Origin: an uncultured Verrucomicrobia subdivision 3 bacterium
GTDB taxonomy: Bacteria > Verrucomicrobiota > Verrucomicrobiia > Limisphaerales > UBA11358
DNA length: 64,000 bases
NCBI GenBank assembly: GCA_903872345.1
Contig: CAIQKM010000197.1
Span: forward strand, 1 to 64,000
Direction of reading: 5' to 3'
In this document: piece by piece, positions 1 through 64,000 of the stretch
Layout: the number at the start of each line of letters is the position of its first letter
Numbering within the stretch: position 1 is the stretch's first letter
The notes under the pieces: generated by a model
Databases searched by the model: none
What the model was told of the DNA's origin: nothing
Seen by the model: the letters and a program-made list of their open reading frames with translations, nothing else
Made by a program: the position numbers and the translations under genes

Positions 1-504
1 CCCCGTCGCCCGCCAGACGGCCAGCGCCGCCGCCCCCGCCGCCACGGCTTCCCGCCATTCGTCCCCGCCCGTGACCGCCTGCCGGAGATGTTCCCGCCCT
101 TGATTGTCCCGCACGGCCACGCCGGACACTTTTGGCGGTTCGACCACCCGCCCGGAACCCGCCATGCGCCGCGCCAGCCGCACAAGACACCGTTCCGCAA
201 GGTGCAAATCGGCTTGCCAGCGTTGCAGGGTGGCACCCTTCTTAAACTTCAGGATCTCCTCCATGACGTGCTGCCAATTCCGTTTGGCCACTTGCGGATC
301 GACGGCCATCAGGTAGGCGCGGGCGATTTGCAGGTTAATGGCCGGCTGCTGGTGCGACTCGTTCTTGGCGTTAAAAAATCGTTGGGCGGCGATTTTGTCC
401 CGGGTTTGCAGGCTGGCCTGTTTGCCGGTGACGCGGTCTTCAATGAAGAAGATGCCGGTGCTGCGTTGAAACAGACGGTAACGGAGTTTCACAATGGTCC
501 TCAT
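1..504 (-). CDS. Integrase-like protein, N-terminal part (runs off window)
   Basis: The frame opens at an ATG at 504 and stays open to base 1, giving 168 residues with no stop, so the gene is cut by the window edge. The start reads MRTIVKLRYRLFQRS and continues with VTGKQASLQTRDK and LQIARAYLMAVDPQ. From memory this resembles the N-terminal SAM-like region of verrucomicrobial tyrosine recombinases (a short beta start, a 'same-arguments' stretch, then a helical WQHVMEEI segment). The catalytic R-H-R-Y domain would lie outside the window and cannot be checked. The part after about residue 95 fits that family less well, so a frameshift or a different family is possible. A cluster of AATAGT boxes lies just upstream, which would suit a recombinase gene. 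Confidence 0.5.
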   Translation of the reverse strand, partial: MRTIVKLRYRLFQRSTGIFFIEDRVTGKQASLQTRDKIAAQRFFNAKNESHQQPAINLQIARAYLMAVDPQVAKRNWQHVMEEILKFKKGATLQRWQADLHLAERCLVRLARRMAGSGRVVEPPKVSGVAVRDNQGREHLRQAVTGGDEWREAVAAGAAALAVWRATG

Positions 505-545
505 GGTTGATGAGGATACCGGGCGCCGAAGTTAAGGGCTTAAAG

Positions 546-859
546 AATAGTAGCCGCTCCCGTCCAAAATAGTTCCAGAATAGTGCCATGATAGTCATTT
601 TACTGGAGCTTTTGCTGGAGGTGAGCCTGCCGACGTTGTGTAAACCATTGCCGCACAAGCGGATCGATTTGGAGGCGAGGGTCGGAATCGAACATCATTT
701 TGTTTCGATCTAAAACCGTCGCAACTCCCGGCAGGATAAGCCTCTGCTCTCGTTCCTCAATGTTTGCAAGCCTCTCAAAAGGTTTTCTAGGCCTCAAGTA
801 CTATTTCGGGGAAGGGAGCTACTATTTTCAATTCGACCCCAAACTATTACAGTACTATT
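546..859. repeat. Two inverted clusters of 11-bp-phased AATAGT boxes
   Basis: On the plus strand AATAGT occurs at 546, 568 and 579, with GATAGT at 590, so the spacings are 22, 11 and 11. Its reverse complement ACTATT occurs at 800, 821, 843 and 854, with spacings 21, 22 and 11. The two clusters therefore face each other about 205 bp apart and each is close to helically phased. TTTACTGGAG also occurs beside each cluster (near 600 and 874). The array lies between the integrase-like gene and the IS element. The region 505-947 otherwise holds no convincing gene. A role as recombinase or repressor binding sites is inference. Confidence 0.6.
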
Positions 860-938
860 ATTTTAAGGGAGGTTTTACTGGAGGTTGATTCAATGCAAAT
901 TCCTTCGGTTTGGCATATTGTAAGGTGTCAAAAAATAG

Positions 939-947
939 AAGCCATGA
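939..947. repeat. Left target-site duplication of the IS4 element
   Basis: AAGCCATGA lies directly outside the left inverted repeat and is repeated exactly at 2392-2400 outside the right one. A 9-bp duplication is within the range usual for IS4-family insertions. Confidence 0.9.
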
Positions 948-963
948 CAGTAGCATCCCACAG
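948..963 (+). repeat. Left terminal inverted repeat of IS4 element
   Basis: CAGTAGCATCCCACAG; exact complement of 2376-2391. Confidence 0.9.
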
Positions 964-1093
964 GAGATTAAAAAAAGCGTTGGCAGGAGTTTGTAACTGC
1001 GCCACAAGGAGCAGGTGAAAAAACAAACCGAGCCATGCCAACGCCGTCACACTTTCGGAGTGTTGCCAGATATGCAACTTCATTCCACCCTGG

Positions 1094-2170
1094 TTGGTCA
1101 GCCAGGTGGCCCGCCGCGCCGGGGCGGAGCCCCGGGCCCGAACCGTCACCCCGTGGAGTCATGTTGTGACCATGCTCTACGCCCAACTCACCCATGCCAT
1201 CAGCCTCAATGATGTCTGCGATGCCTTGAAGCTGTTCAGCGGTCCGCTCTCCGCCATCCGGGGGGTGGTGGGGCCCAGTGCCAATGCACTCTCCCATGCC
1301 AACCAAGTCCGCCCGGCGCACATGGCCGAACTGTTACTGTGGGAACTGCTCGCTCACTTGCAACAGCTTTGCCCGGCTTTCACCGCTGGCCAGCGCCGGC
1401 TGCCCCGGTTCCGGCGGCGCTTGCAGGTGGTGGATTCGACGGTCATCACCCTGGTGGCCAACTGCATGAGCTGGGCCAAACACCGGCGGCGCAAAGCCGC
1501 CACCAAATTGCATCTGCGGCTGGACCTGCAAAGCTTCCTCCCCCGCTTTGCCATCGTTGACCTGGCCCTCCATCATGACAACACCCGGGCACCCCTGATG
1601 TGCGCCCAGCACAAGGAGGGGGAAATCGCCATCTTTAACAAGGCGTATCTGGCCCTGGCACATTTGCTGACGCTGACCCAGCGTGGCGTCTTCTGGGTGA
1701 CCCGCGCCAAAGACAATTTGGATTACCGGGTGGTTCAGCGCCGGCTGCGCCGGCCCCAAGGCAACTTATTGCGGGATGATCTCATCCAGTTGCGCGGCCC
1801 CAAATCCCAACAGCTCTATCCCGTGCCGCTGCGCCGGGTGCTCGCCCGGATTGAACGCCAAGGCGAGTGGGTGGAAATGGCGTTCCTGACCAACAATCTG
1901 GAATGGAGCCCGCAAAATGTGGCCGACCTGTATCGTTGCCGCTGGGACATTGAGAAGTTCTTCCGCCAAATCAAACAGACCCTGCAGCTGGCCGACTTTC
2001 TGGGGAACAGTGCCAATGCCGTCCATTGGCAGATTTGGACCGCCTTGCTGGTATATGTCCTGCTGCGCTATCTGGCTTTCCTGAGCCGGTGGCAACAGAG
2101 TTTCACCCGCTTATGGGCCATCTGCCGCAGCACCTTGTGGCGCAAGATTGATTTGGTGGAGTTGTTGTGA
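1094..2170 (+). CDS. IS4-family DDE transposase, probably defective
   Basis: The frame encodes about 358 residues from a TTG and matches the DDE_Tnp_1 layout: an N-terminal segment with TPWSHVV and LYAQLTHAISLNDVCDAL, the first catalytic Asp in VVDSTVI, and the IS4 signature Y-x2-R-x3-E-x6-K in YRCRWDIEKFFRQIK. The second catalytic Asp, expected in an 'IFDKAY' context, is Asn here (codon AAC within IAIFNKAY). The expected N-terminus appears to start at the ATG at 1035 (MPTPSHFRSV) in a different frame. The homologous sequence continues in the present frame as CNFIPPWLVSQVARRAG, so a one-base frameshift near 1060 is likely. Both features suggest this copy cannot catalyse transposition. The family call is firm; the start is uncertain. 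Confidence 0.88.
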   Translation: MVSQVARRAGAEPRARTVTPWSHVVTMLYAQLTHAISLNDVCDALKLFSGPLSAIRGVVGPSANALSHANQVRPAHMAELLLWELLAHLQQLCPAFTAGQRRLPRFRRRLQVVDSTVITLVANCMSWAKHRRRKAATKLHLRLDLQSFLPRFAIVDLALHHDNTRAPLMCAQHKEGEIAIFNKAYLALAHLLTLTQRGVFWVTRAKDNLDYRVVQRRLRRPQGNLLRDDLIQLRGPKSQQLYPVPLRRVLARIERQGEWVEMAFLTNNLEWSPQNVADLYRCRWDIEKFFRQIKQTLQLADFLGNSANAVHWQIWTALLVYVLLRYLAFLSRWQQSFTRLWAICRSTLWRKIDLVELL

Positions 2171-2375
2171 TCCTATGGGATAGCAGGCGGTCGGAAACGA
2201 ATCCTCAGCGCCCCGGAACAGGCCTATTTCCCGGATTTTGAACCCGTCGCTGTGGGATAGCACGCCGCCCAGCACCGAAAAAAACAACCCGGATCGCAAA
2301 AACTCTTAAACCACTTTTAAAAACCAACCTTTATTTTATTGCGAAATCACGCCAAAAACCGGTCGCATTCAGCCG

Positions 2376-2391
2376 CTGTGGGATGCTACTG
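2376..2391 (-). repeat. Right terminal inverted repeat of IS4 element
   Basis: CTGTGGGATGCTACTG; exact complement of 948-963. Confidence 0.9.
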
Positions 2392-2400
2392 AAGCCATGA
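2392..2400. repeat. Right target-site duplication of the IS4 element
   Basis: AAGCCATGA, identical to 939-947. Confidence 0.9.
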
Positions 2401-2537
2401 TTGGAATCGGCCTCATAGTGACGAAAGACGGGGGGATGTTTAGCCTTATTTGACCATCACTGAGGTCGGCACCGCACTGAGGCTAACAGTTCGGCGAATC
2501 CTTCGGGTTTCAACGACAGCATCTAGTTCACGGCACT

Positions 2538-3101
2538 TTGCCGACGGGTGCGACCGGCAAAGTGGTGTTCAAGACCAACGGCGTGGCATTTGATACGGGC
2601 AGCTTGACCAGCGGCTTGGCCACCCGCGCGACCATGGCGGCGCTGGCATACGGCGAAACCACCGTTACCGCCGAATACGCGGGTGACGGCAATTATGCGG
2701 GCAGCACCAAGAGCTTCGTCCAAACATTGACAAATCATCCGCCGACAGCCAGCGTGATGCTGATAACGCGCACGCGGACCTGAGCCAGAAGAGTGCGCTG
2801 TCTGACCTGGCCACCAACTGGAGCGTTGTTGAGGCGATTCCGTGAGGCTGGCCAGCCTCAATCTGACCACGACCAACGGTGTCGCCTGGTGCAAACCAAC
2901 GGTTGGATTTATTACACCAACGCGCCCAACGTGGCGGATCAAATCAGTTACACCTTAACTGATGGCCGCGGCGGAACCAACACGGGTTATATTAACATCA
3001 ATACTTCCGTTGCCTTGGTCACCGGACAAACCACCGGCATCACGGTGCCAAGCGGGAATACGCCGATCGTGAGTTTTTCGGGAATCCCCGGCTATGACTA
3101 A
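2538..3101 (+). pseudogene. Relic of an Ig-like/cadherin-like surface protein
   Basis: Two coding fragments in different frames can be read. The first, up to a stop at 2783, reads like a bacterial Ig-like repeat (VVFKTNGVAFDTG, then TVTAEYAGDGNYAGS). The second, ending at 3101, contains NGWIYYTNAPNVADQISYTL followed by DGRGGTN, as in cadherin-like repeats of large secreted proteins. No start codon or signal peptide precedes them, and the frame is lost at about 2780-2860. It is most simply the C-terminal remains of a large exported repeat protein. The true left limit is unclear; 2401-2537 shows nothing else. Confidence 0.65.
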
Positions 3102-3183
3102 CTGAAGAGGTTTTCAAAGTCTCGCAATGGCCGGAATAACTCCTTTTCATCCCCGGTTTGGAATGTTAGGTTGCGTTGAACCT

Positions 3184-3780
3184 ATGAGCGAGATCACGTT
3201 GATGCTTGAAGCCATCAAGCGGGGGGAGAAACTGGCTTCGGAACAATTGTTGCCGCTGGTCTATGACAAGCTTCGAAATCTGGCGGCGGCACGCTTGGCG
3301 CAAGAAAATGCCGGTCAAACCTTGCAACCGACGGCGCTGGTGCACGAGGCGTGGCTGCAAGTGGCCGGCGAGGGCGACCGTTCGTGGCAGAATCGCGCAC
3401 ATTTTTTTGGCGCGGCGGCGGACGCCATGCGGCGCATCCTGATTGACAAGGCGCGGCGCAAATCCCGGTTGAAACACGGCGGCGACCTGGCGCGTGTGGA
3501 CATCGCCGATTTGGAAATTGCGGCGACGTCGCCGGACGAGGATGCGCTCCGCATCAACGAGGCCCTGGAAAAACTGGAACAGGAAGACCCGGAGCAGGCG
3601 CGGATTGTGGTGCTGAAATTTTTCGGCGGTCTGACCAATGAGGAAGTCGCGGAAAACCTGGGCATTGGCGAACGCACGGTTTATCGCCAGTGGGTCTGTG
3701 CCAAGGCCCGGCTGTTGCGCCTAGTTCGACGGCTGGCGGAGAATGACCAATCGCAGCAATCGTCCGTTAAAAACGCGTAA
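3184..3780 (+). CDS. ECF-type RNA polymerase sigma factor (TIGR02999-like)
   Basis: The protein is 198 residues from the ATG at 3184 (MSEITLMLEAIKRGE); an earlier in-frame start at 3127 would add an uncharacteristic leader. It has a sigma-70 region 2 segment (LVYDKLRNLAAARL, LQPTALVHEAWLQVAG, AHFFGAAADAMRRILID) and a region 4 helix-turn-helix (LKFFGGLTNEEVAENLGIGERTVYR begins near residue 140). This pattern is typical of the ECF group that sits beside Ser/Thr kinases in Planctomycetes, Acidobacteria and Verrucomicrobia. No anti-sigma factor is encoded nearby; instead a kinase follows 17 bp downstream, pointing to phosphorylation-based control. Target promoters are unknown. Confidence 0.92.
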   Translation: MSEITLMLEAIKRGEKLASEQLLPLVYDKLRNLAAARLAQENAGQTLQPTALVHEAWLQVAGEGDRSWQNRAHFFGAAADAMRRILIDKARRKSRLKHGGDLARVDIADLEIAATSPDEDALRINEALEKLEQEDPEQARIVVLKFFGGLTNEEVAENLGIGERTVYRQWVCAKARLLRLVRRLAENDQSQQSSVKNA

Positions 3781-3797
3781 GTCGTTGAGTTCTTAAA

Positions 3798-6026
3798 ATG
3801 AGCGCCGCGAAACAACTGGAAGACGCGATCTTCTTCACGGCATTGCATATTGCGGATCCCGAACAGCGCCGCGTTTTTCTCGATCAAGCCTGCATGGGAA
3901 ATTCCGCCCTGCGTTCCGTTGTCGAAGAGATGATTTCCACCCAAACCGACGCCGAGGATTTGCTCGAACGGGGACTTTCCGCGTTCAGCTTGTTTGCAGA
4001 TGAACTGCCGGTGCCGGTCTTTGAAAATGATGCCGCAGAGGACGGGCCAGGTGCGGTTGATGAACGGATCGGCACCCGGATCGGCTGCTACAAAATTCTA
4101 CAACGGATCGGGGAGGGCGGCTGCGGGGTGGTTTACATGGCGGAACAGGAGAAGCCGATCCGGCGGCGGGTGGCGCTGAAAGTCATCAAACTGGGGATGG
4201 ACACGAAGAATGTCATTGCGCGGTTTGAGGCGGAACGGCAGGCGCTGGCGTTGATGGATCACCCGAACATCGCGCGGGTGCTGGACGCGGGCGCAACGGA
4301 AACGGGGCGGTCGTATTTCGTGATGGAACTCGTGCGCGGCGTGCGCATCACGGAGCATTGCGACCAGAACCAGTTTGACACGCGGCAGCGGTTGGAATTA
4401 TTCATCCAGGTCTGTCACGCAATTCAGCACGCGCACCAGAAGGGCGTCATCCACCGCGACATCAAGCCCTCCAATGTTCTTGTGACGCTGCACGATGGCG
4501 TGCCGGTGCCGAAGGTCATTGATTTCGGCATCGCCAAGGCGATTGAGGGAAAACTGGCGGAGCAAACGCTGTTCACGGCCTATGAACAGCTCATCGGCAC
4601 GCCGGCCTACATGAGCCCGGAACAGGCGGAGATGAGCGGACTGGACGTGGACACACGCAGCGACATTTATTCGCTCGGCGTTTTGCTTTATGAATTGCTT
4701 GCGGGCAAAACGCCGTTCGACCAGAAGGAAATGATGCAATCCGGCGTTGAAGGGGTGCGGCGCACCTTGCGGGAACGCGAGCCGCAGCGGCCGTCGGGCA
4801 TTTTGACGACGCTGCACGGGGTGGAACTGACGGCGACCGCCGCATACCGGCACTCCGACCCGCCGAAGTTGATTGCCTTGTTGAAGGGCGACTTGGACTG
4901 GATTGTCATGAAGGCGCTGGAAAAAGACCGCACGCGCCGCTACGAAACCGCGAACGGCCTGGCGATGGATGTGTGGCGGCATTTAAACAACGAACCGGTG
5001 GTGGCGCGTCCGCCGAGCCGGCTATACCGGTTCTTGAAGCTTGCGCGCCGGAACAAGATTGTTTTCATGTCCGGCGGGTTGGTGTTGTTGTCGCTGCTGG
5101 CCGGCCTGGGGGTGTCCACCTGGCTTTTCTTCCGTGAACGCGAGGCGCGGCACGAACAGGTGGTTTTGCGCGAAAAGGCGGAGAACGCGGAGCAGCGCGC
5201 CGAGGCCAGGGAAAAAATCAATCAATCGGCGATTTATGTGCATCAGGGAAAATATGATGACGCCAGCAAGCTGCTGGGCGAGGTTAAATCCCCGCTGCCC
5301 AAACCCAGTTTCGACGGCGTATTGGCCTATCGCACCGTGGGTGAATGGCTGGCGCTGCACGGCCGGTGGGATGAATCTGCCGCGCGCTATCTCGGACTGA
5401 TGGAAATTGACAAGCTCGACCCGTGGGGCGAGGTGACGCTGGATTATCAGGCCTGCGGCGTGGTGCTGATGGAAAGCCGCCAGCTGTGGGAATATGACGC
5501 CTTTTGCCGGATCACCGTTGACGGTTTTGCCACGACCACCAACGGCGATGCCGCCGGGCGCATCCTGAAAACGTGCCTGCTGTTGCCGTCGGATACGAAC
5601 TTGTTGCGGCACATGCAACCGCTTGGCGATGCGGCGGAACAATATTTCCAAAGCTTGGGACGGCAGTCGCTCTGGACCTGGTCGGCCGTCCCGGTTGGTT
5701 TATGGCAATACCGCGCCGGCAATTATGACAAAGCGGTCGAAAGCTGCCGCCGGTGCTTGAGCGAAAACGACAAAACGACCGCGCAAAACGCGACCCTCCG
5801 CATCATTTTGGCGATGTCCGTTTACCAAAACGGCGACGTTGCGCTCGCCCGTGCCCAACTGACCCTGGCCAAGGAGGCGATTGACGCCAGGTGCAAAAAG
5901 GGGATCGAAAGCGGCAACGACAGCAATGGACATTGGTATGACTGGATTTTTGCGCGACAGCTATTGCGCGAAGCCATGGCGTTGATAGAAACGGAGCCGC
6001 CGTCGTCCGCTTCGCCCGCAAAGTGA
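3798..6026 (+). CDS. Membrane-anchored Ser/Thr protein kinase
   Basis: A 742-residue protein with a full Hanks-type kinase domain: glycine loop RIGEGGCGVVY near residue 103, catalytic lysine in RRVALKVIK, HRDIKPSN near 218, DFG in VIDFGIAK near 241, and GTPAYMSPEQ after it. The kinase looks catalytically intact. One hydrophobic segment (IVFMSGGLVLLSLLAGLGV, about residues 422-444) follows, so the N-terminal kinase should be cytoplasmic and the roughly 300-residue C-terminal part outside the membrane. That part is alpha-helical and TPR-like in feel, beginning with a charged coiled-coil-like stretch (REREARHEQVVLREKAENAE). It lies 17 bp behind the ECF sigma gene, so both are probably co-transcribed, with the sigma factor as likely substrate. 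Confidence 0.93.
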   Translation: MSAAKQLEDAIFFTALHIADPEQRRVFLDQACMGNSALRSVVEEMISTQTDAEDLLERGLSAFSLFADELPVPVFENDAAEDGPGAVDERIGTRIGCYKILQRIGEGGCGVVYMAEQEKPIRRRVALKVIKLGMDTKNVIARFEAERQALALMDHPNIARVLDAGATETGRSYFVMELVRGVRITEHCDQNQFDTRQRLELFIQVCHAIQHAHQKGVIHRDIKPSNVLVTLHDGVPVPKVIDFGIAKAIEGKLAEQTLFTAYEQLIGTPAYMSPEQAEMSGLDVDTRSDIYSLGVLLYELLAGKTPFDQKEMMQSGVEGVRRTLREREPQRPSGILTTLHGVELTATAAYRHSDPPKLIALLKGDLDWIVMKALEKDRTRRYETANGLAMDVWRHLNNEPVVARPPSRLYRFLKLARRNKIVFMSGGLVLLSLLAGLGVSTWLFFREREARHEQVVLREKAENAEQRAEAREKINQSAIYVHQGKYDDASKLLGEVKSPLPKPSFDGVLAYRTVGEWLALHGRWDESAARYLGLMEIDKLDPWGEVTLDYQACGVVLMESRQLWEYDAFCRITVDGFATTTNGDAAGRILKTCLLLPSDTNLLRHMQPLGDAAEQYFQSLGRQSLWTWSAVPVGLWQYRAGNYDKAVESCRRCLSENDKTTAQNATLRIILAMSVYQNGDVALARAQLTLAKEAIDARCKKGIESGNDSNGHWYDWIFARQLLREAMALIETEPPSSASPAK

Positions 6027-6455
6027 CGTTCGGATTTATCGGAGGGTTTGCCTTTTTTTCACCACTTGGCCGGTGGCCGGCCTTCCGGGCTCTGTATTTG
6101 TTCGTGCCAACACCGGGTGTCTTTCTGGGATGAATAACGACAACGCCTGATGCGTTCTCCAAGAGCTGCAATTTACCTGTCTCAAGCTGTTGCCGTGGCA
6201 GCGTTTGTTGAATTCATGGCAATTTTTATTTTTTTGGCAGGTTTTATCGGGGCAATACCGCGTGTATGTGTGAAGCCCTAATGTATAGACACCGCCAAAA
6301 CTGTCTGCGAAGAGATGTTCTCTGTCTCGGTGGCGTATGTTCGTTGGGTTTTCTGAAAAGATACGTCCCAATCAAAGTGAATAGCCGATGCCTGCAGCCA
6401 TTAAATCCACTTTAATCAGTCAATCCCGCCGTTTTACGCCCGTAACCCTAACCCC
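6027..6455. other. 429-bp intergenic region, no gene seen
   Basis: No frame in this gap has a credible start, composition or family match. It must contain the promoter of the giant gene at 6456, but no clear sigma-70 boxes could be assigned by eye. A GC-rich inverted segment (GGCCGGTGGCCGGCC near 6068) is present without a convincing downstream T-tract. Confidence 0.5.
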
Positions 6456-9400
6456 ATGAAAACTCCAATGAAAAAAACAACGATGTTTCTTCCGTTACAC
6501 ATTTCTTCGCCACATGGTCTTGCCTTGGGCCTGGCCGGTTTGGCGCTGGGCTGCGTCCTGTCAGCGCAGGCCGCCAGCGACACTTGGTCGGGCAGCGTCA
6601 ATGGCACATGGGACACGGCCACATTTAACTGGAACGGCGGGGCGACCGCCTTCACCAGCGGCGATGCCGCCCTGTTTACCGGCACGCCGGCGCACAGCGT
6701 GACGGCCGCCACGGGCCTTACCATTGGAGCCATTACGCTGGACAACACCTTCACCGGTTCGGTGCTGCTGACGGGGGCCAATACCGTGGGTGGCGCGACC
6801 ACCATCAGCGCCGGCACGCTCATGCTGACCAACAGCGCGACGGCGGCGGGAACAAGCGCGATTACGGTCAACAGCGGCGGCACGCTGGCGCTTAACGCCG
6901 GCACGACCGCTGATATGACCTATGCCAACACCGTGGCTGGCGCGGGGAAAGTCCAATTCCTCTACAATGCCACCGGGGGCCATGACATATATCTCAATAA
7001 TCTGGGCGGTTTTACCGGCACCATCGAGCTGTCCCTCGCGGCAGGGTCGGCCAATACCGCCGGCAAGGCTCGGTTCGGCGGCGCGACTTTGAGCGGCACG
7101 TCCTCGCTGATTATTGACAGTGGCACGCAACTTTACATGGGCAGCGGCAATGCCACGTTTGCCGGCATCCAGGTTCAAGGCACCGGCAACACTGAGACTC
7201 GCGGCGCCATCCGGCTTCAAACTGGCACGCTGACCAGCCCGATTTCGCTGATGGGCAACACCACGTTCGGCACCGAAGGCGCCACCCTTCCGAGCGGCAG
7301 CCCGATTTCTGCCGGCTCCAGCGGCCTCAAGACACTCACTTTGGGCGGCGCCTCCGATAAGACCAGCGGCAATCTTACCATCAACGGCGTCATTAGCGAT
7401 GGCAGCGGCCAGGTGGCTTTGAATCAAATAAACACGGGCACACTCTCACTTTCCGGCGTGAACACTTACAGCGGCGGGACGACGATCAGCGCGGGCACGC
7501 TGTCGGTGGGGAATGGCAGCGCGCTGGGCGGCGGGCCGGTGACGTTTGCGGGCGGTTCGGTGTCGGATTCCACGGCCGTGACAATTGCCAACAACTTCTC
7601 CACGACGAGCGGCGGCACGTTCAATGCCTCGGGCGGGGCCATGGTTCTTAACGGGAATATCACGGGGGGCAACTCGCTAACCTTGACCCCGGGCAACAAG
7701 ATTACCCTTGCGGGAACCAACAGCTTCGGGACATCGGTCGCTTTCGGCAGCTTGACCGTAAACGCCGGCGCCGGTGGCGTGGACATTACCGGTTCCACGA
7801 CCGTGGCGAACGGGAATACCGCCGGCAATGCCGGTTATGTTAATATTGCCGGGAATGTCGCAGTCACCGTGCAATCAGGCGGTTCGTTTGCGTTTGGCGC
7901 GGCCACCGGCGCCACTCCCTCGGGCTTTATCGGGCAGAATGCGGCGGGCACCAGCACGCTGCTGGTGAACGGCGGTTCGCTCTCAATTGGCGGCAACCTC
8001 GGGTTTGGCCTCGGTAACAATATCGCCACCGCCATTGGCGTGCTGACGATTACCAACAATGGCATGGCGACTGTCAGCGCCGGCAGCGCAACGCTTCAGG
8101 ACTCGCGGAACTTTATCGCCATGGGGCGTGACAATGCGACGGGCATCATCAATCTCGGTCCCGGCACGCTGGTGGACGGGCGGCAGTTTGTGCGTGACGG
8201 TTCCAGCGGCGGCACGGTGGGCGCGGGTACGGCCACCTTCAATTTCAACGGCGGCACGCTCAAGGCGCAGGCCAATCAGACCAACGGCAACGGCTGGTTT
8301 GAGACCGCCACCACCGGCAACTTCCAGGTGGTCACCACCACGATCATGGACGGCGGCGCGACCATTGATCCCAACGGTTTTAATGTGAACATCAACACTG
8401 TCCTGGCCCACGGCGGCGTGTCGTCAACAGACGGCGGCCTGACGCTGACCAATTCCGCCGGCACCGGCATTTTGACTTTGGGCGGCAATTCGACTTACAC
8501 CGGACCTACGACCGTGAAGGGTGGCATCTTGCAAGTCACCGGCACGGTGCCGACGGCCACGACCGTCAATCCCGGCGGCGCAATCGGCGCGTCCAGCGGC
8601 ACGTTCGGCGCTTTGGTCACTTTGGCTGCCGGCAACTCCGCCGTCAATCTGCAGGATGGCTCGGCCACCACCATAATCTTCGCCAACGGGCTGACCTTGA
8701 ACAATGGCAACGTCCTCACCTTTGATGTCGGCGCCTCTGCCGACCAGATCTCGGTCGGCGGCGCCTTCACGCACAACGGCACGGCCACGATCAATATCGC
8801 CGCCATCAGCGGCTTTTCCACATCCACTTATATCTTGATTGCTGGCGCGGGCATTACGGCCACCAACGGCTTTGTGCTTGGCAGCGTGCCGGCCGGTTAT
8901 TCGGGCACACTGTCCTCCGACGGTGCCAATTTGCAGGTGACGTTTACGCAAAACGCCCCGAGCGTGGCGTTTTGGAAGGGCGACGTGGACAATCAATGGA
9001 ACACCGTCATCGGCGGCAACAACTCCAATTGGGCGACGGACTCTTCCGGCGCCACGGACACGATGGTGCCGCCGAGCACGCCCTCGTCAGTGACCTTTGC
9101 CGCCGCGGGCGCGGCCAATTTCAGCACCGTTCTCGGTGTGAACATTGTGATCAATGACCTGACGCTTTCCACGGCGAACAACGTCACCATCGCCGGAGCG
9201 ACCAATTCCCTCACGCTTGTCAACGGCCTGCTGAACGACACCACGGCGCTGAACAATACGATTAGCGTCAGCAACGTCGTGCTGGGCGGCAGCCAGACGT
9301 GGCAAAATAATTCCGCCAATCCGTTGACGGTGAGTTCGCTCATCAGCGGTTCTTCCGCGCTCACCTTTTCCGGCACCGGCACGGTTGTGCTGACAAGCAC

Positions 9401-12400
9401 CAACAACAATTACAACGGCGGCACGGCCGTCAGCGCGGGCACGCTGCAACTCGGCGACGGCGCGACCCGCAACGGCGCGGTGTCCGGCACGGTCACGGAC
9501 AACAGCGTGCTGGTCTTCGCGAATCCGACGGCGCAGACCTTCACCGGCAACATCACCGGCGCGGGCGTGCTGGGCAAGACCGGCGCGGGCGTGCTGACCT
9601 TGCCGAACGCCAACACCTACACCGGCGGCACGGTCATCAGCAACGGCACCCTGCAGGTGAATAACAACACCGCGCTGGGAACCACGTCCGTCGGAGCCAC
9701 CACCGGGACGATCACCGACAACGGCGTTATGAACCTGAACATTGGCGGCAATTGGTTCTACTATCCGATCAGCGGCAACGGCGCCATCAATGTGGCCGAG
9801 ACCACCAACGCCGAGAGCCGGTTCGATGGCGATTATTCGGGTTTTACCGGCGCCATCACGGTGCCGGCCAGCAGCGGCAGTTCCAAGGTGGACATCGAGG
9901 GCAACGCCATCTGGAACAGTGCCGCCACGATTATTGTTTCAAACGGCGGAACCCTGTTTGTGGAAAGCGCCACCCCGACATCCGCGTGGGCGGGACAGGC
10001 GGAACAGGTTGCCGCCACCATCTATGTTTCCGGCAATGGTAACAGCGAAGGCTTCGGCGCGTTGCGCGTGGATGACGCCGCCATACTCAGCGGCAATGTA
10101 ATTCTACAAGGCAACACGGTTTACGGCGGCGCCTACACCAGTCCCAATGGCATCAGCGGCATTAGCGGGGTGATTTCGGACGGCGGGCTTGGCTACGGGA
10201 TTAGTTGTGCCAACACATTTAGCGGACAGGCGGAAGAATTCTGGGGTGCGAACACTTACAGCGGCGCCACCACTTGGACCAATGCCGCCTACACGCTGGT
10301 GCTGGGCAACGGCTCGGCGCTTCAGAACAGCACGCTGAACATCGGCCCCGGCCAGTTGCAGTTTGACAGCGTGGTGTCATCCAATGCTTTCCTGTTCGGC
10401 GGACTCACCGGCTCGGGCAACATCGTCTTGACGAATATCAGCAGCCAGGCGATTGCCTTGACCGTCGGCAATAATAACGGCAACACGGCCTACTCCGGCA
10501 ATCTGAGCGACAGCGGGACGGGCGCTTCGCTGACGAAGATCGGCAACGGCACCCTGGCTCTTGGCGGCTTGAACAGTTACAGCGGTCTCACAACGGTCGC
10601 CGGCGGCAAGCTGGTGATGAATACGCTCCAAACCAACGCCACGGCCGGGATTACGGTGAACGACGGCGCCACGTTGACGCTGGACGTATCCGGTACCAAC
10701 CAACTCGCCCCGGCCGCCTATCTGCTGGGCAGCAGCACCGGTCCGGTGACGAATGAATTCGTAGGCCTCGCCAGCACCATCATCGCGCCGGTGAACGCCG
10801 GTTCAGTCACCTTGAGCGGTCAGGCCATGGTCAACATCGTCGGCGGCAACTTCACGGTCGGACAAACTTATCCGCTGATCAGTTACGGCGGCATCGGCGG
10901 CGCGGGCGGCTTCGTGCTGGGCACCTTGCCGCGCGGTTTCGCCGGCAATATCGTCACCAACGGCGGCAACACCATTGCCCTGCACGTGACCGCTTACACG
11001 CCGACGGTTGATGTCTGGACCGGTTTGATCAATACCAACTGGAATATCGCCACGACGACCAACTGGCTGATCAATGGCTCGCCGAACACTTATTTGGAGG
11101 GCGATTTCACACGGTTTGACGACACGGGCGTTTCCACCAACGTGTTTGTCACCACGGTGGTTTCTCCGAACAGCATGGTCGTCAGCAATAACACCAAGAC
11201 CTATACTTTCGCCGGCAACGGGATTGGCGGGATTGGCGGGTTGACGAAGCAGGGCGCCGGCCTGCTCGTATTGAAACAGACGAACACCTACAGTGGAAAC
11301 ACGGTTATCAGCAACGGCACGGTTCAGCTCGGCGCGCCCAACGCCATTCCCGGCGGCGGCGGCAAAGGTGATGTGTTTCTCAACGGCACGCTTGACTTGA
11401 ATGCCAACAGCGACAGCCTCAACGGCCTGTCCGGCAACGGCACGGTGGACACGGTGGCGGGCGGCACGCCCACGCTGACCGTTGGCAATAACAATGCCAG
11501 CTCGACCTTCAGCGGCACCCTGCAAAACAGCTCCGGCAGCCTGGCTCTGACCAAGACTGGCAACGGCACGCTCGTTCTCTCGGGAACGAACGCTTACACC
11601 GGCACAACGGCGGTCAATGGGGGAACCTTGGACTACACGGGAACCCTTGGCATCGCCCCGGCGACCGCCGCCGGATTGCTCACGGTCAATAACTCGGGCA
11701 ACAATGCCATCGTGAATGTGAGCGCTCCGGCGAACATCCAGTTCAACAACAACAATTCGCTCATCGGCAACAACGCCGCCGGGGCCGGCGCGCTCTACCA
11801 GAGCGGCGGCACGCTTGGCGGCATCAACCAGCTCCAGTTGGGTGCGGTCACCGGCGGTTCGTATGGCTATTATAATTTGTCCGGCGGGACGAACACCATG
11901 GCGGAACTGGATCTGGGCGGTTTCAATGGCGCTGCCGTGGGCGTCCTTGACATGTCTGGCGGCACGCTGAACGTGGCCAACTGGTTTGTGCCCTCCCGCG
12001 GCACGGCGGCCATCGGCATTCTGAACCTGACTGGCGGTTCATTCAATTATTCCGGCCCGGCCGGACAGTTTCAGGCGAATTGGAACAACAACGTCGGCAG
12101 CGTGACCGTGCTCAACATTGCCAATGCGAGTCTGTTCGCGGCAAACGCGAACGTGAGCATGATGCAGACCGGCACCGCTGGCAAATTGGGCGAGATCAAC
12201 CTGCTGTCCGGCGGCCTCATGCAAGCCAACAGTATTGCCCCCGGCTCCGCCACCGGCGACAGCGTGGTCAATTTCAACGGCGGCACGCTGAAGGCCAGTG
12301 CCGCGACCGCGACGTTCATTACGGCCAACAACACGGCGGTCAACGTCTATGGCAACGGCGGCACGATTGACAACAACGGCGCCGACATCACGATCCCGGC

Positions 12401-13400
12401 TCCGCTGGCGGCCCCGGCCGGCGACGGCATCAATGATCCGGTCACCGTGGACAATGGTGGCAGCGGTTACATTGGCGCTCCGGCGGTGACGTTTGCCGGC
12501 GATGGCGTGGGCGCGGCGGGTTACGCGGTCATGTCGGGTGGCAGCGTGGCAGGCATCGTGGTGACTTCACCCGGCTATGGTTATTCCTACGCCACCGTGG
12601 CGCTGACGGGCGGCGGCGGCAGTGGCGCGAGCGCCACGGCCCCGGTTCCCACGCCGAACACCAGCGGCGGCATGACGTTCACCGGCGCGGGCGCCACCAC
12701 GCTGGGCGGCGCGAACACTTATACTGGCAACACCACCCTCAGCGGCGGCACGTTGCTGGTGAACGGTTCCACCTCCACCGGCGCGGTGACGGTCAACGGT
12801 GGCGGCACGCTGGGCGGCACCGGCACGATTGGCGGCGCGGTGACGGTTAACAGCGGCGGCACGCTGGCCCCCGGCGCGGGCATGGGCACGCTCACCATCA
12901 GCGGCAACATCACGTTGAACGCCGGCGCCACGAACGCCTTTGATGTGGATGGCAGCACACCCGCGAACGGCGTGGTGGCGGCGGGCGGAACGGTGACCTA
13001 CGGCGGCGTCTTGAACATCGTGCCCACCGGCGCCTTCACCGCCGGCCAGACCTTCACCCTGTTCAGCGGAGCCGGCGCGGCTGCCGCCAGCAACTTCTCC
13101 GGCATCCAGGGCACGCCCGGCAGCGGGCTGGCCTTTGCCTTCACCAACGGGGTGTTGAGTGTGGTCGCGGCCGGCCCGAGCGGCCCGGCGACGATCACCA
13201 ACAGCATCACCGGCGGCGGTTCGACCCTGAGCCTCTCGTGGCCCGCCGGGCAGGGCTGGCGGTTGCAGATGCAGACCAACAGTCTGGCCATCGGGCTGGG
13301 CACCAATTGGTTCTACATTACCGACGGAAGCCTGAGCAGCACGAACATCACGGTTGATCCCGGCAAGCCCACGGTGTTCTACCGTCTGGCCTATCCGTGA
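6456..13400 (+). CDS. Giant secreted PATR (autotransporter-associated beta-strand) repeat protein
   Basis: A 2314-residue protein with a long N-region and signal-peptide hydrophobic core (LALGLAGLALGCVLSAQA, cleavage expected near SAQAA). The body is Gly/Asn/Thr-rich with dozens of copies of the PATR pattern, for example GVNTYSGGTTISAGTL or GANTYTGNTTLSGGTL. Three W-x-G...W...NW modules (near residues 45, 838 and 1518) appear to begin separate beta-helical blocks. A Gly-rich stretch near residue 2000 (VDNGGSGYIGAPAVTF) differs from the rest. No outer-membrane autotransporter barrel is present; the last 62 residues are instead the shared WP...GW-LQ...FYRL-x-P block. Likely a surface-attached filamentous or adhesive protein; its ligand is unknown. 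The ATG at 6468 is an alternative start. Confidence 0.9.
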   Translation: MKTPMKKTTMFLPLHISSPHGLALGLAGLALGCVLSAQAASDTWSGSVNGTWDTATFNWNGGATAFTSGDAALFTGTPAHSVTAATGLTIGAITLDNTFTGSVLLTGANTVGGATTISAGTLMLTNSATAAGTSAITVNSGGTLALNAGTTADMTYANTVAGAGKVQFLYNATGGHDIYLNNLGGFTGTIELSLAAGSANTAGKARFGGATLSGTSSLIIDSGTQLYMGSGNATFAGIQVQGTGNTETRGAIRLQTGTLTSPISLMGNTTFGTEGATLPSGSPISAGSSGLKTLTLGGASDKTSGNLTINGVISDGSGQVALNQINTGTLSLSGVNTYSGGTTISAGTLSVGNGSALGGGPVTFAGGSVSDSTAVTIANNFSTTSGGTFNASGGAMVLNGNITGGNSLTLTPGNKITLAGTNSFGTSVAFGSLTVNAGAGGVDITGSTTVANGNTAGNAGYVNIAGNVAVTVQSGGSFAFGAATGATPSGFIGQNAAGTSTLLVNGGSLSIGGNLGFGLGNNIATAIGVLTITNNGMATVSAGSATLQDSRNFIAMGRDNATGIINLGPGTLVDGRQFVRDGSSGGTVGAGTATFNFNGGTLKAQANQTNGNGWFETATTGNFQVVTTTIMDGGATIDPNGFNVNINTVLAHGGVSSTDGGLTLTNSAGTGILTLGGNSTYTGPTTVKGGILQVTGTVPTATTVNPGGAIGASSGTFGALVTLAAGNSAVNLQDGSATTIIFANGLTLNNGNVLTFDVGASADQISVGGAFTHNGTATINIAAISGFSTSTYILIAGAGITATNGFVLGSVPAGYSGTLSSDGANLQVTFTQNAPSVAFWKGDVDNQWNTVIGGNNSNWATDSSGATDTMVPPSTPSSVTFAAAGAANFSTVLGVNIVINDLTLSTANNVTIAGATNSLTLVNGLLNDTTALNNTISVSNVVLGGSQTWQNNSANPLTVSSLISGSSALTFSGTGTVVLTSTNNNYNGGTAVSAGTLQLGDGATRNGAVSGTVTDNSVLVFANPTAQTFTGNITGAGVLGKTGAGVLTLPNANTYTGGTVISNGTLQVNNNTALGTTSVGATTGTITDNGVMNLNIGGNWFYYPISGNGAINVAETTNAESRFDGDYSGFTGAITVPASSGSSKVDIEGNAIWNSAATIIVSNGGTLFVESATPTSAWAGQAEQVAATIYVSGNGNSEGFGALRVDDAAILSGNVILQGNTVYGGAYTSPNGISGISGVISDGGLGYGISCANTFSGQAEEFWGANTYSGATTWTNAAYTLVLGNGSALQNSTLNIGPGQLQFDSVVSSNAFLFGGLTGSGNIVLTNISSQAIALTVGNNNGNTAYSGNLSDSGTGASLTKIGNGTLALGGLNSYSGLTTVAGGKLVMNTLQTNATAGITVNDGATLTLDVSGTNQLAPAAYLLGSSTGPVTNEFVGLASTIIAPVNAGSVTLSGQAMVNIVGGNFTVGQTYPLISYGGIGGAGGFVLGTLPRGFAGNIVTNGGNTIALHVTAYTPTVDVWTGLINTNWNIATTTNWLINGSPNTYLEGDFTRFDDTGVSTNVFVTTVVSPNSMVVSNNTKTYTFAGNGIGGIGGLTKQGAGLLVLKQTNTYSGNTVISNGTVQLGAPNAIPGGGGKGDVFLNGTLDLNANSDSLNGLSGNGTVDTVAGGTPTLTVGNNNASSTFSGTLQNSSGSLALTKTGNGTLVLSGTNAYTGTTAVNGGTLDYTGTLGIAPATAAGLLTVNNSGNNAIVNVSAPANIQFNNNNSLIGNNAAGAGALYQSGGTLGGINQLQLGAVTGGSYGYYNLSGGTNTMAELDLGGFNGAAVGVLDMSGGTLNVANWFVPSRGTAAIGILNLTGGSFNYSGPAGQFQANWNNNVGSVTVLNIANASLFAANANVSMMQTGTAGKLGEINLLSGGLMQANSIAPGSATGDSVVNFNGGTLKASAATATFITANNTAVNVYGNGGTIDNNGADITIPAPLAAPAGDGINDPVTVDNGGSGYIGAPAVTFAGDGVGAAGYAVMSGGSVAGIVVTSPGYGYSYATVALTGGGGSGASATAPVPTPNTSGGMTFTGAGATTLGGANTYTGNTTLSGGTLLVNGSTSTGAVTVNGGGTLGGTGTIGGAVTVNSGGTLAPGAGMGTLTISGNITLNAGATNAFDVDGSTPANGVVAAGGTVTYGGVLNIVPTGAFTAGQTFTLFSGAGAAAASNFSGIQGTPGSGLAFAFTNGVLSVVAAGPSGPATITNSITGGGSTLSLSWPAGQGWRLQMQTNSLAIGLGTNWFYITDGSLSSTNITVDPGKPTVFYRLAYP

Positions 13401-13460
13401 GTCTTGGGTCCCGATAAGAACATTTTACCGCGAGACGTGGGTTTGGCGGTAAAGGGGTGA

Positions 13461-13497
13461 CGGGGTGCCGGTTTGGGTTCCGGCAACCCGTTTTTTT
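13461..13497 (+). terminator. Rho-independent terminator behind the giant PATR gene
   Basis: An 11-bp stem with one mismatch (CGGGGTGCCGG paired with CCGGCAACCCG), an 8-base loop and seven T residues, 60 bp after the stop at 13400. Confidence 0.85.
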
Positions 13498-13542
13498 GTG
13501 GATTGATAACAAGCAAAGGCGGGAGAAAGAATTGAAAAGTAT

Positions 13543-13935
13543 TTGGCAAACAGACAATCGGCGCCTTTGCTGACACCAACGTCGTCAACGGCCAGACATG
13601 CTGTTACACCGTCACCGCGATCAATCCCGCGCTCGGCGGCGAAAGCCCGCCTTCCGTCGAAGCCGGCGCCAAACCGGTCTTTCTCACCGCGAGCGCGGCG
13701 GATCAAAGCGCGATGTTCGGCGCCGCACCCGCAGTTTGGTGGCAGCTAAACGAGAGAAATGGCGCGTTACTATATGATGCCATCGGTAATATGAACGGCA
13801 CGAATGTCGGCGCGGTGGCACCGGGCGCCGCCGGATCGCGTCCGCCTGTTTCCCTGGCTTTGAAATGACCAACACCGCGGCACAATTTGCAAACGGCAGG
13901 ACAAACGCACGGATCAATGTTCCCGCGTCTTGGTG
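13543..13935 (+). pseudogene. Relic of FN3 and LamG-type surface enzyme
   Basis: The frame contains ADTNVVNGQTCCYTVTAIN followed by GGESPPS, a clear fibronectin type III end, then a LamG-like opening (VWWQLNERNGALLYDAIGN, MNGTNVGAVAPG) that stops at about 13868. A second fragment (TNTAAQFANGRTNARINVP, 13864-13935) continues the same domain in another frame. The left end lacks any start and merges with intergenic DNA after the terminator. This is the residue of a secreted multidomain protein like those next to it. Confidence 0.7.
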
Positions 13936-13972
13936 AAGCAACAGTTGCCGCGCCAAACAGAATTAATTCCGA

Positions 13973-15847
13973 ATGAAATTCACTTTAACCTTGTTGCTGA
14001 TTACTTTGCCCCTGGTCTTGAATGCGGATGCCGCACCGAAGATTGCCAAGCCGTTGCAGCAAGACAGTGTGCCACGGGACAGTTTCGCCACCACGCCGGC
14101 TTTCTCCGGCGGGGCGGCGGTGACTTCCCTGCCGTCCCTGCCGCCAATGCCGGAAATTTCCGGGCCGCTGCCGCCAGACAGCGTGCCGATGGGGGCGTTG
14201 GCGAATTCACCGGAGGTAAAATTGGATTTGCCCATTGCGCCGGGGCCGTTTGAGCCGACATGGGCGTCCATCGAGAAAAACTACCCCGGCACGCCGGACT
14301 GGCTGCGGCAGGCGAAGTTCGGCATCTGGGTGCATTTCGGCCCGCAATCATCCGGTCAGAGCGGCGACTGGTATGCGCGCAAGATGTATGTGCCCGGCAC
14401 CACGGCCTACAATAATCATCTCAAGAAATACGGTTCCCCCTCGGAATTTGGTTACAAGGAAGTGCTGCGCGATTGGAACCCTGTGAAACTCGATCCGGCG
14501 AAGCTCGCGGAAATTTACAAGGATGCCGGCGCGCGGTTTCTGCTGATTCAGGGGGTGCATCATGACAACTTTGACCTGTGGAACTCGCATTACCAGCCGT
14601 GGAACGCGGTGAATCTCGGCCCGAAGCGCGATTTGCTGGGCGAATGGACGCGGGCCTGCCGGGCGCAAGGGATGCGATTTGGCGTGACGTTCCATCACGA
14701 ATATACCTGGTGGTGGTGGCAGACGGCCTTTGGCAGTGACAAGGAAGGCGCAAAGGCCGGCGTGTCTTATGATGGGAATCTGACGCTTGCCGACGGCAAG
14801 GGCAAATGGTGGGACGGCCTCGACCCGCGCCGGCTCTACGGCGTAAATTTGCGCGAGTATCAAGGCGTGACCAAGGCGGCTTACTCGCAGTGGAGTCCGC
14901 CGCCCGCCGGCATTTTCGTGAACCATCCCGACTACGCCAAATGGTATGCCACGCAATGGGCGTTGCGCATGATGGACGTGGTGGACCAGTACAATCCCGA
15001 TTTCATCTACACGGACGGCACGGATCAGCAGCCGTTCAGCGGCAGCGGCACGGGCACGGGAGTCAAGGCCGACGCCATGCAGCGCGTCATTGCGGGTTTT
15101 TACAACACCACGCTGGCGCGGCGGGGCAGGGTGGACGTGTTTAGCATCGTGAAGTTTCGCAAAAAAAACAACGGCACGGTGAACACCGAGGAAGGCGGCA
15201 TTCCCGCCGGCATCAAGACGGATCAGTCATGGATTGCCGAGACCCCGGTGGGCGACTGGTTTTATGAACCCGGTTTCACTTACGACTCAGGCATGGTCGT
15301 GCGGTATCTGCTGGAGGAGGTTTCGCGCGACGGCAATGTGGCCGTGTGCATTTCGCTCCTGCCGGATGGCTCGCTCGACGACGGCAGCAGGCGGATGCTC
15401 AAGCGGGTTGGCGAATGGATGCGAATCAACGGCGAAGGCGTTTACGGCAGCCACGCCTGGTTGAAATATGGCGAAGGCCAGCAGCATCTGCCCGGCGGCA
15501 AACTCGGTTCCCGGCAGGCGAACTGCGCTTTCACGCCGAACGATTTCCGTTTCACCGTCGGCACGAACGGCTGTTTGTACGCCTACTGCATGACGGTTCC
15601 CGCGCCGGGCGCGCAATTGAAAATCACCTCGCTGGGCGCCGGCGCAAAACTGGCGGCCGGAACCATCCAGTCGGTCACGCTGCTCGGCTGCGCCGACAAA
15701 TTGACATGGTCGCAGCAGGCGGATGGCCTCGCGATTGCCTGTCCCGATCAGATGCCGTTCCAAACGGCCGTGGGTTTCAAAATTGCCTTCGCGCAACCGG
15801 TGGACGGTTTGGCAGTCAAGGGGGATGGCCATCACCAAATTAATTAA
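13973..15847 (+). CDS. Secreted alpha-L-fucosidase, GH29 (compact paralogue)
   Basis: A 624-residue exported protein (signal peptide MKFTLTLLLITLPLVLNADA). The GH29 (alpha-L-fucosidase) barrel begins near residue 100 (WLRQAKFGIWVHFGP) and includes the substrate-binding GVHHDNFDLWN segment and FHHEYTWWWW. The expected nucleophile is Asp348 in NPDFIYTDG. It hydrolyses terminal alpha-L-fucose from glycans in the periplasm or outside the cell. The residues before the barrel hold Pro-rich repeats (LPPMPEISGPLPPDSVPMG). Its stop codon is immediately followed by the start of the next GH29 gene, so the two are surely one transcript and probably arose by duplication. Unlike its partner it has no accessory domains. 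Confidence 0.92.
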   Translation: MKFTLTLLLITLPLVLNADAAPKIAKPLQQDSVPRDSFATTPAFSGGAAVTSLPSLPPMPEISGPLPPDSVPMGALANSPEVKLDLPIAPGPFEPTWASIEKNYPGTPDWLRQAKFGIWVHFGPQSSGQSGDWYARKMYVPGTTAYNNHLKKYGSPSEFGYKEVLRDWNPVKLDPAKLAEIYKDAGARFLLIQGVHHDNFDLWNSHYQPWNAVNLGPKRDLLGEWTRACRAQGMRFGVTFHHEYTWWWWQTAFGSDKEGAKAGVSYDGNLTLADGKGKWWDGLDPRRLYGVNLREYQGVTKAAYSQWSPPPAGIFVNHPDYAKWYATQWALRMMDVVDQYNPDFIYTDGTDQQPFSGSGTGTGVKADAMQRVIAGFYNTTLARRGRVDVFSIVKFRKKNNGTVNTEEGGIPAGIKTDQSWIAETPVGDWFYEPGFTYDSGMVVRYLLEEVSRDGNVAVCISLLPDGSLDDGSRRMLKRVGEWMRINGEGVYGSHAWLKYGEGQQHLPGGKLGSRQANCAFTPNDFRFTVGTNGCLYAYCMTVPAPGAQLKITSLGAGAKLAAGTIQSVTLLGCADKLTWSQQADGLAIACPDQMPFQTAVGFKIAFAQPVDGLAVKGDGHHQIN

Positions 15848-18800
15848 ATGAAACCGGGTCATCAAAAAAACTCCCTCGCGGCGGGCATTCTGTTTTTCCT
15901 CGCAGTCATTTCTGCGCAGTCCTACACGCTGCCGCCTTTGCCGGCGATGCCGGCCGTCAGCGCGCCGCTGACGCCCAATACCGTGCCGCTGGGCGACCCG
16001 GCGGTCTTCCCGGAGGTGAACATGGATTTCGCCATCGAGACAAACGGGCCGTTTGCGCCAACGTGGACATCCATCGCGGCGAATGTTCCCGGCAACGGCA
16101 CGCCCGCGTGGCTGCGGCAGGCCAAGTTCGGCATCTGGTTCCACTACGGGCCGGAGGCCAATCTCGCCAGCGGCGACTGGTCAGCGCGGAAGATGTATCA
16201 ACCGGGAACAACCGCCTACAACAACCACCTCGCAAACTTTGGCCATCCAACCACGAACGGTTACAAGGATGTCGTCCGCGCGTGGAATCCCACCAACTAC
16301 AGTCCCGCCGGCATGGCGCAGCTTTTTTACAATGCCGGCGCGCGCTTCGTGCTGGTGCAGGGCGTGCATCACGACAACTTCGACAATTGGAACTCGCGTT
16401 ACAATCCGTGGAACATGATGAACTTCGGGGCGAAGCGCGACACGATGGCGGAATGGACCAATGCGATCCACAATTTGGGCATGCACATGGGCGTGGCGTT
16501 TCACCACGAATATAATTGGTGGTGGGATCAGCCGGCCTTTAACAGCGACAGCACGGGCGCGTTCGCCGGCATTCCCTACGACGCCGTTACCGCGACAAAC
16601 GGCACGGGCACCTGGTGGCAAAACTACGACCCCCGCCGCCTCTATGACATCAATCTGCGCGAATATCAGGGCATTGATTCGCTCGCCTATAACCTGACGC
16701 AAGGCATTTTCACGAATCACCTCGCCTTCGCGCACTGGTATGTGACGCAATGGGCGTTGCGCATGCTGGACGTGGTGGAAAATTACAATCCGGATTTCAT
16801 CTACACGGACGGCAATTCGACGCAGCCGTTCAGCGGCTATCTGAGCGGCAGCGGTTACAAGTGCGACGGGATGCAGCGCGTCATCGCGCATTTCTACAAC
16901 CGCACCCTGGAGCGGCATGGGAAACTGGACACGCTGGCCGTTGTCAAATTCCATGGCGGCGACCACGTCGGCACGACGTTTGAAAACGGATATTCCTCGA
17001 CCATCAAGGAAGACCAGCCGTGGTTTGCGGAATATGTCACGCCCGGCTCGGATTGGTTTTGGCAGCCGGGGATTCCATACGACAACGGCGGCGCCATCGT
17101 TTATCGCCTGCTCGAAGCGGTTTCACGCGATGGCGTGTTGATGACCACCATTCCGCCGCGTCCGGACGGCGCGCTCGACAGCGGCGCAACCAATATGCTC
17201 GTTGGTGTGGGGCAATGGATGGCGATTCACGGCGAAGGCATTTACGGAAGCCGCGCCTGGGTGACGCCAACCGAGGGCAATTTTCGCTTCACCGTCGGCA
17301 CCAACGGATGTCTTTACGCGTTTTATGAAGGCATTCCCTCGGGCGGAACAAAGTTGACCATCGCTTCGCTCGCCACAACATCCAATCTGCTGGTTGCGCC
17401 GGTCACTTCGGTTTCATTGCTCGGAAGCGGGGCGACGCTGACTTGGTCGCAAACGTCCACCGGTCTGGTTGTGACGCTGCCGGCGACGATGCCCGGCCTG
17501 CCGTCGGGCACGGCGATTGGGTTGAAGATCGGTCCGGCCACGGCCGTCGGCAGCGCCACGCCCGCGAATGTCATTGCGTTGCCGGGAACCAATCAAATCA
17601 GCCTGTCATGGTATTGCCCCTCGGCCACGGCCACGTACAACGTGAAACGCTCGCTGACGCACGGCGGGCCTTACACGGCGATTGCGACGAACCTCGCGGC
17701 AATGGCTTTTAACAACACCAATGTTTCGCCCGGCACGCTTTATTATTACGTTGTCACCGCCGTGGACGCCGCCGGCGAATCGGTAAAATCGTCCGAAGCC
17801 TCCGCCTCGCCAGCCGTCGCGCCTTCGACAAATTGGTTGTCGGAAGATGTCGGCGCGGTTGGCGCGACCGGTTCGTTTGGTTTGACCAATGGCGTCTTCA
17901 CCATTCAAGGCTCCGGCGCGGACATCTGGAATTCGGCGGACGGATTCCGTTATGTGTTTCAGTCGCTGACCGGCGACTGTTCCCTGACGGCGCGCGTGTT
18001 GAACATGCAAAACACCACCGGCTGGGCCAAGGCCGGCGTGATGATTCGTGAAACGCTCGACGGCTCGTCGCAATATGTCATCAACTTCATGTCGCCGGCA
18101 AATGGCACGGCGCTGCAACAGCGCAGCGGCACCGGCAACTCGGCTTCCGGCGTAACCGGGAACACCGGCCTGGCCGCGCCGTATTGGGTGCGGCTGGTGC
18201 GGAGTGGAAGCACGTTCACGTCGTATGTTGCGCCGGATGGCATCAACTGGACGCCGACAGGCACGACCACGGTGAGCATGAATGCCAATGTCTATGCCGG
18301 CCTGGCCGTGTGCAGTCACGTTGACGGCACGCTTTGCCAGGCGCAATTCGACAATGTCAGTTTTTCGTCCTCCGCCGTGGTTGTTTCCACACCGCTGCCG
18401 GCGTTGATTCACCGGTATAGTTTCAACGAAACCGGCGGAACCACCGCGCATGATTCCATTGGCGGGGCCAACGGCACTTTGAAGGGGAGCGCGGCTTTCG
18501 ACGGCGGCGGCCGCGTGGCATTGAATGGCACCAGCGGGACTTATGTCAGCCTGCCGGGCAATTTGCTCGCCGGCCTGTCCAACGTGACGGTTGAAGCCTG
18601 GGTCACCAATGCCGTTTCGCCGGACAACGTGGCGTTGTTTTCGTTCGACGACGGTTTGCAGGACGGGGCAGGGGGCGGCTACCTGCGCTATGTGCTGCAT
18701 GACAGCAGTAACGGCCGCAATTTCTTGGAACTCGCCAGCGGCGGCGGCAGTCCAAAAGTCACGGCCACTCCCGGACTCGGCGGCCAATATGTACACGTTG

Positions 18801-19258
18801 TCTGCGTTTATAATCCGTCCGCCGGTGTGGCGCTTCTCTATACCAACGGCGCGCTCGAAGCCAGCCAGGCCGTTTCCACTGCGCTGGCCAATGTCAGTTT
18901 AAACGCCGCCGCGCTGGGAAGATCGCCGTGGAACAGTGATCCGTGGCTGAACGGGGCGATTGACGAGTTTCGTATCTATGCCGGACAACTGCTGCCGGCG
19001 GACATTGCGGCCGCCCAAACGGTCGGACCGAATGTCCTGCTCACGTCCAATGTTTCGCTGGCCGTTTCCCAAGGCAACGGATCGTTGACGCTAAACTGGC
19101 CGGTCGCCGGCTCCGGTTTTACACTGGTATCCAGTCCCGCCCTGGGCGCGGGCGCGGTTTGGACTCCTGTCAACGCCATTCCCTCCGTCATTGGTGGGAA
19201 CAACCAAGTGCCTGTCAGCATGACCAACACAACCCTGTTCTTCCGGTTGCAGAGATAG
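15848..19258 (+). CDS. Secreted multidomain alpha-L-fucosidase, GH29-FN3-LamG
   Basis: An 1136-residue protein with signal peptide (SLAAGILFFLAVISAQS). The GH29 domain (about residues 80-500) is closely similar to the upstream gene: WLRQAKFGIWFHYGP, GVHHDNFDNWN, and Asp321 in NPDFIYTDG as expected nucleophile. Then follow an FN3 domain (about 575-655), a DUF1349-like beta-sandwich (about 660-840; GWAKAGVMIRETLDGSSQYV), a LamG domain (about 855-1055) and a weak version of the shared C-terminal block ending FFRLQR. The accessory domains probably bind carbohydrate. The ATG abuts the stop of the previous gene with no spacer, indicating translational coupling. Confidence 0.92.
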   Translation: MKPGHQKNSLAAGILFFLAVISAQSYTLPPLPAMPAVSAPLTPNTVPLGDPAVFPEVNMDFAIETNGPFAPTWTSIAANVPGNGTPAWLRQAKFGIWFHYGPEANLASGDWSARKMYQPGTTAYNNHLANFGHPTTNGYKDVVRAWNPTNYSPAGMAQLFYNAGARFVLVQGVHHDNFDNWNSRYNPWNMMNFGAKRDTMAEWTNAIHNLGMHMGVAFHHEYNWWWDQPAFNSDSTGAFAGIPYDAVTATNGTGTWWQNYDPRRLYDINLREYQGIDSLAYNLTQGIFTNHLAFAHWYVTQWALRMLDVVENYNPDFIYTDGNSTQPFSGYLSGSGYKCDGMQRVIAHFYNRTLERHGKLDTLAVVKFHGGDHVGTTFENGYSSTIKEDQPWFAEYVTPGSDWFWQPGIPYDNGGAIVYRLLEAVSRDGVLMTTIPPRPDGALDSGATNMLVGVGQWMAIHGEGIYGSRAWVTPTEGNFRFTVGTNGCLYAFYEGIPSGGTKLTIASLATTSNLLVAPVTSVSLLGSGATLTWSQTSTGLVVTLPATMPGLPSGTAIGLKIGPATAVGSATPANVIALPGTNQISLSWYCPSATATYNVKRSLTHGGPYTAIATNLAAMAFNNTNVSPGTLYYYVVTAVDAAGESVKSSEASASPAVAPSTNWLSEDVGAVGATGSFGLTNGVFTIQGSGADIWNSADGFRYVFQSLTGDCSLTARVLNMQNTTGWAKAGVMIRETLDGSSQYVINFMSPANGTALQQRSGTGNSASGVTGNTGLAAPYWVRLVRSGSTFTSYVAPDGINWTPTGTTTVSMNANVYAGLAVCSHVDGTLCQAQFDNVSFSSSAVVVSTPLPALIHRYSFNETGGTTAHDSIGGANGTLKGSAAFDGGGRVALNGTSGTYVSLPGNLLAGLSNVTVEAWVTNAVSPDNVALFSFDDGLQDGAGGGYLRYVLHDSSNGRNFLELASGGGSPKVTATPGLGGQYVHVVCVYNPSAGVALLYTNGALEASQAVSTALANVSLNAAALGRSPWNSDPWLNGAIDEFRIYAGQLLPADIAAAQTVGPNVLLTSNVSLAVSQGNGSLTLNWPVAGSGFTLVSSPALGAGAVWTPVNAIPSVIGGNNQVPVSMTNTTLFFRLQR

Positions 19259-19340
19259 CTTGTGGAATTATGTTTTATTACAAGATCACATCGCGCCGCC
19301 ACCAATGTCAACTTAGCAACCACACCCATTTATCAAGCCG

Positions 19341-22300
19341 ATGAACAAAATAATTATCAGCCTGCTCGCCGCAGTTATCCTGGCTTTGGCCCCGACCGCC
19401 GGCGCGCAGACGTTGAAAACCTATTTCAACTTTACCACCTACGGCACCCAGAGTGGCGGGGCCACGCTGGCGGATTTGACGGGGCATACCACAGCCACCC
19501 TGAATACGGAAGCCCACACGACCCTGACGGCCGGTGGCCTGACCATCAGCTCCGGCGGAAGTTCTTTGACCACCGGTGTGACGATTGGCAGCGTGGCGAT
19601 GAGCGGTTATACCGGAGCCTTCTCGATTCAGCAATGGGTCACCCTGGCGGCGGTCAATAACAACCAGGTTTTGTTCGGGGCCAATAACGGTGCCATTAAT
19701 AATTACGTCGGCGATGGCGGCACCATCAGCACCCTGATTGGCGCGATACGAACTCAGGCGATCAGCGCTTACGTTGGCGGCAGCACGCCCAGTTATCTTC
19801 AGGGTGGCCACGGTGTTGCCGATGCCACCGGCACGCCTTCCACGGGAACCCTCTATGACGTGGTGCTGACCTACGACGGCGCCTCTTTCCGCGAATATGT
19901 GAACGGAACTTTGAAAGGCACCTTAAACATGCCCACCTTCGGGAGCCTGGCGCAGGCATGCTCGACCGATTCTTACACGGGCAAGAGCGGTTTTGCCATC
20001 GGGGGCGGGATGAACGATCCTTTCACCGACACCACGCTGCCGGAAACCACGTCCGACTTCCTGCTTTACACCGGGGCGTTGAGCCAGGCCCAAATCACTT
20101 CGCTTCACAATCTCGGTGCGGGGGCCAGTTTGAACGCCGTCACCAATGTTTTTGCGCCGTCCGCCAGTAAAGTTTGGAGCGGCGGCGGCAGTGACAACAC
20201 CTGGACCAATGTTGCCAACTGGGTGTCGGGCAGCGCGCCCAATGGCGGCGACTATGTGGCGTTCGCGGGGGCGGCGCAAACCAATGTGAACCTGGTCGCC
20301 AGCACTTATGTGGGATTGCTGACCTTCAACAGCGGGGCCGGCAGTTTCAGCATCACCAACAGCGGTTCCACCCTGACGCTGGCGGGCGGCCTGACGAACA
20401 ATTCGGCGAATCCTCAAACCGTGGCGGTGCCGGTCGGGCTGGGCACAAACCAAATCATCAATGCGGCGGCGGGAAATGTGGCGCTTACCGGCGGGGTTTC
20501 CGGCAGCGGCGGATTGACGGTTTTGGGCAATGGCCGGACAGTGACGCTTTCGGGAGTGAACACCTACGCGGGCAACCTGGCCATTCTGGGAAGCAGCATT
20601 TTGGCGCTGGGGAATACCGCTGCCCAGACCAACTCGGGAGCGGTCACCGGCACCGGAACATTGGTGAAGACCGGGGCGGGCACCCTGGCGCTGGCAGGTA
20701 CAAATAATTTCACGGGAACGACGACGGTGAGCAACGGCATGTTGCTGGTGACGCAGGTGTCCGGTCAATCGCTGGGCACGAACATCACCGTGGCGGACGG
20801 GGCGGCGTTCGGGATCACGGCCTCGGCGGATGCGAGCTATTTGTCGCCGGCAAAAATGACGGTCGGAAACGGGAGCGGGGCGACGTTGCAATTTGGCATC
20901 GCGGGAACGAACAATGCGCCGCTCAAGCCAACCACCTTGACGTTGAGCGGGACGACGACGATCAACATCACCCAGTGTCCGTATGTGCTGACGAATTTTC
21001 CGCTGGTCACCGGTTACACCGCCGGCACGCTGGCATTGGGCACGCAGCCGACGGGGTGGACGGGGCAGTTGACGGTCAGCGGCGGGACGGTTTATTACAC
21101 GGTGACCAGCCTGGATCCCAATTACAAGCCGTTCGTGCATCCGGGCTGCTTGAGCACGCTGGCGGATTTGCAACGCATGAAGGCCAAGGTGCAGGCCGGG
21201 TTGCAGCCGTGGGCGGCGGGTTATTCTGCCTTGGCCAATAACGGCTACTCGGCAAATAACTATGTGGCTTATCCGCATCCGTATCCCTGTCGGGGTGGCT
21301 CCTGCACCAACCAAGACTACCTGACCATGTGTCGGGATGCGAACGCCGCCTACCAGGCCGCCTTGCGCTACTGGGTCACGGGCGACTCGTCCTATGCCGA
21401 CTGCGCCATCCGAAACATGGACGGATATGCGAACACGGTAATATCGTTGGAAGGCGATTCCAACGTTTTGCTGATGCAGGGTGCCCAAGGCTTTCAATGG
21501 GCCTGCGCGGCGGAGTTGTTGCGGAATTATCAACCGTGGATTGACTCCGGGGGCTTTGGCCGGTTTCAGAACTTTCTACTCACGAAGTTTTATGCCAATT
21601 ACGACCCGCCGTGGTATGGCAATGGTTTGAGCGCATTTTTGCAGAGTCACAACGGCACTTGCTGGTCGCACTACTGGCTGAACTGGGATTTGTTTGCGAT
21701 AGACGCCGTTGCCGCCATCGGCGTGGTCTGCGACCGGCGCGACATTTACAACCAGGCGATCAACTATTACCAGAGCGGCCCGGGCAACGGCAATGCGCAC
21801 AATGCCTTGTATTTCATGCATCCGGGCTATCTGGGGCAGCATCAGGAAATCGGGCGCGATCCGGGGCACGCCTCGGCGGATCCGATTTTGCTGGGACAAT
21901 TTTGCGAGGTGGCGTGGAACCAGGGCGACGACATGTATGGCTACAACAACAACACCTTGCTGGCCATCAGCGAATACACCTTCAAAATGATGTCAACGTT
22001 GAATGTTCCCTGGGTCAACTACGCCGGCTGCGACGCGTGGGACGTGCAACCGGCCTATGGCAGCCAGTATCGTCCGGGCGTGGATTTGATTTGGAATCAT
22101 TATGTGAACCGGAAGGGGTTGGCGGCGCCTTACACGATGCCGTGGGCCATCGCGGGGCGGCCGGAAAATGGCGGCGGGGCCTACGGTCAGACCAGCGGCG
22201 GCTTTGATCAAATCGGTTTCACCACGCTCACCCACGCGCTGGATTCGATCACGAATTCGCCGGCGCCGAGCGGAGTGGTGGCGGATGCGCGCAATGCCAA

Positions 22301-25300
22301 CCAGGCGCTGGTGTGGTGGTGGGGCAGCGCCTATGCATCGAGCTACAAGGTCAAGCGGTCCACTTCCGTCAACGGGCCATTCACCCAGGTCGGCACGGTT
22401 CCGGGCAATGGCACACTCCTGTTCACGGATTACTGCCTGACGCCGGGAACGACCTATTACTATGCGGTGTCGGCGGTGGTGAACGGCGTGGAGACGACCA
22501 ACAGCCTGCCGGTGAGCGTGGTGGCGAGTCAGCGGTTGACCGGCACGGTGATCGGCACGACCGGCGCCGTTACCTACGGCCAGTGGAGAGATCAGCTTTT
22601 TGACAACGCGCCCATCACATTTTTTGACGCCCCCGATGCGAGCGGCGACTGGGGCGGGCTGGATTTGGGCGCCCCGTATGTCATCACCCAGGTGGGCTAT
22701 TATCCGCGCGCCAATTTTGCCGGCCGGATGACGGGCGGCCAGTTGCAGGGGTGCAACGTGGCGGATTTCAGCGGCGGCGTGGTGACGCTTTACACGATTG
22801 GCAGCCAGCCGGCGGATGGAACGATGACGGTGCAAAGCGTTTCCAATCCCACGCCGTTCCGGTATGTGCGTTATATTGGACCGGCCAACGGCTATTGCAA
22901 CGCGGCGGAAATCCAATTCCAAGGCTATCCGACTCCGGCGCTGGGACCATCGGTGCCGACGGGCCTGACGGCCGCCGAGGGCAATGCTCAAGTGACTCTG
23001 ACGTGGAACGGAGCCTCCGGCGTGACCGGATTTAACGTGAAACGCGCCACCACTTCCGGCGGGCCTTACACCCAGATTGCGACCAACCTGACCGCCGCCT
23101 ATTTCGTTGATACGAACGTGTTGAATTACACCCCGTATTATTATGTGGTAACGGCGCTCAACGCGACCGGCCAAAGCGGCAATTCATCCGAAGTGAGCGC
23201 GACGCCGTCGGACATGGTCGTTTACCTCAAGTTCGACGAGAGCAGCGGCACGGTGGCGTCGGATGCGAGCGGCAACGGAAACATCGGCAGCCTGATGAGC
23301 GGGGCCGCCTGGACGACCGGCATTCTCGGCAACGCGGTTCATTGCGACGGCACCACCAACGGCTATCTGACCCTGCCATCGGGAATGGTCAACGGGATCG
23401 GCGATTTCACGGCGTCGGCGTGGGTGAAGACGGATGTGAGCGCGATGTGGGCGCGGGTGTTTGATTTTGGTTCCGGAACCGGCACATATATGTTTCTGGC
23501 CCCGGTTGGCGGAACGGGCGCGGTGCGCTATGAGATCATCGCCCCCGGCAACAGCGCGCAGGACATAGATAGCCCCTCGGCCATCTCCGTGGGCGTTTGG
23601 CATCACTTGGCGGTGTCGCAGGCGGGCACGACGGGCATCCTGTATGTGGACGGCGTGGCGGTGACGACCAATGGCAGCCTGACGCTCAATCCGTCCAGCC
23701 TCGGAAGCACAACGCAAAATTACCTGGGCAAATCGCAATGGGCATCCGATCCCAATTTGACGGGCAGCGTGGATGATTTCCGTTTTTACACCCACGCCTT
23801 GAATTCATCGGAAGTTCTCGCCCTGGCGCTGACGCCTTCCATTCCGGGAAGATTGACGGCCGCGCCCGGCAATACCCAAGTGGCGTTGACCTGGAACTCC
23901 GTGAGTGGAGCGACGAGTTACAACTTGAAACGCGCGCAGGTGAGCGGCGGAATTTATGCCACCGTGATCAACATCACCGGAACCAACTTCACGGACACGG
24001 GATTGGCCAACCTGACGACGTATTACTATGTGGTCTCGGCGGTGACAGCCAGGGGCGAAACGCCGAATTCGGCGGAAGTGGCCGCCACGCCTTACAACAG
24101 CGCGCCGCCGGTGCCGTTGAACCTGACGGCCACGCCGGGGAACGGACGCGCGACCCTGCGCTGGAACGCCGCCTTGAGCGCGAGCGGATACAAACTCTGG
24201 CGTTCCACGACGAGCGGCGGCGGATATGCACAGATCGGCAGCCCCTCGGGCGCCAGCTACCTTGATTTGGCCGTGACGAACGGGACGGCTTATTACTACG
24301 TCGTATCGGCCACCAACAATCTGGGCGTCAGCGCCACCTCGGCGGAGGCCGGTGCCACGCCGCATTTGATCACGGTGGTTTGGAGCGGGGCGCTGAACAA
24401 CATTTGGGATTCCACCTCCACTAACTGGCTGGACGGCGGGGCACCCACGCTTTATCAGGATGCGGACACGGTCATATTCGACGACAGCCTTGCGGGCGTC
24501 TCCAGCATTTCAATTCCGGCGGCGGTCACGCCATTGCAGCTCACGGTCAGCAACAATGCGGCCGCTTATGTCATCGGCGGCAGTCCGATTGCGGGAACCG
24601 GCAGCCTGGTCAAGTCTGGTTACGGAACCTTGACTTTGAACAGCGCGAACACCTTTGGCGGCGGCACGACCAATAATGGCGGCAACATCAACCTGGGCAA
24701 TGCCGGAGCTTTGGGCACTGGCCCGCTGGTGCTGAACGGCGGCGGGTTGGGTAACCTGGCCCAAATGACATTTACCAACAACATTGTCATTGGCGGCGGC
24801 CTTAATTCGATTCAGTTGGCCAGTTTGAACAACCTGACCCTGACGGGGACGCTGTTGGGGAACGGTTCCCTGACGCTGGGCAACGATGCGGACACCGCCT
24901 CGCTGTATCTGTCCGGAACCAACGCGATGAGCGGCGGCATGGTGCTCGTGGCCGACAACGCCAACTATGTGCGCTTTGCCTCGCCGGCGGCGGGCAATGC
25001 CAACGCGGACTGGCTGTTCCTCAACACGAACGCCTGGCAGACGACGTTTGATTTTGCGTCCGGCACGATCAACTTCGGCTCACTGTCGGGCAACGGAGGC
25101 ATGCAGGGCAACGTCAGCGGTTCGATGAATGTGACCCTGCAGGCGGGCGGAAACAACAACTCCGCCACGTTCTCCGGCCTCATCCATGACAATGGCAATG
25201 GCACGGGACCGATTGGGCTGACGAAGATTGGCACGGGCACGCAGTGGCTGACCGGGGCGTGCGATTATTCCGGCGCGACTGTAGTGAGCAACGGCGAGCT

Positions 25301-27530
25301 GGTGGTTTCCACGGCGCTGGCCGGCACGAGCAGTTGCAGTGTCAGCGGCGGCGCGACGCTGGGCGTGACCAACCTTTTATCCGGCTCGGGCACGATCTCA
25401 AACCTGACGCTGGCGGCGGGGAGCACGTTGGAACTGATGAACGTGACAAACCCGGCGGTGCCATTCCTGACGGGCAGCAATGTGGTGGTGGGCGGCATTT
25501 GCACGGTAAAGATCACCCAGCCGACCCCGACGATTCCCCAAGCCACCTATGCTCTGGTGAACTATGCGGGCACGTTCCAGGGCAGCTTTGCCAACCTGCA
25601 GTTGCAGTTGCCGGCGGGCATCAGCGGTGTGCTGGTGAGCAATGCCAATCAGATTGCGTTGACCATCACGACGGTTAGCACGCCGCAGGCTCCGGCGACG
25701 CTAACGGCGGTTGCCGGCAATGCGCAAGTGATGTTGAACTGGAGTTCGGTCATCAGCGCCACCGGTTACAATGTCCGGCGCTCCCTGACGAGCGGCAATG
25801 GCTACGCCACCATTACGAACGTGACCGCGACCAGTTATCTGGACACCGGCCTCACCAATGGCGTTACCTATTACTATGTGGTGTCCGCCACCAACACCGC
25901 CGGCGAAAGCGCCAACTCGCCGGAAGCCAATGCCACGCCGCAGATGATCGCGGTCTGGACGGGCGCGACCAATGCCACCTGGAATTTCACGACCACCAAT
26001 TGGTCTGTCAGTGGCGCCATGGCCACCTTTGCGAACAGTGCGGTCGCGCGTTTTGACGACACGGCGAGGAGCAACTTCACCATCACGGTTGCGACGACGG
26101 TGTCGCCGGTGATGATGGTGGTGAGCAACACGGTTCAAAGTTATGCCTTCTCCGGCAGCGCCATCGCCGGCACCGCCAGCTTGAGCAAATGGGGTTCCAA
26201 TCCGCTGACGATGAGCGGCGCGAACACCTACGGCGGCGGAACCACCAATTACTCCGGCAGCATCGTCTTGGGCGCCAGCTCCACCGGCAGCGGCAGCGGT
26301 GTCACGTCCGGCCCGCTGGGGGCCGGAACTGTGAACTTGAGCGGCGGCACGTTGCAATTGAACGCTCAAACGCTGGGCAATAATCTTTCCGTCGCATCCA
26401 ACACCACGAGTATCGTGGACAACAGTGTCAACAACGGCACCCTGGGCGGGAATGTGACCGGCGGCGGAACCATCACCATTCAAAACTCCAGCGGCACCAG
26501 TCTTTCTGATATCCTTACCGGCGACTGGAGCGGGTTCACGGGCACGGTGAGCTATTACGCCTCGGCCAGCATTAGAACCATCAATCTCTTCGCGCAGGCC
26601 ACCAGCGGCACCTTCGTGGCGACCAATTCGACCTGGAGCCTTGCCAGTCCGTCGAACACCGGCTCGCGGTTATCTGCGGGCAATGCCGGCACGACGAATA
26701 TTTTGCTCGGCGCGCTTTCCGGTGCCAGCGGCTACCTCGATGACAATAATTTTGGCACCGCCAACATCCTCACTTTTTACATCGGCTACTTGAACACGAA
26801 CACGACGTTTGGGGGCATCATTGAAAATCAGTATGCCGGCAGGACTGCGCTGACGAAGGTCGGCACCGGCACGCTGACGTTGACCGGCGCGAACACCTAT
26901 GCCGGCAACACGACGGTCAGCAACGGCATGTTGCTCGTCACCACCATGTCGGCGGCGAAGGGCAATTGCACCGTGGCCGGCGGCGCGACGCTCGGCGTCA
27001 CGAACGTGTCGGGTGGTTCGGCCTTGGTTTCCAACCTCACCGTCGCCGCCGGGTCGAAACTGGAGTTTCAGAATGTCGCCAGTGCCACCACCCCGTTGAT
27101 CGCCGCGAGCAACGTCACTGTGAGCGGCAGTTGCACCGTGAAGATCACTGGCGCGAATGGCCTGGCTGCCGGCAACAGCTATCCGCTCATCAGCTATGCC
27201 GGCACGTTGAGCGGCAGTTTGACAAATCTACAGTTGCAGACGCCCTATGGCTGGCGCGGACTGCTCGCCAATGTCGGCAAACAAATCGTGCTGACCAACG
27301 TGGCGGCGGTTTCAACGGCTCCGCCATCCCTGAGCTTTGTGGCAACCAACGGCCTGATGCAATTCAATTGGCCTTCCGACCACACCGGCTGGCGCCTGCT
27401 GATGAGCACCAATCTGGCCGGCCCCAATTGGACGGATGTGTCGAGCAATTCGGTTATGATGACCAACCAAATCAATTTGCCAGACACAGTAACCAATGGC
27501 AGCGCATTTTACCGGCTGGTTTATCCGTAA
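19341..27530 (+). CDS. Giant secreted PATR protein with embedded alginate-lyase-type domain
   Basis: A 2729-residue exported protein (signal IIISLLAAVILALAPTAGAQ). Order: LamG-like sandwich (22-265), PATR repeats (270-590), an alginate-lyase-type alpha/alpha-toroid domain (about 592-965), FN3 (970-1060), an F5/8-like region (1065-1200), FN3, LamG (1290-1490), two FN3, PATR block (1678-2113), FN3, PATR block (2205-2650), and the shared C-terminal block ending FYRLVYP. The lyase domain carries SHNGTCWSHYWLNWDLFAID and HQEIGRDPGHASADPILLGQ, characteristic of Pfam Alginate_lyase proteins. It would cleave uronate-containing polysaccharide while displayed on a repeat scaffold. Substrate and activity are inferred. 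It follows the GH29 pair by 82 bp. Confidence 0.88.
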   Translation: MNKIIISLLAAVILALAPTAGAQTLKTYFNFTTYGTQSGGATLADLTGHTTATLNTEAHTTLTAGGLTISSGGSSLTTGVTIGSVAMSGYTGAFSIQQWVTLAAVNNNQVLFGANNGAINNYVGDGGTISTLIGAIRTQAISAYVGGSTPSYLQGGHGVADATGTPSTGTLYDVVLTYDGASFREYVNGTLKGTLNMPTFGSLAQACSTDSYTGKSGFAIGGGMNDPFTDTTLPETTSDFLLYTGALSQAQITSLHNLGAGASLNAVTNVFAPSASKVWSGGGSDNTWTNVANWVSGSAPNGGDYVAFAGAAQTNVNLVASTYVGLLTFNSGAGSFSITNSGSTLTLAGGLTNNSANPQTVAVPVGLGTNQIINAAAGNVALTGGVSGSGGLTVLGNGRTVTLSGVNTYAGNLAILGSSILALGNTAAQTNSGAVTGTGTLVKTGAGTLALAGTNNFTGTTTVSNGMLLVTQVSGQSLGTNITVADGAAFGITASADASYLSPAKMTVGNGSGATLQFGIAGTNNAPLKPTTLTLSGTTTINITQCPYVLTNFPLVTGYTAGTLALGTQPTGWTGQLTVSGGTVYYTVTSLDPNYKPFVHPGCLSTLADLQRMKAKVQAGLQPWAAGYSALANNGYSANNYVAYPHPYPCRGGSCTNQDYLTMCRDANAAYQAALRYWVTGDSSYADCAIRNMDGYANTVISLEGDSNVLLMQGAQGFQWACAAELLRNYQPWIDSGGFGRFQNFLLTKFYANYDPPWYGNGLSAFLQSHNGTCWSHYWLNWDLFAIDAVAAIGVVCDRRDIYNQAINYYQSGPGNGNAHNALYFMHPGYLGQHQEIGRDPGHASADPILLGQFCEVAWNQGDDMYGYNNNTLLAISEYTFKMMSTLNVPWVNYAGCDAWDVQPAYGSQYRPGVDLIWNHYVNRKGLAAPYTMPWAIAGRPENGGGAYGQTSGGFDQIGFTTLTHALDSITNSPAPSGVVADARNANQALVWWWGSAYASSYKVKRSTSVNGPFTQVGTVPGNGTLLFTDYCLTPGTTYYYAVSAVVNGVETTNSLPVSVVASQRLTGTVIGTTGAVTYGQWRDQLFDNAPITFFDAPDASGDWGGLDLGAPYVITQVGYYPRANFAGRMTGGQLQGCNVADFSGGVVTLYTIGSQPADGTMTVQSVSNPTPFRYVRYIGPANGYCNAAEIQFQGYPTPALGPSVPTGLTAAEGNAQVTLTWNGASGVTGFNVKRATTSGGPYTQIATNLTAAYFVDTNVLNYTPYYYVVTALNATGQSGNSSEVSATPSDMVVYLKFDESSGTVASDASGNGNIGSLMSGAAWTTGILGNAVHCDGTTNGYLTLPSGMVNGIGDFTASAWVKTDVSAMWARVFDFGSGTGTYMFLAPVGGTGAVRYEIIAPGNSAQDIDSPSAISVGVWHHLAVSQAGTTGILYVDGVAVTTNGSLTLNPSSLGSTTQNYLGKSQWASDPNLTGSVDDFRFYTHALNSSEVLALALTPSIPGRLTAAPGNTQVALTWNSVSGATSYNLKRAQVSGGIYATVINITGTNFTDTGLANLTTYYYVVSAVTARGETPNSAEVAATPYNSAPPVPLNLTATPGNGRATLRWNAALSASGYKLWRSTTSGGGYAQIGSPSGASYLDLAVTNGTAYYYVVSATNNLGVSATSAEAGATPHLITVVWSGALNNIWDSTSTNWLDGGAPTLYQDADTVIFDDSLAGVSSISIPAAVTPLQLTVSNNAAAYVIGGSPIAGTGSLVKSGYGTLTLNSANTFGGGTTNNGGNINLGNAGALGTGPLVLNGGGLGNLAQMTFTNNIVIGGGLNSIQLASLNNLTLTGTLLGNGSLTLGNDADTASLYLSGTNAMSGGMVLVADNANYVRFASPAAGNANADWLFLNTNAWQTTFDFASGTINFGSLSGNGGMQGNVSGSMNVTLQAGGNNNSATFSGLIHDNGNGTGPIGLTKIGTGTQWLTGACDYSGATVVSNGELVVSTALAGTSSCSVSGGATLGVTNLLSGSGTISNLTLAAGSTLELMNVTNPAVPFLTGSNVVVGGICTVKITQPTPTIPQATYALVNYAGTFQGSFANLQLQLPAGISGVLVSNANQIALTITTVSTPQAPATLTAVAGNAQVMLNWSSVISATGYNVRRSLTSGNGYATITNVTATSYLDTGLTNGVTYYYVVSATNTAGESANSPEANATPQMIAVWTGATNATWNFTTTNWSVSGAMATFANSAVARFDDTARSNFTITVATTVSPVMMVVSNTVQSYAFSGSAIAGTASLSKWGSNPLTMSGANTYGGGTTNYSGSIVLGASSTGSGSGVTSGPLGAGTVNLSGGTLQLNAQTLGNNLSVASNTTSIVDNSVNNGTLGGNVTGGGTITIQNSSGTSLSDILTGDWSGFTGTVSYYASASIRTINLFAQATSGTFVATNSTWSLASPSNTGSRLSAGNAGTTNILLGALSGASGYLDDNNFGTANILTFYIGYLNTNTTFGGIIENQYAGRTALTKVGTGTLTLTGANTYAGNTTVSNGMLLVTTMSAAKGNCTVAGGATLGVTNVSGGSALVSNLTVAAGSKLEFQNVASATTPLIAASNVTVSGSCTVKITGANGLAAGNSYPLISYAGTLSGSLTNLQLQTPYGWRGLLANVGKQIVLTNVAAVSTAPPSLSFVATNGLMQFNWPSDHTGWRLLMSTNLAGPNWTDVSSNSVMMTNQINLPDTVTNGSAFYRLVYP

Positions 27531-27546
27531 CGGCACATCGCATTGA

Positions 27547-28475
27547 ATGATGGAAACAATGGAATCTCTGCAAATGAAATATCCGCATTCAATCGCATCC
27601 GGTCTGTTGCTTGCCTTTCTTGTTGCGGCGCTGCAACCTGCAGTCGCGGTTTATGCCGCAAATGCGGCGGTGTCAGATACGAACTCCGCTTCGGAATTCA
27701 TGGCCGCCCGCGACGTCCGCGTCGCCTGGTGGCGCGAGGCGCGTTTTGGCATGTTCATCCATTTTGGACTCTACGCCATTCCGGCCGTGGCGAGTGGGTG
27801 CAATGGAATGAGCAAATTCCCGTCGAGGAATACGCGAAGCTGGCTGACCAGTTTACGCTCACGAACTTCAGGGCGGCCGCGTGGGTGGATGCCGCACAGG
27901 CCGCCGGCATGAAATACATGGTGCTCACGTCTCGCCATCACGATGGCTTTTGTCTGTTCAACGACGAGGGAAACGAATTCACGACGGCGGCGGCGCATCG
28001 CGATATCGTGAAGGAATTTGCTGTCGCCGTGTATCAAGCTGGGCTGCGCGTCGGGCTTTACTACTCGCCGCTCGACTGGCGATTTCCAAGCTACATTCTG
28101 CCGGACGTGCAGAGGCAGAGCGCCGAGGCCATGCTCGAACAATATCATCGGCAGATCAAAGAACGGCTTTCCAATTGCGGCCCGGTGGATGTGCTTTGGT
28201 TTGCTGGCGGTGAGCGGGATTGGTTGTGTTTTAGTGGAGATTGGAAAGGCTCGGAATGGAAGCGACGTCCGAAAGACGTGCATTACACAGGCAGGTTCGA
28301 TTGGCAGCACGATCAAGTTTACGCTATGATTCGGCAACTTCAGCCCGACGTGGTCATCAACGGCCGCGCCGACATACCGGAAGATTTTTATTCGCGCGAA
28401 GGCGCTGGCGCGTTGGGCGGTTTCGATGGCCAACTTCCGTGGGAGCTTTGCACCTGCAATTCCCCCCGAAACAAA
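27547..28475 (+). pseudogene. Broken GH29 alpha-L-fucosidase
   Basis: The first frame gives a signal peptide and the barrel entry ([22 protein letters not shown]). Near 27797 the homology jumps to another frame ([20 protein letters not shown]) and continues through KYMVLTSRHHDGFCLFN and GPVDVLWFAGGE. Restoring one G (GCCGGTGGC rather than GCCGTGGC) rejoins the frames as IPAGGEW, the usual GH29 reading, so a single-base deletion is the simplest cause. The 3' end stops at about GQLPWELCTCN, where an IS3-type remnant begins, removing the C-terminal part of the enzyme. It lies 17 bp after the giant lyase gene and was presumably the last gene of that run. Confidence 0.85.
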
Positions 28476-29050
28476 TGGACAGTGGTGAAGCTGGTTTTGA
28501 TTATAGTTTTTTTGGTTTTCAAAGTCCACAGGTGATTGGCAACCCAAGGCGCTGTGGAGCGGCTTTGGGTTATAATATGTTTCAATGTATTCAAAGATGG
28601 CCATTCTGGCTTGTTGAAGGTTTTGGAATTAGTTTTGGTCGATGAGTTCGGTTTTAAGAGTGCTCCAGAATGATTCCATGGCGGCATTGTCGTAGCAGCA
28701 GGCCGGTCCGCTCATGCTCGGTTCCATTTGCCAGGAATGCAGTAGCGCCCTGAAGGCGCTGCTGGCATGTTGGGATCCCCGATCCGAATGGTGGAGAAGC
28801 CCGGGGTGCGGACGGCGCTCTTTTTGCGCTCGCTCCAGGGCTTCGTTCACCAAGGATGTTTCCAGGGACTGGCTCAGGGACCAGCCCACGATCTTACGAC
28901 TGAACATATCCATGACTGTGGCCAGATAAACCCAGCCCTCAACGGTCCACACATAGGTGGTTTCGGCCACCCAGACTTGATCGGGAGCCGTGGCGGGTGG
29001 ATCGCTCTTGAGGCGGTTGGGCGCAATGGGATGCCGTGGCCCCGCAGGTA
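28476..29050 (-). mobile_element. IS3-family remnant (OrfB C-terminal part)
   Basis: Reading leftward from about 29050, homology to IS3 OrfB begins at PIAPNRLKSDPPATAPDQVW and runs through TYVWTVEGWVYLATVMDMFS, LLHHSDRGSQHASSAF, YDNAAMESFWSTLKTEL and, after a frame change near 28630, FEYIETYYNPKPLHSALG and SPVDFENQ. The N-terminal part of OrfB and all of OrfA are missing, the frame is broken, and the first catalytic Asp is Glu (VAETTY where VADITY is usual). The remnant truncates the GH29 gene on its left. A terminal sequence TGGACAGTGGTGAAG at 28476 may be the original IS end. Confidence 0.85.
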
Positions 29051-29064
29051 GCCATATGACATTG

Positions 29065-29253
29065 TCATCTGCGTCCGAAAAACCTCTCCAAAAACGCCAG
29101 TTGTAGGCCATCTGGTTCTTTGGCCCCATCTTCCCATGCTCGTACTATGGCTTGTGCAATACCCATTTTCGCCCCAAGCTGGCCGGGCGTGAGATTCTTC
29201 TCAATCCGCTTGGAACGAATCCAGTAGCCCAGCGTTTGTGTGCTGAATTCCAA
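29065..29253 (-). CDS. Small XRE-type helix-turn-helix protein, probably a fragment
   Basis: A 62-residue frame starting at a TTG, reading TLGYWIRSKRIEKNLTPGQL, then GAKMGIAQAIVRAWEDGAKEP and FLERFFGR. This is a recognisable XRE/Cro helix-turn-helix (recognition helix around GIAQAIVRAWEDG). The coding sense continues upstream of the TTG (ISQSKHFKPLEF) to a stop near 29360 without an ATG, so the N-terminus seems to have been lost. It lies directly beside the truncated IS3 segment, and the junction probably reshaped the region. DNA-binding function is plausible; a regulatory target cannot be inferred. Confidence 0.45.
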   Translation of the reverse strand: MEFSTQTLGYWIRSKRIEKNLTPGQLGAKMGIAQAIVRAWEDGAKEPDGLQLAFLERFFGRR

Positions 29254-29785
29254 TGGTTTAAAGTGCTTTGATTGGCTGATTTTAGGGGCGAAACTGACAT
29301 GGATCTGACGTTGTGCAAAAACCAGCAGGGCTAATCTTCCCCCGGGAGAGGATTTTACCTTGGCTCATTTTTTGATTATTCGCCCACCGGTCCGACCCAT
29401 CCAGCCGTTTGATTCACGAAATAGGCGGGAACCGTTTCTCCTTCTCCCCGTGAGTACTTGAGCCGTTTGGGAAACGGCGAAAGGAATTCGGCGGAGGCGA
29501 AGGCCCGCAGGGCCGAGCGAGTGGGCGCGAGCGAGTCCACGCCGGGATGACGGCGAGCGTCACCCCATTATTTGCACCAAAACCCTGTGCATAAATTGTG
29601 GGAGTGGCAAATAGCGCAATGGTTAGTTGTGTGGATTTCATATTTGGCTTGGCATAGCAGTTTCGAGATAGGAGTTCCGCCCACGGCAAGGGTAAACTCC
29701 GTCGCCACCTGGCCTGACCACGCGCTGCGGCTGAGACAGCCGCGCTCCGCAGCGAGCACGGGCGGGATGCGCCTGTTGGCAAATC
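29254..29785. other. About 530 bp without an assignable gene
   Basis: Short frames on both strands here lack family signatures. The sequence contains low-complexity arginine-type reading (GCGAGCG-rich, 29490-29570) and looks like decayed DNA between the IS3 scar and the sucAB terminator. The long plus-strand frame that begins at 29572 is the antisense of sucB. Confidence 0.5.
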
Positions 29786-29819
29786 AAAAGGGGTGGCTTG
29801 GTTTGAACCAGGCCACCCC
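29786..29819 (-). terminator. Rho-independent terminator of sucAB
   Basis: On the minus strand a 14-bp stem with one G-U pair (GGGGTGGCCTGGTT with AACCAAGCCACCCC) and a 2-base loop is followed by TTTTGATTT, 25 bp past the sucB stop. Confidence 0.8.
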
Positions 29820-29844
29820 GAGGTGTTTTGAAATTGGCCGAGAC

Positions 29845-31044
29845 TTAAATCTCGATCAGGATGCGGACGGGGTTTTCGACCAGTTCCTTGATGCGGCGGA
29901 GGAAGAGGACGGCTTCGCGGCCGTCCACGAGGCGGTGATCGTAGGTGAGGGCGATGTACATCATAGGCCGGACGACGACCTGGCCGGCGATGGCGATGGG
30001 GCGTTCGACGATGCCGTGCATACCGAGCACGCCGCTTTGGGGCGGGTTCACGAGCGGGGTGGAGAGCAGGGAGCCGTACACGCCGCCGTTGGTGATGGTA
30101 AAGGTGCCGCCGGTGAGGTCTTCGGGGCGGATTTTGTTTTCCTTGGCGCGTTTGCCGAATTCGGCGATGGCGCGTTCGATGTCGGCAAAGCTCATGCGCG
30201 CGGTGTTGCGCAGGACGGGAACGACGAGGCCGCGGCCGCCGCCGATGGCGACGCCGATGTCCTGGTAATTCTTATAGACGATGCTGGTGCCGCGAATTTC
30301 GGCGTTGAGGCCGGGGTATTCCTTGAGGGCTTCGACGGTGGCTTTGACGAAGAAGGACATGAAGCCGAGCTTGACCTGATAGCGTTCCAGGAAGCGTTCC
30401 TGGTTCTCCTTGCGGAGGGACATCACGTCGGACATGTCCACTTCGTTGAAGGTGGTGAGCAGGGCGCCGTTGTGCTGGGCGGCGACGAGATTCTCCGCGA
30501 TCTTGCGGCGGAGCAGGCTCATGGGCACGACTTCCTCGGAGCGGTCGCCGGCTTCCACCGGGACGGTGGCGACCTTGGGCGCGACGGGAGCGGCCGGGGC
30601 AGTCGGAGCTACCGGAGCGGTGGCGACGGGCGCGGGCGCTTCCGGGGCCTTGGCGGCGACGGCGGCGGGAGCCGGGGCCGGAGCTTTTTCGGGCTCGGGG
30701 GCGGCGGCGGCTTTGCCTTTCTTTTTGCCGGCGGACTTGTCTTCCGCAGGAGCGGCCGGAGCGGCGGGCGCAGGGGCAGCGGCCGGGGCGGCGTCGGCAC
30801 CGGTTTCGATGACGGCCACGACATCATCCACTTTCACGCGGTCGCCTTTGGCGCAGAGCAGTTTGGTGAGGCGGCCGGAGACGGGCGCGGGGATTTCCAT
30901 GGTGGCCTTGTCGGTCTCGAGGACGAGGATGTTTTCATCCTTGGTGACGAGGTCGCCTTCTTTTTTCAGCCATTCGGCGATTTCCACTTCGGTGACGGAT
31001 TCACCGACGGAGGGGACTTTAAGTTCAATGCTGGTGTTGCTCAT
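29845..31044 (-). CDS. sucB: 2-oxoglutarate dehydrogenase E2, dihydrolipoyl succinyltransferase
   Basis: A 399-residue E2 component from the ATG at 31044. The lipoyl domain occupies residues 1-80 with the lipoylated Lys46 in [11 protein letters not shown]. The catalytic acyltransferase domain starts near 172 ([17 protein letters not shown]) and ends with the HxxxDG active site ([12 protein letters not shown]). It transfers the succinyl group from E1 to CoA in the TCA cycle. Between the two domains, about residues 82-170 are almost pure Ala/Pro/Lys linker; no E3-binding (PSBD) motif such as 'PAARKLA...G' is visible, which is unusual. It lies 34 bp downstream of sucA in the same operon; no E3 gene is nearby. 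Confidence 0.95.
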
Positions 31045-31078
31045 ATCAGGACAAATTAAATTAACGTAAATTGACGGA

Positions 31079-33949
31079 TTATTTGCTGCCGGTGGTGGTT
31101 TCGGTATGGGGACGGGGATCGGGCTGTTCCTTGCGGAAGGCCCGCTCCAACAATTCAGCCTGTTCGATATCATGGGCGGCATGGGAGCCGGTGGCCGGGC
31201 TGGCGGAGGCCGGGCGGCAAATGCCGGTGCAGGGCAGGCGGCCCAGGAAGGACGCGCTGCCGGTGACACGCAGAAAGCGCCAGGCACCCATGTTTTCCGG
31301 CTCGTCCTGCACCCAGATGACGTTCGTGCCGTCGCGGCAATCCTTGAGGAGTTCCTCCAGTTCGGCGCGGGGCAGGGGATAATACTGTTCGAGGCGGAGG
31401 ATGGCGACATCCTCGCGGCCCAGGCGGGCGCGTTCGGCTTCCAGTTCGTAGTACAGCTTGCCGCTGCACAGGAGCACGCGGGTGACGTTCTTCATCGAGA
31501 GGCCGCGCGGATCGGGGATGACGCGCTGGAAATGGCCGGCCGTAAAATCCTTGAGCGGCGAGACGGCGCGCGGATCGCGCAGGAGGCTCTTGGGGGTGAA
31601 GACGACGAGCGGTTTGCGCCAATTCCGCACCATCTGGCGGCGCAGCAGGTGATAGTACTGCGCGGGCGTGCTGGGCATGGCGATCTGCATGTTGTCTTCG
31701 GCCGCCATTTGGAGAAAACGTTCGATTCGCGCGCTGGAATGTTCGGGGCCGTTGCCTTCAAAGCCGTGCGGCAGGAGCATGACGAGGCCGCTCAGGCGAC
31801 GCCATTTGTCTTCGCCGCTGCTGATGAACTGATCCAGAATCACCTGGGCGCAGTTCACGAAGTCGCCGAACTGGGCTTCCCAGACGACGAGGCCTTCGGG
31901 GCAGTCGAGGCTGTAGCCGTAATCGAAACCAAGCACGCCGGCTTCGGAGAGCGGGCTGTTGTAGAATTGCACGGGGGCCTGTTCGGCGGACAGATGTTGC
32001 AGGGGCGTGTGGATTTTGCCGTTACGGTAATCATGCAGCACGGCATGGCGATGGCTGAAGGTGCCGCGGCCGACATCCTGGCCGGAGAAGCGAACGCGTT
32101 GACCGGCGGCGGCGATGCTCGCCAGGGCGAGGGCTTCGCCGGCGGACCAGTCCAGTGACACCTCGCCCTTGGCCATGCGGCGGCGCTGGTCCATGAAGCG
32201 TTCCAGCTTGGGATGCAGGTTGAAATCGGCGGGGATATCGGTGAGCTTGTTCAGCCAGGCGCTCAATTGTTCGGCGGGCAGGCCGGTGACCGGATTCGGA
32301 TTTTCGACGAGCACTTCGCGGCCGCCGTAATAGCCCTTCCAAATGCCGGAAAGGCTGTCGGGCAGGGAACCTTTTTCCTGGCTGCGGGCTTCGCTAAGAT
32401 TCTTTTCGAGGCGTTCCTGACGCTTGAGGGCGATCTGGTCGGCTTCTTCGGCGGTGACTTGGCCGAGCTTGAGCAGATGTTCGAGATAGCCGTCGCGCAC
32501 GGGCTTGCGTTTTTCGATGACGGAGTAAAGCTGCGGCTGGGTGAAGGAGGGTTCATCGCCTTCGTTGTGGCCGAGGCGGCGGTAGCAGTACATGTCAATC
32601 ACGACGTCCTGCTTGAATTTCTGGCGGAATTCCATCGCGAGCTGGATGCAATGGGCGACGGCTTCGGGATCTTCGCCGTTCACGTGCATGATGGGCGCGG
32701 GTAGCATCTTGGCGACGCTGGTGGAGTACATCGTGGACCGGCTGTCCGAGGGCGAGGTGGTGAAACCGATCTGGTTGTTGATCAGGATGTGGACCGTGCC
32801 GCCGACGCAATAGCCTTTCAGGCGGCTGAGGTTCAGCGTTTCCTGGACGATGCCTTCGCCGATGAAGGCGGCATCACCGTGAATCAGCAGGCTCATCACG
32901 CGATCGCCGTCGGCGTCCTTCGCGCGATCCTGCTGGGCGCGGACGCGGCCGAGGACGACGGGGTTCACGAATTCCAGATGGCTGGGGTTGAAGCAGAGCG
33001 AGAGATGCACCGTTTTGCCGGTGGAGGTCTGGTAATCGCTGCTGTGGCCGAGATGATATTTGACGTCGCCGGCGCCGCGATAGAGGTCGGGGTCGCGGTC
33101 TTCGAATTCGCGGAAAATTTTGCTGGGGCTTTTGCCAATGATGTTGGCGAGAACGTTCAAACGGCCGCGATGGGCCATGCCGAACACGATCCGGCGCACG
33201 CCCTGTTCGCTGGCCTGTTCAATGGCGAGGTCGAGCAGCGGGATGAGACTTTCGCCGCCTTCGAGGGAGAAACTTTTGGCACCGACAAATTTTTTGCGGA
33301 TGAACTGCTCGAACACCACGGCATCGGTCAGGCGGGTGAGAATGCGCAACTGCTGGCTGCGTTCGAGGGGCTTCCAATAGGATCGGTCTTCGATGTGTTC
33401 CTGCACCCAGCGGCGCATCTTGCCGTCGTCAATGTGCATGTACTGGAAACCGATGGAGCCGGTGTAGGCCTCGCGCATGCGGCCGATGATGGTGCGGAGC
33501 GGGAGGCGGTTGGCTTCGCCCATGGTTTCGCAGACGAAGAGCTTGTTCATGTCCTCTTCGCCGAAGCCGTAATATTGGGGGTCCAGTTCGGGCACGTACC
33601 GGGCGGTGGGGTTCAGCGGATCCAGCTTGGCGGCGATGTGACCGCGCACGCGGTAGGCCCGCACGAGGCGGTCCACGCGGTTTTGCAGCAGCATCATGTG
33701 GTCGTCGGCCGGGTCGCTGGCGGTCGCGCCCGGGGCGGCGGCGGTGCCGGCGGGATTGAAGATGCTGCGGTGGGGAAAGCTCGGGCCGGGGCGGAACTGG
33801 GTGGTGGCGGGGTCGCCGCCGGCGTCCAGGGCGGCAAAGTAGGCCTGCCATTCGGCCGGGACGGACTGCGGGGCGCGCAGGTACTCGGCGTAAAGGGCTT
33901 CCACGAAATCAAGGTTGGCAACCGTCGGCAATGGAACTTCAGTCTTCAT
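31079..33949 (-). CDS. sucA: 2-oxoglutarate dehydrogenase E1 component
   Basis: A 956-residue thiamine-diphosphate enzyme from the ATG at 33949 ([20 protein letters not shown]). Family landmarks include the N-terminal [90 protein letters not shown] and [19 protein letters not shown]. It decarboxylates 2-oxoglutarate and passes the succinyl unit to the SucB lipoyl group. The reading frame extends upstream of the ATG, but that extension shows no family sequence. It is transcribed away from the GH35 gene and forms an operon with sucB. Its housekeeping role sets it apart from the surrounding exported proteins. Confidence 0.97.
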
Positions 33950-34191
33950 GTTTGCTTTCACCAATAAATTATTCACCGCCAAAACGTGCGCTTTGGCACA
34001 TCTCGGACCGGTTTGGGCATAGTATCTGGAACGCTGCGAAAGGCGATAAGAAAACGTACTACTCCCCCGTTTGTGGTAGGGGTTGGCGCGGTTTGAACCC
34101 CCGGTTCCGGCTTGCATGAATCCGCCGCTGACAGGAATGGATTCTAGGATTGACCAAACTCTTCAAGGATGGGAACTTGGGGGCCACCAAC

Positions 34192-36981
34192 ATGGCTGAT
34201 ACGCACCTACATCATCGTCTGTATTCGCAAGCAAATTCATCACGTTCTATGGATAACAACACCGGGCCGGTCACGGCCATCTTTGAAAAGCAACCGGGGT
34301 CGGCTTTTCGCAACTGGTTGAAATTCGCCGTAGTTACTTCTCTCTGGCTGGGCGGCATGGGAACGGCCTTCGCCCAGAACCCCCGGCCATTTATGCATCC
34401 GGACCGGATCCGGTATGACAGTCACTGCCTGACCATCGACGGCAAGGATGTGTTTCTTTACAGCGGGGCGTTTCATTATTTCCGCTGCCCCAAGCCGCTG
34501 TGGCATGACCGGTTCCAGAAGATCAAGGACGCGGGGTTCAACTCGGTCGAGACCTATGTGGCGTGGAATTGGTGCGAGCCCAAGATGCCGTCCGGGGTCA
34601 ATGATTATTCCAAGGCGGATATGACGGATCTCGACGATTTCCTGAAAATGGCCGAGGACTTCGGTTTGTATGTGCTGGTGCGGCCGGGTCCGTACATTTG
34701 CGCCGAATGGGATACCGGCGGCTATCCGCAGTGGCTGATGACCAAAATGCCCAAGGAACCGCTGCGCGACAAGGGTTGGCTGCGCACGGATGATCCGGTT
34801 TACCTGGCATGGTGCCAGCATTGGTACCATGAGGTTTGCCCGGTGATCGCCAAGCATCAGATTACCCGCCGGGCGCCCGGTCAGGGCGGGGTGATTATGG
34901 TGCAGTTGGAGAACGAGTATGATTACGCCGGGATGCCGGCCGAGGTGATGCTGAACCAGGTGCGGGCGCTGGGCATTGACGCCCGGGTGGCGGGCATTGA
35001 CGTGCCGCTCTTCACCTGTTGGACGCATCCGGTGCGCGGGTCAAAGGAACCGTTCATGCAACAGGTGTTTGACGCCTGCAATTTTTATCCGCGCTGGGGC
35101 GTGGACGGCGTGCAAAAGGACATTGAGAAACTTCGCCGCGAGCAGCCGGATGCGCCGCTGGCGACGACGGAATTGCAGGGCGGATGGTTTTCGCAGGTGG
35201 GCGGCAAGTTGAGCGAACAGCAGGACGGCGTGACCGCCGCCCAGATCAACAACCTGACGCTGTTCACCATTCAGAATGGCGAGACGATCCTAAACTATTA
35301 CATGCTGTTTGGCGGCACGAATCCGGATGACTGGGCGGCGCGCGATTTGACGGCCTCGTATGATTATAACGCGCCGATCCGGGAATGGGGCGGGGTGGGC
35401 GAGCGGTACCAGCGGGTCTGGGCGCTGGGCCATATGCTGCGCGAGCATGGCGCCAAAATTGCGCGCTCCGAGGTGGTGGCAGCCGCAGTGACCGGCGTGA
35501 CGAATGACGTGACGGTGGTGGTGCGGCAGGCGGCGGATGGCAGCCGCTATCTGTTTGTGCGGACGTCGCAACACAATGAACCCCGTACGGGCACGGCGCA
35601 CGTGAAGCCCGCCGATGGCACGCTGCCGGAACTGGCGTTTGATTATCAGCTCGAACCGTTTGGCTCCAAGGTGCTCTATCTGCCGCCCGGCGTGAATGAT
35701 GCCGAGCACGGCGAATGGCTGCCCAAGGCGGCGCCGGGGATTGACCGGCCGACGGAGTTGCCGGCGGCCGTGCCGATTGCCACGGCGGTGACGCATGAGG
35801 ATTTTGGTCCGGTGAAATGGACCAAGGTGAAGCCGGAAGCGAGTCTCAGTCAGGCGGGCATCTATGACAGTCACTTTGTCTATTATTCGGCCAAGATCAC
35901 CAGCCCGCTGGCGACCAATCTGCTGGTGGAATTTCCCAGTGGCGACGCGACGGTGGCGACCATTAACGGTCAGGCAGCCAAACCGGCCAGCGGCATGGCG
36001 GGCAGCAGTCTGTACGCCCTCGCGGCGGGAATGAACGAGGTGACCTTGCTCTATGAAAACCGGGGTCACCCGAATGGCGGCGAGGGGATGCAGCGTGCTT
36101 CGGGTATCGGCGCCTTGCACCTGACGGCCGGTTTGACGGGCGGAGGGCAACCGATTGGCGGGTGGCGGATGCAGCTGGTGAACGGCACCAACAAACGTCC
36201 GGAAGTGAAAACGGATTACGACGATTCGAGCTGGCAGAGCGTGGCGGTCGATCAGTTGGAAGCGGATCAGTTGCAACCCGACCAGACGGCGGTGTTTCGC
36301 GCGGGAGTGGATCTGAAGGCCGCCGATCTGGCCGGCAAGAAGATGATCCTAACGCTGGCGCGGGTGGACGATTTGGGCTGGGTTTATGTGAACGGCCACA
36401 GTCTGGGCAAGACCACGGACTGGGGGCGGACCTGGACGTTTGACGCGACCAAGCAATTGGTGGCGGGGCATAACGTCATTGCCATCGTGGTGAAAAACAC
36501 GGACGGCCATGGCGGTCTGGGATTGCCGGCGCTTGGGGTGGAAACGGAAAGCGGCGAGGTGCCGTTTGCCGGGCTGGGCCGGCCGACGGGTGATGACCAG
36601 CAATGGACGCAGCCGGGCTTTGATGATCAGGCTTGGAAAACGGTGACGCTCGGGGCCACCAACGAGACCAAGGCGGCCGGGGCGATGCTGAATTGGTACC
36701 GGATGAAATTCAACCTGCCCGCGCCGCAGGCCGGCGCGTGGGTGCCATGGCATGTGCGGCTGTTCGCGAACGGCAACGGGTTTCTGTATCTCAATGGTCA
36801 TGGCATTGGCCGCTACTGGGAAGCGGGTCCGCAGCACGACTTCTTCCTGCCGGATTGCTGGCTGAATACGGGTCCGGGGCAGTCAAACATCCTGACCTTG
36901 AATCTGCGTCCCACGGACAAGGGCGCGGCGATTCAGAGTGCCGTGGTGGAGCCTTACGCGGAGTTTGCGGAGAAGCGGTGA
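34192..36981 (+). CDS. Secreted beta-galactosidase, GH35
   Basis: An approximately 929-residue enzyme. The barrel starts at YDSHCLTIDGKDVFLYSGAF and carries GH35 landmarks FHYFRCPKPLWHDRFQKIKD, VRPGPYICAEWDTGGYP, the acid/base Glu242 in VQLENEY and the likely nucleophile Glu327 in ATTELQGGW. C-terminal jelly-roll domains (for example LDDLGWVYVNGHSLG-type text and GFLYLNGHGIGRYWEAG) are usual for the family. The hydrophobic segment FAVVTSLWLGGMGTAFA with cleavage near AFAQ marks export. Candidate starts are 34192 (chosen because GGGGG lies 8 bp upstream), 34249, and a TTG at 34150. It removes beta-galactose from glycans outside the cytoplasm. It stands divergent from sucA. Confidence 0.93.
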   Translation: MADTHLHHRLYSQANSSRSMDNNTGPVTAIFEKQPGSAFRNWLKFAVVTSLWLGGMGTAFAQNPRPFMHPDRIRYDSHCLTIDGKDVFLYSGAFHYFRCPKPLWHDRFQKIKDAGFNSVETYVAWNWCEPKMPSGVNDYSKADMTDLDDFLKMAEDFGLYVLVRPGPYICAEWDTGGYPQWLMTKMPKEPLRDKGWLRTDDPVYLAWCQHWYHEVCPVIAKHQITRRAPGQGGVIMVQLENEYDYAGMPAEVMLNQVRALGIDARVAGIDVPLFTCWTHPVRGSKEPFMQQVFDACNFYPRWGVDGVQKDIEKLRREQPDAPLATTELQGGWFSQVGGKLSEQQDGVTAAQINNLTLFTIQNGETILNYYMLFGGTNPDDWAARDLTASYDYNAPIREWGGVGERYQRVWALGHMLREHGAKIARSEVVAAAVTGVTNDVTVVVRQAADGSRYLFVRTSQHNEPRTGTAHVKPADGTLPELAFDYQLEPFGSKVLYLPPGVNDAEHGEWLPKAAPGIDRPTELPAAVPIATAVTHEDFGPVKWTKVKPEASLSQAGIYDSHFVYYSAKITSPLATNLLVEFPSGDATVATINGQAAKPASGMAGSSLYALAAGMNEVTLLYENRGHPNGGEGMQRASGIGALHLTAGLTGGGQPIGGWRMQLVNGTNKRPEVKTDYDDSSWQSVAVDQLEADQLQPDQTAVFRAGVDLKAADLAGKKMILTLARVDDLGWVYVNGHSLGKTTDWGRTWTFDATKQLVAGHNVIAIVVKNTDGHGGLGLPALGVETESGEVPFAGLGRPTGDDQQWTQPGFDDQAWKTVTLGATNETKAAGAMLNWYRMKFNLPAPQAGAWVPWHVRLFANGNGFLYLNGHGIGRYWEAGPQHDFFLPDCWLNTGPGQSNILTLNLRPTDKGAAIQSAVVEPYAEFAEKR

Positions 36982-36993
36982 AATGGTTCAAGG

Positions 36994-37362
36994 ATGAAGA
37001 CCATCGCCATTCTCGGCGCTTCGGCGGACCGGAATAAATTCGGCAACAAAGCGGTGCGGGCGTTTGCGCAGTCGGGTTACACGGTTTATCCCGTGAACCC
37101 GAAGGAAACGCTGATTGAAGGGTTGCCGGTCTGCCGCAGTCTGGCCGAGGTGCCGGGGCGGCCGAATCTCATTAGCGTTTACCTGCCGCCGCCGGTGTTG
37201 CTGAAGGTGTTGCCGGAGATTGCGGCCAAAGGGTGTGATGAGCTGTGGCTGAATCCGGGCACCGAATCCGCCGAAGTGCTGGCGGCGGCGGAAAGGCTCG
37301 GGCTTAATGTCATCCAGGCGTGCAGCATTGTGGGGATTGGGATTGAGCCGGAGGAGATGTGA
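36994..37362 (+). CDS. CoA-binding (Rossmann) domain protein
   Basis: A 122-residue single-domain protein starting MKTIAILGASADRNKFGN, the dinucleotide/CoA-binding loop of CoA_binding_2 proteins (YccU-like), followed by GYTVYPVNPKE and ELWLNPGTESAEVLAAAE. Such proteins bind CoA; their cellular role is poorly defined. It starts 12 bp after the GH35 stop, and its stop overlaps the GTG start of the following kinase gene by 4 bp, so it belongs to the same transcript. It is the only cytosolic, non-regulatory member of this run. Confidence 0.93.
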   Translation: MKTIAILGASADRNKFGNKAVRAFAQSGYTVYPVNPKETLIEGLPVCRSLAEVPGRPNLISVYLPPPVLLKVLPEIAAKGCDELWLNPGTESAEVLAAAERLGLNVIQACSIVGIGIEPEEM

Positions 37363-40300
37363 AGGAATTGCGCAAGTTGCTGGTTTTTATGGCGTTATTC
37401 GCGGTTGCGCTCGAAGTCCCCGGTCAGGTTCCGACGGTTACGAATCTCCTGCAATTGCGGCAGGTCTCACAGCAAAACCTCCGTTCGGTGGCGGACATAT
37501 CGTTGACAGGGATCGTGTGCGCCGCCAGTGCGCGAAATAACTTTTTGGTTTTGCAGGACAATGGTGTCACCGAGCAGTTGGAACTGGATGCCGGGGGAGT
37601 CGTCTGGCGTCCCGGCCAGATCGTGAGATTGGAGGGAAAAGAGTGCGAGGTGATCCGCCGCCGGACCGGCATTGGTTTGCGCCGGTTGCCGCTGGTGGAT
37701 AATGACGGTCAGCATGTCGCGCAGGAGCAGTCCGCGACCAGGCGGCTTGCGGCGGGAAAATGTCCCATTACTGTGGAATGGTTTAATGCGGGGGGTGCGG
37801 CCAAACTTTCCGTGGAATATTCCGGGCCGGGTTTTGGCCGGAGAAAGATACCTGACGCGCTGTTGGATTGTGCTGAAAGTTCGGCGGCGGAAGGCGCGGC
37901 GGAAGGCGTGACGGGAAACCGGCCGGGATTGAGGTTCAAAAGCTACGAGGGTTATTGGCGGACGTTGCCGGATTTTGGCAGTTGGCCGGAATCGGGGAAC
38001 GGAACAACCGCCAATTTTATTTTAAGCGCGGACATTCAGAACCAGCACATCGCGCTGGTATTTTCAGGGTTTCTAAACGTGACCCAGGCGGGCAGTTACA
38101 CGTTTTATCTGAATTCCGACGACGGCAGCAAACTGTATCTGGGCGAGGCGCGGCCGCGCGTCGAAGCCATCGGTGAAACGATGCCGCCGGCGCCCCGGCC
38201 GACTTTTGTCGGCCAGATTGCCGGCACGAACGATCCGGGCCGCTGGGCGACGGTCGAAGGGGTGGTGCGGTTTGTATCGCCCAGCGGCCGGCGGCTGGAA
38301 CTGGACCTGCGGTCGCCCAGCAACAACCGGATTCAAGTGGACGTGATGGATGCCGCCGGATTGCCGCCGGGAATATTGCTCGACAGCAAGGTGCGGTTGA
38401 CCGGGGTGGCGCGGCAGGTTGTGAGCGCGGGCGGGCAAAGCATTCTGGGTTTGTTCACGGTGGGCGATATGCGCGATGTTCAACTTCTCGAATTGCCCAA
38501 TGCAACCTGGCAGGAGCATCCTTTGCAAAACATCGCGAACGCTTTTTCCGCCCCGCTGCCGGACGCCATCGCGCGGGTGGCGGGCATTTTGCGCGGCAGC
38601 GATGATGCCAGGTCATTTGTCCTTTCAGACGACACCGGGAAGGTCATATTACAAGATCTGGTGCCGCCGGCGGTAATGCCGCAAGGCGCGGTGGAGGCGC
38701 TGGGCGCGCCGGTTTGGGACGGGACGAATTATATTTTAAAAAACGCCTGTCTGCGCGTCGTCTATGCCAATGCCGTGACGAAATTGCCGCTGCTCACCTC
38801 GGCGCAGCAGGTTTTGCAATTGCCGCGCTCCGAAGCCGCCCGCGGCTATCCGGTGCATTTGCGCGGGGTCATCACCTGCATCTGGCCGGACGATCCGCGC
38901 AACTATGTGATGCAGGATGCGACGCACGGCGTGTTTCTGCAGCAATCCAACCTGTTCCTCGCGGACCGGCCGCAGTTTGGCGAGTTTTGGGACGTGCAGG
39001 GCGTGACCGGCGGCGGCTATTTTTCGCCTTTGATCGAGGCGCGTTCGATGCAGCGCATCAGCGACGGGCGGTTGCCGGAACCGCAGCGCGCGGAATGGGA
39101 TCAACTCAGCAACGGCAGTCTGGACAACCAATATGTCGAAATCGAAGGGGTGATCCTCCGGGTGGAAACCAACACGCTGACGCTGCTGGCGCATTCGGGA
39201 AAAATCAAAATCATCGCGTTTGGCGAAAGTCCGCCGGCGTTGACCCGTTTTGAAAACAAGCTGGTGCGTTTGCGCGGTTGTTTGCAGGCGGTTTGGGACG
39301 GCCAGACGCATCAGTTCAAACCCGGGGAAATCCGGCTGGCCAATATTGCCATCAACACCGACCGGACGTTTGCGGCGGATCCGTTTGCCGCGCCGGAAAA
39401 GACGGTTTCCCAATTGCGGCTTTATGACATGCAGGCCAACGCCTTCCGGCGCGTGAAAATATCCGGCCAGTTTTTGCAGCGGCGGGCGAATGATTGTTTC
39501 ATGATGAGCGGCACCAACGGGCTGCGGTTCATTCCCAACGCGGAGACGCACTTTGCCCCGGGCGATCTGATTGACGTGACGGGGGTGGCGGACTTGCGCG
39601 GGGTCGCGCCGGTGCTGCGCGAGGCGGTGGCGCGTAAAACCGGCGGGAAAGACCTGCCGGCGCCACAAATGCTCAAGGCGGAAAACCTGATGCTGCCGCA
39701 GCATGACGCCACGCGGGTTTTGGTGGAGGGAAGTTTGCTGGAAGCAATCCCCGGGCGGGACGAACTGGTTTTGGAACTCCGCGCGGGCGCCCGCACGTTT
39801 GCCGCGCGCGTGGCCGCGCCGGCGGCGGCCGCCAGCCTGGAACCGGGCAGCAAAATGCGCGTTACCGGCATTTATGTCTGGCAGCCGGTCGCGGCCGACG
39901 GCGGCGCGACGGGCGACGCCTTTGAACTGCTCGTGCGTTCGCCGCTGGACCTCGAGGTGCTGTCGCGTCCGCCGTGGTGGACGTTCAAAAAATTGTTGCT
40001 CGCCCTGGGAATGCTGGCGGGCGTGCTGGCGCTGGCGGGGGTGTGGATCGTTTTGCTGCGCCGGCAGGTGGAGCGTCGCACCGCGCAGCTCGCACGCGCC
40101 ACGCGCCAGCGTGAACAGGCCGAGCGGGCCCGCGCGCTGGACGAGGAGCGTCTGCGCATCGCGCGGGATTTGCACGACGACCTCGGGTCCAGTCTGACGG
40201 AAATCACCCTGCTGGGCGGAATGAGTCTCGCGGAAAAGGAGGCCGGCCGCGGCGATGCCGTTGCGCAAATCGTGAAAAAAGCCCGCGACTCGGTGAACGC

Positions 40301-40745
40301 CCTGGACGTGATTGTGTGGGCGGTGAATCCCAAGGAAAACACGCTGCAATCACTGGCGGACTATCTCGCCAGTTTTGCGGACGAATTTTTGACGGCGTCG
40401 GGCATCGCGTGCCGGATGAATCTGCCGGTCAGCTTTCCGGCGGTGATGCTGGACGGCCGCACGCGCCATGATTTGTTTCTGGCGTCCAAGGAGGCGTTGC
40501 ACAATGCGGTGCGGCACGCCGGGGCGACGGCCGTGGAATTGAGCGTGGCGCTGGAAGCGGGGCGGCTCGTCATAACGGTGACGGACAATGGCGCGGGGTT
40601 TGCGCCGGACACCAAAGGTTCCGCGCACGGGCTGGGAAACATGCAGGGGCGGCTGGCCAAATTGGGCGGGCAATGCCATATTGATTCGACTCCCGGCGGC
40701 GGCACCACGGTCAAACTGGAACTGGAGTTGCCGGCGGCCGGATAA
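37359..40745 (+). CDS. Large periplasmic-sensor histidine kinase (NarL-type), PA14 and OB-like sensor
   Basis: An 1128-residue protein from a GTG that overlaps the previous stop (ATGTGA arrangement). A signal-like segment (LLVFMALFAVALEVPGQ) is followed by a huge extracytoplasmic part. This contains a PA14-like module (about 190-265; QAGSYTFYLNSDDGSKLYLG) and several OB-fold-like repeats (patterns such as YPVHLRGVITCIWP, YVMQDATHGVFLQ, YVEIEGVILRVE, and DLIDVTGVADLRG). One transmembrane helix (about 875-897; LLLALGMLAGVLALAGVWIV) leads to a coiled coil and a HisKA_3 domain with His939 in RIARDLHDDLGSSL. An HATPase domain follows (EALHNAVRHAG near 1045, DNGAGF near 1073). PA14 modules often bind carbohydrate, so sensing of glycan fragments is plausible but inferred. 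Its response regulator is encoded 88 bp downstream. Confidence 0.92.
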   Translation: MKELRKLLVFMALFAVALEVPGQVPTVTNLLQLRQVSQQNLRSVADISLTGIVCAASARNNFLVLQDNGVTEQLELDAGGVVWRPGQIVRLEGKECEVIRRRTGIGLRRLPLVDNDGQHVAQEQSATRRLAAGKCPITVEWFNAGGAAKLSVEYSGPGFGRRKIPDALLDCAESSAAEGAAEGVTGNRPGLRFKSYEGYWRTLPDFGSWPESGNGTTANFILSADIQNQHIALVFSGFLNVTQAGSYTFYLNSDDGSKLYLGEARPRVEAIGETMPPAPRPTFVGQIAGTNDPGRWATVEGVVRFVSPSGRRLELDLRSPSNNRIQVDVMDAAGLPPGILLDSKVRLTGVARQVVSAGGQSILGLFTVGDMRDVQLLELPNATWQEHPLQNIANAFSAPLPDAIARVAGILRGSDDARSFVLSDDTGKVILQDLVPPAVMPQGAVEALGAPVWDGTNYILKNACLRVVYANAVTKLPLLTSAQQVLQLPRSEAARGYPVHLRGVITCIWPDDPRNYVMQDATHGVFLQQSNLFLADRPQFGEFWDVQGVTGGGYFSPLIEARSMQRISDGRLPEPQRAEWDQLSNGSLDNQYVEIEGVILRVETNTLTLLAHSGKIKIIAFGESPPALTRFENKLVRLRGCLQAVWDGQTHQFKPGEIRLANIAINTDRTFAADPFAAPEKTVSQLRLYDMQANAFRRVKISGQFLQRRANDCFMMSGTNGLRFIPNAETHFAPGDLIDVTGVADLRGVAPVLREAVARKTGGKDLPAPQMLKAENLMLPQHDATRVLVEGSLLEAIPGRDELVLELRAGARTFAARVAAPAAAASLEPGSKMRVTGIYVWQPVAADGGATGDAFELLVRSPLDLEVLSRPPWWTFKKLLLALGMLAGVLALAGVWIVLLRRQVERRTAQLARATRQREQAERARALDEERLRIARDLHDDLGSSLTEITLLGGMSLAEKEAGRGDAVAQIVKKARDSVNALDVIVWAVNPKENTLQSLADYLASFADEFLTASGIACRMNLPVSFPAVMLDGRTRHDLFLASKEALHNAVRHAGATAVELSVALEAGRLVITVTDNGAGFAPDTKGSAHGLGNMQGRLAKLGGQCHIDSTPGGGTTVKLELELPAAG

Positions 40746-40763
40746 TACACCGTTCGGTGGATA
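40745..40763 (+). promoter_or_regulatory. 19-bp motif copy 1, upstream of response regulator
   Basis: ATACACCGTTCGGTGGATA, containing the inverted repeat CACCG-TT-CGGTG, starts at the last base of the kinase stop codon and lies 70 bp before the regulator start. It matches a second copy at 41534 in 16 of 19 positions. Candidate operator; function inferred. Confidence 0.4.
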
Positions 40764-40833
40764 GCCGGAAAATGCATTTAAAATTAAACTGGGCGCCAAC
40801 ATGGTTTGCGCGCCCAATCATAATCCCGAAGTC

Positions 40834-41490
40834 ATGACGCGGATTGCCATCGTGGAAGACAACGAGACGATGCGGCAGACTTTGGTGAAGCTCATCGAAG
40901 GCGCGCCCGGCTGCAAATGCGTCTGCGTCTGCGCGTCGGCGGAGGAGGCGCTGGAACAGTTGCCGGCGGCAAAACCCGATGTGGCGCTGATGGACATCCA
41001 CATGCCCGGCCAGACCGGCATTGCCTGCACGGCGCAGTTGACGGCGACGCTGCCGAAATTGCAGGTCATCATGCTGACGGTTTACAAGGATATCCAACTG
41101 ATTTTCCAGGCGCTGAAGGCCGGCGCGTGCGGCTATCTGCTCAAGCGTTCGAGCCGGGAAGAAATTCTCGAAGCCATCGCCGAGGTGCGCGGCGGCGGGG
41201 CGCCGATGACCAGTGAAATTGCCCGGCTGGTGGTGCGCTCCTTCAAAGCCCCGACCAGCGCGCCGACGAGCGAGACCGAGAATCTTTCGGCGCGCGAATA
41301 TGAAATTCTCGGCCTGATCGCCAAGGGGCTTTCCAACAAGGAAATTGGCAGCCAACTCAACATCAGCGCGGCCACGGTCAGCCGCCATCTCGTTCACATC
41401 TACGCCAAACTGCACGTTCGTTGCCGCACCGAGGCGGCGGCGGTTTTTCTGGCCGAAAATCGCCCGCCGGCCGCCCTGCCGGTCTCCTGA
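40834..41490 (+). CDS. NarL/FixJ-type response regulator
   Basis: A 218-residue regulator from the ATG at 40834 (MTRIAIVEDNETMRQTL); an upstream in-frame ATG at 40801 would add 11 uncharacteristic residues. The receiver domain has the phospho-acceptor Asp54 in VALMDIHMPG, the conserved Thr in VIMLTVY and Lys in YLLKRSS. The C-terminal LuxR-type helix-turn-helix reads LSAREYEILGLIAKGLSNKE and IGSQLNISAATVSRHLVHIY. It pairs with the HisKA_3 kinase immediately upstream. Likely targets are the flanking 19-bp motifs and the PATR gene at 41676, but no binding data can be read from sequence. Confidence 0.95.
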   Translation: MTRIAIVEDNETMRQTLVKLIEGAPGCKCVCVCASAEEALEQLPAAKPDVALMDIHMPGQTGIACTAQLTATLPKLQVIMLTVYKDIQLIFQALKAGACGYLLKRSSREEILEAIAEVRGGGAPMTSEIARLVVRSFKAPTSAPTSETENLSAREYEILGLIAKGLSNKEIGSQLNISAATVSRHLVHIYAKLHVRCRTEAAAVFLAENRPPAALPVS

Positions 41491-41533
41491 TGGCGGCTGG
41501 TTTCCCAAGTTCCGCCCGGTGATTTAATCCGGC

Positions 41534-41552
41534 ATACACCATTCGCTGTATA
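41534..41552 (+). promoter_or_regulatory. 19-bp motif copy 2, upstream of PATR gene
   Basis: ATACACCATTCGCTGTATA, with outer dyad TACA...TGTA, differs from the copy at 40745 in three positions. It lies 124 bp before the PATR gene at 41676 and 44 bp after the regulator stop. Candidate operator; function inferred. Confidence 0.4.
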
Positions 41553-41675
41553 TCCCAAACGGCGAAGAAAAGTTAATCTTCACTCGTCCCATGAATATCC
41601 TGGCCGAGTTTTGGCATCCCATTTCGGCGGCATCTTCATGGGGCCAGCCAAACTACAACCATCAGCAACCTAACC

Positions 41676-44600
41676 ATGAAAACAAAATTCACCTTGAGCC
41701 ATTACTCCGCGCTCATTTTGACCGCGCTGTGCCTGTTTTCCGCCGTCAGCGCACGATCGGCCGCCCAATTTTTCAGCGGCACCAACGCCGTGCTCAACTG
41801 GGATAACGGCACGACCCCCAACTGGGGCAACGTCACCGGCGGGCCTTACAATACCACCTGGGCCAACGGCAACGACGCCGTTTTCCAAGGCACCGCCGCC
41901 ACGGTGACCAATTTGGGCGTTAGCGCCAACAGCCTTATGTTCAGCACGGCCAGTTATATCATTACCAGTAACACGATTACCCTGACGGGGGCGGCGCCAA
42001 AGATCACCAACACCGTTACCGCCACGCTGGCGGCCTCCCTGGCCGGTACGGGCGGGATTACCAAATATGGCACGGGCACGCTGACGCTTTCGGGCTCCAA
42101 CACGTTTACCGGCCCCCTGACGAATAACTCCGGCGGCGCGGTGACCGCCATTGTGGTGGCCAACAGCAATGCGTTGAGCGCCACTACGGTGGTCGTGGGC
42201 TCGGGGGGCGGCGGCGGCAATGCCGTGAACATCGGCAGCGGCGTCGTTACCTCGCCGCAAAGCACCATTTATTTGCAGGCGGCCAGCGGGGCGCGGGCCG
42301 CCTTGGGGAACAATGGCGCGGTCACGGCGACCTGGGGCGGGGATGTGGTTTTTACGGTCGCGGATAATTCCATCCCGCAGATTTACGCCAACGGTGGCGC
42401 CCTGAATATTCTCGGCAATGTTCGCGGCACCAGTCCGGTGGCGGGGGTGCTTTTGCGCGGTGCCGGCACGGGCAAGATTTACGGCAACGTCTGGGCGACG
42501 AATTCGTTCGTCTTCGTGGCGGACGGCGGCAACTGGACGATTTTCTCCAACAGCAACCTTTGGAGTGTCTTCCAAATCAACGGCGGCACGCTCAAGCTGG
42601 GCACCAACGACGCGCTGTGCACGACCGGCGCATTGGCGCTGGGGCAGGGCAATGGCAATGCGTTTGCCTTTGACATGAACGGGTTTAGCCAAACCGTTCC
42701 GGTTGTAACCAACAATATCGGCACCGTGGTCAATCTCTTCACCAACAGCAGCGCCAATCCCTCCGTTTTCACCGTCAACGCGACGGCGGCCAACAGCCGG
42801 ATCGCCCCCAGCGGCGCCGGGAACATCATTGTGAGCGGGCCGATCTCGCTGGTTAAAAATGGTTCGTTCCAATTGGCGCTCGGGGCGGCGAACACCTACA
42901 CCGGTACCAATACCATCAACGGCGGCACCTTGCTCATTACCAATGTGGGCACGCTGGGCAATACGGCGAATCCGCTCTTCGTGAACGCCGGCACGCTGAA
43001 TCTTGGTGCTTCCAGCCAGACTGTTGGTGATGTTTCGGTCGTCAGTGGTACGATCACCAACGGCACGTTGACCGGCAATTCCTTCACGGTTCAAAGCGGG
43101 ACGATCTATGGGGTGCTCGCCGGGGCGGGGGTTTTGAACAAGACCACCTCGGGCACGCTGACTTTGGGCGGCGCGAATACCTACAGCGGGGCGACCACCG
43201 TGACCGGCGGCAAGGTCATTGGCGTTACGGGCGGTTCCTGCGGCAGCGCATTCAGTTTCGCCCCGGGGGCGGGTGCGGCAACGACCAACAGCGTGCTTAT
43301 TAAGACGGCGGGCGGTCAGTGGACCTGCGGCGGGCTCACGGAAACGGCCGGCAGCGGCGCTGTTTATGCCGAGTTTAACTACGGCACCATTGCCAGCCCC
43401 AGCACCACCACGGCACCGGTGTTGGTGAACGGCACTTGCAGTGTCAACGGCACATTGAATGTGATTGTTACCGGCGGCATCGGCTGGGCTTCCGGCCAGG
43501 TTTATCCGCTGCTGCAAATTATTGGCAGCGCGCCCGCGAGCATCACTTTGAACTTGGTGGCGACGCCGAACGGCGTCATCGGCGGTTCTTTGAGCTATGA
43601 TCCGGTGGCGCAGATCATCAGCTACACCGCCGGCAGCGCGCCGCGCTCCCTGACGTGGAACACGGGTAACGGCCTGTGGGATATCAACACCACGGCCGAC
43701 TGGCTGGACGCGAATTTGAATGTCACGAAATTCCAGCAACTTGATTTGCCGACTTTTGGCGACGCGCCCGGCGCTGGGAATTTCATCGTCACGAACAATT
43801 CGGCGGTGAATCCGTCGAGCCTGACGGTTAGCAACAGTGTGGCCAATTACACATTCACCGGCAGTGGCGCCATTACCGGCAGCGGGGCCTTGACCAAATC
43901 CGGTATCGCCAGCCTGACGCTCGCCACCGCCAATACTTACTCCGGTGGCACGGTGGTGAGCAACGGCACGCTGGTTCTGGCCAATGGCGGCGCCCTCGGT
44001 TCGGGCGCGTTGGATATTGAAGGTGGCAGTCTCGACAGCGGCGCGGCCAATCTGGTCAACGCCAACAATAATCCGGTGACCTTGGACAATGACCTGGTCT
44101 TCCTTGGCTCGCAAAATCTGAATATGGGTGGCGGGGTGATTACCCTTACGGCCAACCGTCAGATCATTGTCAGCAACAATACGTTCACCGTTGGCGGTTC
44201 CCTGTCCGGCTCCGGTTTGACGCTCACCAAATCCGGCCCCGGCACCTTGCGTCAGGGCGCGGCCAACGCACTCGGTGGCGTGGCGCTGACCGTCAATCAA
44301 GGGGTGGTTGATTTGAACGGCACGGCCTTGGGCGTCACCGGTTTTGCCGGCGCGACCAACGGCGCCGTTTTGAACAACGGCGGCACCGGGCAGGTCGTGT
44401 TAACCATTGGCAACAATAACGGTGGCGGCACGTTTGCCGGCACGGTGGCCGACAATTCAACGGGTTCCGGCACTTTGGCGGTGGCCAAGGTGGGCACCGG
44501 ATCGGTGGTCTGGACCGGCAGCAACAGTTACTCCGGCAACACGACGATCACCAGCGGCAATGGTTGCCTGTTTGCCGCGGGCAATCCTTATGCTTTCGGC

Positions 44601-46001
44601 GCCACCAACGGTGAAGTGACGCAGATGGAGGACAATGACTCTGTTCGTTTGCAGGGCAACATTACGGTGGCGGGCAAGACGATTAACATCCGCGGCACCG
44701 GCGGCGGTCCCAGCGGCGGCAACGGGAACGGCGCGTTGCAGGGGGCGACGGGGCAGACGAATGTTTGGGCCGGCATTGTTCGATTGGGTGCCGCCGGCAG
44801 CGCCAATCCGGCGCGGTTGGGGGTCTATCCCGGCTCGATCGGTGAGCTGGTTGTGGCCGGCCCGCTGGTGGATGGGTTGACCGCTTCCGGTGCGGCGCTG
44901 GGATTGGTGGTGAATTGTGATACCTACGGCTCGACCGTTTTGATCAGCACGCCGGCGGGATTGAATACCTACTCCGGTCAGACGCAATTGGGGCGCGGTA
45001 TCTTGCTGTTGGGCGCGACCAACACGCTCCCGGCCACCAACGTGCTTAATGTCGGCACCGCCGGCAGTTTGACCGCCACCTTCGACCTCAACGGTTTTGA
45101 CCAAATTGTCGGCGGTCTGACCCATAGCGGCGCCAATGTGGCAACGGTGCAAAATTCCGGGGCCACGACCAATACGCTGACCGTCAATCAAAACACGACG
45201 TTGAGCTACTCCGGCGCCATCGCCGGCGGCACGGCGATAAATCTGGTGAAAACCGGCAGCGGCCAATTGACGCTTCTGGGTGACACCAGCGGCTGGAATG
45301 GATTGACCACCGTCAGCAACGGCACGCTGCTGGCCAATAACCCCTCCGGCTCGACGGGCTCGGGGAGCGTATCCGTGTATGGCGGCACGCTGGGTGGCAA
45401 TGGTTATATTGCCGGCCCGGTATCGGTCTATGCCGGCGGCACGCTGGCGCCCGGTTCCAATTCGCTGGAAACCCTGATCATTGCCAGCGATCTGACCTTG
45501 AGTCCCGGTTCCACCAGTACCTTTGAAGTCAATGGCGACACCTCGGCCAACAGTCAGGTTATCGTTTACGGCAACGCGACCTACGCCGGCGGTTTGAATA
45601 TTGTGACCAATGGCACGTTTACGCCGGGCCAGACGTTTACCTTGTTCTCCGGCGGCAATACGGCCGGCACGCCGAGCAACTTCAGCAGCATCACGGGTTC
45701 ACCGGGAACGGGCCTGGCCTGGAGCTTCACCAACGGGGTCCTCAGCGTGGTGTCAGGTGTCAGCTATGCCGGTAATCCCACGAACATTACCGCCACCGTA
45801 TCCGGCAATCAATTGACCCTGTCCTGGCCGGCGACGCATCTCGGCTGGATTTTGCAGGCGCAAACCAACGCGTTGACGGTGGGCTTGACCACGCCGACGA
45901 ACACCTGGTTTGACGTGGCCGGCAGTGATGCCAGCAATACCAACGTCATCAACATCAATCCGGCCAATCCGACGGTGTTTTACCGTCTGCGGCTGCCTTG
46001 A
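41676..46001 (+). CDS. Secreted PATR beta-strand repeat protein
   Basis: A 1441-residue protein with signal peptide (SALILTALCLFSAVSARSAA). The mature part is two PATR blocks, each beginning with a W...W/NW module (near residues 35 and 660; SLTWNTGNGLWDINTTADW). Repeats such as GANTYSGATTVTGGKV and TANTYSGGTVVSNGTL are separated by variable Gly/Asn-rich sequence. A stretch near residue 1350 (GQTFTLFSGGNTAGTPSNFS) closely parallels the end of the 2314-residue protein at 6456. No outer-membrane barrel is present, and the C-terminus is the shared block ending FYRLRLP. It probably forms a right-handed beta-helix at the cell surface. It is the first gene after the response regulator. Confidence 0.9.
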   Translation: MKTKFTLSHYSALILTALCLFSAVSARSAAQFFSGTNAVLNWDNGTTPNWGNVTGGPYNTTWANGNDAVFQGTAATVTNLGVSANSLMFSTASYIITSNTITLTGAAPKITNTVTATLAASLAGTGGITKYGTGTLTLSGSNTFTGPLTNNSGGAVTAIVVANSNALSATTVVVGSGGGGGNAVNIGSGVVTSPQSTIYLQAASGARAALGNNGAVTATWGGDVVFTVADNSIPQIYANGGALNILGNVRGTSPVAGVLLRGAGTGKIYGNVWATNSFVFVADGGNWTIFSNSNLWSVFQINGGTLKLGTNDALCTTGALALGQGNGNAFAFDMNGFSQTVPVVTNNIGTVVNLFTNSSANPSVFTVNATAANSRIAPSGAGNIIVSGPISLVKNGSFQLALGAANTYTGTNTINGGTLLITNVGTLGNTANPLFVNAGTLNLGASSQTVGDVSVVSGTITNGTLTGNSFTVQSGTIYGVLAGAGVLNKTTSGTLTLGGANTYSGATTVTGGKVIGVTGGSCGSAFSFAPGAGAATTNSVLIKTAGGQWTCGGLTETAGSGAVYAEFNYGTIASPSTTTAPVLVNGTCSVNGTLNVIVTGGIGWASGQVYPLLQIIGSAPASITLNLVATPNGVIGGSLSYDPVAQIISYTAGSAPRSLTWNTGNGLWDINTTADWLDANLNVTKFQQLDLPTFGDAPGAGNFIVTNNSAVNPSSLTVSNSVANYTFTGSGAITGSGALTKSGIASLTLATANTYSGGTVVSNGTLVLANGGALGSGALDIEGGSLDSGAANLVNANNNPVTLDNDLVFLGSQNLNMGGGVITLTANRQIIVSNNTFTVGGSLSGSGLTLTKSGPGTLRQGAANALGGVALTVNQGVVDLNGTALGVTGFAGATNGAVLNNGGTGQVVLTIGNNNGGGTFAGTVADNSTGSGTLAVAKVGTGSVVWTGSNSYSGNTTITSGNGCLFAAGNPYAFGATNGEVTQMEDNDSVRLQGNITVAGKTINIRGTGGGPSGGNGNGALQGATGQTNVWAGIVRLGAAGSANPARLGVYPGSIGELVVAGPLVDGLTASGAALGLVVNCDTYGSTVLISTPAGLNTYSGQTQLGRGILLLGATNTLPATNVLNVGTAGSLTATFDLNGFDQIVGGLTHSGANVATVQNSGATTNTLTVNQNTTLSYSGAIAGGTAINLVKTGSGQLTLLGDTSGWNGLTTVSNGTLLANNPSGSTGSGSVSVYGGTLGGNGYIAGPVSVYAGGTLAPGSNSLETLIIASDLTLSPGSTSTFEVNGDTSANSQVIVYGNATYAGGLNIVTNGTFTPGQTFTLFSGGNTAGTPSNFSSITGSPGTGLAWSFTNGVLSVVSGVSYAGNPTNITATVSGNQLTLSWPATHLGWILQAQTNALTVGLTTPTNTWFDVAGSDASNTNVININPANPTVFYRLRLP

Positions 46002-46016
46002 GCCGATGAAAGATTT

Positions 46017-46036
46017 GTCACCTTGGGTTGGGTGAC
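46017..46036 (+). terminator. Small hairpin after PATR gene
   Basis: GTCACC and GGTGAC form a perfect 6-bp stem around TTGGGTTG, 16 bp after the stop. No T-tract follows, so it may only protect the mRNA end. Confidence 0.35.
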
Positions 46037-46045
46037 GATGGGGTG

Positions 46046-46076
46046 GAAGGGCCGGCCTGGGTTGGGCCGGCCCTTC
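46046..46076 (+). terminator. Strong hairpin between PATR and pseudopilin genes
   Basis: GAAGGGCCGGCC and GGCCGGCCCTTC form a perfect 12-bp stem with a 7-base loop, followed only by TTTC. The weak T-tail allows read-through into the pseudopilin gene 33 bp later. Confidence 0.6.
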
Positions 46077-46108
46077 TTTCAAGTCAGATCATTGCCACCG
46101 GTTTAACC

Positions 46109-46924
<816 letters not shown>

Positions 46925-47007
46925 TTGCGTAATAATTGCATGGCCACACCGAAATATCTTCCAACCGGCAATATTGGCGGTTGCGGTCAGCTCTTGATTT
47001 GCCACGT

Positions 47008-50000
47008 ATGAAAAACGAAGGCCGCATGAAATTTATTTTTAAAATCATATTGGCGGTTCTGTGCTGGCCATGGCTGATGGCGTCTGGAAAAGCGGCGGTC
47101 ATCACTTGGGGCAACGCCATAACCATCACCAACGACGCGGACATTTCGACCAACGGCAATTTTGAATACGGCGGCTATTTTGCGCCCACGACGGCGGCGG
47201 TAACCCTTAACGGGGTCACCTTCACCGGTTCGGGGGGCAGTCACAATTTCGGCGTCAGTGTCACCACGGCTTTTGCCAATGGTGGCACGGCCTACAGCGG
47301 CATGGGCGCGGGCACGGGGCTTTCGGCCAATTACCAGACGCTGCTCGGCGGTTGCGTCTATGGTTCGACCAATCTGAATTCCATCACGCTGAACAATCTG
47401 AAAATCGGCGGTCAATACACCATCCAGTTGTGGATCAATGACAGTCGCAGTAACGGGGCAAACAGTTCGAATACGGTCACTGGCGGCAACAGCGTGAATT
47501 TGGATTACAACAACAAAAATGCGGTTGGCGGGGTCGGGCAATATGCCTTGGGGACTTTTATCGCGGATTACCCGAATCTCACCTTCTATTTGCAGAGCCA
47601 TCAATCCGGCCAGTTCAATGCGCTGCAATTGCGGAGCCTCCCGGCTACCGCTGCCACGTTGGCGCCGATTACCAATGTCGCGGTCAGCGTGAACACCACG
47701 CAGTCCTTGCGCACGGTGGATCGGCGTCTGTTTGCGTTGAACACCGCCATTTATGACGCCAGCCTGTCGGGTTCGGCATCCATTCCGCTCTTGTTTGAAA
47801 TGGGCAATCAGGCGCTGCGCTGGCCCGGCGGCGGTTATGGCGATTCCTGGTTGCTGTCCACCGAGGCGCAGCGGCCGAGTTCGCAGCCGCGCTTGACGAA
47901 TTTTCTGTATATCATCAAGAGCACCGGGGCGGCGGCCTCGATGATTGCCAATTACGGCAGTGGCGCACCGCAGGACGCCGCGAGTTTGGTGGCCGCGTGC
48001 AATCTGACCAACAAGGTGTACTGCCAGAACTGGGAGATTGGCAATGAAACCTTTGGCACGTGGGAGCGGGATCAAATCGTGCCGCCGTTCTACACCAACG
48101 ACATTTTGAATCTCCCGTCCCTGGCGAACAAACTCTACACGCCCACGAACAATATTTCGGTTTATTTCCGCAGCCAGTTGTCCGCCGCCACGCTGACGAC
48201 GCTGACCAATTACCAGGTTTCCGGCTCCAGTTATGCGGCGGCGCTGGCGGCGGCGCTGGTTGGCGACATTAACAACGTCGTTAATAATATTTCGCCTTTT
48301 TCCATTTATAAACAGGATACCAACCGTTTTGCCGGCGTCACGTTTCGCGCCCTGACGTGGACGAATCTGGCGTTGCCGATTCCCAACGCCGGGCAGGATT
48401 TGAACAACCGGATGACCCTGGAGGACGCCTATCCGGAACTGGCGCAACTCACGCCGGCCGTCAATCTCGCCACCAACTGGCCGAATGTTTATCTGCCGCA
48501 CGACCCGTGGACCTATGCGCAGCGGTTCGCACAGTATTACACGCAAATGAAGGCGGTGGATCCCACGATCAAGATCGGCGCGCTGGCGGTGCCCAACGAA
48601 ACGTCCTACGGCAACGGCTACACCCAGCATTTTGCAGTGAACCCGCGCACGGGGGTGACGAATTACGGCTGGACGCCGGTCATGCTCGCCACCTTAAAAA
48701 CCTTGGGGATCATGCCGGACAGCTTGATTTATCACAACTATGCCGTCTCCGGTGATGCCGCGTTGCTGCAATGGTCCACCATTTTGACCAATGACTCCGC
48801 CGCCTTGCGGCAGATGCTGGCGGACTACTACAGTCCGGCGGCGAGCAATATTGATCTGTGCATCACCGAAATGGGGCCGGACATCAGCGACCAGAGTTCC
48901 ACCAGCCTCGTCGGCGGATTGTTCTATGCGGACAACTCCGGGCAGGCCGTGCAGTCGGGTTTTAATGAACGTCTTTGGTGGAGTTTTCGCAACGGCGCCG
49001 GGGCGGTCGCCGCCAATACCAACATCTATGGGTGGCGTAACATGGCGGATTACGGCATGGTCGCCGGTTCCGGTTCGCCGGCATCAAACCGGTATCCGGA
49101 TTTCTATTGCTTTAAGCTGACGCAATACTTCGCGCGCGGCGTGGAAACGGTATTGCCCGTGACCAACAGTTCGCTCCTGCTGGCCGCCTACGCGGTGAAG
49201 CAGACGAACGGATCATTGCGATTGCTGGTGGTCAACAAGAGCGCCACGGTCAACGTCGTCGGCAACTTTAGCCTGCCCGGATATGTGGCGGACGGGAACG
49301 CCACCGCTTACAGTTACGGCATTCCGCAGGACGAAATGGTGCGCACCAACGGCTCCGGCCTGACGGATATTGCCGTGACGAATTTCACCCTCATGAGTCC
49401 CTCGAAGTTTAGCTACACGTTCGCGCCTTATTCGGCCACGGTGATCGTTCTCTCGCCGCCGTCCCCGCCGGTCACGAAGCAATATCAAACGCGGATTACC
49501 TTCACGAACTATCTGCGCGGTGAAATCCTGACCAACTTTCCCGTGCTGGTGGTTTTGCGCACCAATCTGCCGGGATTTGATTACCATACCTTCGCTGCCG
49601 CCAGCGGCGGCGACCTGCGCTTCAAAAGTGGCGATGGCGCGACCGAATTAAACTACGAAATTGAACAGTGGAATCCGGGCGGGAATTCCTACGTATGGGT
49701 GCAGGTGCCGCGTTTCACGAACAACTGTTCGGTGCTGGCGCAGTGGGGTGGTTTTAATGGCAGCACCGCCCCCGCTTACACGACCAACGGGGCGACGTGG
49801 AGCAACGGATTCCTTGGCGTCTGGCATCTGGACGAGGTGTTCGGCCAGCATCGTGATTCCACGGCCAACCGGGGATCGACGCGCTCGGTGCAGGCGGTCG
49901 GCCAGGGTTTTCCCGTCGGTGCGGTGGGCGGCGGTGATGATTTTAATGACCTGACGGTATATAGCAGCTATTACATCCAATTGTACGGCGGGGTGAACGA

Positions 50001-50721
50001 TTACGTCAGCCTGCCGAATCTTGGCACCAATGCGCAGGTGACGGTCGAATGCTGGGCGAACCTGAACGCCGTGCCACCGGACACGCTGCGCGGTTTGGTG
50101 TCCGCCGATCCGTGGGCGACCGGCATTACGGATTTCCGGTGCAACAACAGTCTGCAAGTGCAGGCGGCAAATTACAATGGCACCACGCTGACGTCCCCGG
50201 CCAATTCCATTGCCGTGAGCAACTGGTTTTATTCGGGCTATGTGATGGCGGGTGCTGGCAGTGGAAATTTCCGCCTGTTTCTAAACGGCACGAACGTCGC
50301 CACCGGCACCGGCGCAACGCCCTGCGATAATTCCAGCCTGACCGTCGCCCGCGAATACGGCGGCCGGTACCTCAACGCCCGCATGGACGAGGTGCGCATT
50401 TCCAACGTCGCCCGCTCAACCAACTGGCTGTGGGCGACTTATCTGAACATCGCGTCCAACACGGTTTTCAGTTCGGCGGATACGGTTGCCAGTATTGGCG
50501 TCCTGGGCACTAATATTACACTCGTCACCTTGGGCAATTCATTGATGCTATCCTGGCCGGCGGATCACATCGGTTGGCGCTTGCAGGTGCAGACCAATTC
50601 GCTTGCGCAGGGCCTCGGTTCCAATTGGACGGATGTGCCCGGCGCCACGACCACCAACCAACTGACGATGCCAATCGGTTTGACCAACGGGGCGGTGTTT
50701 TATCGGATGATCTACCCGTGA
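47008..50721 (+). CDS. Secreted clan-A glycosidase (arabinofuranosidase-like) with DUF2341/LamG tail
   Basis: About 1237 residues from the ATG at 47008 (47026 is also possible), with signal IFKIILAVLCWPWLMASGKAA. Residues 22-215 form a beta-sandwich without a familiar name (NGVTFTGSGGSHNFG, GQYTIQLWINDSR). A TIM-barrel glycosidase follows (about 215-820) with the clan-A acid/base pattern NWEIGNETFG near 342 and a likely nucleophile in ITEMGPD near 618, as in GH39/GH51-type arabinofuranosidases. Then come DUF2341 (826-920), LamG (937-1140; SNGFLGVWHLDE) and the shared C-terminal block ending FYRMIYP. Substrate is uncertain; alpha-L-arabinofuranoside or beta-xyloside is the best guess. Confidence 0.8.
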   Translation: MKNEGRMKFIFKIILAVLCWPWLMASGKAAVITWGNAITITNDADISTNGNFEYGGYFAPTTAAVTLNGVTFTGSGGSHNFGVSVTTAFANGGTAYSGMGAGTGLSANYQTLLGGCVYGSTNLNSITLNNLKIGGQYTIQLWINDSRSNGANSSNTVTGGNSVNLDYNNKNAVGGVGQYALGTFIADYPNLTFYLQSHQSGQFNALQLRSLPATAATLAPITNVAVSVNTTQSLRTVDRRLFALNTAIYDASLSGSASIPLLFEMGNQALRWPGGGYGDSWLLSTEAQRPSSQPRLTNFLYIIKSTGAAASMIANYGSGAPQDAASLVAACNLTNKVYCQNWEIGNETFGTWERDQIVPPFYTNDILNLPSLANKLYTPTNNISVYFRSQLSAATLTTLTNYQVSGSSYAAALAAALVGDINNVVNNISPFSIYKQDTNRFAGVTFRALTWTNLALPIPNAGQDLNNRMTLEDAYPELAQLTPAVNLATNWPNVYLPHDPWTYAQRFAQYYTQMKAVDPTIKIGALAVPNETSYGNGYTQHFAVNPRTGVTNYGWTPVMLATLKTLGIMPDSLIYHNYAVSGDAALLQWSTILTNDSAALRQMLADYYSPAASNIDLCITEMGPDISDQSSTSLVGGLFYADNSGQAVQSGFNERLWWSFRNGAGAVAANTNIYGWRNMADYGMVAGSGSPASNRYPDFYCFKLTQYFARGVETVLPVTNSSLLLAAYAVKQTNGSLRLLVVNKSATVNVVGNFSLPGYVADGNATAYSYGIPQDEMVRTNGSGLTDIAVTNFTLMSPSKFSYTFAPYSATVIVLSPPSPPVTKQYQTRITFTNYLRGEILTNFPVLVVLRTNLPGFDYHTFAAASGGDLRFKSGDGATELNYEIEQWNPGGNSYVWVQVPRFTNNCSVLAQWGGFNGSTAPAYTTNGATWSNGFLGVWHLDEVFGQHRDSTANRGSTRSVQAVGQGFPVGAVGGGDDFNDLTVYSSYYIQLYGGVNDYVSLPNLGTNAQVTVECWANLNAVPPDTLRGLVSADPWATGITDFRCNNSLQVQAANYNGTTLTSPANSIAVSNWFYSGYVMAGAGSGNFRLFLNGTNVATGTGATPCDNSSLTVAREYGGRYLNARMDEVRISNVARSTNWLWATYLNIASNTVFSSADTVASIGVLGTNITLVTLGNSLMLSWPADHIGWRLQVQTNSLAQGLGSNWTDVPGATTTNQLTMPIGLTNGAVFYRMIYP

Positions 50722-51017
50722 GGAGACAAAGTGCTTACTACCCGAAAGAGTCTTTGCCAATCGGATGCCGATGGCATTTCCTGTGCAGAATACCCCCCAT
50801 TATGAATGTTCCGCCACTTGCTTCCATAACCGTCTCCCAATTCGGCTTGCGGTGGCGGCTCGACCGCGATCCGTTAGCCGGAAAAGCGGTATTGACGACG
50901 AGCACGGGTGGTGGCAGCCGACAGCTCTGCGCTCGGTGACATTGCCAACTGCAAAACATGCGCTACGCTGAAGTGAATTCTGTTATGGCTAAGGTGCAAG
51001 AGACTGACCGTTACACT
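50722..51017. other. 296-bp gap, nothing assignable
   Basis: No family-like reading frame. A 45-codon frame near 50801 and the in-frame extension upstream of 51018 lack recognisable features. A promoter for the glycosidase run is expected here but could not be placed. Confidence 0.4.
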
Positions 51018-52706
51018 ATGCGAAAGTACCTTTTGAGATTGCTGCCAGTCTTTTGCCTTTGTCTTAGGGCCATGGCCGCTCCGGAATTTCTGCTGGATAT
51101 GACGCATCGGAATCCCGGCGATGATTATCCGGCGTCAAAATTTGTGGATCCGGAGTTTCTGGCCGGCTGGGGCTACAGCGGCCAGGTGATTGGTTCGATT
51201 GGCGGGCTTCAGACGTTTGACGATATTGCGCCCGGATTGCTGCCGGAAGGCAGCGTGGAACGGAACTGGGCCTTGCAACATGTCGCCGAGTTGAAGCGGC
51301 GGGTTCAAGCGGCGCATGCCGCCGGGCTGAAATGTTATGCCGGGACGGACATGATCCTGCTGCCGAAAAAGCTGATCGCCCGGTTTAAAGAGCAAATCTG
51401 CGACGCCCAGGGTCGCATCGACATTGAACGCCCAAAAACCAAGGAAATTTTTCGCGCGTTGCTCCGCGAAACCTTCCAGCGCCTGCCGGAACTGGACGGC
51501 ATTGTTGTCCGCACGGGCGAAGTTTATCTGCAAGATTTTCCCTATCACGCCGCCAGTGGCAATTTCTCCGATGACAAGCGGCAGGGCGGTTCGGCCATTT
51601 TGCACGGCGAACAGAGCCACATCGAATTATTGAAAATATTTCGCGCCGAAGTTTGCAAAAAGCTGAATAAAATGGTGATCTATCGGACTTGGAGTTTCGG
51701 GCCGCAAAATTTTCATGAGAGCCCGAAGTATTATCTGAAGGTTACTGACGCCATCCCCCCGCATCCGAACCTGATATTTTCCGTCAAACACCAGCAAGGC
51801 GATTTCCATCAACTGACGCCATTTAATCCGACGCTGATGATTGGGAAGCACCGGCAGATCATTGAGGTGCAATGCCAGCGCGAGGCGTACGGCAAGGGCG
51901 CGCACCCCTATTATATTGGCGACGGCGTGATCAACGGCTGGGAGGAATACGCCTGGCTGATGAAACCCGGCCAGCCGCGCGGCCTGCGCGATGTGATAAC
52001 GAACCGGCTTTGCGCGGGCGTGTGGACGTGGTCTCGCGGCGGCGGCTGGGAAGGTCCTTATATCAAAAGCGAGTTGTGGTGTGAATTGAACGCTTACGTC
52101 ATCGCCAAATTTGCCGAGCATCCGGAGCGGAGCGAAGCCGATATTTTCAGCGACTATGCGCGGGAGAAGTTGAAATTGTCGGGTGAAGATATTAACAAGT
52201 TCCGCGAACTGAACCTGCTTTCCGAAAAAGCCGTGCTGCGGGGCCAGCTCACCACGCTCGGGGCGCAAATCAACGTCTGGTGGGCGCGGGATCATTTTTT
52301 AAGCGAACCCGACTTGTCCGATTTCATCAAGAAAGGGCTCGTCGAAAAGGCGATCGCGGAAAAGGCCGAATCCGTTGCCATGTGGCGCAAAATGGAACAG
52401 TTGGCCCATGAGATCCATTTTGCCGATAACAATACCCAGGAGTTCGTCGAAGTATCCTGCACGTACGGTCGCATTAAGTATGAAATTATCGAACAGGCGT
52501 GGACGGTTTTACTAACGGCCAAGCAAGGTGGAATTACCGGGAACGATGATCGCGAGAAAATCCATGCGGCTATTGCCCGTTACGACGCCCTCTGGCAGGA
52601 ATGGCGAAACCTGGCCAAAAATCATGCTTGCTGTGCCACCATTGATAAAGATATCGGCTTTGACTATAAACCAGGGATTGGTGCGGCCATGAACCGCTAT
52701 CGGTAA
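51018..52706 (+). CDS. Secreted glycosidase-like protein (possibly GH67-related)
   Basis: A 562-residue exported protein from the ATG at 51018 (MRKYLLRLLPVFCLCLRAMA signal). It reads as a TIM barrel: KRRVQAAHAAGLKCYAGTDM, LDGIVVRTGEVYLQDFPYH with a candidate catalytic Glu, NKMVIYRTWSFGPQNFHESP, IIEVQCQREAYGKGAHPYYI and AGVWTWSRGGGWEGPYIKSE. I associate this set with uncharacterised Verrucomicrobia/Bacteroidota proteins distantly related to alpha-glucuronidase (GH67), but cannot verify the family. A helical C-terminal part follows. It is the first of three closely spaced genes (26 and 29 bp gaps) leading into GH29 and GH38-type enzymes, so it likely acts on the same glycan. Confidence 0.65.
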   Translation: MRKYLLRLLPVFCLCLRAMAAPEFLLDMTHRNPGDDYPASKFVDPEFLAGWGYSGQVIGSIGGLQTFDDIAPGLLPEGSVERNWALQHVAELKRRVQAAHAAGLKCYAGTDMILLPKKLIARFKEQICDAQGRIDIERPKTKEIFRALLRETFQRLPELDGIVVRTGEVYLQDFPYHAASGNFSDDKRQGGSAILHGEQSHIELLKIFRAEVCKKLNKMVIYRTWSFGPQNFHESPKYYLKVTDAIPPHPNLIFSVKHQQGDFHQLTPFNPTLMIGKHRQIIEVQCQREAYGKGAHPYYIGDGVINGWEEYAWLMKPGQPRGLRDVITNRLCAGVWTWSRGGGWEGPYIKSELWCELNAYVIAKFAEHPERSEADIFSDYAREKLKLSGEDINKFRELNLLSEKAVLRGQLTTLGAQINVWWARDHFLSEPDLSDFIKKGLVEKAIAEKAESVAMWRKMEQLAHEIHFADNNTQEFVEVSCTYGRIKYEIIEQAWTVLLTAKQGGITGNDDREKIHAAIARYDALWQEWRNLAKNHACCATIDKDIGFDYKPGIGAAMNRYR

Positions 52707-52732
52707 CATCGGATCATTGCTAAAAGAAAACT

Positions 52733-53788
52733 ATGAAAAAAACACTTTTAAGCTTTTTTGCGGCGGCGGCGCTCATTTGCGGCGGCCTTAGTCCGGTGGC
52801 GGCCCAAACGAATCTGGTCACCGTACCCCGCGTGAGTGACGCGCGGGTGAAACAGTTTCAAGATATGCATTGGGGCATGTTTATTTGCTGGTCGTTTAGC
52901 ACGTTCTCCGGCAAGGAATGGACCCCCGGCATCACCAACATTGATTTGTTTGCGGCCAAGGACTGTGACACCGATCAATGGGCGAAGTCGGCCAAGGACG
53001 CGGGCATGGGCTACATTCTGTTTCTCACCAAGCATCACGACGGCTTTTGCTTGTGGGACACGCAGACCACGGATCGTAAAGTCACCAAATCGCCTTTGGG
53101 ACGCGATGTGTTGGCCGAACTCAAAAAATCATGCGACAAATACGGCATCAAATTGGCACTATATCATTCAGAAGGCGAGTGGGCGTGGCCGGACAAACCG
53201 GGCGGCGGACGTTACAGCAGCAACGGGGGGTATAACCCGGAAATGAAAAAAGCGCAGCTCAAGGAATTGCTGACCCGCTATGGCCCGATTGAATACATCT
53301 GGTTTGATCACGCCGTTGGCGACGGTGGGTTGAGTCACGCCGACACCGTCCGTTGGGTCAAGCAGTTCCAGCCCGATTGTTTTGTCGGCTTCAACCATGG
53401 TGACGCGGCCGGTGACATCCGCATTGGCGAAATGGGCCGGCCGGGTCCGGTGAGTGCAAAAACCGGCATTGGCGCGGACTCCGGAGCCGCGAAATCCACT
53501 GACTACCGGGTCGCCGAATTCACTTATCCCATTTTGCCCAAGCACGCCGGCGGTGCCATGTGGTTCTATTCGTTGCCCAAGCATGACAAACTTTGTCTTC
53601 CGGCGGAGAAACTTTACAGCGATTACCTTGGTGCCGTTAAATTCGGCGACATCTTTTCCATTGATGTCGGCCCGGATTACAATGGCCGGCTGCGCGCGAT
53701 TGATGTGGAAACCTTGCATCAAGTAGGAGAGATGATTCGCGCCCACGCGCCCGCGCCGATTCTGCCGGCAACCGGTACGGCCAAGTAA
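52733..53788 (+). CDS. Secreted alpha-L-fucosidase, GH29 (short form)
   Basis: A 351-residue GH29 enzyme with signal peptide (LLSFFAAAALICGGLSPVAAQ). The barrel has the MHWGMFICWSFSTFSGKEW entry, FLTKHHDGFCLWDTQ and a catalytic Asp expected in EYIWFDHAVGDG. It lacks the C-terminal beta-sandwich found in many GH29 proteins. This sequence type differs from the 13973/15848 pair, so it is not a recent duplicate of those. It lies 26 bp behind the GH67-like gene and 29 bp ahead of the GH38-type gene, indicating one operon. It should release alpha-L-fucose in the periplasm. Confidence 0.9.
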   Translation: MKKTLLSFFAAAALICGGLSPVAAQTNLVTVPRVSDARVKQFQDMHWGMFICWSFSTFSGKEWTPGITNIDLFAAKDCDTDQWAKSAKDAGMGYILFLTKHHDGFCLWDTQTTDRKVTKSPLGRDVLAELKKSCDKYGIKLALYHSEGEWAWPDKPGGGRYSSNGGYNPEMKKAQLKELLTRYGPIEYIWFDHAVGDGGLSHADTVRWVKQFQPDCFVGFNHGDAAGDIRIGEMGRPGPVSAKTGIGADSGAAKSTDYRVAEFTYPILPKHAGGAMWFYSLPKHDKLCLPAEKLYSDYLGAVKFGDIFSIDVGPDYNGRLRAIDVETLHQVGEMIRAHAPAPILPATGTAK

Positions 53789-53817
53789 TCATCGGTTCAA
53801 ATTTAAAGTTCCCGGCC

Positions 53818-56427
53818 ATGACATTTAAAATGAATCGTATCTTACGCAACCTATTCCCGCTGCTGGCGGCTATGTTGGCGAGCCGTGATTTGTCCGCCCA
53901 AACCAACCCGGCCGCATCGGCGCCGCCATTGCCGGCGCATGTTTTCGTGGTGCCCAATTTTCATCCGGCCAGTTGCGGGTGGCTGGCGAATTGGTCGGTG
54001 GAACGGAATTATTGCGCCAATTCCTATCTCAACCATCTTGATCGGGTCCGCGACGATGGCAACTACAACTTCGCCCTGTCGGAATGCAATAACATGCTGG
54101 CGATTCGGAATTTTCAGCCCGCGCGCTTTGCCGAACTACAGGAGCGGGTTAAAGCCGGCCGCGTGGAACTGGTCAACGCCTTCTTTCTGGAGCCGACGAT
54201 CAATCTTTCCGGTGGCGAGGCGCTGGCAAAAATGGGGATCGAAGGCTTGCGCTGGCAGCAGCAGGTGATGGGCGTGCGCCCGCGTTATTGCTGGGCCATC
54301 GACACCTGCGGCGTTCACGCGCAGATGCCGCAAATTTGCAACCTGCTCGGGCTGGACGCGCTGGTTTATACGCGCTGCAATCGCTCCGGGAAATCCGTTT
54401 CCTGGTCGGAATCACCGGATGGCTCCCGCATTCTGACCGTGGTGCCGGACGGCTATTCGGAAAACTTGGGCGGCTCCTACGCGGCTAAACAGCCGCTTAA
54501 CGCCGGGCAGTTGCAGAGGGTGGCCGAGGCGATTTCCCGGAAACTGGTCAAAACCCCGGCGGGGGCGCCCATATTGGTGCTGGGTGGCAGTGGTGATTAT
54601 TCCCTGGCGCCGGCGCGTCATGAAAACCCGACCGAATTCCTGGACGCCTGGAAAACCTTTCGGCCGGACTGCGAGATTCGTTACACCGGGCTGTCCGCTT
54701 ACATAGACGATCTTTTACCCGGCGTCCGGTCCGGTAAAATTGCCTTGCCGACGGTCCGCACCGGTACGAGCTATACGTTCGAGTCCTTCTACATAGAAAA
54801 TCCGCTGGTCAAATCCTGGTATCGTCGCGACGAGCACGCGCTGCAATCCGCTGAAATGCTCGCCACGATTGCCAGCCTCAAATCCGATTATGCGTATCCG
54901 GTGGCGCCCTTGTATTACGGTTGGCTGCAAATGCTGCTCAACATGGATCGCAATACGCTTTGGGGCAGTGCCGGTGGCATGGTTTTTGAGAGCGCCACTT
55001 CCTGGGATGTCAAAGACCGTTTCGAGTGGGTGGAGCAGCATAGCGCCGCCACGCTGGCAAGCGCCGCGCAGCATCTGACCGGGGCCGGCGCGGGAATTTC
55101 CCTGTTCAATCCGGCGAATTGGGAACGCACCGATCCGCTCCGTTTAAAACTTCCGCCGGGCACAACCCTGGCTGGCAAGGCATGTGAGGCGGCGGGTGAC
55201 GGTACCGTCTTCTGCCAGTTGGCCGTTCCGGCCACCGGTCTGGTGGGCGAAAAATTGAGCCGGGAGCCGGCAGCGGTCCCGCAATCCATCAAGCTGCCCG
55301 CCCGTATCGAAAACAAATTCTATTCGGCAACCATTGATCCGGCCTCCGGCGCGCTCGTGAGTTTGAAAACCAAATCCGGCCGGGAAATGCTCGGGGGACC
55401 GGCCAACGTGGTGGTCGCGGAAAAATATTCGGGCCATGGCGACCCCGGCGATTTCGTGAACGCGCGTCCGCGCCGCCAGCGGATCGGCTCCTCGAGTGAT
55501 TTCAGCAACGTCGTGACCGTGGTCGAAGGTCCGCTGGCGATTACGGTTGAGGCGCGCAGCGGCCTTCCGGGCGGCGGCGGCAGCAAGCGGGTGACCCGTT
55601 TCTTCAAACATTCGCCGCGCATTGAGTTTGAGACGGAACTGGAGGACATCCCAAACCTCACGGTGGTGCTGACGGAATTTCCCCTCGCCCAAACACCGGC
55701 GGAAATCCGGCGTGGCATTCCCTTTGGCTTTTCGCGGGATGATGGCGCCATTGGCGGCATCACCCCGGCGGTGCGCTGGAGCGATTATGCGTCGCCGGGA
55801 AAAGGCGGCGTGGCCTTGCTGGATCGCGGCGTGCCCGGCCGCGAGATCAACGGCAACACGCCCGTCCTCTATTTGTTGAATGCCACCGACAAATATTACG
55901 GCTACACGAATTCTTGGTTAAGCGGCAAGGGCACGCATCATTATGAATATGCGCTGGTGGCTCATGGTGATGACTGGTCCACGGCGCGCATTCCGCAGCA
56001 AGCCTGGGAATACAACTCGCCCGTGACCGTGGCGTTGAATTGCCAGCCAGTGAAGGCGCAATCTTTTGTGGAGACTTCGGACAACCTGATTGTCGAAGCC
56101 ATGCGCCGCGATGGGGCCGACATCGAAATGCGTTTGGTGGAAGCACTGGGGCAGACCGGCAATGCCAAAGTGAAAATCAATTTGCCGCACGACAGCGCGG
56201 CGCTGACAGATTTGACCGGCGGTCACGCCCGGTCTTTGTCCGGCGGTCCCACCTACCGGTTTGCCGTGAAGCCCCAGCAAATTGTGACGTTACGTTTTCG
56301 CACGGCGCAGCCGGTGGCGGAAATCCAGCCGCTGCTGGACTGGAGTGAATTGGTGCCGGCCAACAAGCTGGCGGCGTTGCACGAATACCTGCCCTCGGTG
56401 GTCGGCCATCCGCCGCGCGGCAAATAA
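53818..56427 (+). CDS. GH38-type alpha-mannosidase-like secreted enzyme
   Basis: An 869-residue exported protein (signal NLFPLLAAMLASRDLSAQ). The N-terminal barrel resembles GH38: HVFVVPNFHPASCGWL at about residues 42-57, FALSECNNMLAIRNFQP, FFLEPTINLSGGEAL, and the nucleophile region YCWAIDTCGVHAQMPQI with Asp162. C-terminal beta domains contain VTRFFKHSPRIEFETELED, as in mannosidases. In known GH38 enzymes the first motif is H-x-H-x-D, supplying a zinc-binding His and Asp; here only His49 is kept and the Asp position is Ala/Ser. Substrate specificity or metal use may therefore differ. It is the third gene of the operon with the GH67-like and GH29 genes. Confidence 0.8.
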   Translation: MTFKMNRILRNLFPLLAAMLASRDLSAQTNPAASAPPLPAHVFVVPNFHPASCGWLANWSVERNYCANSYLNHLDRVRDDGNYNFALSECNNMLAIRNFQPARFAELQERVKAGRVELVNAFFLEPTINLSGGEALAKMGIEGLRWQQQVMGVRPRYCWAIDTCGVHAQMPQICNLLGLDALVYTRCNRSGKSVSWSESPDGSRILTVVPDGYSENLGGSYAAKQPLNAGQLQRVAEAISRKLVKTPAGAPILVLGGSGDYSLAPARHENPTEFLDAWKTFRPDCEIRYTGLSAYIDDLLPGVRSGKIALPTVRTGTSYTFESFYIENPLVKSWYRRDEHALQSAEMLATIASLKSDYAYPVAPLYYGWLQMLLNMDRNTLWGSAGGMVFESATSWDVKDRFEWVEQHSAATLASAAQHLTGAGAGISLFNPANWERTDPLRLKLPPGTTLAGKACEAAGDGTVFCQLAVPATGLVGEKLSREPAAVPQSIKLPARIENKFYSATIDPASGALVSLKTKSGREMLGGPANVVVAEKYSGHGDPGDFVNARPRRQRIGSSSDFSNVVTVVEGPLAITVEARSGLPGGGGSKRVTRFFKHSPRIEFETELEDIPNLTVVLTEFPLAQTPAEIRRGIPFGFSRDDGAIGGITPAVRWSDYASPGKGGVALLDRGVPGREINGNTPVLYLLNATDKYYGYTNSWLSGKGTHHYEYALVAHGDDWSTARIPQQAWEYNSPVTVALNCQPVKAQSFVETSDNLIVEAMRRDGADIEMRLVEALGQTGNAKVKINLPHDSAALTDLTGGHARSLSGGPTYRFAVKPQQIVTLRFRTAQPVAEIQPLLDWSELVPANKLAALHEYLPSVVGHPPRGK

Positions 56428-56689
56428 GATTTTGCATGAAACGTGGATGGGATCATTGTCGTAATGAGCACAATCCTGGTCACTTGCTTTTAGGAGGGCA
56501 ATGTGGGGCAACGCTTTTGCTCCATTTAAAAAGGCCGGGCGACCAGTCACTATTTGGACTGTGGGTTGGGCGACGTGGCAGGTCCAATGGGGAGCAAACA
56601 GAAACTTGCTGATGGCCGGGCGGCTATATCCCATATTTAGCCGCGCAAAAATTTACGAAAGCAAAAATAACTTCTTCAATCAATCGCAT

Positions 56690-58300
56690 ATGATAAATCA
56701 AATCCTCAGATATGTGCTGGCCATCAGTCTGGCAACCGTTGCCACCGGAGTGAGCGCGGCGGAAACGAACTTTTTTTCCATCGCCAACGGGCCGTTCCAG
56801 CCGAACTGGAATTCCCTCACGAATTACCAGACTCCGGAGTGGTTTCGGGACGCGAAATTCGGCATCTGGGCGCACTGGGGATCGCAATGCGAACCGGAGC
56901 ACGGCGACTGGTATGCACGCGGGATGTACCAGCAGGGGAACGCCGATTACCAGTCGCATCTTGCCGAGTACGGCCATCCTTCCACCAATGGTTTTAAGGA
57001 TGTGATTCATGTTTGGAAGGCCGAACATTTTGATCCCGACACGCTGTTGAAATTCTACAAGCAAAACGGCGCGAAATATTTCATGGCGCTGGCGGTCCAT
57101 TGCGACAACTTTGACAACTGGAATTCCAAATATCAGCCCTGGAATTCAGTGAATCTCGGGCCGCAGAAAGATTTGATTGGCGGCTGGGCGAAGGCCGCGC
57201 GCAAGAACGGTCTGCGCTTTGGGGTGAGTGTTCACAATGGCGGCTGGACGTGGCGCTGGTATGAACCGTGCCAAGGCGCGGACACCAACGGCCCGCTGGC
57301 CGGTGTGCCCTATGACGGCAAATTGACGAAAGCCGACGGCAAAGGCCAGTGGTGGGACGGCTTGGATCCGCAACTGCTCTATTGTCAGAATCATCCTCTG
57401 CATGCGAAACCGGATCAGGCCTACTGCGAAAACTTTTATCTCCGCACCAAGCAGCTCTGGGATGATTACCACCCGGACATGGTTTACTTCGACGAGATGA
57501 TTGTGCCCATGCACTATCTGAATGTGGAAGATGCCTACGGCCTCAATCTCTACGCGCATTTTTACAATTCCAGCATACGCTGGCACGGCCGGAACGAGGC
57601 CGTGGTGACCGCCAAAATCTTGCAGCCGATGCAGCGTCGCGCCATCACCTATGACATTGAACGCGGCAAGGCGGCGGGCATTTTGCCGCAGCCGTGGCAG
57701 ACCGACACCTGCCTGGGACAGTGGCATTACAACGCGGACCTCTTCAAGCGACATCAATACCTGCCCGCCGCCAGTGTCATCCGGATGCTGGCCGATATTG
57801 TGAGCAAGAACGGCAACCTGATGTTGAGCGTGCCGTTGCAGCGCGATGGTCAGCCTGACGCCGACGAAATCAAAATCGTGAGCGACATTGGCGCGTGGTT
57901 GAAAGTGAACGGCGAGGCCATTTATGCCACGCGCCCGTGGCAGATATACGGCGAAGGTCCGTCCACCGTCGCCTCCACCGAAAAGGGTGAGTTTGACGGC
58001 CAGCGCGACGTGCAAAAAAAGCCTTATACCTCCGAAGACATCCGCTTCACCCAATCGAAGAATGGCAAGGAGGTTTATGCCATCGCCTTGGACATCCCGA
58101 AAGACGGACAGTTGGTCATCAAATCACTGGCCCAATCCGCCGGTCGAATCAAAAAGGTCAAGCTGTTGGGGCATGCCGGCAAATTGGATTGGCAGCAAAC
58201 GGAAGCCGGCTTGGTTATAAAACTGCCGGCCACGCTGCCCGGCAATTACGCCCTGGCGTTTAAAATTGAAGGTAAAGCACTTCAGGTTGCCGGCAAATAG
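56690..58300 (+). CDS. Secreted alpha-L-fucosidase, GH29
   Basis: A 536-residue GH29 protein from the ATG at 56690 (MINQILRYVLAISLATVATG signal); the open frame reaches back to 56501 but the extension has no export signal. Landmarks are WFRDAKFGIWAHWGSQ, HGDWYARGMYQQG, ALAVHCDNFDNWNSKYQPWN and the likely nucleophile in HPDMVYFDEM. Its layout follows the 13973/15848 pair (for example NGFKDVIHVWKAEHFDPD), although the HHD motif is HCD here. A C-terminal sandwich near residue 430 onward (IYATRPWQIYGEGP) is usual. The GH3 gene begins 37 bp downstream, so the two are likely co-transcribed. Confidence 0.9.
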   Translation: MINQILRYVLAISLATVATGVSAAETNFFSIANGPFQPNWNSLTNYQTPEWFRDAKFGIWAHWGSQCEPEHGDWYARGMYQQGNADYQSHLAEYGHPSTNGFKDVIHVWKAEHFDPDTLLKFYKQNGAKYFMALAVHCDNFDNWNSKYQPWNSVNLGPQKDLIGGWAKAARKNGLRFGVSVHNGGWTWRWYEPCQGADTNGPLAGVPYDGKLTKADGKGQWWDGLDPQLLYCQNHPLHAKPDQAYCENFYLRTKQLWDDYHPDMVYFDEMIVPMHYLNVEDAYGLNLYAHFYNSSIRWHGRNEAVVTAKILQPMQRRAITYDIERGKAAGILPQPWQTDTCLGQWHYNADLFKRHQYLPAASVIRMLADIVSKNGNLMLSVPLQRDGQPDADEIKIVSDIGAWLKVNGEAIYATRPWQIYGEGPSTVASTEKGEFDGQRDVQKKPYTSEDIRFTQSKNGKEVYAIALDIPKDGQLVIKSLAQSAGRIKKVKLLGHAGKLDWQQTEAGLVIKLPATLPGNYALAFKIEGKALQVAGK

Positions 58301-58337
58301 TTTGGCTTGCTGGGAAGTCATCAGCCAACTCATTGGC

Positions 58338-60662
58338 ATGAAACGAACAACACTATTACCGCCGCTCCAATTATTGTGTGCCGCCTTGCTGCTGGGCGCG
58401 CCTATGCGGTTTCAAGCCGTAGCCGATGTTTCAGATGGATTTGTCGCCCGGCAAAAGCAGGCCGATGTCGAAGTGGCGCGCTTGCTGCCGCAAATGACCT
58501 TGGAGGAAAAACTGCGCCAACTGCTGGCGTATCGGCCCAACGGCGTGGCGCGGCTGGGCATTCCCAATTTGCAGGCGGGCGAGGCGTTGCATGGCGTCGT
58601 TTCGGATGGCTGCACCAGCTTTCCGCAATCCATCGCGCTGGCGGCGACGTTTGACCCGCCGTTGGTTCAGGAGGTTGCAGGTGTCATTGCGCAGGAATCC
58701 CGCGCGTGCGGTATCGCGCAGGTTTATGCACCAATGTTGGCGACTTCGCGCGACCCGCGCTGGGGGCGGGTGGAGGAAAGCTACGGTGAGGATCCGTTGC
58801 TCGTGTCGCGCCTGGCGGTGGCTTATATCAACGGCGCACAAGGCGAAGACGACGCGCGTTTCACGAAGGACAAAGTCATCACCACCCCCAAACATTTTGT
58901 CGCCGACGGCGAACCCTGGGCGGGCGCGAATGGCGAGGGCTTTGAAACCTCCGAGCGGACATTGCGTGAGATTCATTTGCAACCCTTCGAGGCGGCGGTG
59001 AAACTTGCGCACACCGGTTCGATCATGCCGGCGCACCACGCGGTCAATGGCGTTCCGTGCCATGCGAACCATTGGCTGCTCGACACCTTGCTGCGCCAAG
59101 AATGGGGCTTCGACGGCTTTGTCACGTCGGACATGGGCGACATTCCCAAACTCGGCACCGGCGGCGGCTATGGTGGCTATCATTTCGTCCGCGATGATTA
59201 CGCGTCGGCCGTGGCCAGTCTCAACGCGGGCGTGGATATGGAATTGGTGGGAAACCATTATCTGGCGGACATCCTTCGTGCCGTGAAAGAAGGCAACGTT
59301 TCGGAAGCCACGGTGGACCGCGCTGCGGAACGGGTGTTGCGCGCAAAAATTCTCCTGCTCGGGTTGGGCACACCCAATAAAACTACCGCCCCGGTCAGGA
59401 CGAACACGAATTCCACGGCGGATGTCATCGGCAATTACCAAGGCAAGGATGACATCTGGGCCCGGCTGATCGCGGAGGGAAAATTCAGCACGCCCGAAAG
59501 CGGGTGGCAACCCAACTGGCAAGCGATTGTAAACAACCCGGCGCACGATGAACTGGCCTTGCGCGCCGCGCAGCGGGCCATCGTGCTGCTAAAAAACGAG
59601 CATAACCTGCTTCCGCTTGACCGGTCGAAACCCCGGAAAATTCTGGTGGTCGGCCCGGTTGCCCAAGCGGTGAATCTGGGCGGCTACTCCACGGGCAAAC
59701 CCAAGTTCTACGTCACAATCGCGGACGGCATCAAGGCGGTCGGCGGCAGCGGGGTGGAAGTCAGTTACGCTCAGGGCTGCGCGATGATGGCGCAGCAGAA
59801 GTGGGGATCGAAAGCGGACAATTCGGCATCGCCGGAGGTTATGGTTGCGCGCGAAGAAGCCTTTTTGGCCGAAGCCCGGCAGGCGGCCAGCCAGGCGGAT
59901 GTCATCGTTGCCGTGGTCGGACACACGCGCGATCAACTGGGCGAAAATCTGGATCGCGACACCCTGGACTTGCCGGGCGGGCAGGAGCGGTTGGTCGAGG
60001 CGATGCAGGCGACCGGCAAGCCGGTGGTGGTCGTGGTCAATGGCGGCAATGTTCATTCCATTGCGTGGATTCAGGAGCATGTCCCGGCCATTGTGCAGGC
60101 ATTTTATCTCGGTCAGGCCAACGGCACCGCGCTGGCGCAGGTATTGTTCGGCGAGGTCAACCCCGGCGGCAAAATGCCGCTCACCACGCCGCGCGACGTC
60201 GGCCAGGTGCCTTGCTATTACAACCATCCGATGCTCACCGGCCCCGTAAATTATTACGGCTCGAAAAGCAGCCCGCTGTATCCGTTTGGACACGGTTTGA
60301 GTTACACAACCTTCAAATATGGCGATCTAAAGGTGAACGGGCCAATCTCCCGTGAAACACCGGCGCAGGTGCGGGTCACCGTTGAAAACACCGGTCGGCG
60401 AGCCGGCGACGAAGTGGTGCAACTTTATATCCGGCAGGATTATACTTCAGTGACCCGGCCGGTCAAAGCATTGATCGGTTTTCAACGGGTCTCACTTAAT
60501 CCGGGGGAGAAGCAAACGGTGATTTTTCCGGTAGGCTTCGAGCAGATCAAATTTTGGAAAGACGGCGGCTGGGTGGCTGAACCCGGCAATGTCCGTTTAA
60601 TGGTCGGATCTTCTTCGGCGGACATCCGGTTGGAAGGGGAAATCGCGTCAAATATCCATTGA
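58338..60662 (+). CDS. Secreted GH3 glycosidase (beta-glucosidase/xylosidase type)
   Basis: A 774-residue GH3 enzyme from the ATG at 58338 (MKRTTLLPPLQLLCAALLLG signal). The (alpha/beta)8 domain has LTLEEKLRQLL-type text, FPQSIALAATFDPPLV, MLATSRDPRWGRVEESYGED, KHFVADGEP and the nucleophile Asp265 in DGFVTSDMGD. The second alpha/beta domain (from about 430; IVLLKNEHNLLPLD) and an FN3-like C-terminal domain (LYPFGHGLSYTTF, VTVENTGRRAGDEVVQLYI) complete the usual architecture. It removes terminal beta-linked glucose, xylose or similar from oligosaccharides; the exact sugar cannot be told from sequence. It closes the glycosidase run. Confidence 0.94.
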   Translation: MKRTTLLPPLQLLCAALLLGAPMRFQAVADVSDGFVARQKQADVEVARLLPQMTLEEKLRQLLAYRPNGVARLGIPNLQAGEALHGVVSDGCTSFPQSIALAATFDPPLVQEVAGVIAQESRACGIAQVYAPMLATSRDPRWGRVEESYGEDPLLVSRLAVAYINGAQGEDDARFTKDKVITTPKHFVADGEPWAGANGEGFETSERTLREIHLQPFEAAVKLAHTGSIMPAHHAVNGVPCHANHWLLDTLLRQEWGFDGFVTSDMGDIPKLGTGGGYGGYHFVRDDYASAVASLNAGVDMELVGNHYLADILRAVKEGNVSEATVDRAAERVLRAKILLLGLGTPNKTTAPVRTNTNSTADVIGNYQGKDDIWARLIAEGKFSTPESGWQPNWQAIVNNPAHDELALRAAQRAIVLLKNEHNLLPLDRSKPRKILVVGPVAQAVNLGGYSTGKPKFYVTIADGIKAVGGSGVEVSYAQGCAMMAQQKWGSKADNSASPEVMVAREEAFLAEARQAASQADVIVAVVGHTRDQLGENLDRDTLDLPGGQERLVEAMQATGKPVVVVVNGGNVHSIAWIQEHVPAIVQAFYLGQANGTALAQVLFGEVNPGGKMPLTTPRDVGQVPCYYNHPMLTGPVNYYGSKSSPLYPFGHGLSYTTFKYGDLKVNGPISRETPAQVRVTVENTGRRAGDEVVQLYIRQDYTSVTRPVKALIGFQRVSLNPGEKQTVIFPVGFEQIKFWKDGGWVAEPGNVRLMVGSSSADIRLEGEIASNIH

Positions 60663-60864
60663 TGCCAGATACAATGGCATGACGCCATTTGCACAGAAAA
60701 CCTCAGACTCGTTACCTTAGACTGCATCGCCCAAACACCGGCGGTGTTATACTGTTGACTCGGTGGGGATTCGCCATGAAATTGAGGGTGTACGGCCATG
60801 GGTTAAGAACCGGGCCGGGTATTGAACATTTATCGCGCCGGGCGCTCAAACCAACAACCAAGTC

Positions 60865-62232
60865 ATGCGTTTCTTACAGTTCATTGTTTTATGCGGATTG
60901 CTGGGCGCAGGCTGGGGCGCGCGCGCCGCGACCGGCGGCGCGGGGACGAATACCATTACCTGGCACCGGGCCACGGGCATGGTGGATGCCGAGGTGCATG
61001 GATGTCCGTTGATGCCGTTGCTGGAAGGAATTGCGCAGGAGACGGGCTGGCATATTTTTGTGGAGCCGGGGGCCGATCGCAAGGCGTCGGCGCGGTTTCA
61101 TGACCAGCCGGTGGGCGATGCGTTGCGCATGTTATTGGGTACCCTCAACTTCGCCTTTGTGCCGCAGACAAACGGGCCGAATTTTCTCTACGTCTTCACC
61201 ACCCGGATGGAAGCCGCCACCAAGGCGGTGAAAGCCGTCAAAGCCGCGCCACCGAAACATGTGGCGAACCAGTTGATTGTGAAGATCAAGCCGGGGGCGG
61301 ACATTGATGCCATTGCCAAATCGGTGGGGGCGAAGGTGATTGCGCGCAATGACAAGCTGCACATCTACAAGCTCGAGTTTGGAGATGCGGCTTCCACGGA
61401 TGCGGCGCTGGGTGAATTGAAGAACAATTCCGACGTGCTCGCCGTGGATTACAATTATCAGTATGACGCGCCGCCGGAAGGTCAGCTCCTGCCGAACACC
61501 GCCGCCGCCACGCCGTCCCTTTCGCTCAATCCGGCCACGCAGGATGATCCCTGCAGCCCGACCATTGGCTTGATTGATACCCCGGTGCAATTGCAGGGCA
61601 ATTCCACGGACCAATTTTTGCAGAAGCAACTGTATGTCGCGGGCGATCCCGGAGCCACCTCCGCGGCTCCGTTGCATGGCACGGCCATGTATCAATCCAT
61701 CCTCTATGCGATGTCGCAGCAGGGCAAGACCACCAGTTCAAAAATCCTGGCGGTGGATGTTTATGGCGGCAACACCCAGACGACGAGTTGGGATGTGGCG
61801 CTGGGCATCCAGGCGGCCGTGGATGGCGGTGCGACCGTCCTGAACATGAGCCTGGGCAGCAGCGGCGACAGTGCGGTGCTGGACAGCATCGTGGCCGATG
61901 CAGCATCCCATGGCGTGGTGATGTACGCGGCGGCGGGCAATCAACCGGTGGATACGGCGACCTATCCGGCGGCGATTCCCGGAGTGACGGCGGTGACGGC
62001 CCTGCAAAACGGCCAGCTCGCGCCGTATGCCGACTACGGCAGTTTCGTTAGCCTCGCATTGCCCGGGGCCAATGCGATCAGCTTCAACAATCAGACGTAC
62101 GGATTTCAAGGCACCTCGGTGGCCACCGCGCTGGCCACGGGCGTGGCGGCGGGCGTGAAAGGTGTGAATTGCGGCACGTGGACACAGGTTCAGACCGCGA
62201 TGCAGCAGAAGTTTGGGTTTACGGGGAAGTGA
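60865..62232 (+). CDS. Secreted S8 subtilisin-like peptidase with STN-like N-terminal domain
   Basis: A 455-residue exported protein (signal LQFIVLCGLLGAGWGARA). Residues 30-115 resemble an STN/secretin short domain (LLEGIAQETGWHIFVEPGAD, DQPVGDALRMLLGTLNFAF). A propeptide-like part follows (NQLIVKIKPGADIDAIAKSV). The catalytic domain has Asp238 in GLIDTP, His271 in APLHGTAM and Ser418 in FQGTSVATAL, plus the oxyanion-region AAGNQPV. The triad is complete but the domain is compact. An STN-type domain on a protease is unusual; such domains normally sit on TonB receptors or secretins. It could process exported proteins of this locus, which is speculation. The 200 bp before it hold no gene. Confidence 0.87.
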   Translation: MRFLQFIVLCGLLGAGWGARAATGGAGTNTITWHRATGMVDAEVHGCPLMPLLEGIAQETGWHIFVEPGADRKASARFHDQPVGDALRMLLGTLNFAFVPQTNGPNFLYVFTTRMEAATKAVKAVKAAPPKHVANQLIVKIKPGADIDAIAKSVGAKVIARNDKLHIYKLEFGDAASTDAALGELKNNSDVLAVDYNYQYDAPPEGQLLPNTAAATPSLSLNPATQDDPCSPTIGLIDTPVQLQGNSTDQFLQKQLYVAGDPGATSAAPLHGTAMYQSILYAMSQQGKTTSSKILAVDVYGGNTQTTSWDVALGIQAAVDGGATVLNMSLGSSGDSAVLDSIVADAASHGVVMYAAAGNQPVDTATYPAAIPGVTAVTALQNGQLAPYADYGSFVSLALPGANAISFNNQTYGFQGTSVATALATGVAAGVKGVNCGTWTQVQTAMQQKFGFTGK

Positions 62233-62332
62233 TCGGTTCAGGTCGGATGTCGCGCCTACGGTGCCGGGGCAGGGCGTCGCACAGGTGGCGTGCTTGTCAC
62301 CGTTGGTAGCGGTTGGTAGAAAATCCAGACAC

Positions 62333-62359
62333 AAAAAATCCTCTCCCGCAGGAGAGGAT
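62333..62359 (-). terminator. Rho-independent terminator for the minus-strand gene at 62390
   Basis: ATCCTCTCC and GGAGAGGAT form a perfect 9-bp stem with a 4-base loop; on the minus strand it is followed by a run of T residues. It lies between convergent genes and may serve both directions. Confidence 0.75.
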
Positions 62360-62389
62360 GAAAGGGGACTGTGATCGCTGCCCGATACT

Positions 62390-62545
62390 TCAGTGGGACA
62401 AACAACCGTACTTGATGAACGTACCGAGAAAAGCACCGAGGGCCAGGATGAGCAGCAACGGCTTGCCGGCGAGCATCAGAACAATGCCCGTACCGATCAG
62501 CGCGGCGAACCCCACGAACACCAAAATGGCGGCGATAAATTTCAT
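62390..62545 (-). CDS. Small membrane protein of unknown function
   Basis: A 51-residue frame from the ATG at 62545 (MKFIAAILVFVGFAALIGTG, then IVLMLAGKPLLLILALGAFL). It consists of two hydrophobic helices with a short C-terminal tail KYGCLSH. An upstream in-frame start at 62581 would add twelve residues that include Cys and Pro and look less natural. A good terminator follows. No family is recognised; the composition argues for a real inner-membrane microprotein. Confidence 0.55.
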   Translation of the reverse strand: MKFIAAILVFVGFAALIGTGIVLMLAGKPLLLILALGAFLGTFIKYGCLSH

Positions 62546-62653
62546 CGGGCAAAATTGTAGCGAATAATTGGCTGGGCGCAAGACCGCGATTGGACAGGCA
62601 AGGGCAGGGGAGTTTAACCGCGAAATACGCGAAATACGCGAAAAGGGGATAGG

Positions 62654-63088
62654 CTATTTGGCATGGTTGCTCTCGGAAGTGCGCGGGCGACCTGCAAACA
62701 GCCATTCCACAACCAAACCCATCAGCACCCCAATCGTATAGGCAACAAAGTCCTGCCAGAAAAAACCTCGCCCCAAGACCAACTGACCGGGCAGGGTTTG
62801 GCGGATGCTCTCCAACCACGGGGGCTGATACAATTTGAGCGTTTCAATGGTGAAGGAAAAAGCGAGTGCGACCAAACCCAATCGGAGGCTGGAAGCCTTG
62901 CGAAAAAGGATGCCGAGCCCCAAAAACACCATCATAGCCCAGAGCGTATCGCCCGGATACTTGCCGAGACAGGCTGGTAGAAACTGGGGAAAATGTCGGG
63001 AGGCCAGTCCGGCGGCGATGGTTATGACTACGGCCACCGCATAGTACGCCCGGTTTCGGCTTCGTGCTGCTTGGAGGAAATGCCTCAT
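62654..63088 (-). CDS. DUF2809-family membrane protein
   Basis: A 144-residue protein with four to five hydrophobic segments (YYAVAVVITIAAGLASRHFP, GDTLWAMMVFLGLGILF, LGLVALAFSFTIETLKLYQ, VAYTIGVLMGLVVEWLF). The combination GLASR...Y-x-GD-LWA...E-x-LKLYQ-xx-WL...R and LG-x-FFWQD is the pattern of DUF2809 proteins, whose function is unknown. The ATG at 63088 is preferred because GGGAGG lies about 12 bases upstream; a TTG at 63121 directly after the stop of the next gene is the alternative. It follows the YgfZ-like gene closely and is probably co-transcribed. Confidence 0.8.
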   Translation of the reverse strand: MRHFLQAARSRNRAYYAVAVVITIAAGLASRHFPQFLPACLGKYPGDTLWAMMVFLGLGILFRKASSLRLGLVALAFSFTIETLKLYQPPWLESIRQTLPGQLVLGRGFFWQDFVAYTIGVLMGLVVEWLFAGRPRTSESNHAK

Positions 63089-63121
63089 GATGGTTTCAAA
63101 CCTCCCATTCGTGTCGGTCAA

Positions 63122-64000
63122 TCACTGAGCGGCGAAGGGCAGGGTGGTGACTTTGGCCGGAACTTCGCCATCGGCGGTTCGAAGCAGGAGTTCGGTGCCG
63201 GGCTGATTGGCCTCGCGGCGGACGTAGCCGAGGGCAAAGTGGGTTTGAAAAACGGGGGACCAGACGGCGCTGGTAACGGAGCCAACCTCCTTGCCGTCGC
63301 GAAAAATTTTATCGCCGCGCAGCGGGAGGGTTTTCAAATCGGCGGGCAACCGGAGTCCGCGGAGCTCACGGCTGACGTGTCCGAAGCTGTGGACGCGATT
63401 GATGACTTCCTGGCCGATGTAGCAGCCTTTGTTGTAAACGATGGCGCGGCTTTCAATGCCGCATTCCAACGGGAGGTTGGTTTCATCCATGTCGGCACCG
63501 TAGCGCGGGATGCCGGCCTCGATGCGGGCGGTTTCGAAGGCGCTCCAACCGACGGCGCGGCCACCGGCTTGCTTGGCGGCGGCGATGAGTTTATCGGCCA
63601 CGGCACCGAGGGCATCGTTCGGTACGAAGAGGTCGAAGCCGGCGGTGTTCAGACGCGGGAGGTTGACCAGATACAGGTCGCCAAGCATGGGGTCGGACAT
63701 TTTGACGGAGGCGTGCCGCGCGGCGGGAATTTCAATGAACACGCCGAGGGCGCGCACGACGGCTTCGGCGGACGGTCCTTGCACACTCAGCAAACCATAA
63801 TGCGGCGCGGCATCCACGAGCTGGACATCATCGGCGACGATATACCGTTCCAGCCGCGCGGTGATGGCGGCGGTGAGGCCGGGTTCGAAATCGAGCAGCA
63901 GTTCCTCGGCGAGGCAGGCGATATTGAGATCGGCTTCCATCTTGCCCTTCAAAGTGGTGAGGGCGGCGTAGCAACCCTGGCCGGTGGCGAGCTTTTTGAC
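63122..64000 (-). CDS. YgfZ/GcvT-like folate-binding protein (N-terminus outside window)
   Basis: The frame is open to base 64000, giving 292 residues of the C-terminal part. The diagnostic motif KGCYIGQEVINRVHSFGHVS identifies the YgfZ branch of aminomethyltransferase-fold proteins (K-G-C-Y-x-G-Q-E). Other matches are GQGCYAALTTLKGKMEADL at the start, FETARIEAGIPRYGADMDET, and LPLECGIESRAIVYNKGC. YgfZ-type proteins bind tetrahydrofolate and assist iron-sulfur cluster assembly, for example of MiaB. The conserved Cys is present. It is cytosolic and unrelated to the glycan locus. Confidence 0.93.
   Translation of the reverse strand, partial: VKKLATGQGCYAALTTLKGKMEADLNIACLAEELLLDFEPGLTAAITARLERYIVADDVQLVDAAPHYGLLSVQGPSAEAVVRALGVFIEIPAARHASVKMSDPMLGDLYLVNLPRLNTAGFDLFVPNDALGAVADKLIAAAKQAGGRAVGWSAFETARIEAGIPRYGADMDETNLPLECGIESRAIVYNKGCYIGQEVINRVHSFGHVSRELRGLRLPADLKTLPLRGDKIFRDGKEVGSVTSAVWSPVFQTHFALGYVRREANQPGTELLLRTADGEVPAKVTTLPFAAQ

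Follow-up and report, generated by a model that had tools for sequence, protein, structure and literature searches.

Why should large exported proteins end in the same C-terminal block? The question is raised by five genes on the + strand of a 64,000-nucleotide stretch of DNA (the window) from an uncultured Verrucomicrobia subdivision 3 bacterium, with stop codons at 13400, 19258, 27530, 46001 and 50721. According to Pfam, the carriers are a protein of PATR repeats (6456..13400, 2314 aa), an alpha-L-fucosidase with LamG (15848..19258, 1136 aa), a protein with PATR, LamG and Fn3 and an alginate-lyase match exactly at the cut-off (19341..27530, 2729 aa), a second protein of PATR repeats (41676..46001, 1441 aa), and a protein with a DUF2341 match, whose true start is probably further in (46936..50721). 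By eye, all five hold a signal-peptide-like segment near the N-terminus. The upstream parts, previously described as unrelated, are so for the protein at 46936..50721, the only carrier without a BLASTP match to the other four (E<=1e-3), but three carriers have PATR repeats in common, and those at 15848..19258 and 19341..27530 share sequence where Pfam gives Fn3 and LamG. Among autotransporter-related models, the five carriers match only those of PATR repeats and of passenger parts, and no C-terminal beta-barrel of the classical autotransporter (T5aSS) is found among their Pfam matches at E<=0.1. Between the last two tagged genes, and on the same strand, lies a gene for a pseudopilin with a prepilin N-terminal methylation motif (46109..46924; ATG at 46109 assigned by eye, in a frame open from 46028), which exceeds the cut-offs of TIGR02532 (25.1 bits, cut-off 16.3, scored from 46103) and PF07963 (29.9 bits, cut-off 21.2).

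The five ends can be aligned over their last ~72-77 residues, where they show, in this order, [SN]WP, G[WF]xL, TN (mostly), one W, and F[FY]R[LM] at the extreme end. The block is thus longer, at ~72-76 aa, than the roughly 60 residues of the earlier note. Searches with a profile built from all five are circular, contrary to leave-one-out searches, in which a profile from four ends is sought in the fifth. The latter recovered every end at its own C-terminus, with i-E values from 3.8e-21 to 2.6e-7: the blocks at 50497..50718 (leave-one-out 3.8e-21; five-end profile E 8.8e-35), 45768..45998 (3.5e-17; 1.1e-32), 13176..13397 (1.3e-14; 9.0e-32), 27306..27527 (5.1e-11; 3.6e-29), and 19034..19255 (2.6e-7; 2.5e-22), all on the + strand. 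Alignment and recovery bear out the common end motif that had been noticed on these proteins, including the weaker version on the protein ending at 19258, which has the weakest leave-one-out value. Across 221 window-derived sequences, every other frame stayed at 0.3 or worse in all five runs. None of the other window frames of at least 200 aa that were inspected (23 frames) ends in the motif, whose absence had been claimed for the smaller secreted hydrolases of the window. That this terminal domain family is real is virtually certain.

The observation holds and exceeds the five window proteins. The source genome gives 105 profile matches and, among the frames retrieved, 72 distinct proteins (including two partial matches, the second frame of L058 and L104) in which the block ends 0-6 residues short of the stop; only four weak internal matches are found, and these look like ordinary Fn3 domains. 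A strict DNA pattern of tail plus stop is matched 42 times in this genome, and the reversed pattern 0 times. In all 120 database relatives that were listed, the best match ends 0-4 residues from the C-terminus; weaker matches (i-E 0.0034 to 0.7) occur another 28 times in these relatives, and many are Fn3 domains. These figures sustain the idea of a shared, portable terminal block on otherwise different exported proteins. The block is found in 109 of the 116 sampled genomes of the order. Its strictly terminal position holds within the genus but not in three other families of the order, where 6 of 34 distinct matches (30 loci) are internal or tandem copies; L299, from another family, carries tandem copies.

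The carriers are large hydrolases, PATR, Ig or LamG proteins, others being named glycoside hydrolase 76, rhamnosidase and endo-glucosaminidase, and frames with the block have a median of 1391.5 aa in the source genome. The expectation that profile matches carry signal peptides is borne out as far as a simple heuristic goes, which finds one in 57 of the 72 proteins; several of the 15 misses are contig-end cuts or look signal-like by eye. In regions chosen around prepilins, with crude gene calling (551 genes in 1.05 Mb, small genes missed), a signal peptide is found in 29 of 42 tagged genes against 107 of 384 untagged non-prepilin genes. Neither Pfam nor NCBIfam holds a model describing the block, and naming it would add a domain that has no entry in either; in a Pfam search of 70 blocks no family matched more than two, the best being SWM_repeat (E 0.0013, in a table that does not give cut-offs). 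No title on the block was found in a literature search of open-licence papers.

A predicted fibronectin-III-like sandwich that ends at strand F emerges from an AlphaFold2 model of the copy at 50497..50718 (pLDDT 87.1, pTM 0.71), from fold searches and from profile alignment. The last strand of the model comprises residues 74-78 of 80, the profile alignment stops at Fn3 column 67 of 89, and the fold match to 4lpu_A, a chain of 93 residues, stops at residue 75, so that an Fn3-type beta-sandwich is predicted and its seventh strand, G, is missing from the prediction. At the sequence level the likeness is slight: PF00041 (Pfam fn3) matches one of 70 blocks at E 0.042 and none better, no fn3 match falls on the block itself in the five full-length window carriers, and a PDB sequence search gives weak rows, the best at E 0.01 (glucanase/chitosanase), with FN3con at 0.29. 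Three tryptophans are conserved (W26 in 96%, W33 in 74%, W50 in 100%), and an F and an R in the last strand are nearly invariant. The possibility that the block is simply the last repeat of each protein is half borne out by the Fn3-like fold, but the block breaks off at strand F, sits at the terminus, and is found on proteins without Pfam Fn3 too.

What is new here is a linkage to pseudopilin genes, which points to type II secretion system (T2SS)-type export. Prepilins were counted with one DNA pattern at up to one mismatch, so that divergent pilins are missed; in G308 the prepilin places considered are 100 of 109, those among the matches listed. Tagged genes were taken as 71 of 92 profile matches, leaving out three partial internal rows (E 1.3e-4, 0.0026 and 0.0052) and 18 rows from E 0.021 down. 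In the source genome, a search of the 1000 bp downstream shows a prepilin pattern for 12 of these 71, always at 100-450 bp and on the same strand, where a uniform expectation would be about 0.9 by our own arithmetic; the other 59 have none just downstream. PEP-CTERM genes of the same genome have a downstream prepilin pattern in 0 of 50 cases (Fisher p 0.001 against the tagged genes). Elsewhere, 12 of 37 distinct loci (L153 and L186 being the same place and counted once) show a downstream prepilin, the first at 107-543 bp and on the same strand, and the flanks examined hold none upstream or on the opposite strand. In three genomes of other families, a prepilin lies within 1000 bp downstream of 4 of 75 matches, all on the same strand, and at distant loci of the phylum the linkage is seen at 0 of 29. 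Exported proteins of at least 700 aa near prepilins are followed by a prepilin in 12 of 22 tagged cases against 6 of 32 untagged ones (strict profile, p 0.007). A wider ending rule gives 16 of 29 against 2 of 25, but since it was set after the neighbours had been seen, the strict figure is preferred.

Two candidate refinements were rejected. The pseudopilins beside tagged genes do not form a special clade, this label needing 17 changes against 17.3 when shuffled, and a C-terminal RH..DG pattern does not separate them: it occurs in 6 of the 20 that follow a tagged gene, in 1 of the 7 that precede one, and in 13 of the 40 without such a neighbour.

Counts across genomes give a divided picture of a partner that tracks the tag. 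In the 19 genomes of the genus, tag and prepilin counts correlate with a Spearman coefficient of 0.94 (0.91 as a partial on genome size), whereas in 11 genomes of other families the values are 0.27, -0.31 as a partial, and -0.61 on logs (p 0.047). Over all 30 genomes the correlation falls from 0.61 to 0.18 once genome size is removed, and the effect therefore lies within the genus. The exosortase was discarded as a partner: it is present in 27 of 30 genomes and its count is independent of the tag (-0.04 in the 19 genomes).

Since several tagged genes adjoin pilin-like secretion genes, the block may be an address label for a secretion machine. The source genome has four secretins over the cut-off, GspD over its cut-off in two clusters and GspG in a third; for GspE, GspF and GspK the NCBIfam scores fall short of the cut-offs, while Pfam T2SSE and T2SSF exceed theirs. 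Two features of T2SS substrates are found, T2SS genes in the genome and, by the heuristic (57/72), a signal peptide (Sec or Tat). A role of the block in export or sorting is probable, and that it serves as a portable C-terminal domain recruiting cargo into T2SS-type export via pseudopilins is a serious possibility, if slightly short of an even one. The signal peptide would carry the protein through the inner membrane, the protein would fold in the periplasm, and a T2SS-type component would then bind the terminal Fn3-like domain, putatively open at the edge of strand G. The most likely binder would be a pseudopilin, of which the genome has many, some encoded directly beside their cargo. The bound cargo would then exit via the secretin. 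We infer the need for the block in export, the T2SS as the route, the contact with a pseudopilin and the strand addition. Strand complementation as the contact mode is the least certain part, and an unlikely one. Equally improbable is the full proposal that an Fn3 domain without strand G serves as a genome-wide T2SS address label, read by many pseudopilins that complete the missing strand. In such a reading genomes throughout the order would each have as many as about a hundred cargo proteins, and some pseudopilins would be dedicated to neighbouring cargo.

If true, T2SS cargo choice could be tested directly on many natural cargo-pseudopilin pairs, and one could list which proteins are exported by polysaccharide degraders, most of them uncultured. 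The mechanisms of T2SS substrate recruitment are described as still elusive in PMC7949064, which gives loop 3 of the Fn3 domain of PelI/Pel3 as a T2SS signal. In these enzymes, from Dickeya and Pectobacterium, the Fn3 domain is N-terminal and complete, and acts alongside other signals of the same enzyme, whereas the block is C-terminal, seems to be without strand G, and is common to about a hundred proteins. For a cultured Verrucomicrobiota, PMC13274419 counts 67 homologues of a PulG-like pseudopilin and describes over-expression of a pseudopilin on alginate.

The main rival to pseudopilin-mediated recruitment is anchoring, in which the block would not be read by an exporter but would keep the exported protein on the surface by attaching to a glycan of the envelope or to an S-layer or outer-membrane protein. 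The link to pseudopilins would then reflect a shared role in polysaccharide handling, and it may be no more than that genes of both kinds collect in polysaccharide clusters. Extracellular enzymes commonly have Fn3-like domains as accessory modules, the carriers are of fitting kinds (large hydrolases, PATR, Ig or LamG proteins), W26, W33 and W50 could be binding as well as core residues, and the tandem copies of L299 would suit a binder. However, a binding module is normally free in position, for which the strict terminality in the genus would be unusual, and anchoring by itself leaves unexplained the same-strand pseudopilin linkage, set against 0 of 50 PEP-CTERM genes. Anchoring is regarded as possible but somewhat unlikely. 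A folding cap, i.e., a terminal beta-sandwich closing and protecting the end of long beta-rich proteins with no partner, would agree with the many PATR carriers, beta-helices being often capped, yet the block also ends proteins with enzyme domains (the window fucosidase, glycoside hydrolase 76, rhamnosidase, endo-glucosaminidase), and a cap needs neither a strict F[FY]R[LM] at the stop nor the pseudopilin link; a cap is regarded as quite unlikely. Least credible, and very doubtful, is a tag read by a dedicated outer-membrane translocon, whether type IX-like or another one without a name. The block does share the logic of the Bacteroidota T9SS C-terminal domain, a terminal beta-sandwich on many large signal-peptide proteins, but no T9SS tag model matches convincingly: the type B model TIGR04131 hits a single one of 70 blocks (E 0.048), and no other such model reaches E<=0.1. 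SprA_N (PF14349) is found in 0 of 30 genomes, but likewise in 0 of 14 control genomes, so that the zero does not speak for absence of the translocon.

No known sorting model matches the block, which the earlier note had already set apart from the type IX C-terminal domain and PEP-CTERM. PEP-CTERM and its exosortase resemble the block in being a C-terminal sorting signal on many proteins, and occur in the same genome, where TIGR02595 matches at 50 places. These lie on small frames (39-353 aa, median 234.5, against the 1391.5 of block frames), and exosortase counts do not follow block counts. TIGR02595 is silent on the five carriers and on 70 blocks (E<=0.1), which also lack the PEP motif, membrane helix and basic tail, so that the distinction from PEP-CTERM stands. 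The Verru_Chthon cassette proteins C and D (TIGR02599 and TIGR02596) are prepilin-like products of gene cassettes in Verrucomicrobiota that accompany large PATR-type proteins. The window pseudopilin scores far below both cut-offs (D, 20.8 of 70 bits; C, 14.1 of 256.5), its matches to these models covering the N-terminal 25-28 residues only.

The C-terminal block common to the ends of five proteins of the window is a real domain, spread over the order Limisphaerales and showing, in this genus, linkage to a family of secretion genes; it is likely to have a sorting role. It was not found in the model libraries searched, nor in the open-licence literature searched. Alignment gives it a length of about 72-76 residues, so that the earlier note, which put it at roughly 60, was right about its terminal location and not about its extent. 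That the five proteins share it was upheld by leave-one-out profiles: any four ends recover the fifth at the C terminus (i-E 3.8e-21 to 2.6e-7), with no remaining frame of the window scoring better than 0.3. All carriers are on the plus strand and, judged by eye, have a signal-peptide-like N terminus (5/5). Their Pfam content comprises PATR repeats (6456-13400 and 41676-46001), a fucosidase with LamG (15848-19258), PATR repeats, LamG, Fn3 and an alginate-lyase match exactly at the cut-off (19341-27530), and DUF2341 (46936-50721); the best Pfam stretches in the five leave the block itself uncovered. Calling these upstream parts unrelated was too strong, since they are partly related.

In the genome of the window (6.54 Mb, 204 contigs), a DNA pattern of tail plus stop gave 42 matches versus 0 for its reversed control, the five-sequence profile 92 matches at E ≤ 10, and a 70-sequence profile 105 at E ≤ 1e-3. 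Among 77 stretches fetched for frame inspection, the block lies 0-6 residues ahead of the stop in 72 distinct proteins, and 4 weak internal matches resemble ordinary Fn3 domains. A simple heuristic assigned a signal peptide to 57 of these 72; several of the 15 misses are truncated at contig ends or signal-like in appearance. Divergent but similar-looking endings (FYRx, YFRV, FYIL) escape the profile at loci L220, L260, L264, L272, L276 and others; the number of tagged proteins may be above 105. Database searching returned 288 relatives at E ≤ 0.001. Among the relatives listed, the best match stops 0-4 residues short of the C terminus in 120/120 and the terminal residue is proline in 107/120. 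Names carried by some of them are glycoside hydrolase 76, alpha-L-rhamnosidase and endo-glucosaminidase, and PATR, LamG, Ig and Fn3 are among their other domains.

The 26 named relatives are MAGs labelled Verrucomicrobia subdivision 3, Limisphaerales, Pedosphaera, or just Verrucomicrobia, Verrucomicrobiia or 'bacterium'. Each of the further genomes of the genus that came from the search for relatives (18/18) has 11-83 block matches, and 10/11 genomes from the order's other families have 3-39. The block occurs in 109/116 sampled genomes and 78/81 genera order-wide (scoring up to 48 candidates in each genome), and 61/288 genomes match phylum-wide, mostly weakly (up to 19 candidates). Profile hits are C-terminal in the genus, but 30 loci from three other families gave 34 distinct hits, 28 of them at the terminus and 6 internal or tandem; strict terminality is therefore a trait of this genus, not of the whole block family. 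At L299, a locus of another family of the order, a single frame holds a tandem array of block-like domains, its terminal copy preceded by two internal ones. Several consecutive block-ending genes on contig C199 of genome G308 (19158-23198 and 206-412), among them two that are the same in score and in frame length, look as if recently duplicated.

A gene with the prepilin methylation pattern (46109-46924, plus strand) lies between two tagged genes of the window on the same strand. The pattern occurs at 83 places in the genome, and within 1000 bp downstream of 12/71 tagged genes, always at 100-450 bp on the same strand, versus about 0.9 expected arithmetically on both strands under a uniform spread; it is missing there for 59/71. 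Within 1000 bp upstream there are ten cases, and eight of these share the strand of the tagged gene. Tagged genes and prepilins may both collect in polysaccharide clusters. As the whole reason, such clustering is opposed by the PEP-CTERM ends of the same genome, which have a prepilin nearby in 0/50 cases (2500 bp before to 1000 bp after), and by untagged large proteins. In regions around prepilins, from which this comparison is drawn, a pseudopilin follows 12/22 tagged versus 6/32 untagged exported proteins of at least 700 aa when the strict profile is used (p 0.007); a wider ending rule, devised after looking, gives 16/29 versus 2/25. The pseudopilins adjoining tagged genes are not a clade, which is compatible with repeated pairing but points to no single partner family.

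Elsewhere, the pseudopilin pattern is found at 5/12 same-genus loci and 8/26 public loci; two of these are the same place, and the linkage therefore stands at 12/37 distinct loci. The first prepilin is 107-543 bp from the tagged gene on the same strand, with none upstream or on the opposite strand in the flanks examined. Within the genus, tag and prepilin counts correlate across 19 genomes (Spearman 0.94, partial on size 0.91; 0.93 and 0.90 minus the window's own genome); exosortase counts do not follow tag counts in these genomes (-0.04). Between tags and prepilins, the 11 genomes taken from other families give a coefficient of 0.27 (-0.31 as partial value, -0.61 on logs with p 0.047), and the whole set of 30 gives 0.61 raw and 0.18 once size is removed. 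In three other-family genomes a prepilin lies within 1000 bp downstream of 4/75 hits, all on the same strand; for distant phylum loci the count is 0/29.

The genome encodes a T2SS: 4 secretins are over cut-off, as are GspD in two clusters and GspG in a third, and there are relatives of GspE, GspF and GspK that score below their NCBIfam cut-offs. In PelI/Pel3, T2SS signals include loop 3 of an Fn3 domain as well as other loops (PMC7949064). A report on one cultured member of the Verrucomicrobiota gives 67 homologues of a PulG-like pseudopilin and a pseudopilin among 17 genes over-expressed on alginate, its authors suggesting that the T2SS of this bacterium may export alginate-degrading enzymes (PMC13274419). 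These three lines favour, tentatively and at slightly under even confidence, a reading of the block as a putative terminal recruitment domain for T2SS-type export, of which pseudopilins would be the likely readers. The predicted open edge of the block suggests strand addition, known from chaperone-usher pilins, as a candidate mode of contact.

The claimed difference from PEP-CTERM and the T9SS CTD was borne out by model searches: the block is not a PEP-CTERM, the T9SS tag models, whose verdict covers the tag itself, do not identify it, and the five window carriers have no autotransporter barrel. PEP-CTERM forms a second C-terminal system in this genome, on small proteins: its 50 ends belong to frames of 39-353 aa, and two exosortases are encoded.

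Ahead of tagged and prepilin genes of the window, at 37359-41490, histidine-kinase-like and LuxR-type-regulator-like frames were seen by eye, and genes with similar regulator-like ends lie upstream of prepilins at loci L215, L222 and L235; a regulatory link to the tagged or prepilin genes is possible. Amid the exported-protein cluster, the minus strand at 31079-34117 encodes a 2-oxoglutarate dehydrogenase E1-type protein (PF16078, PF00676, PF02779, PF16870).
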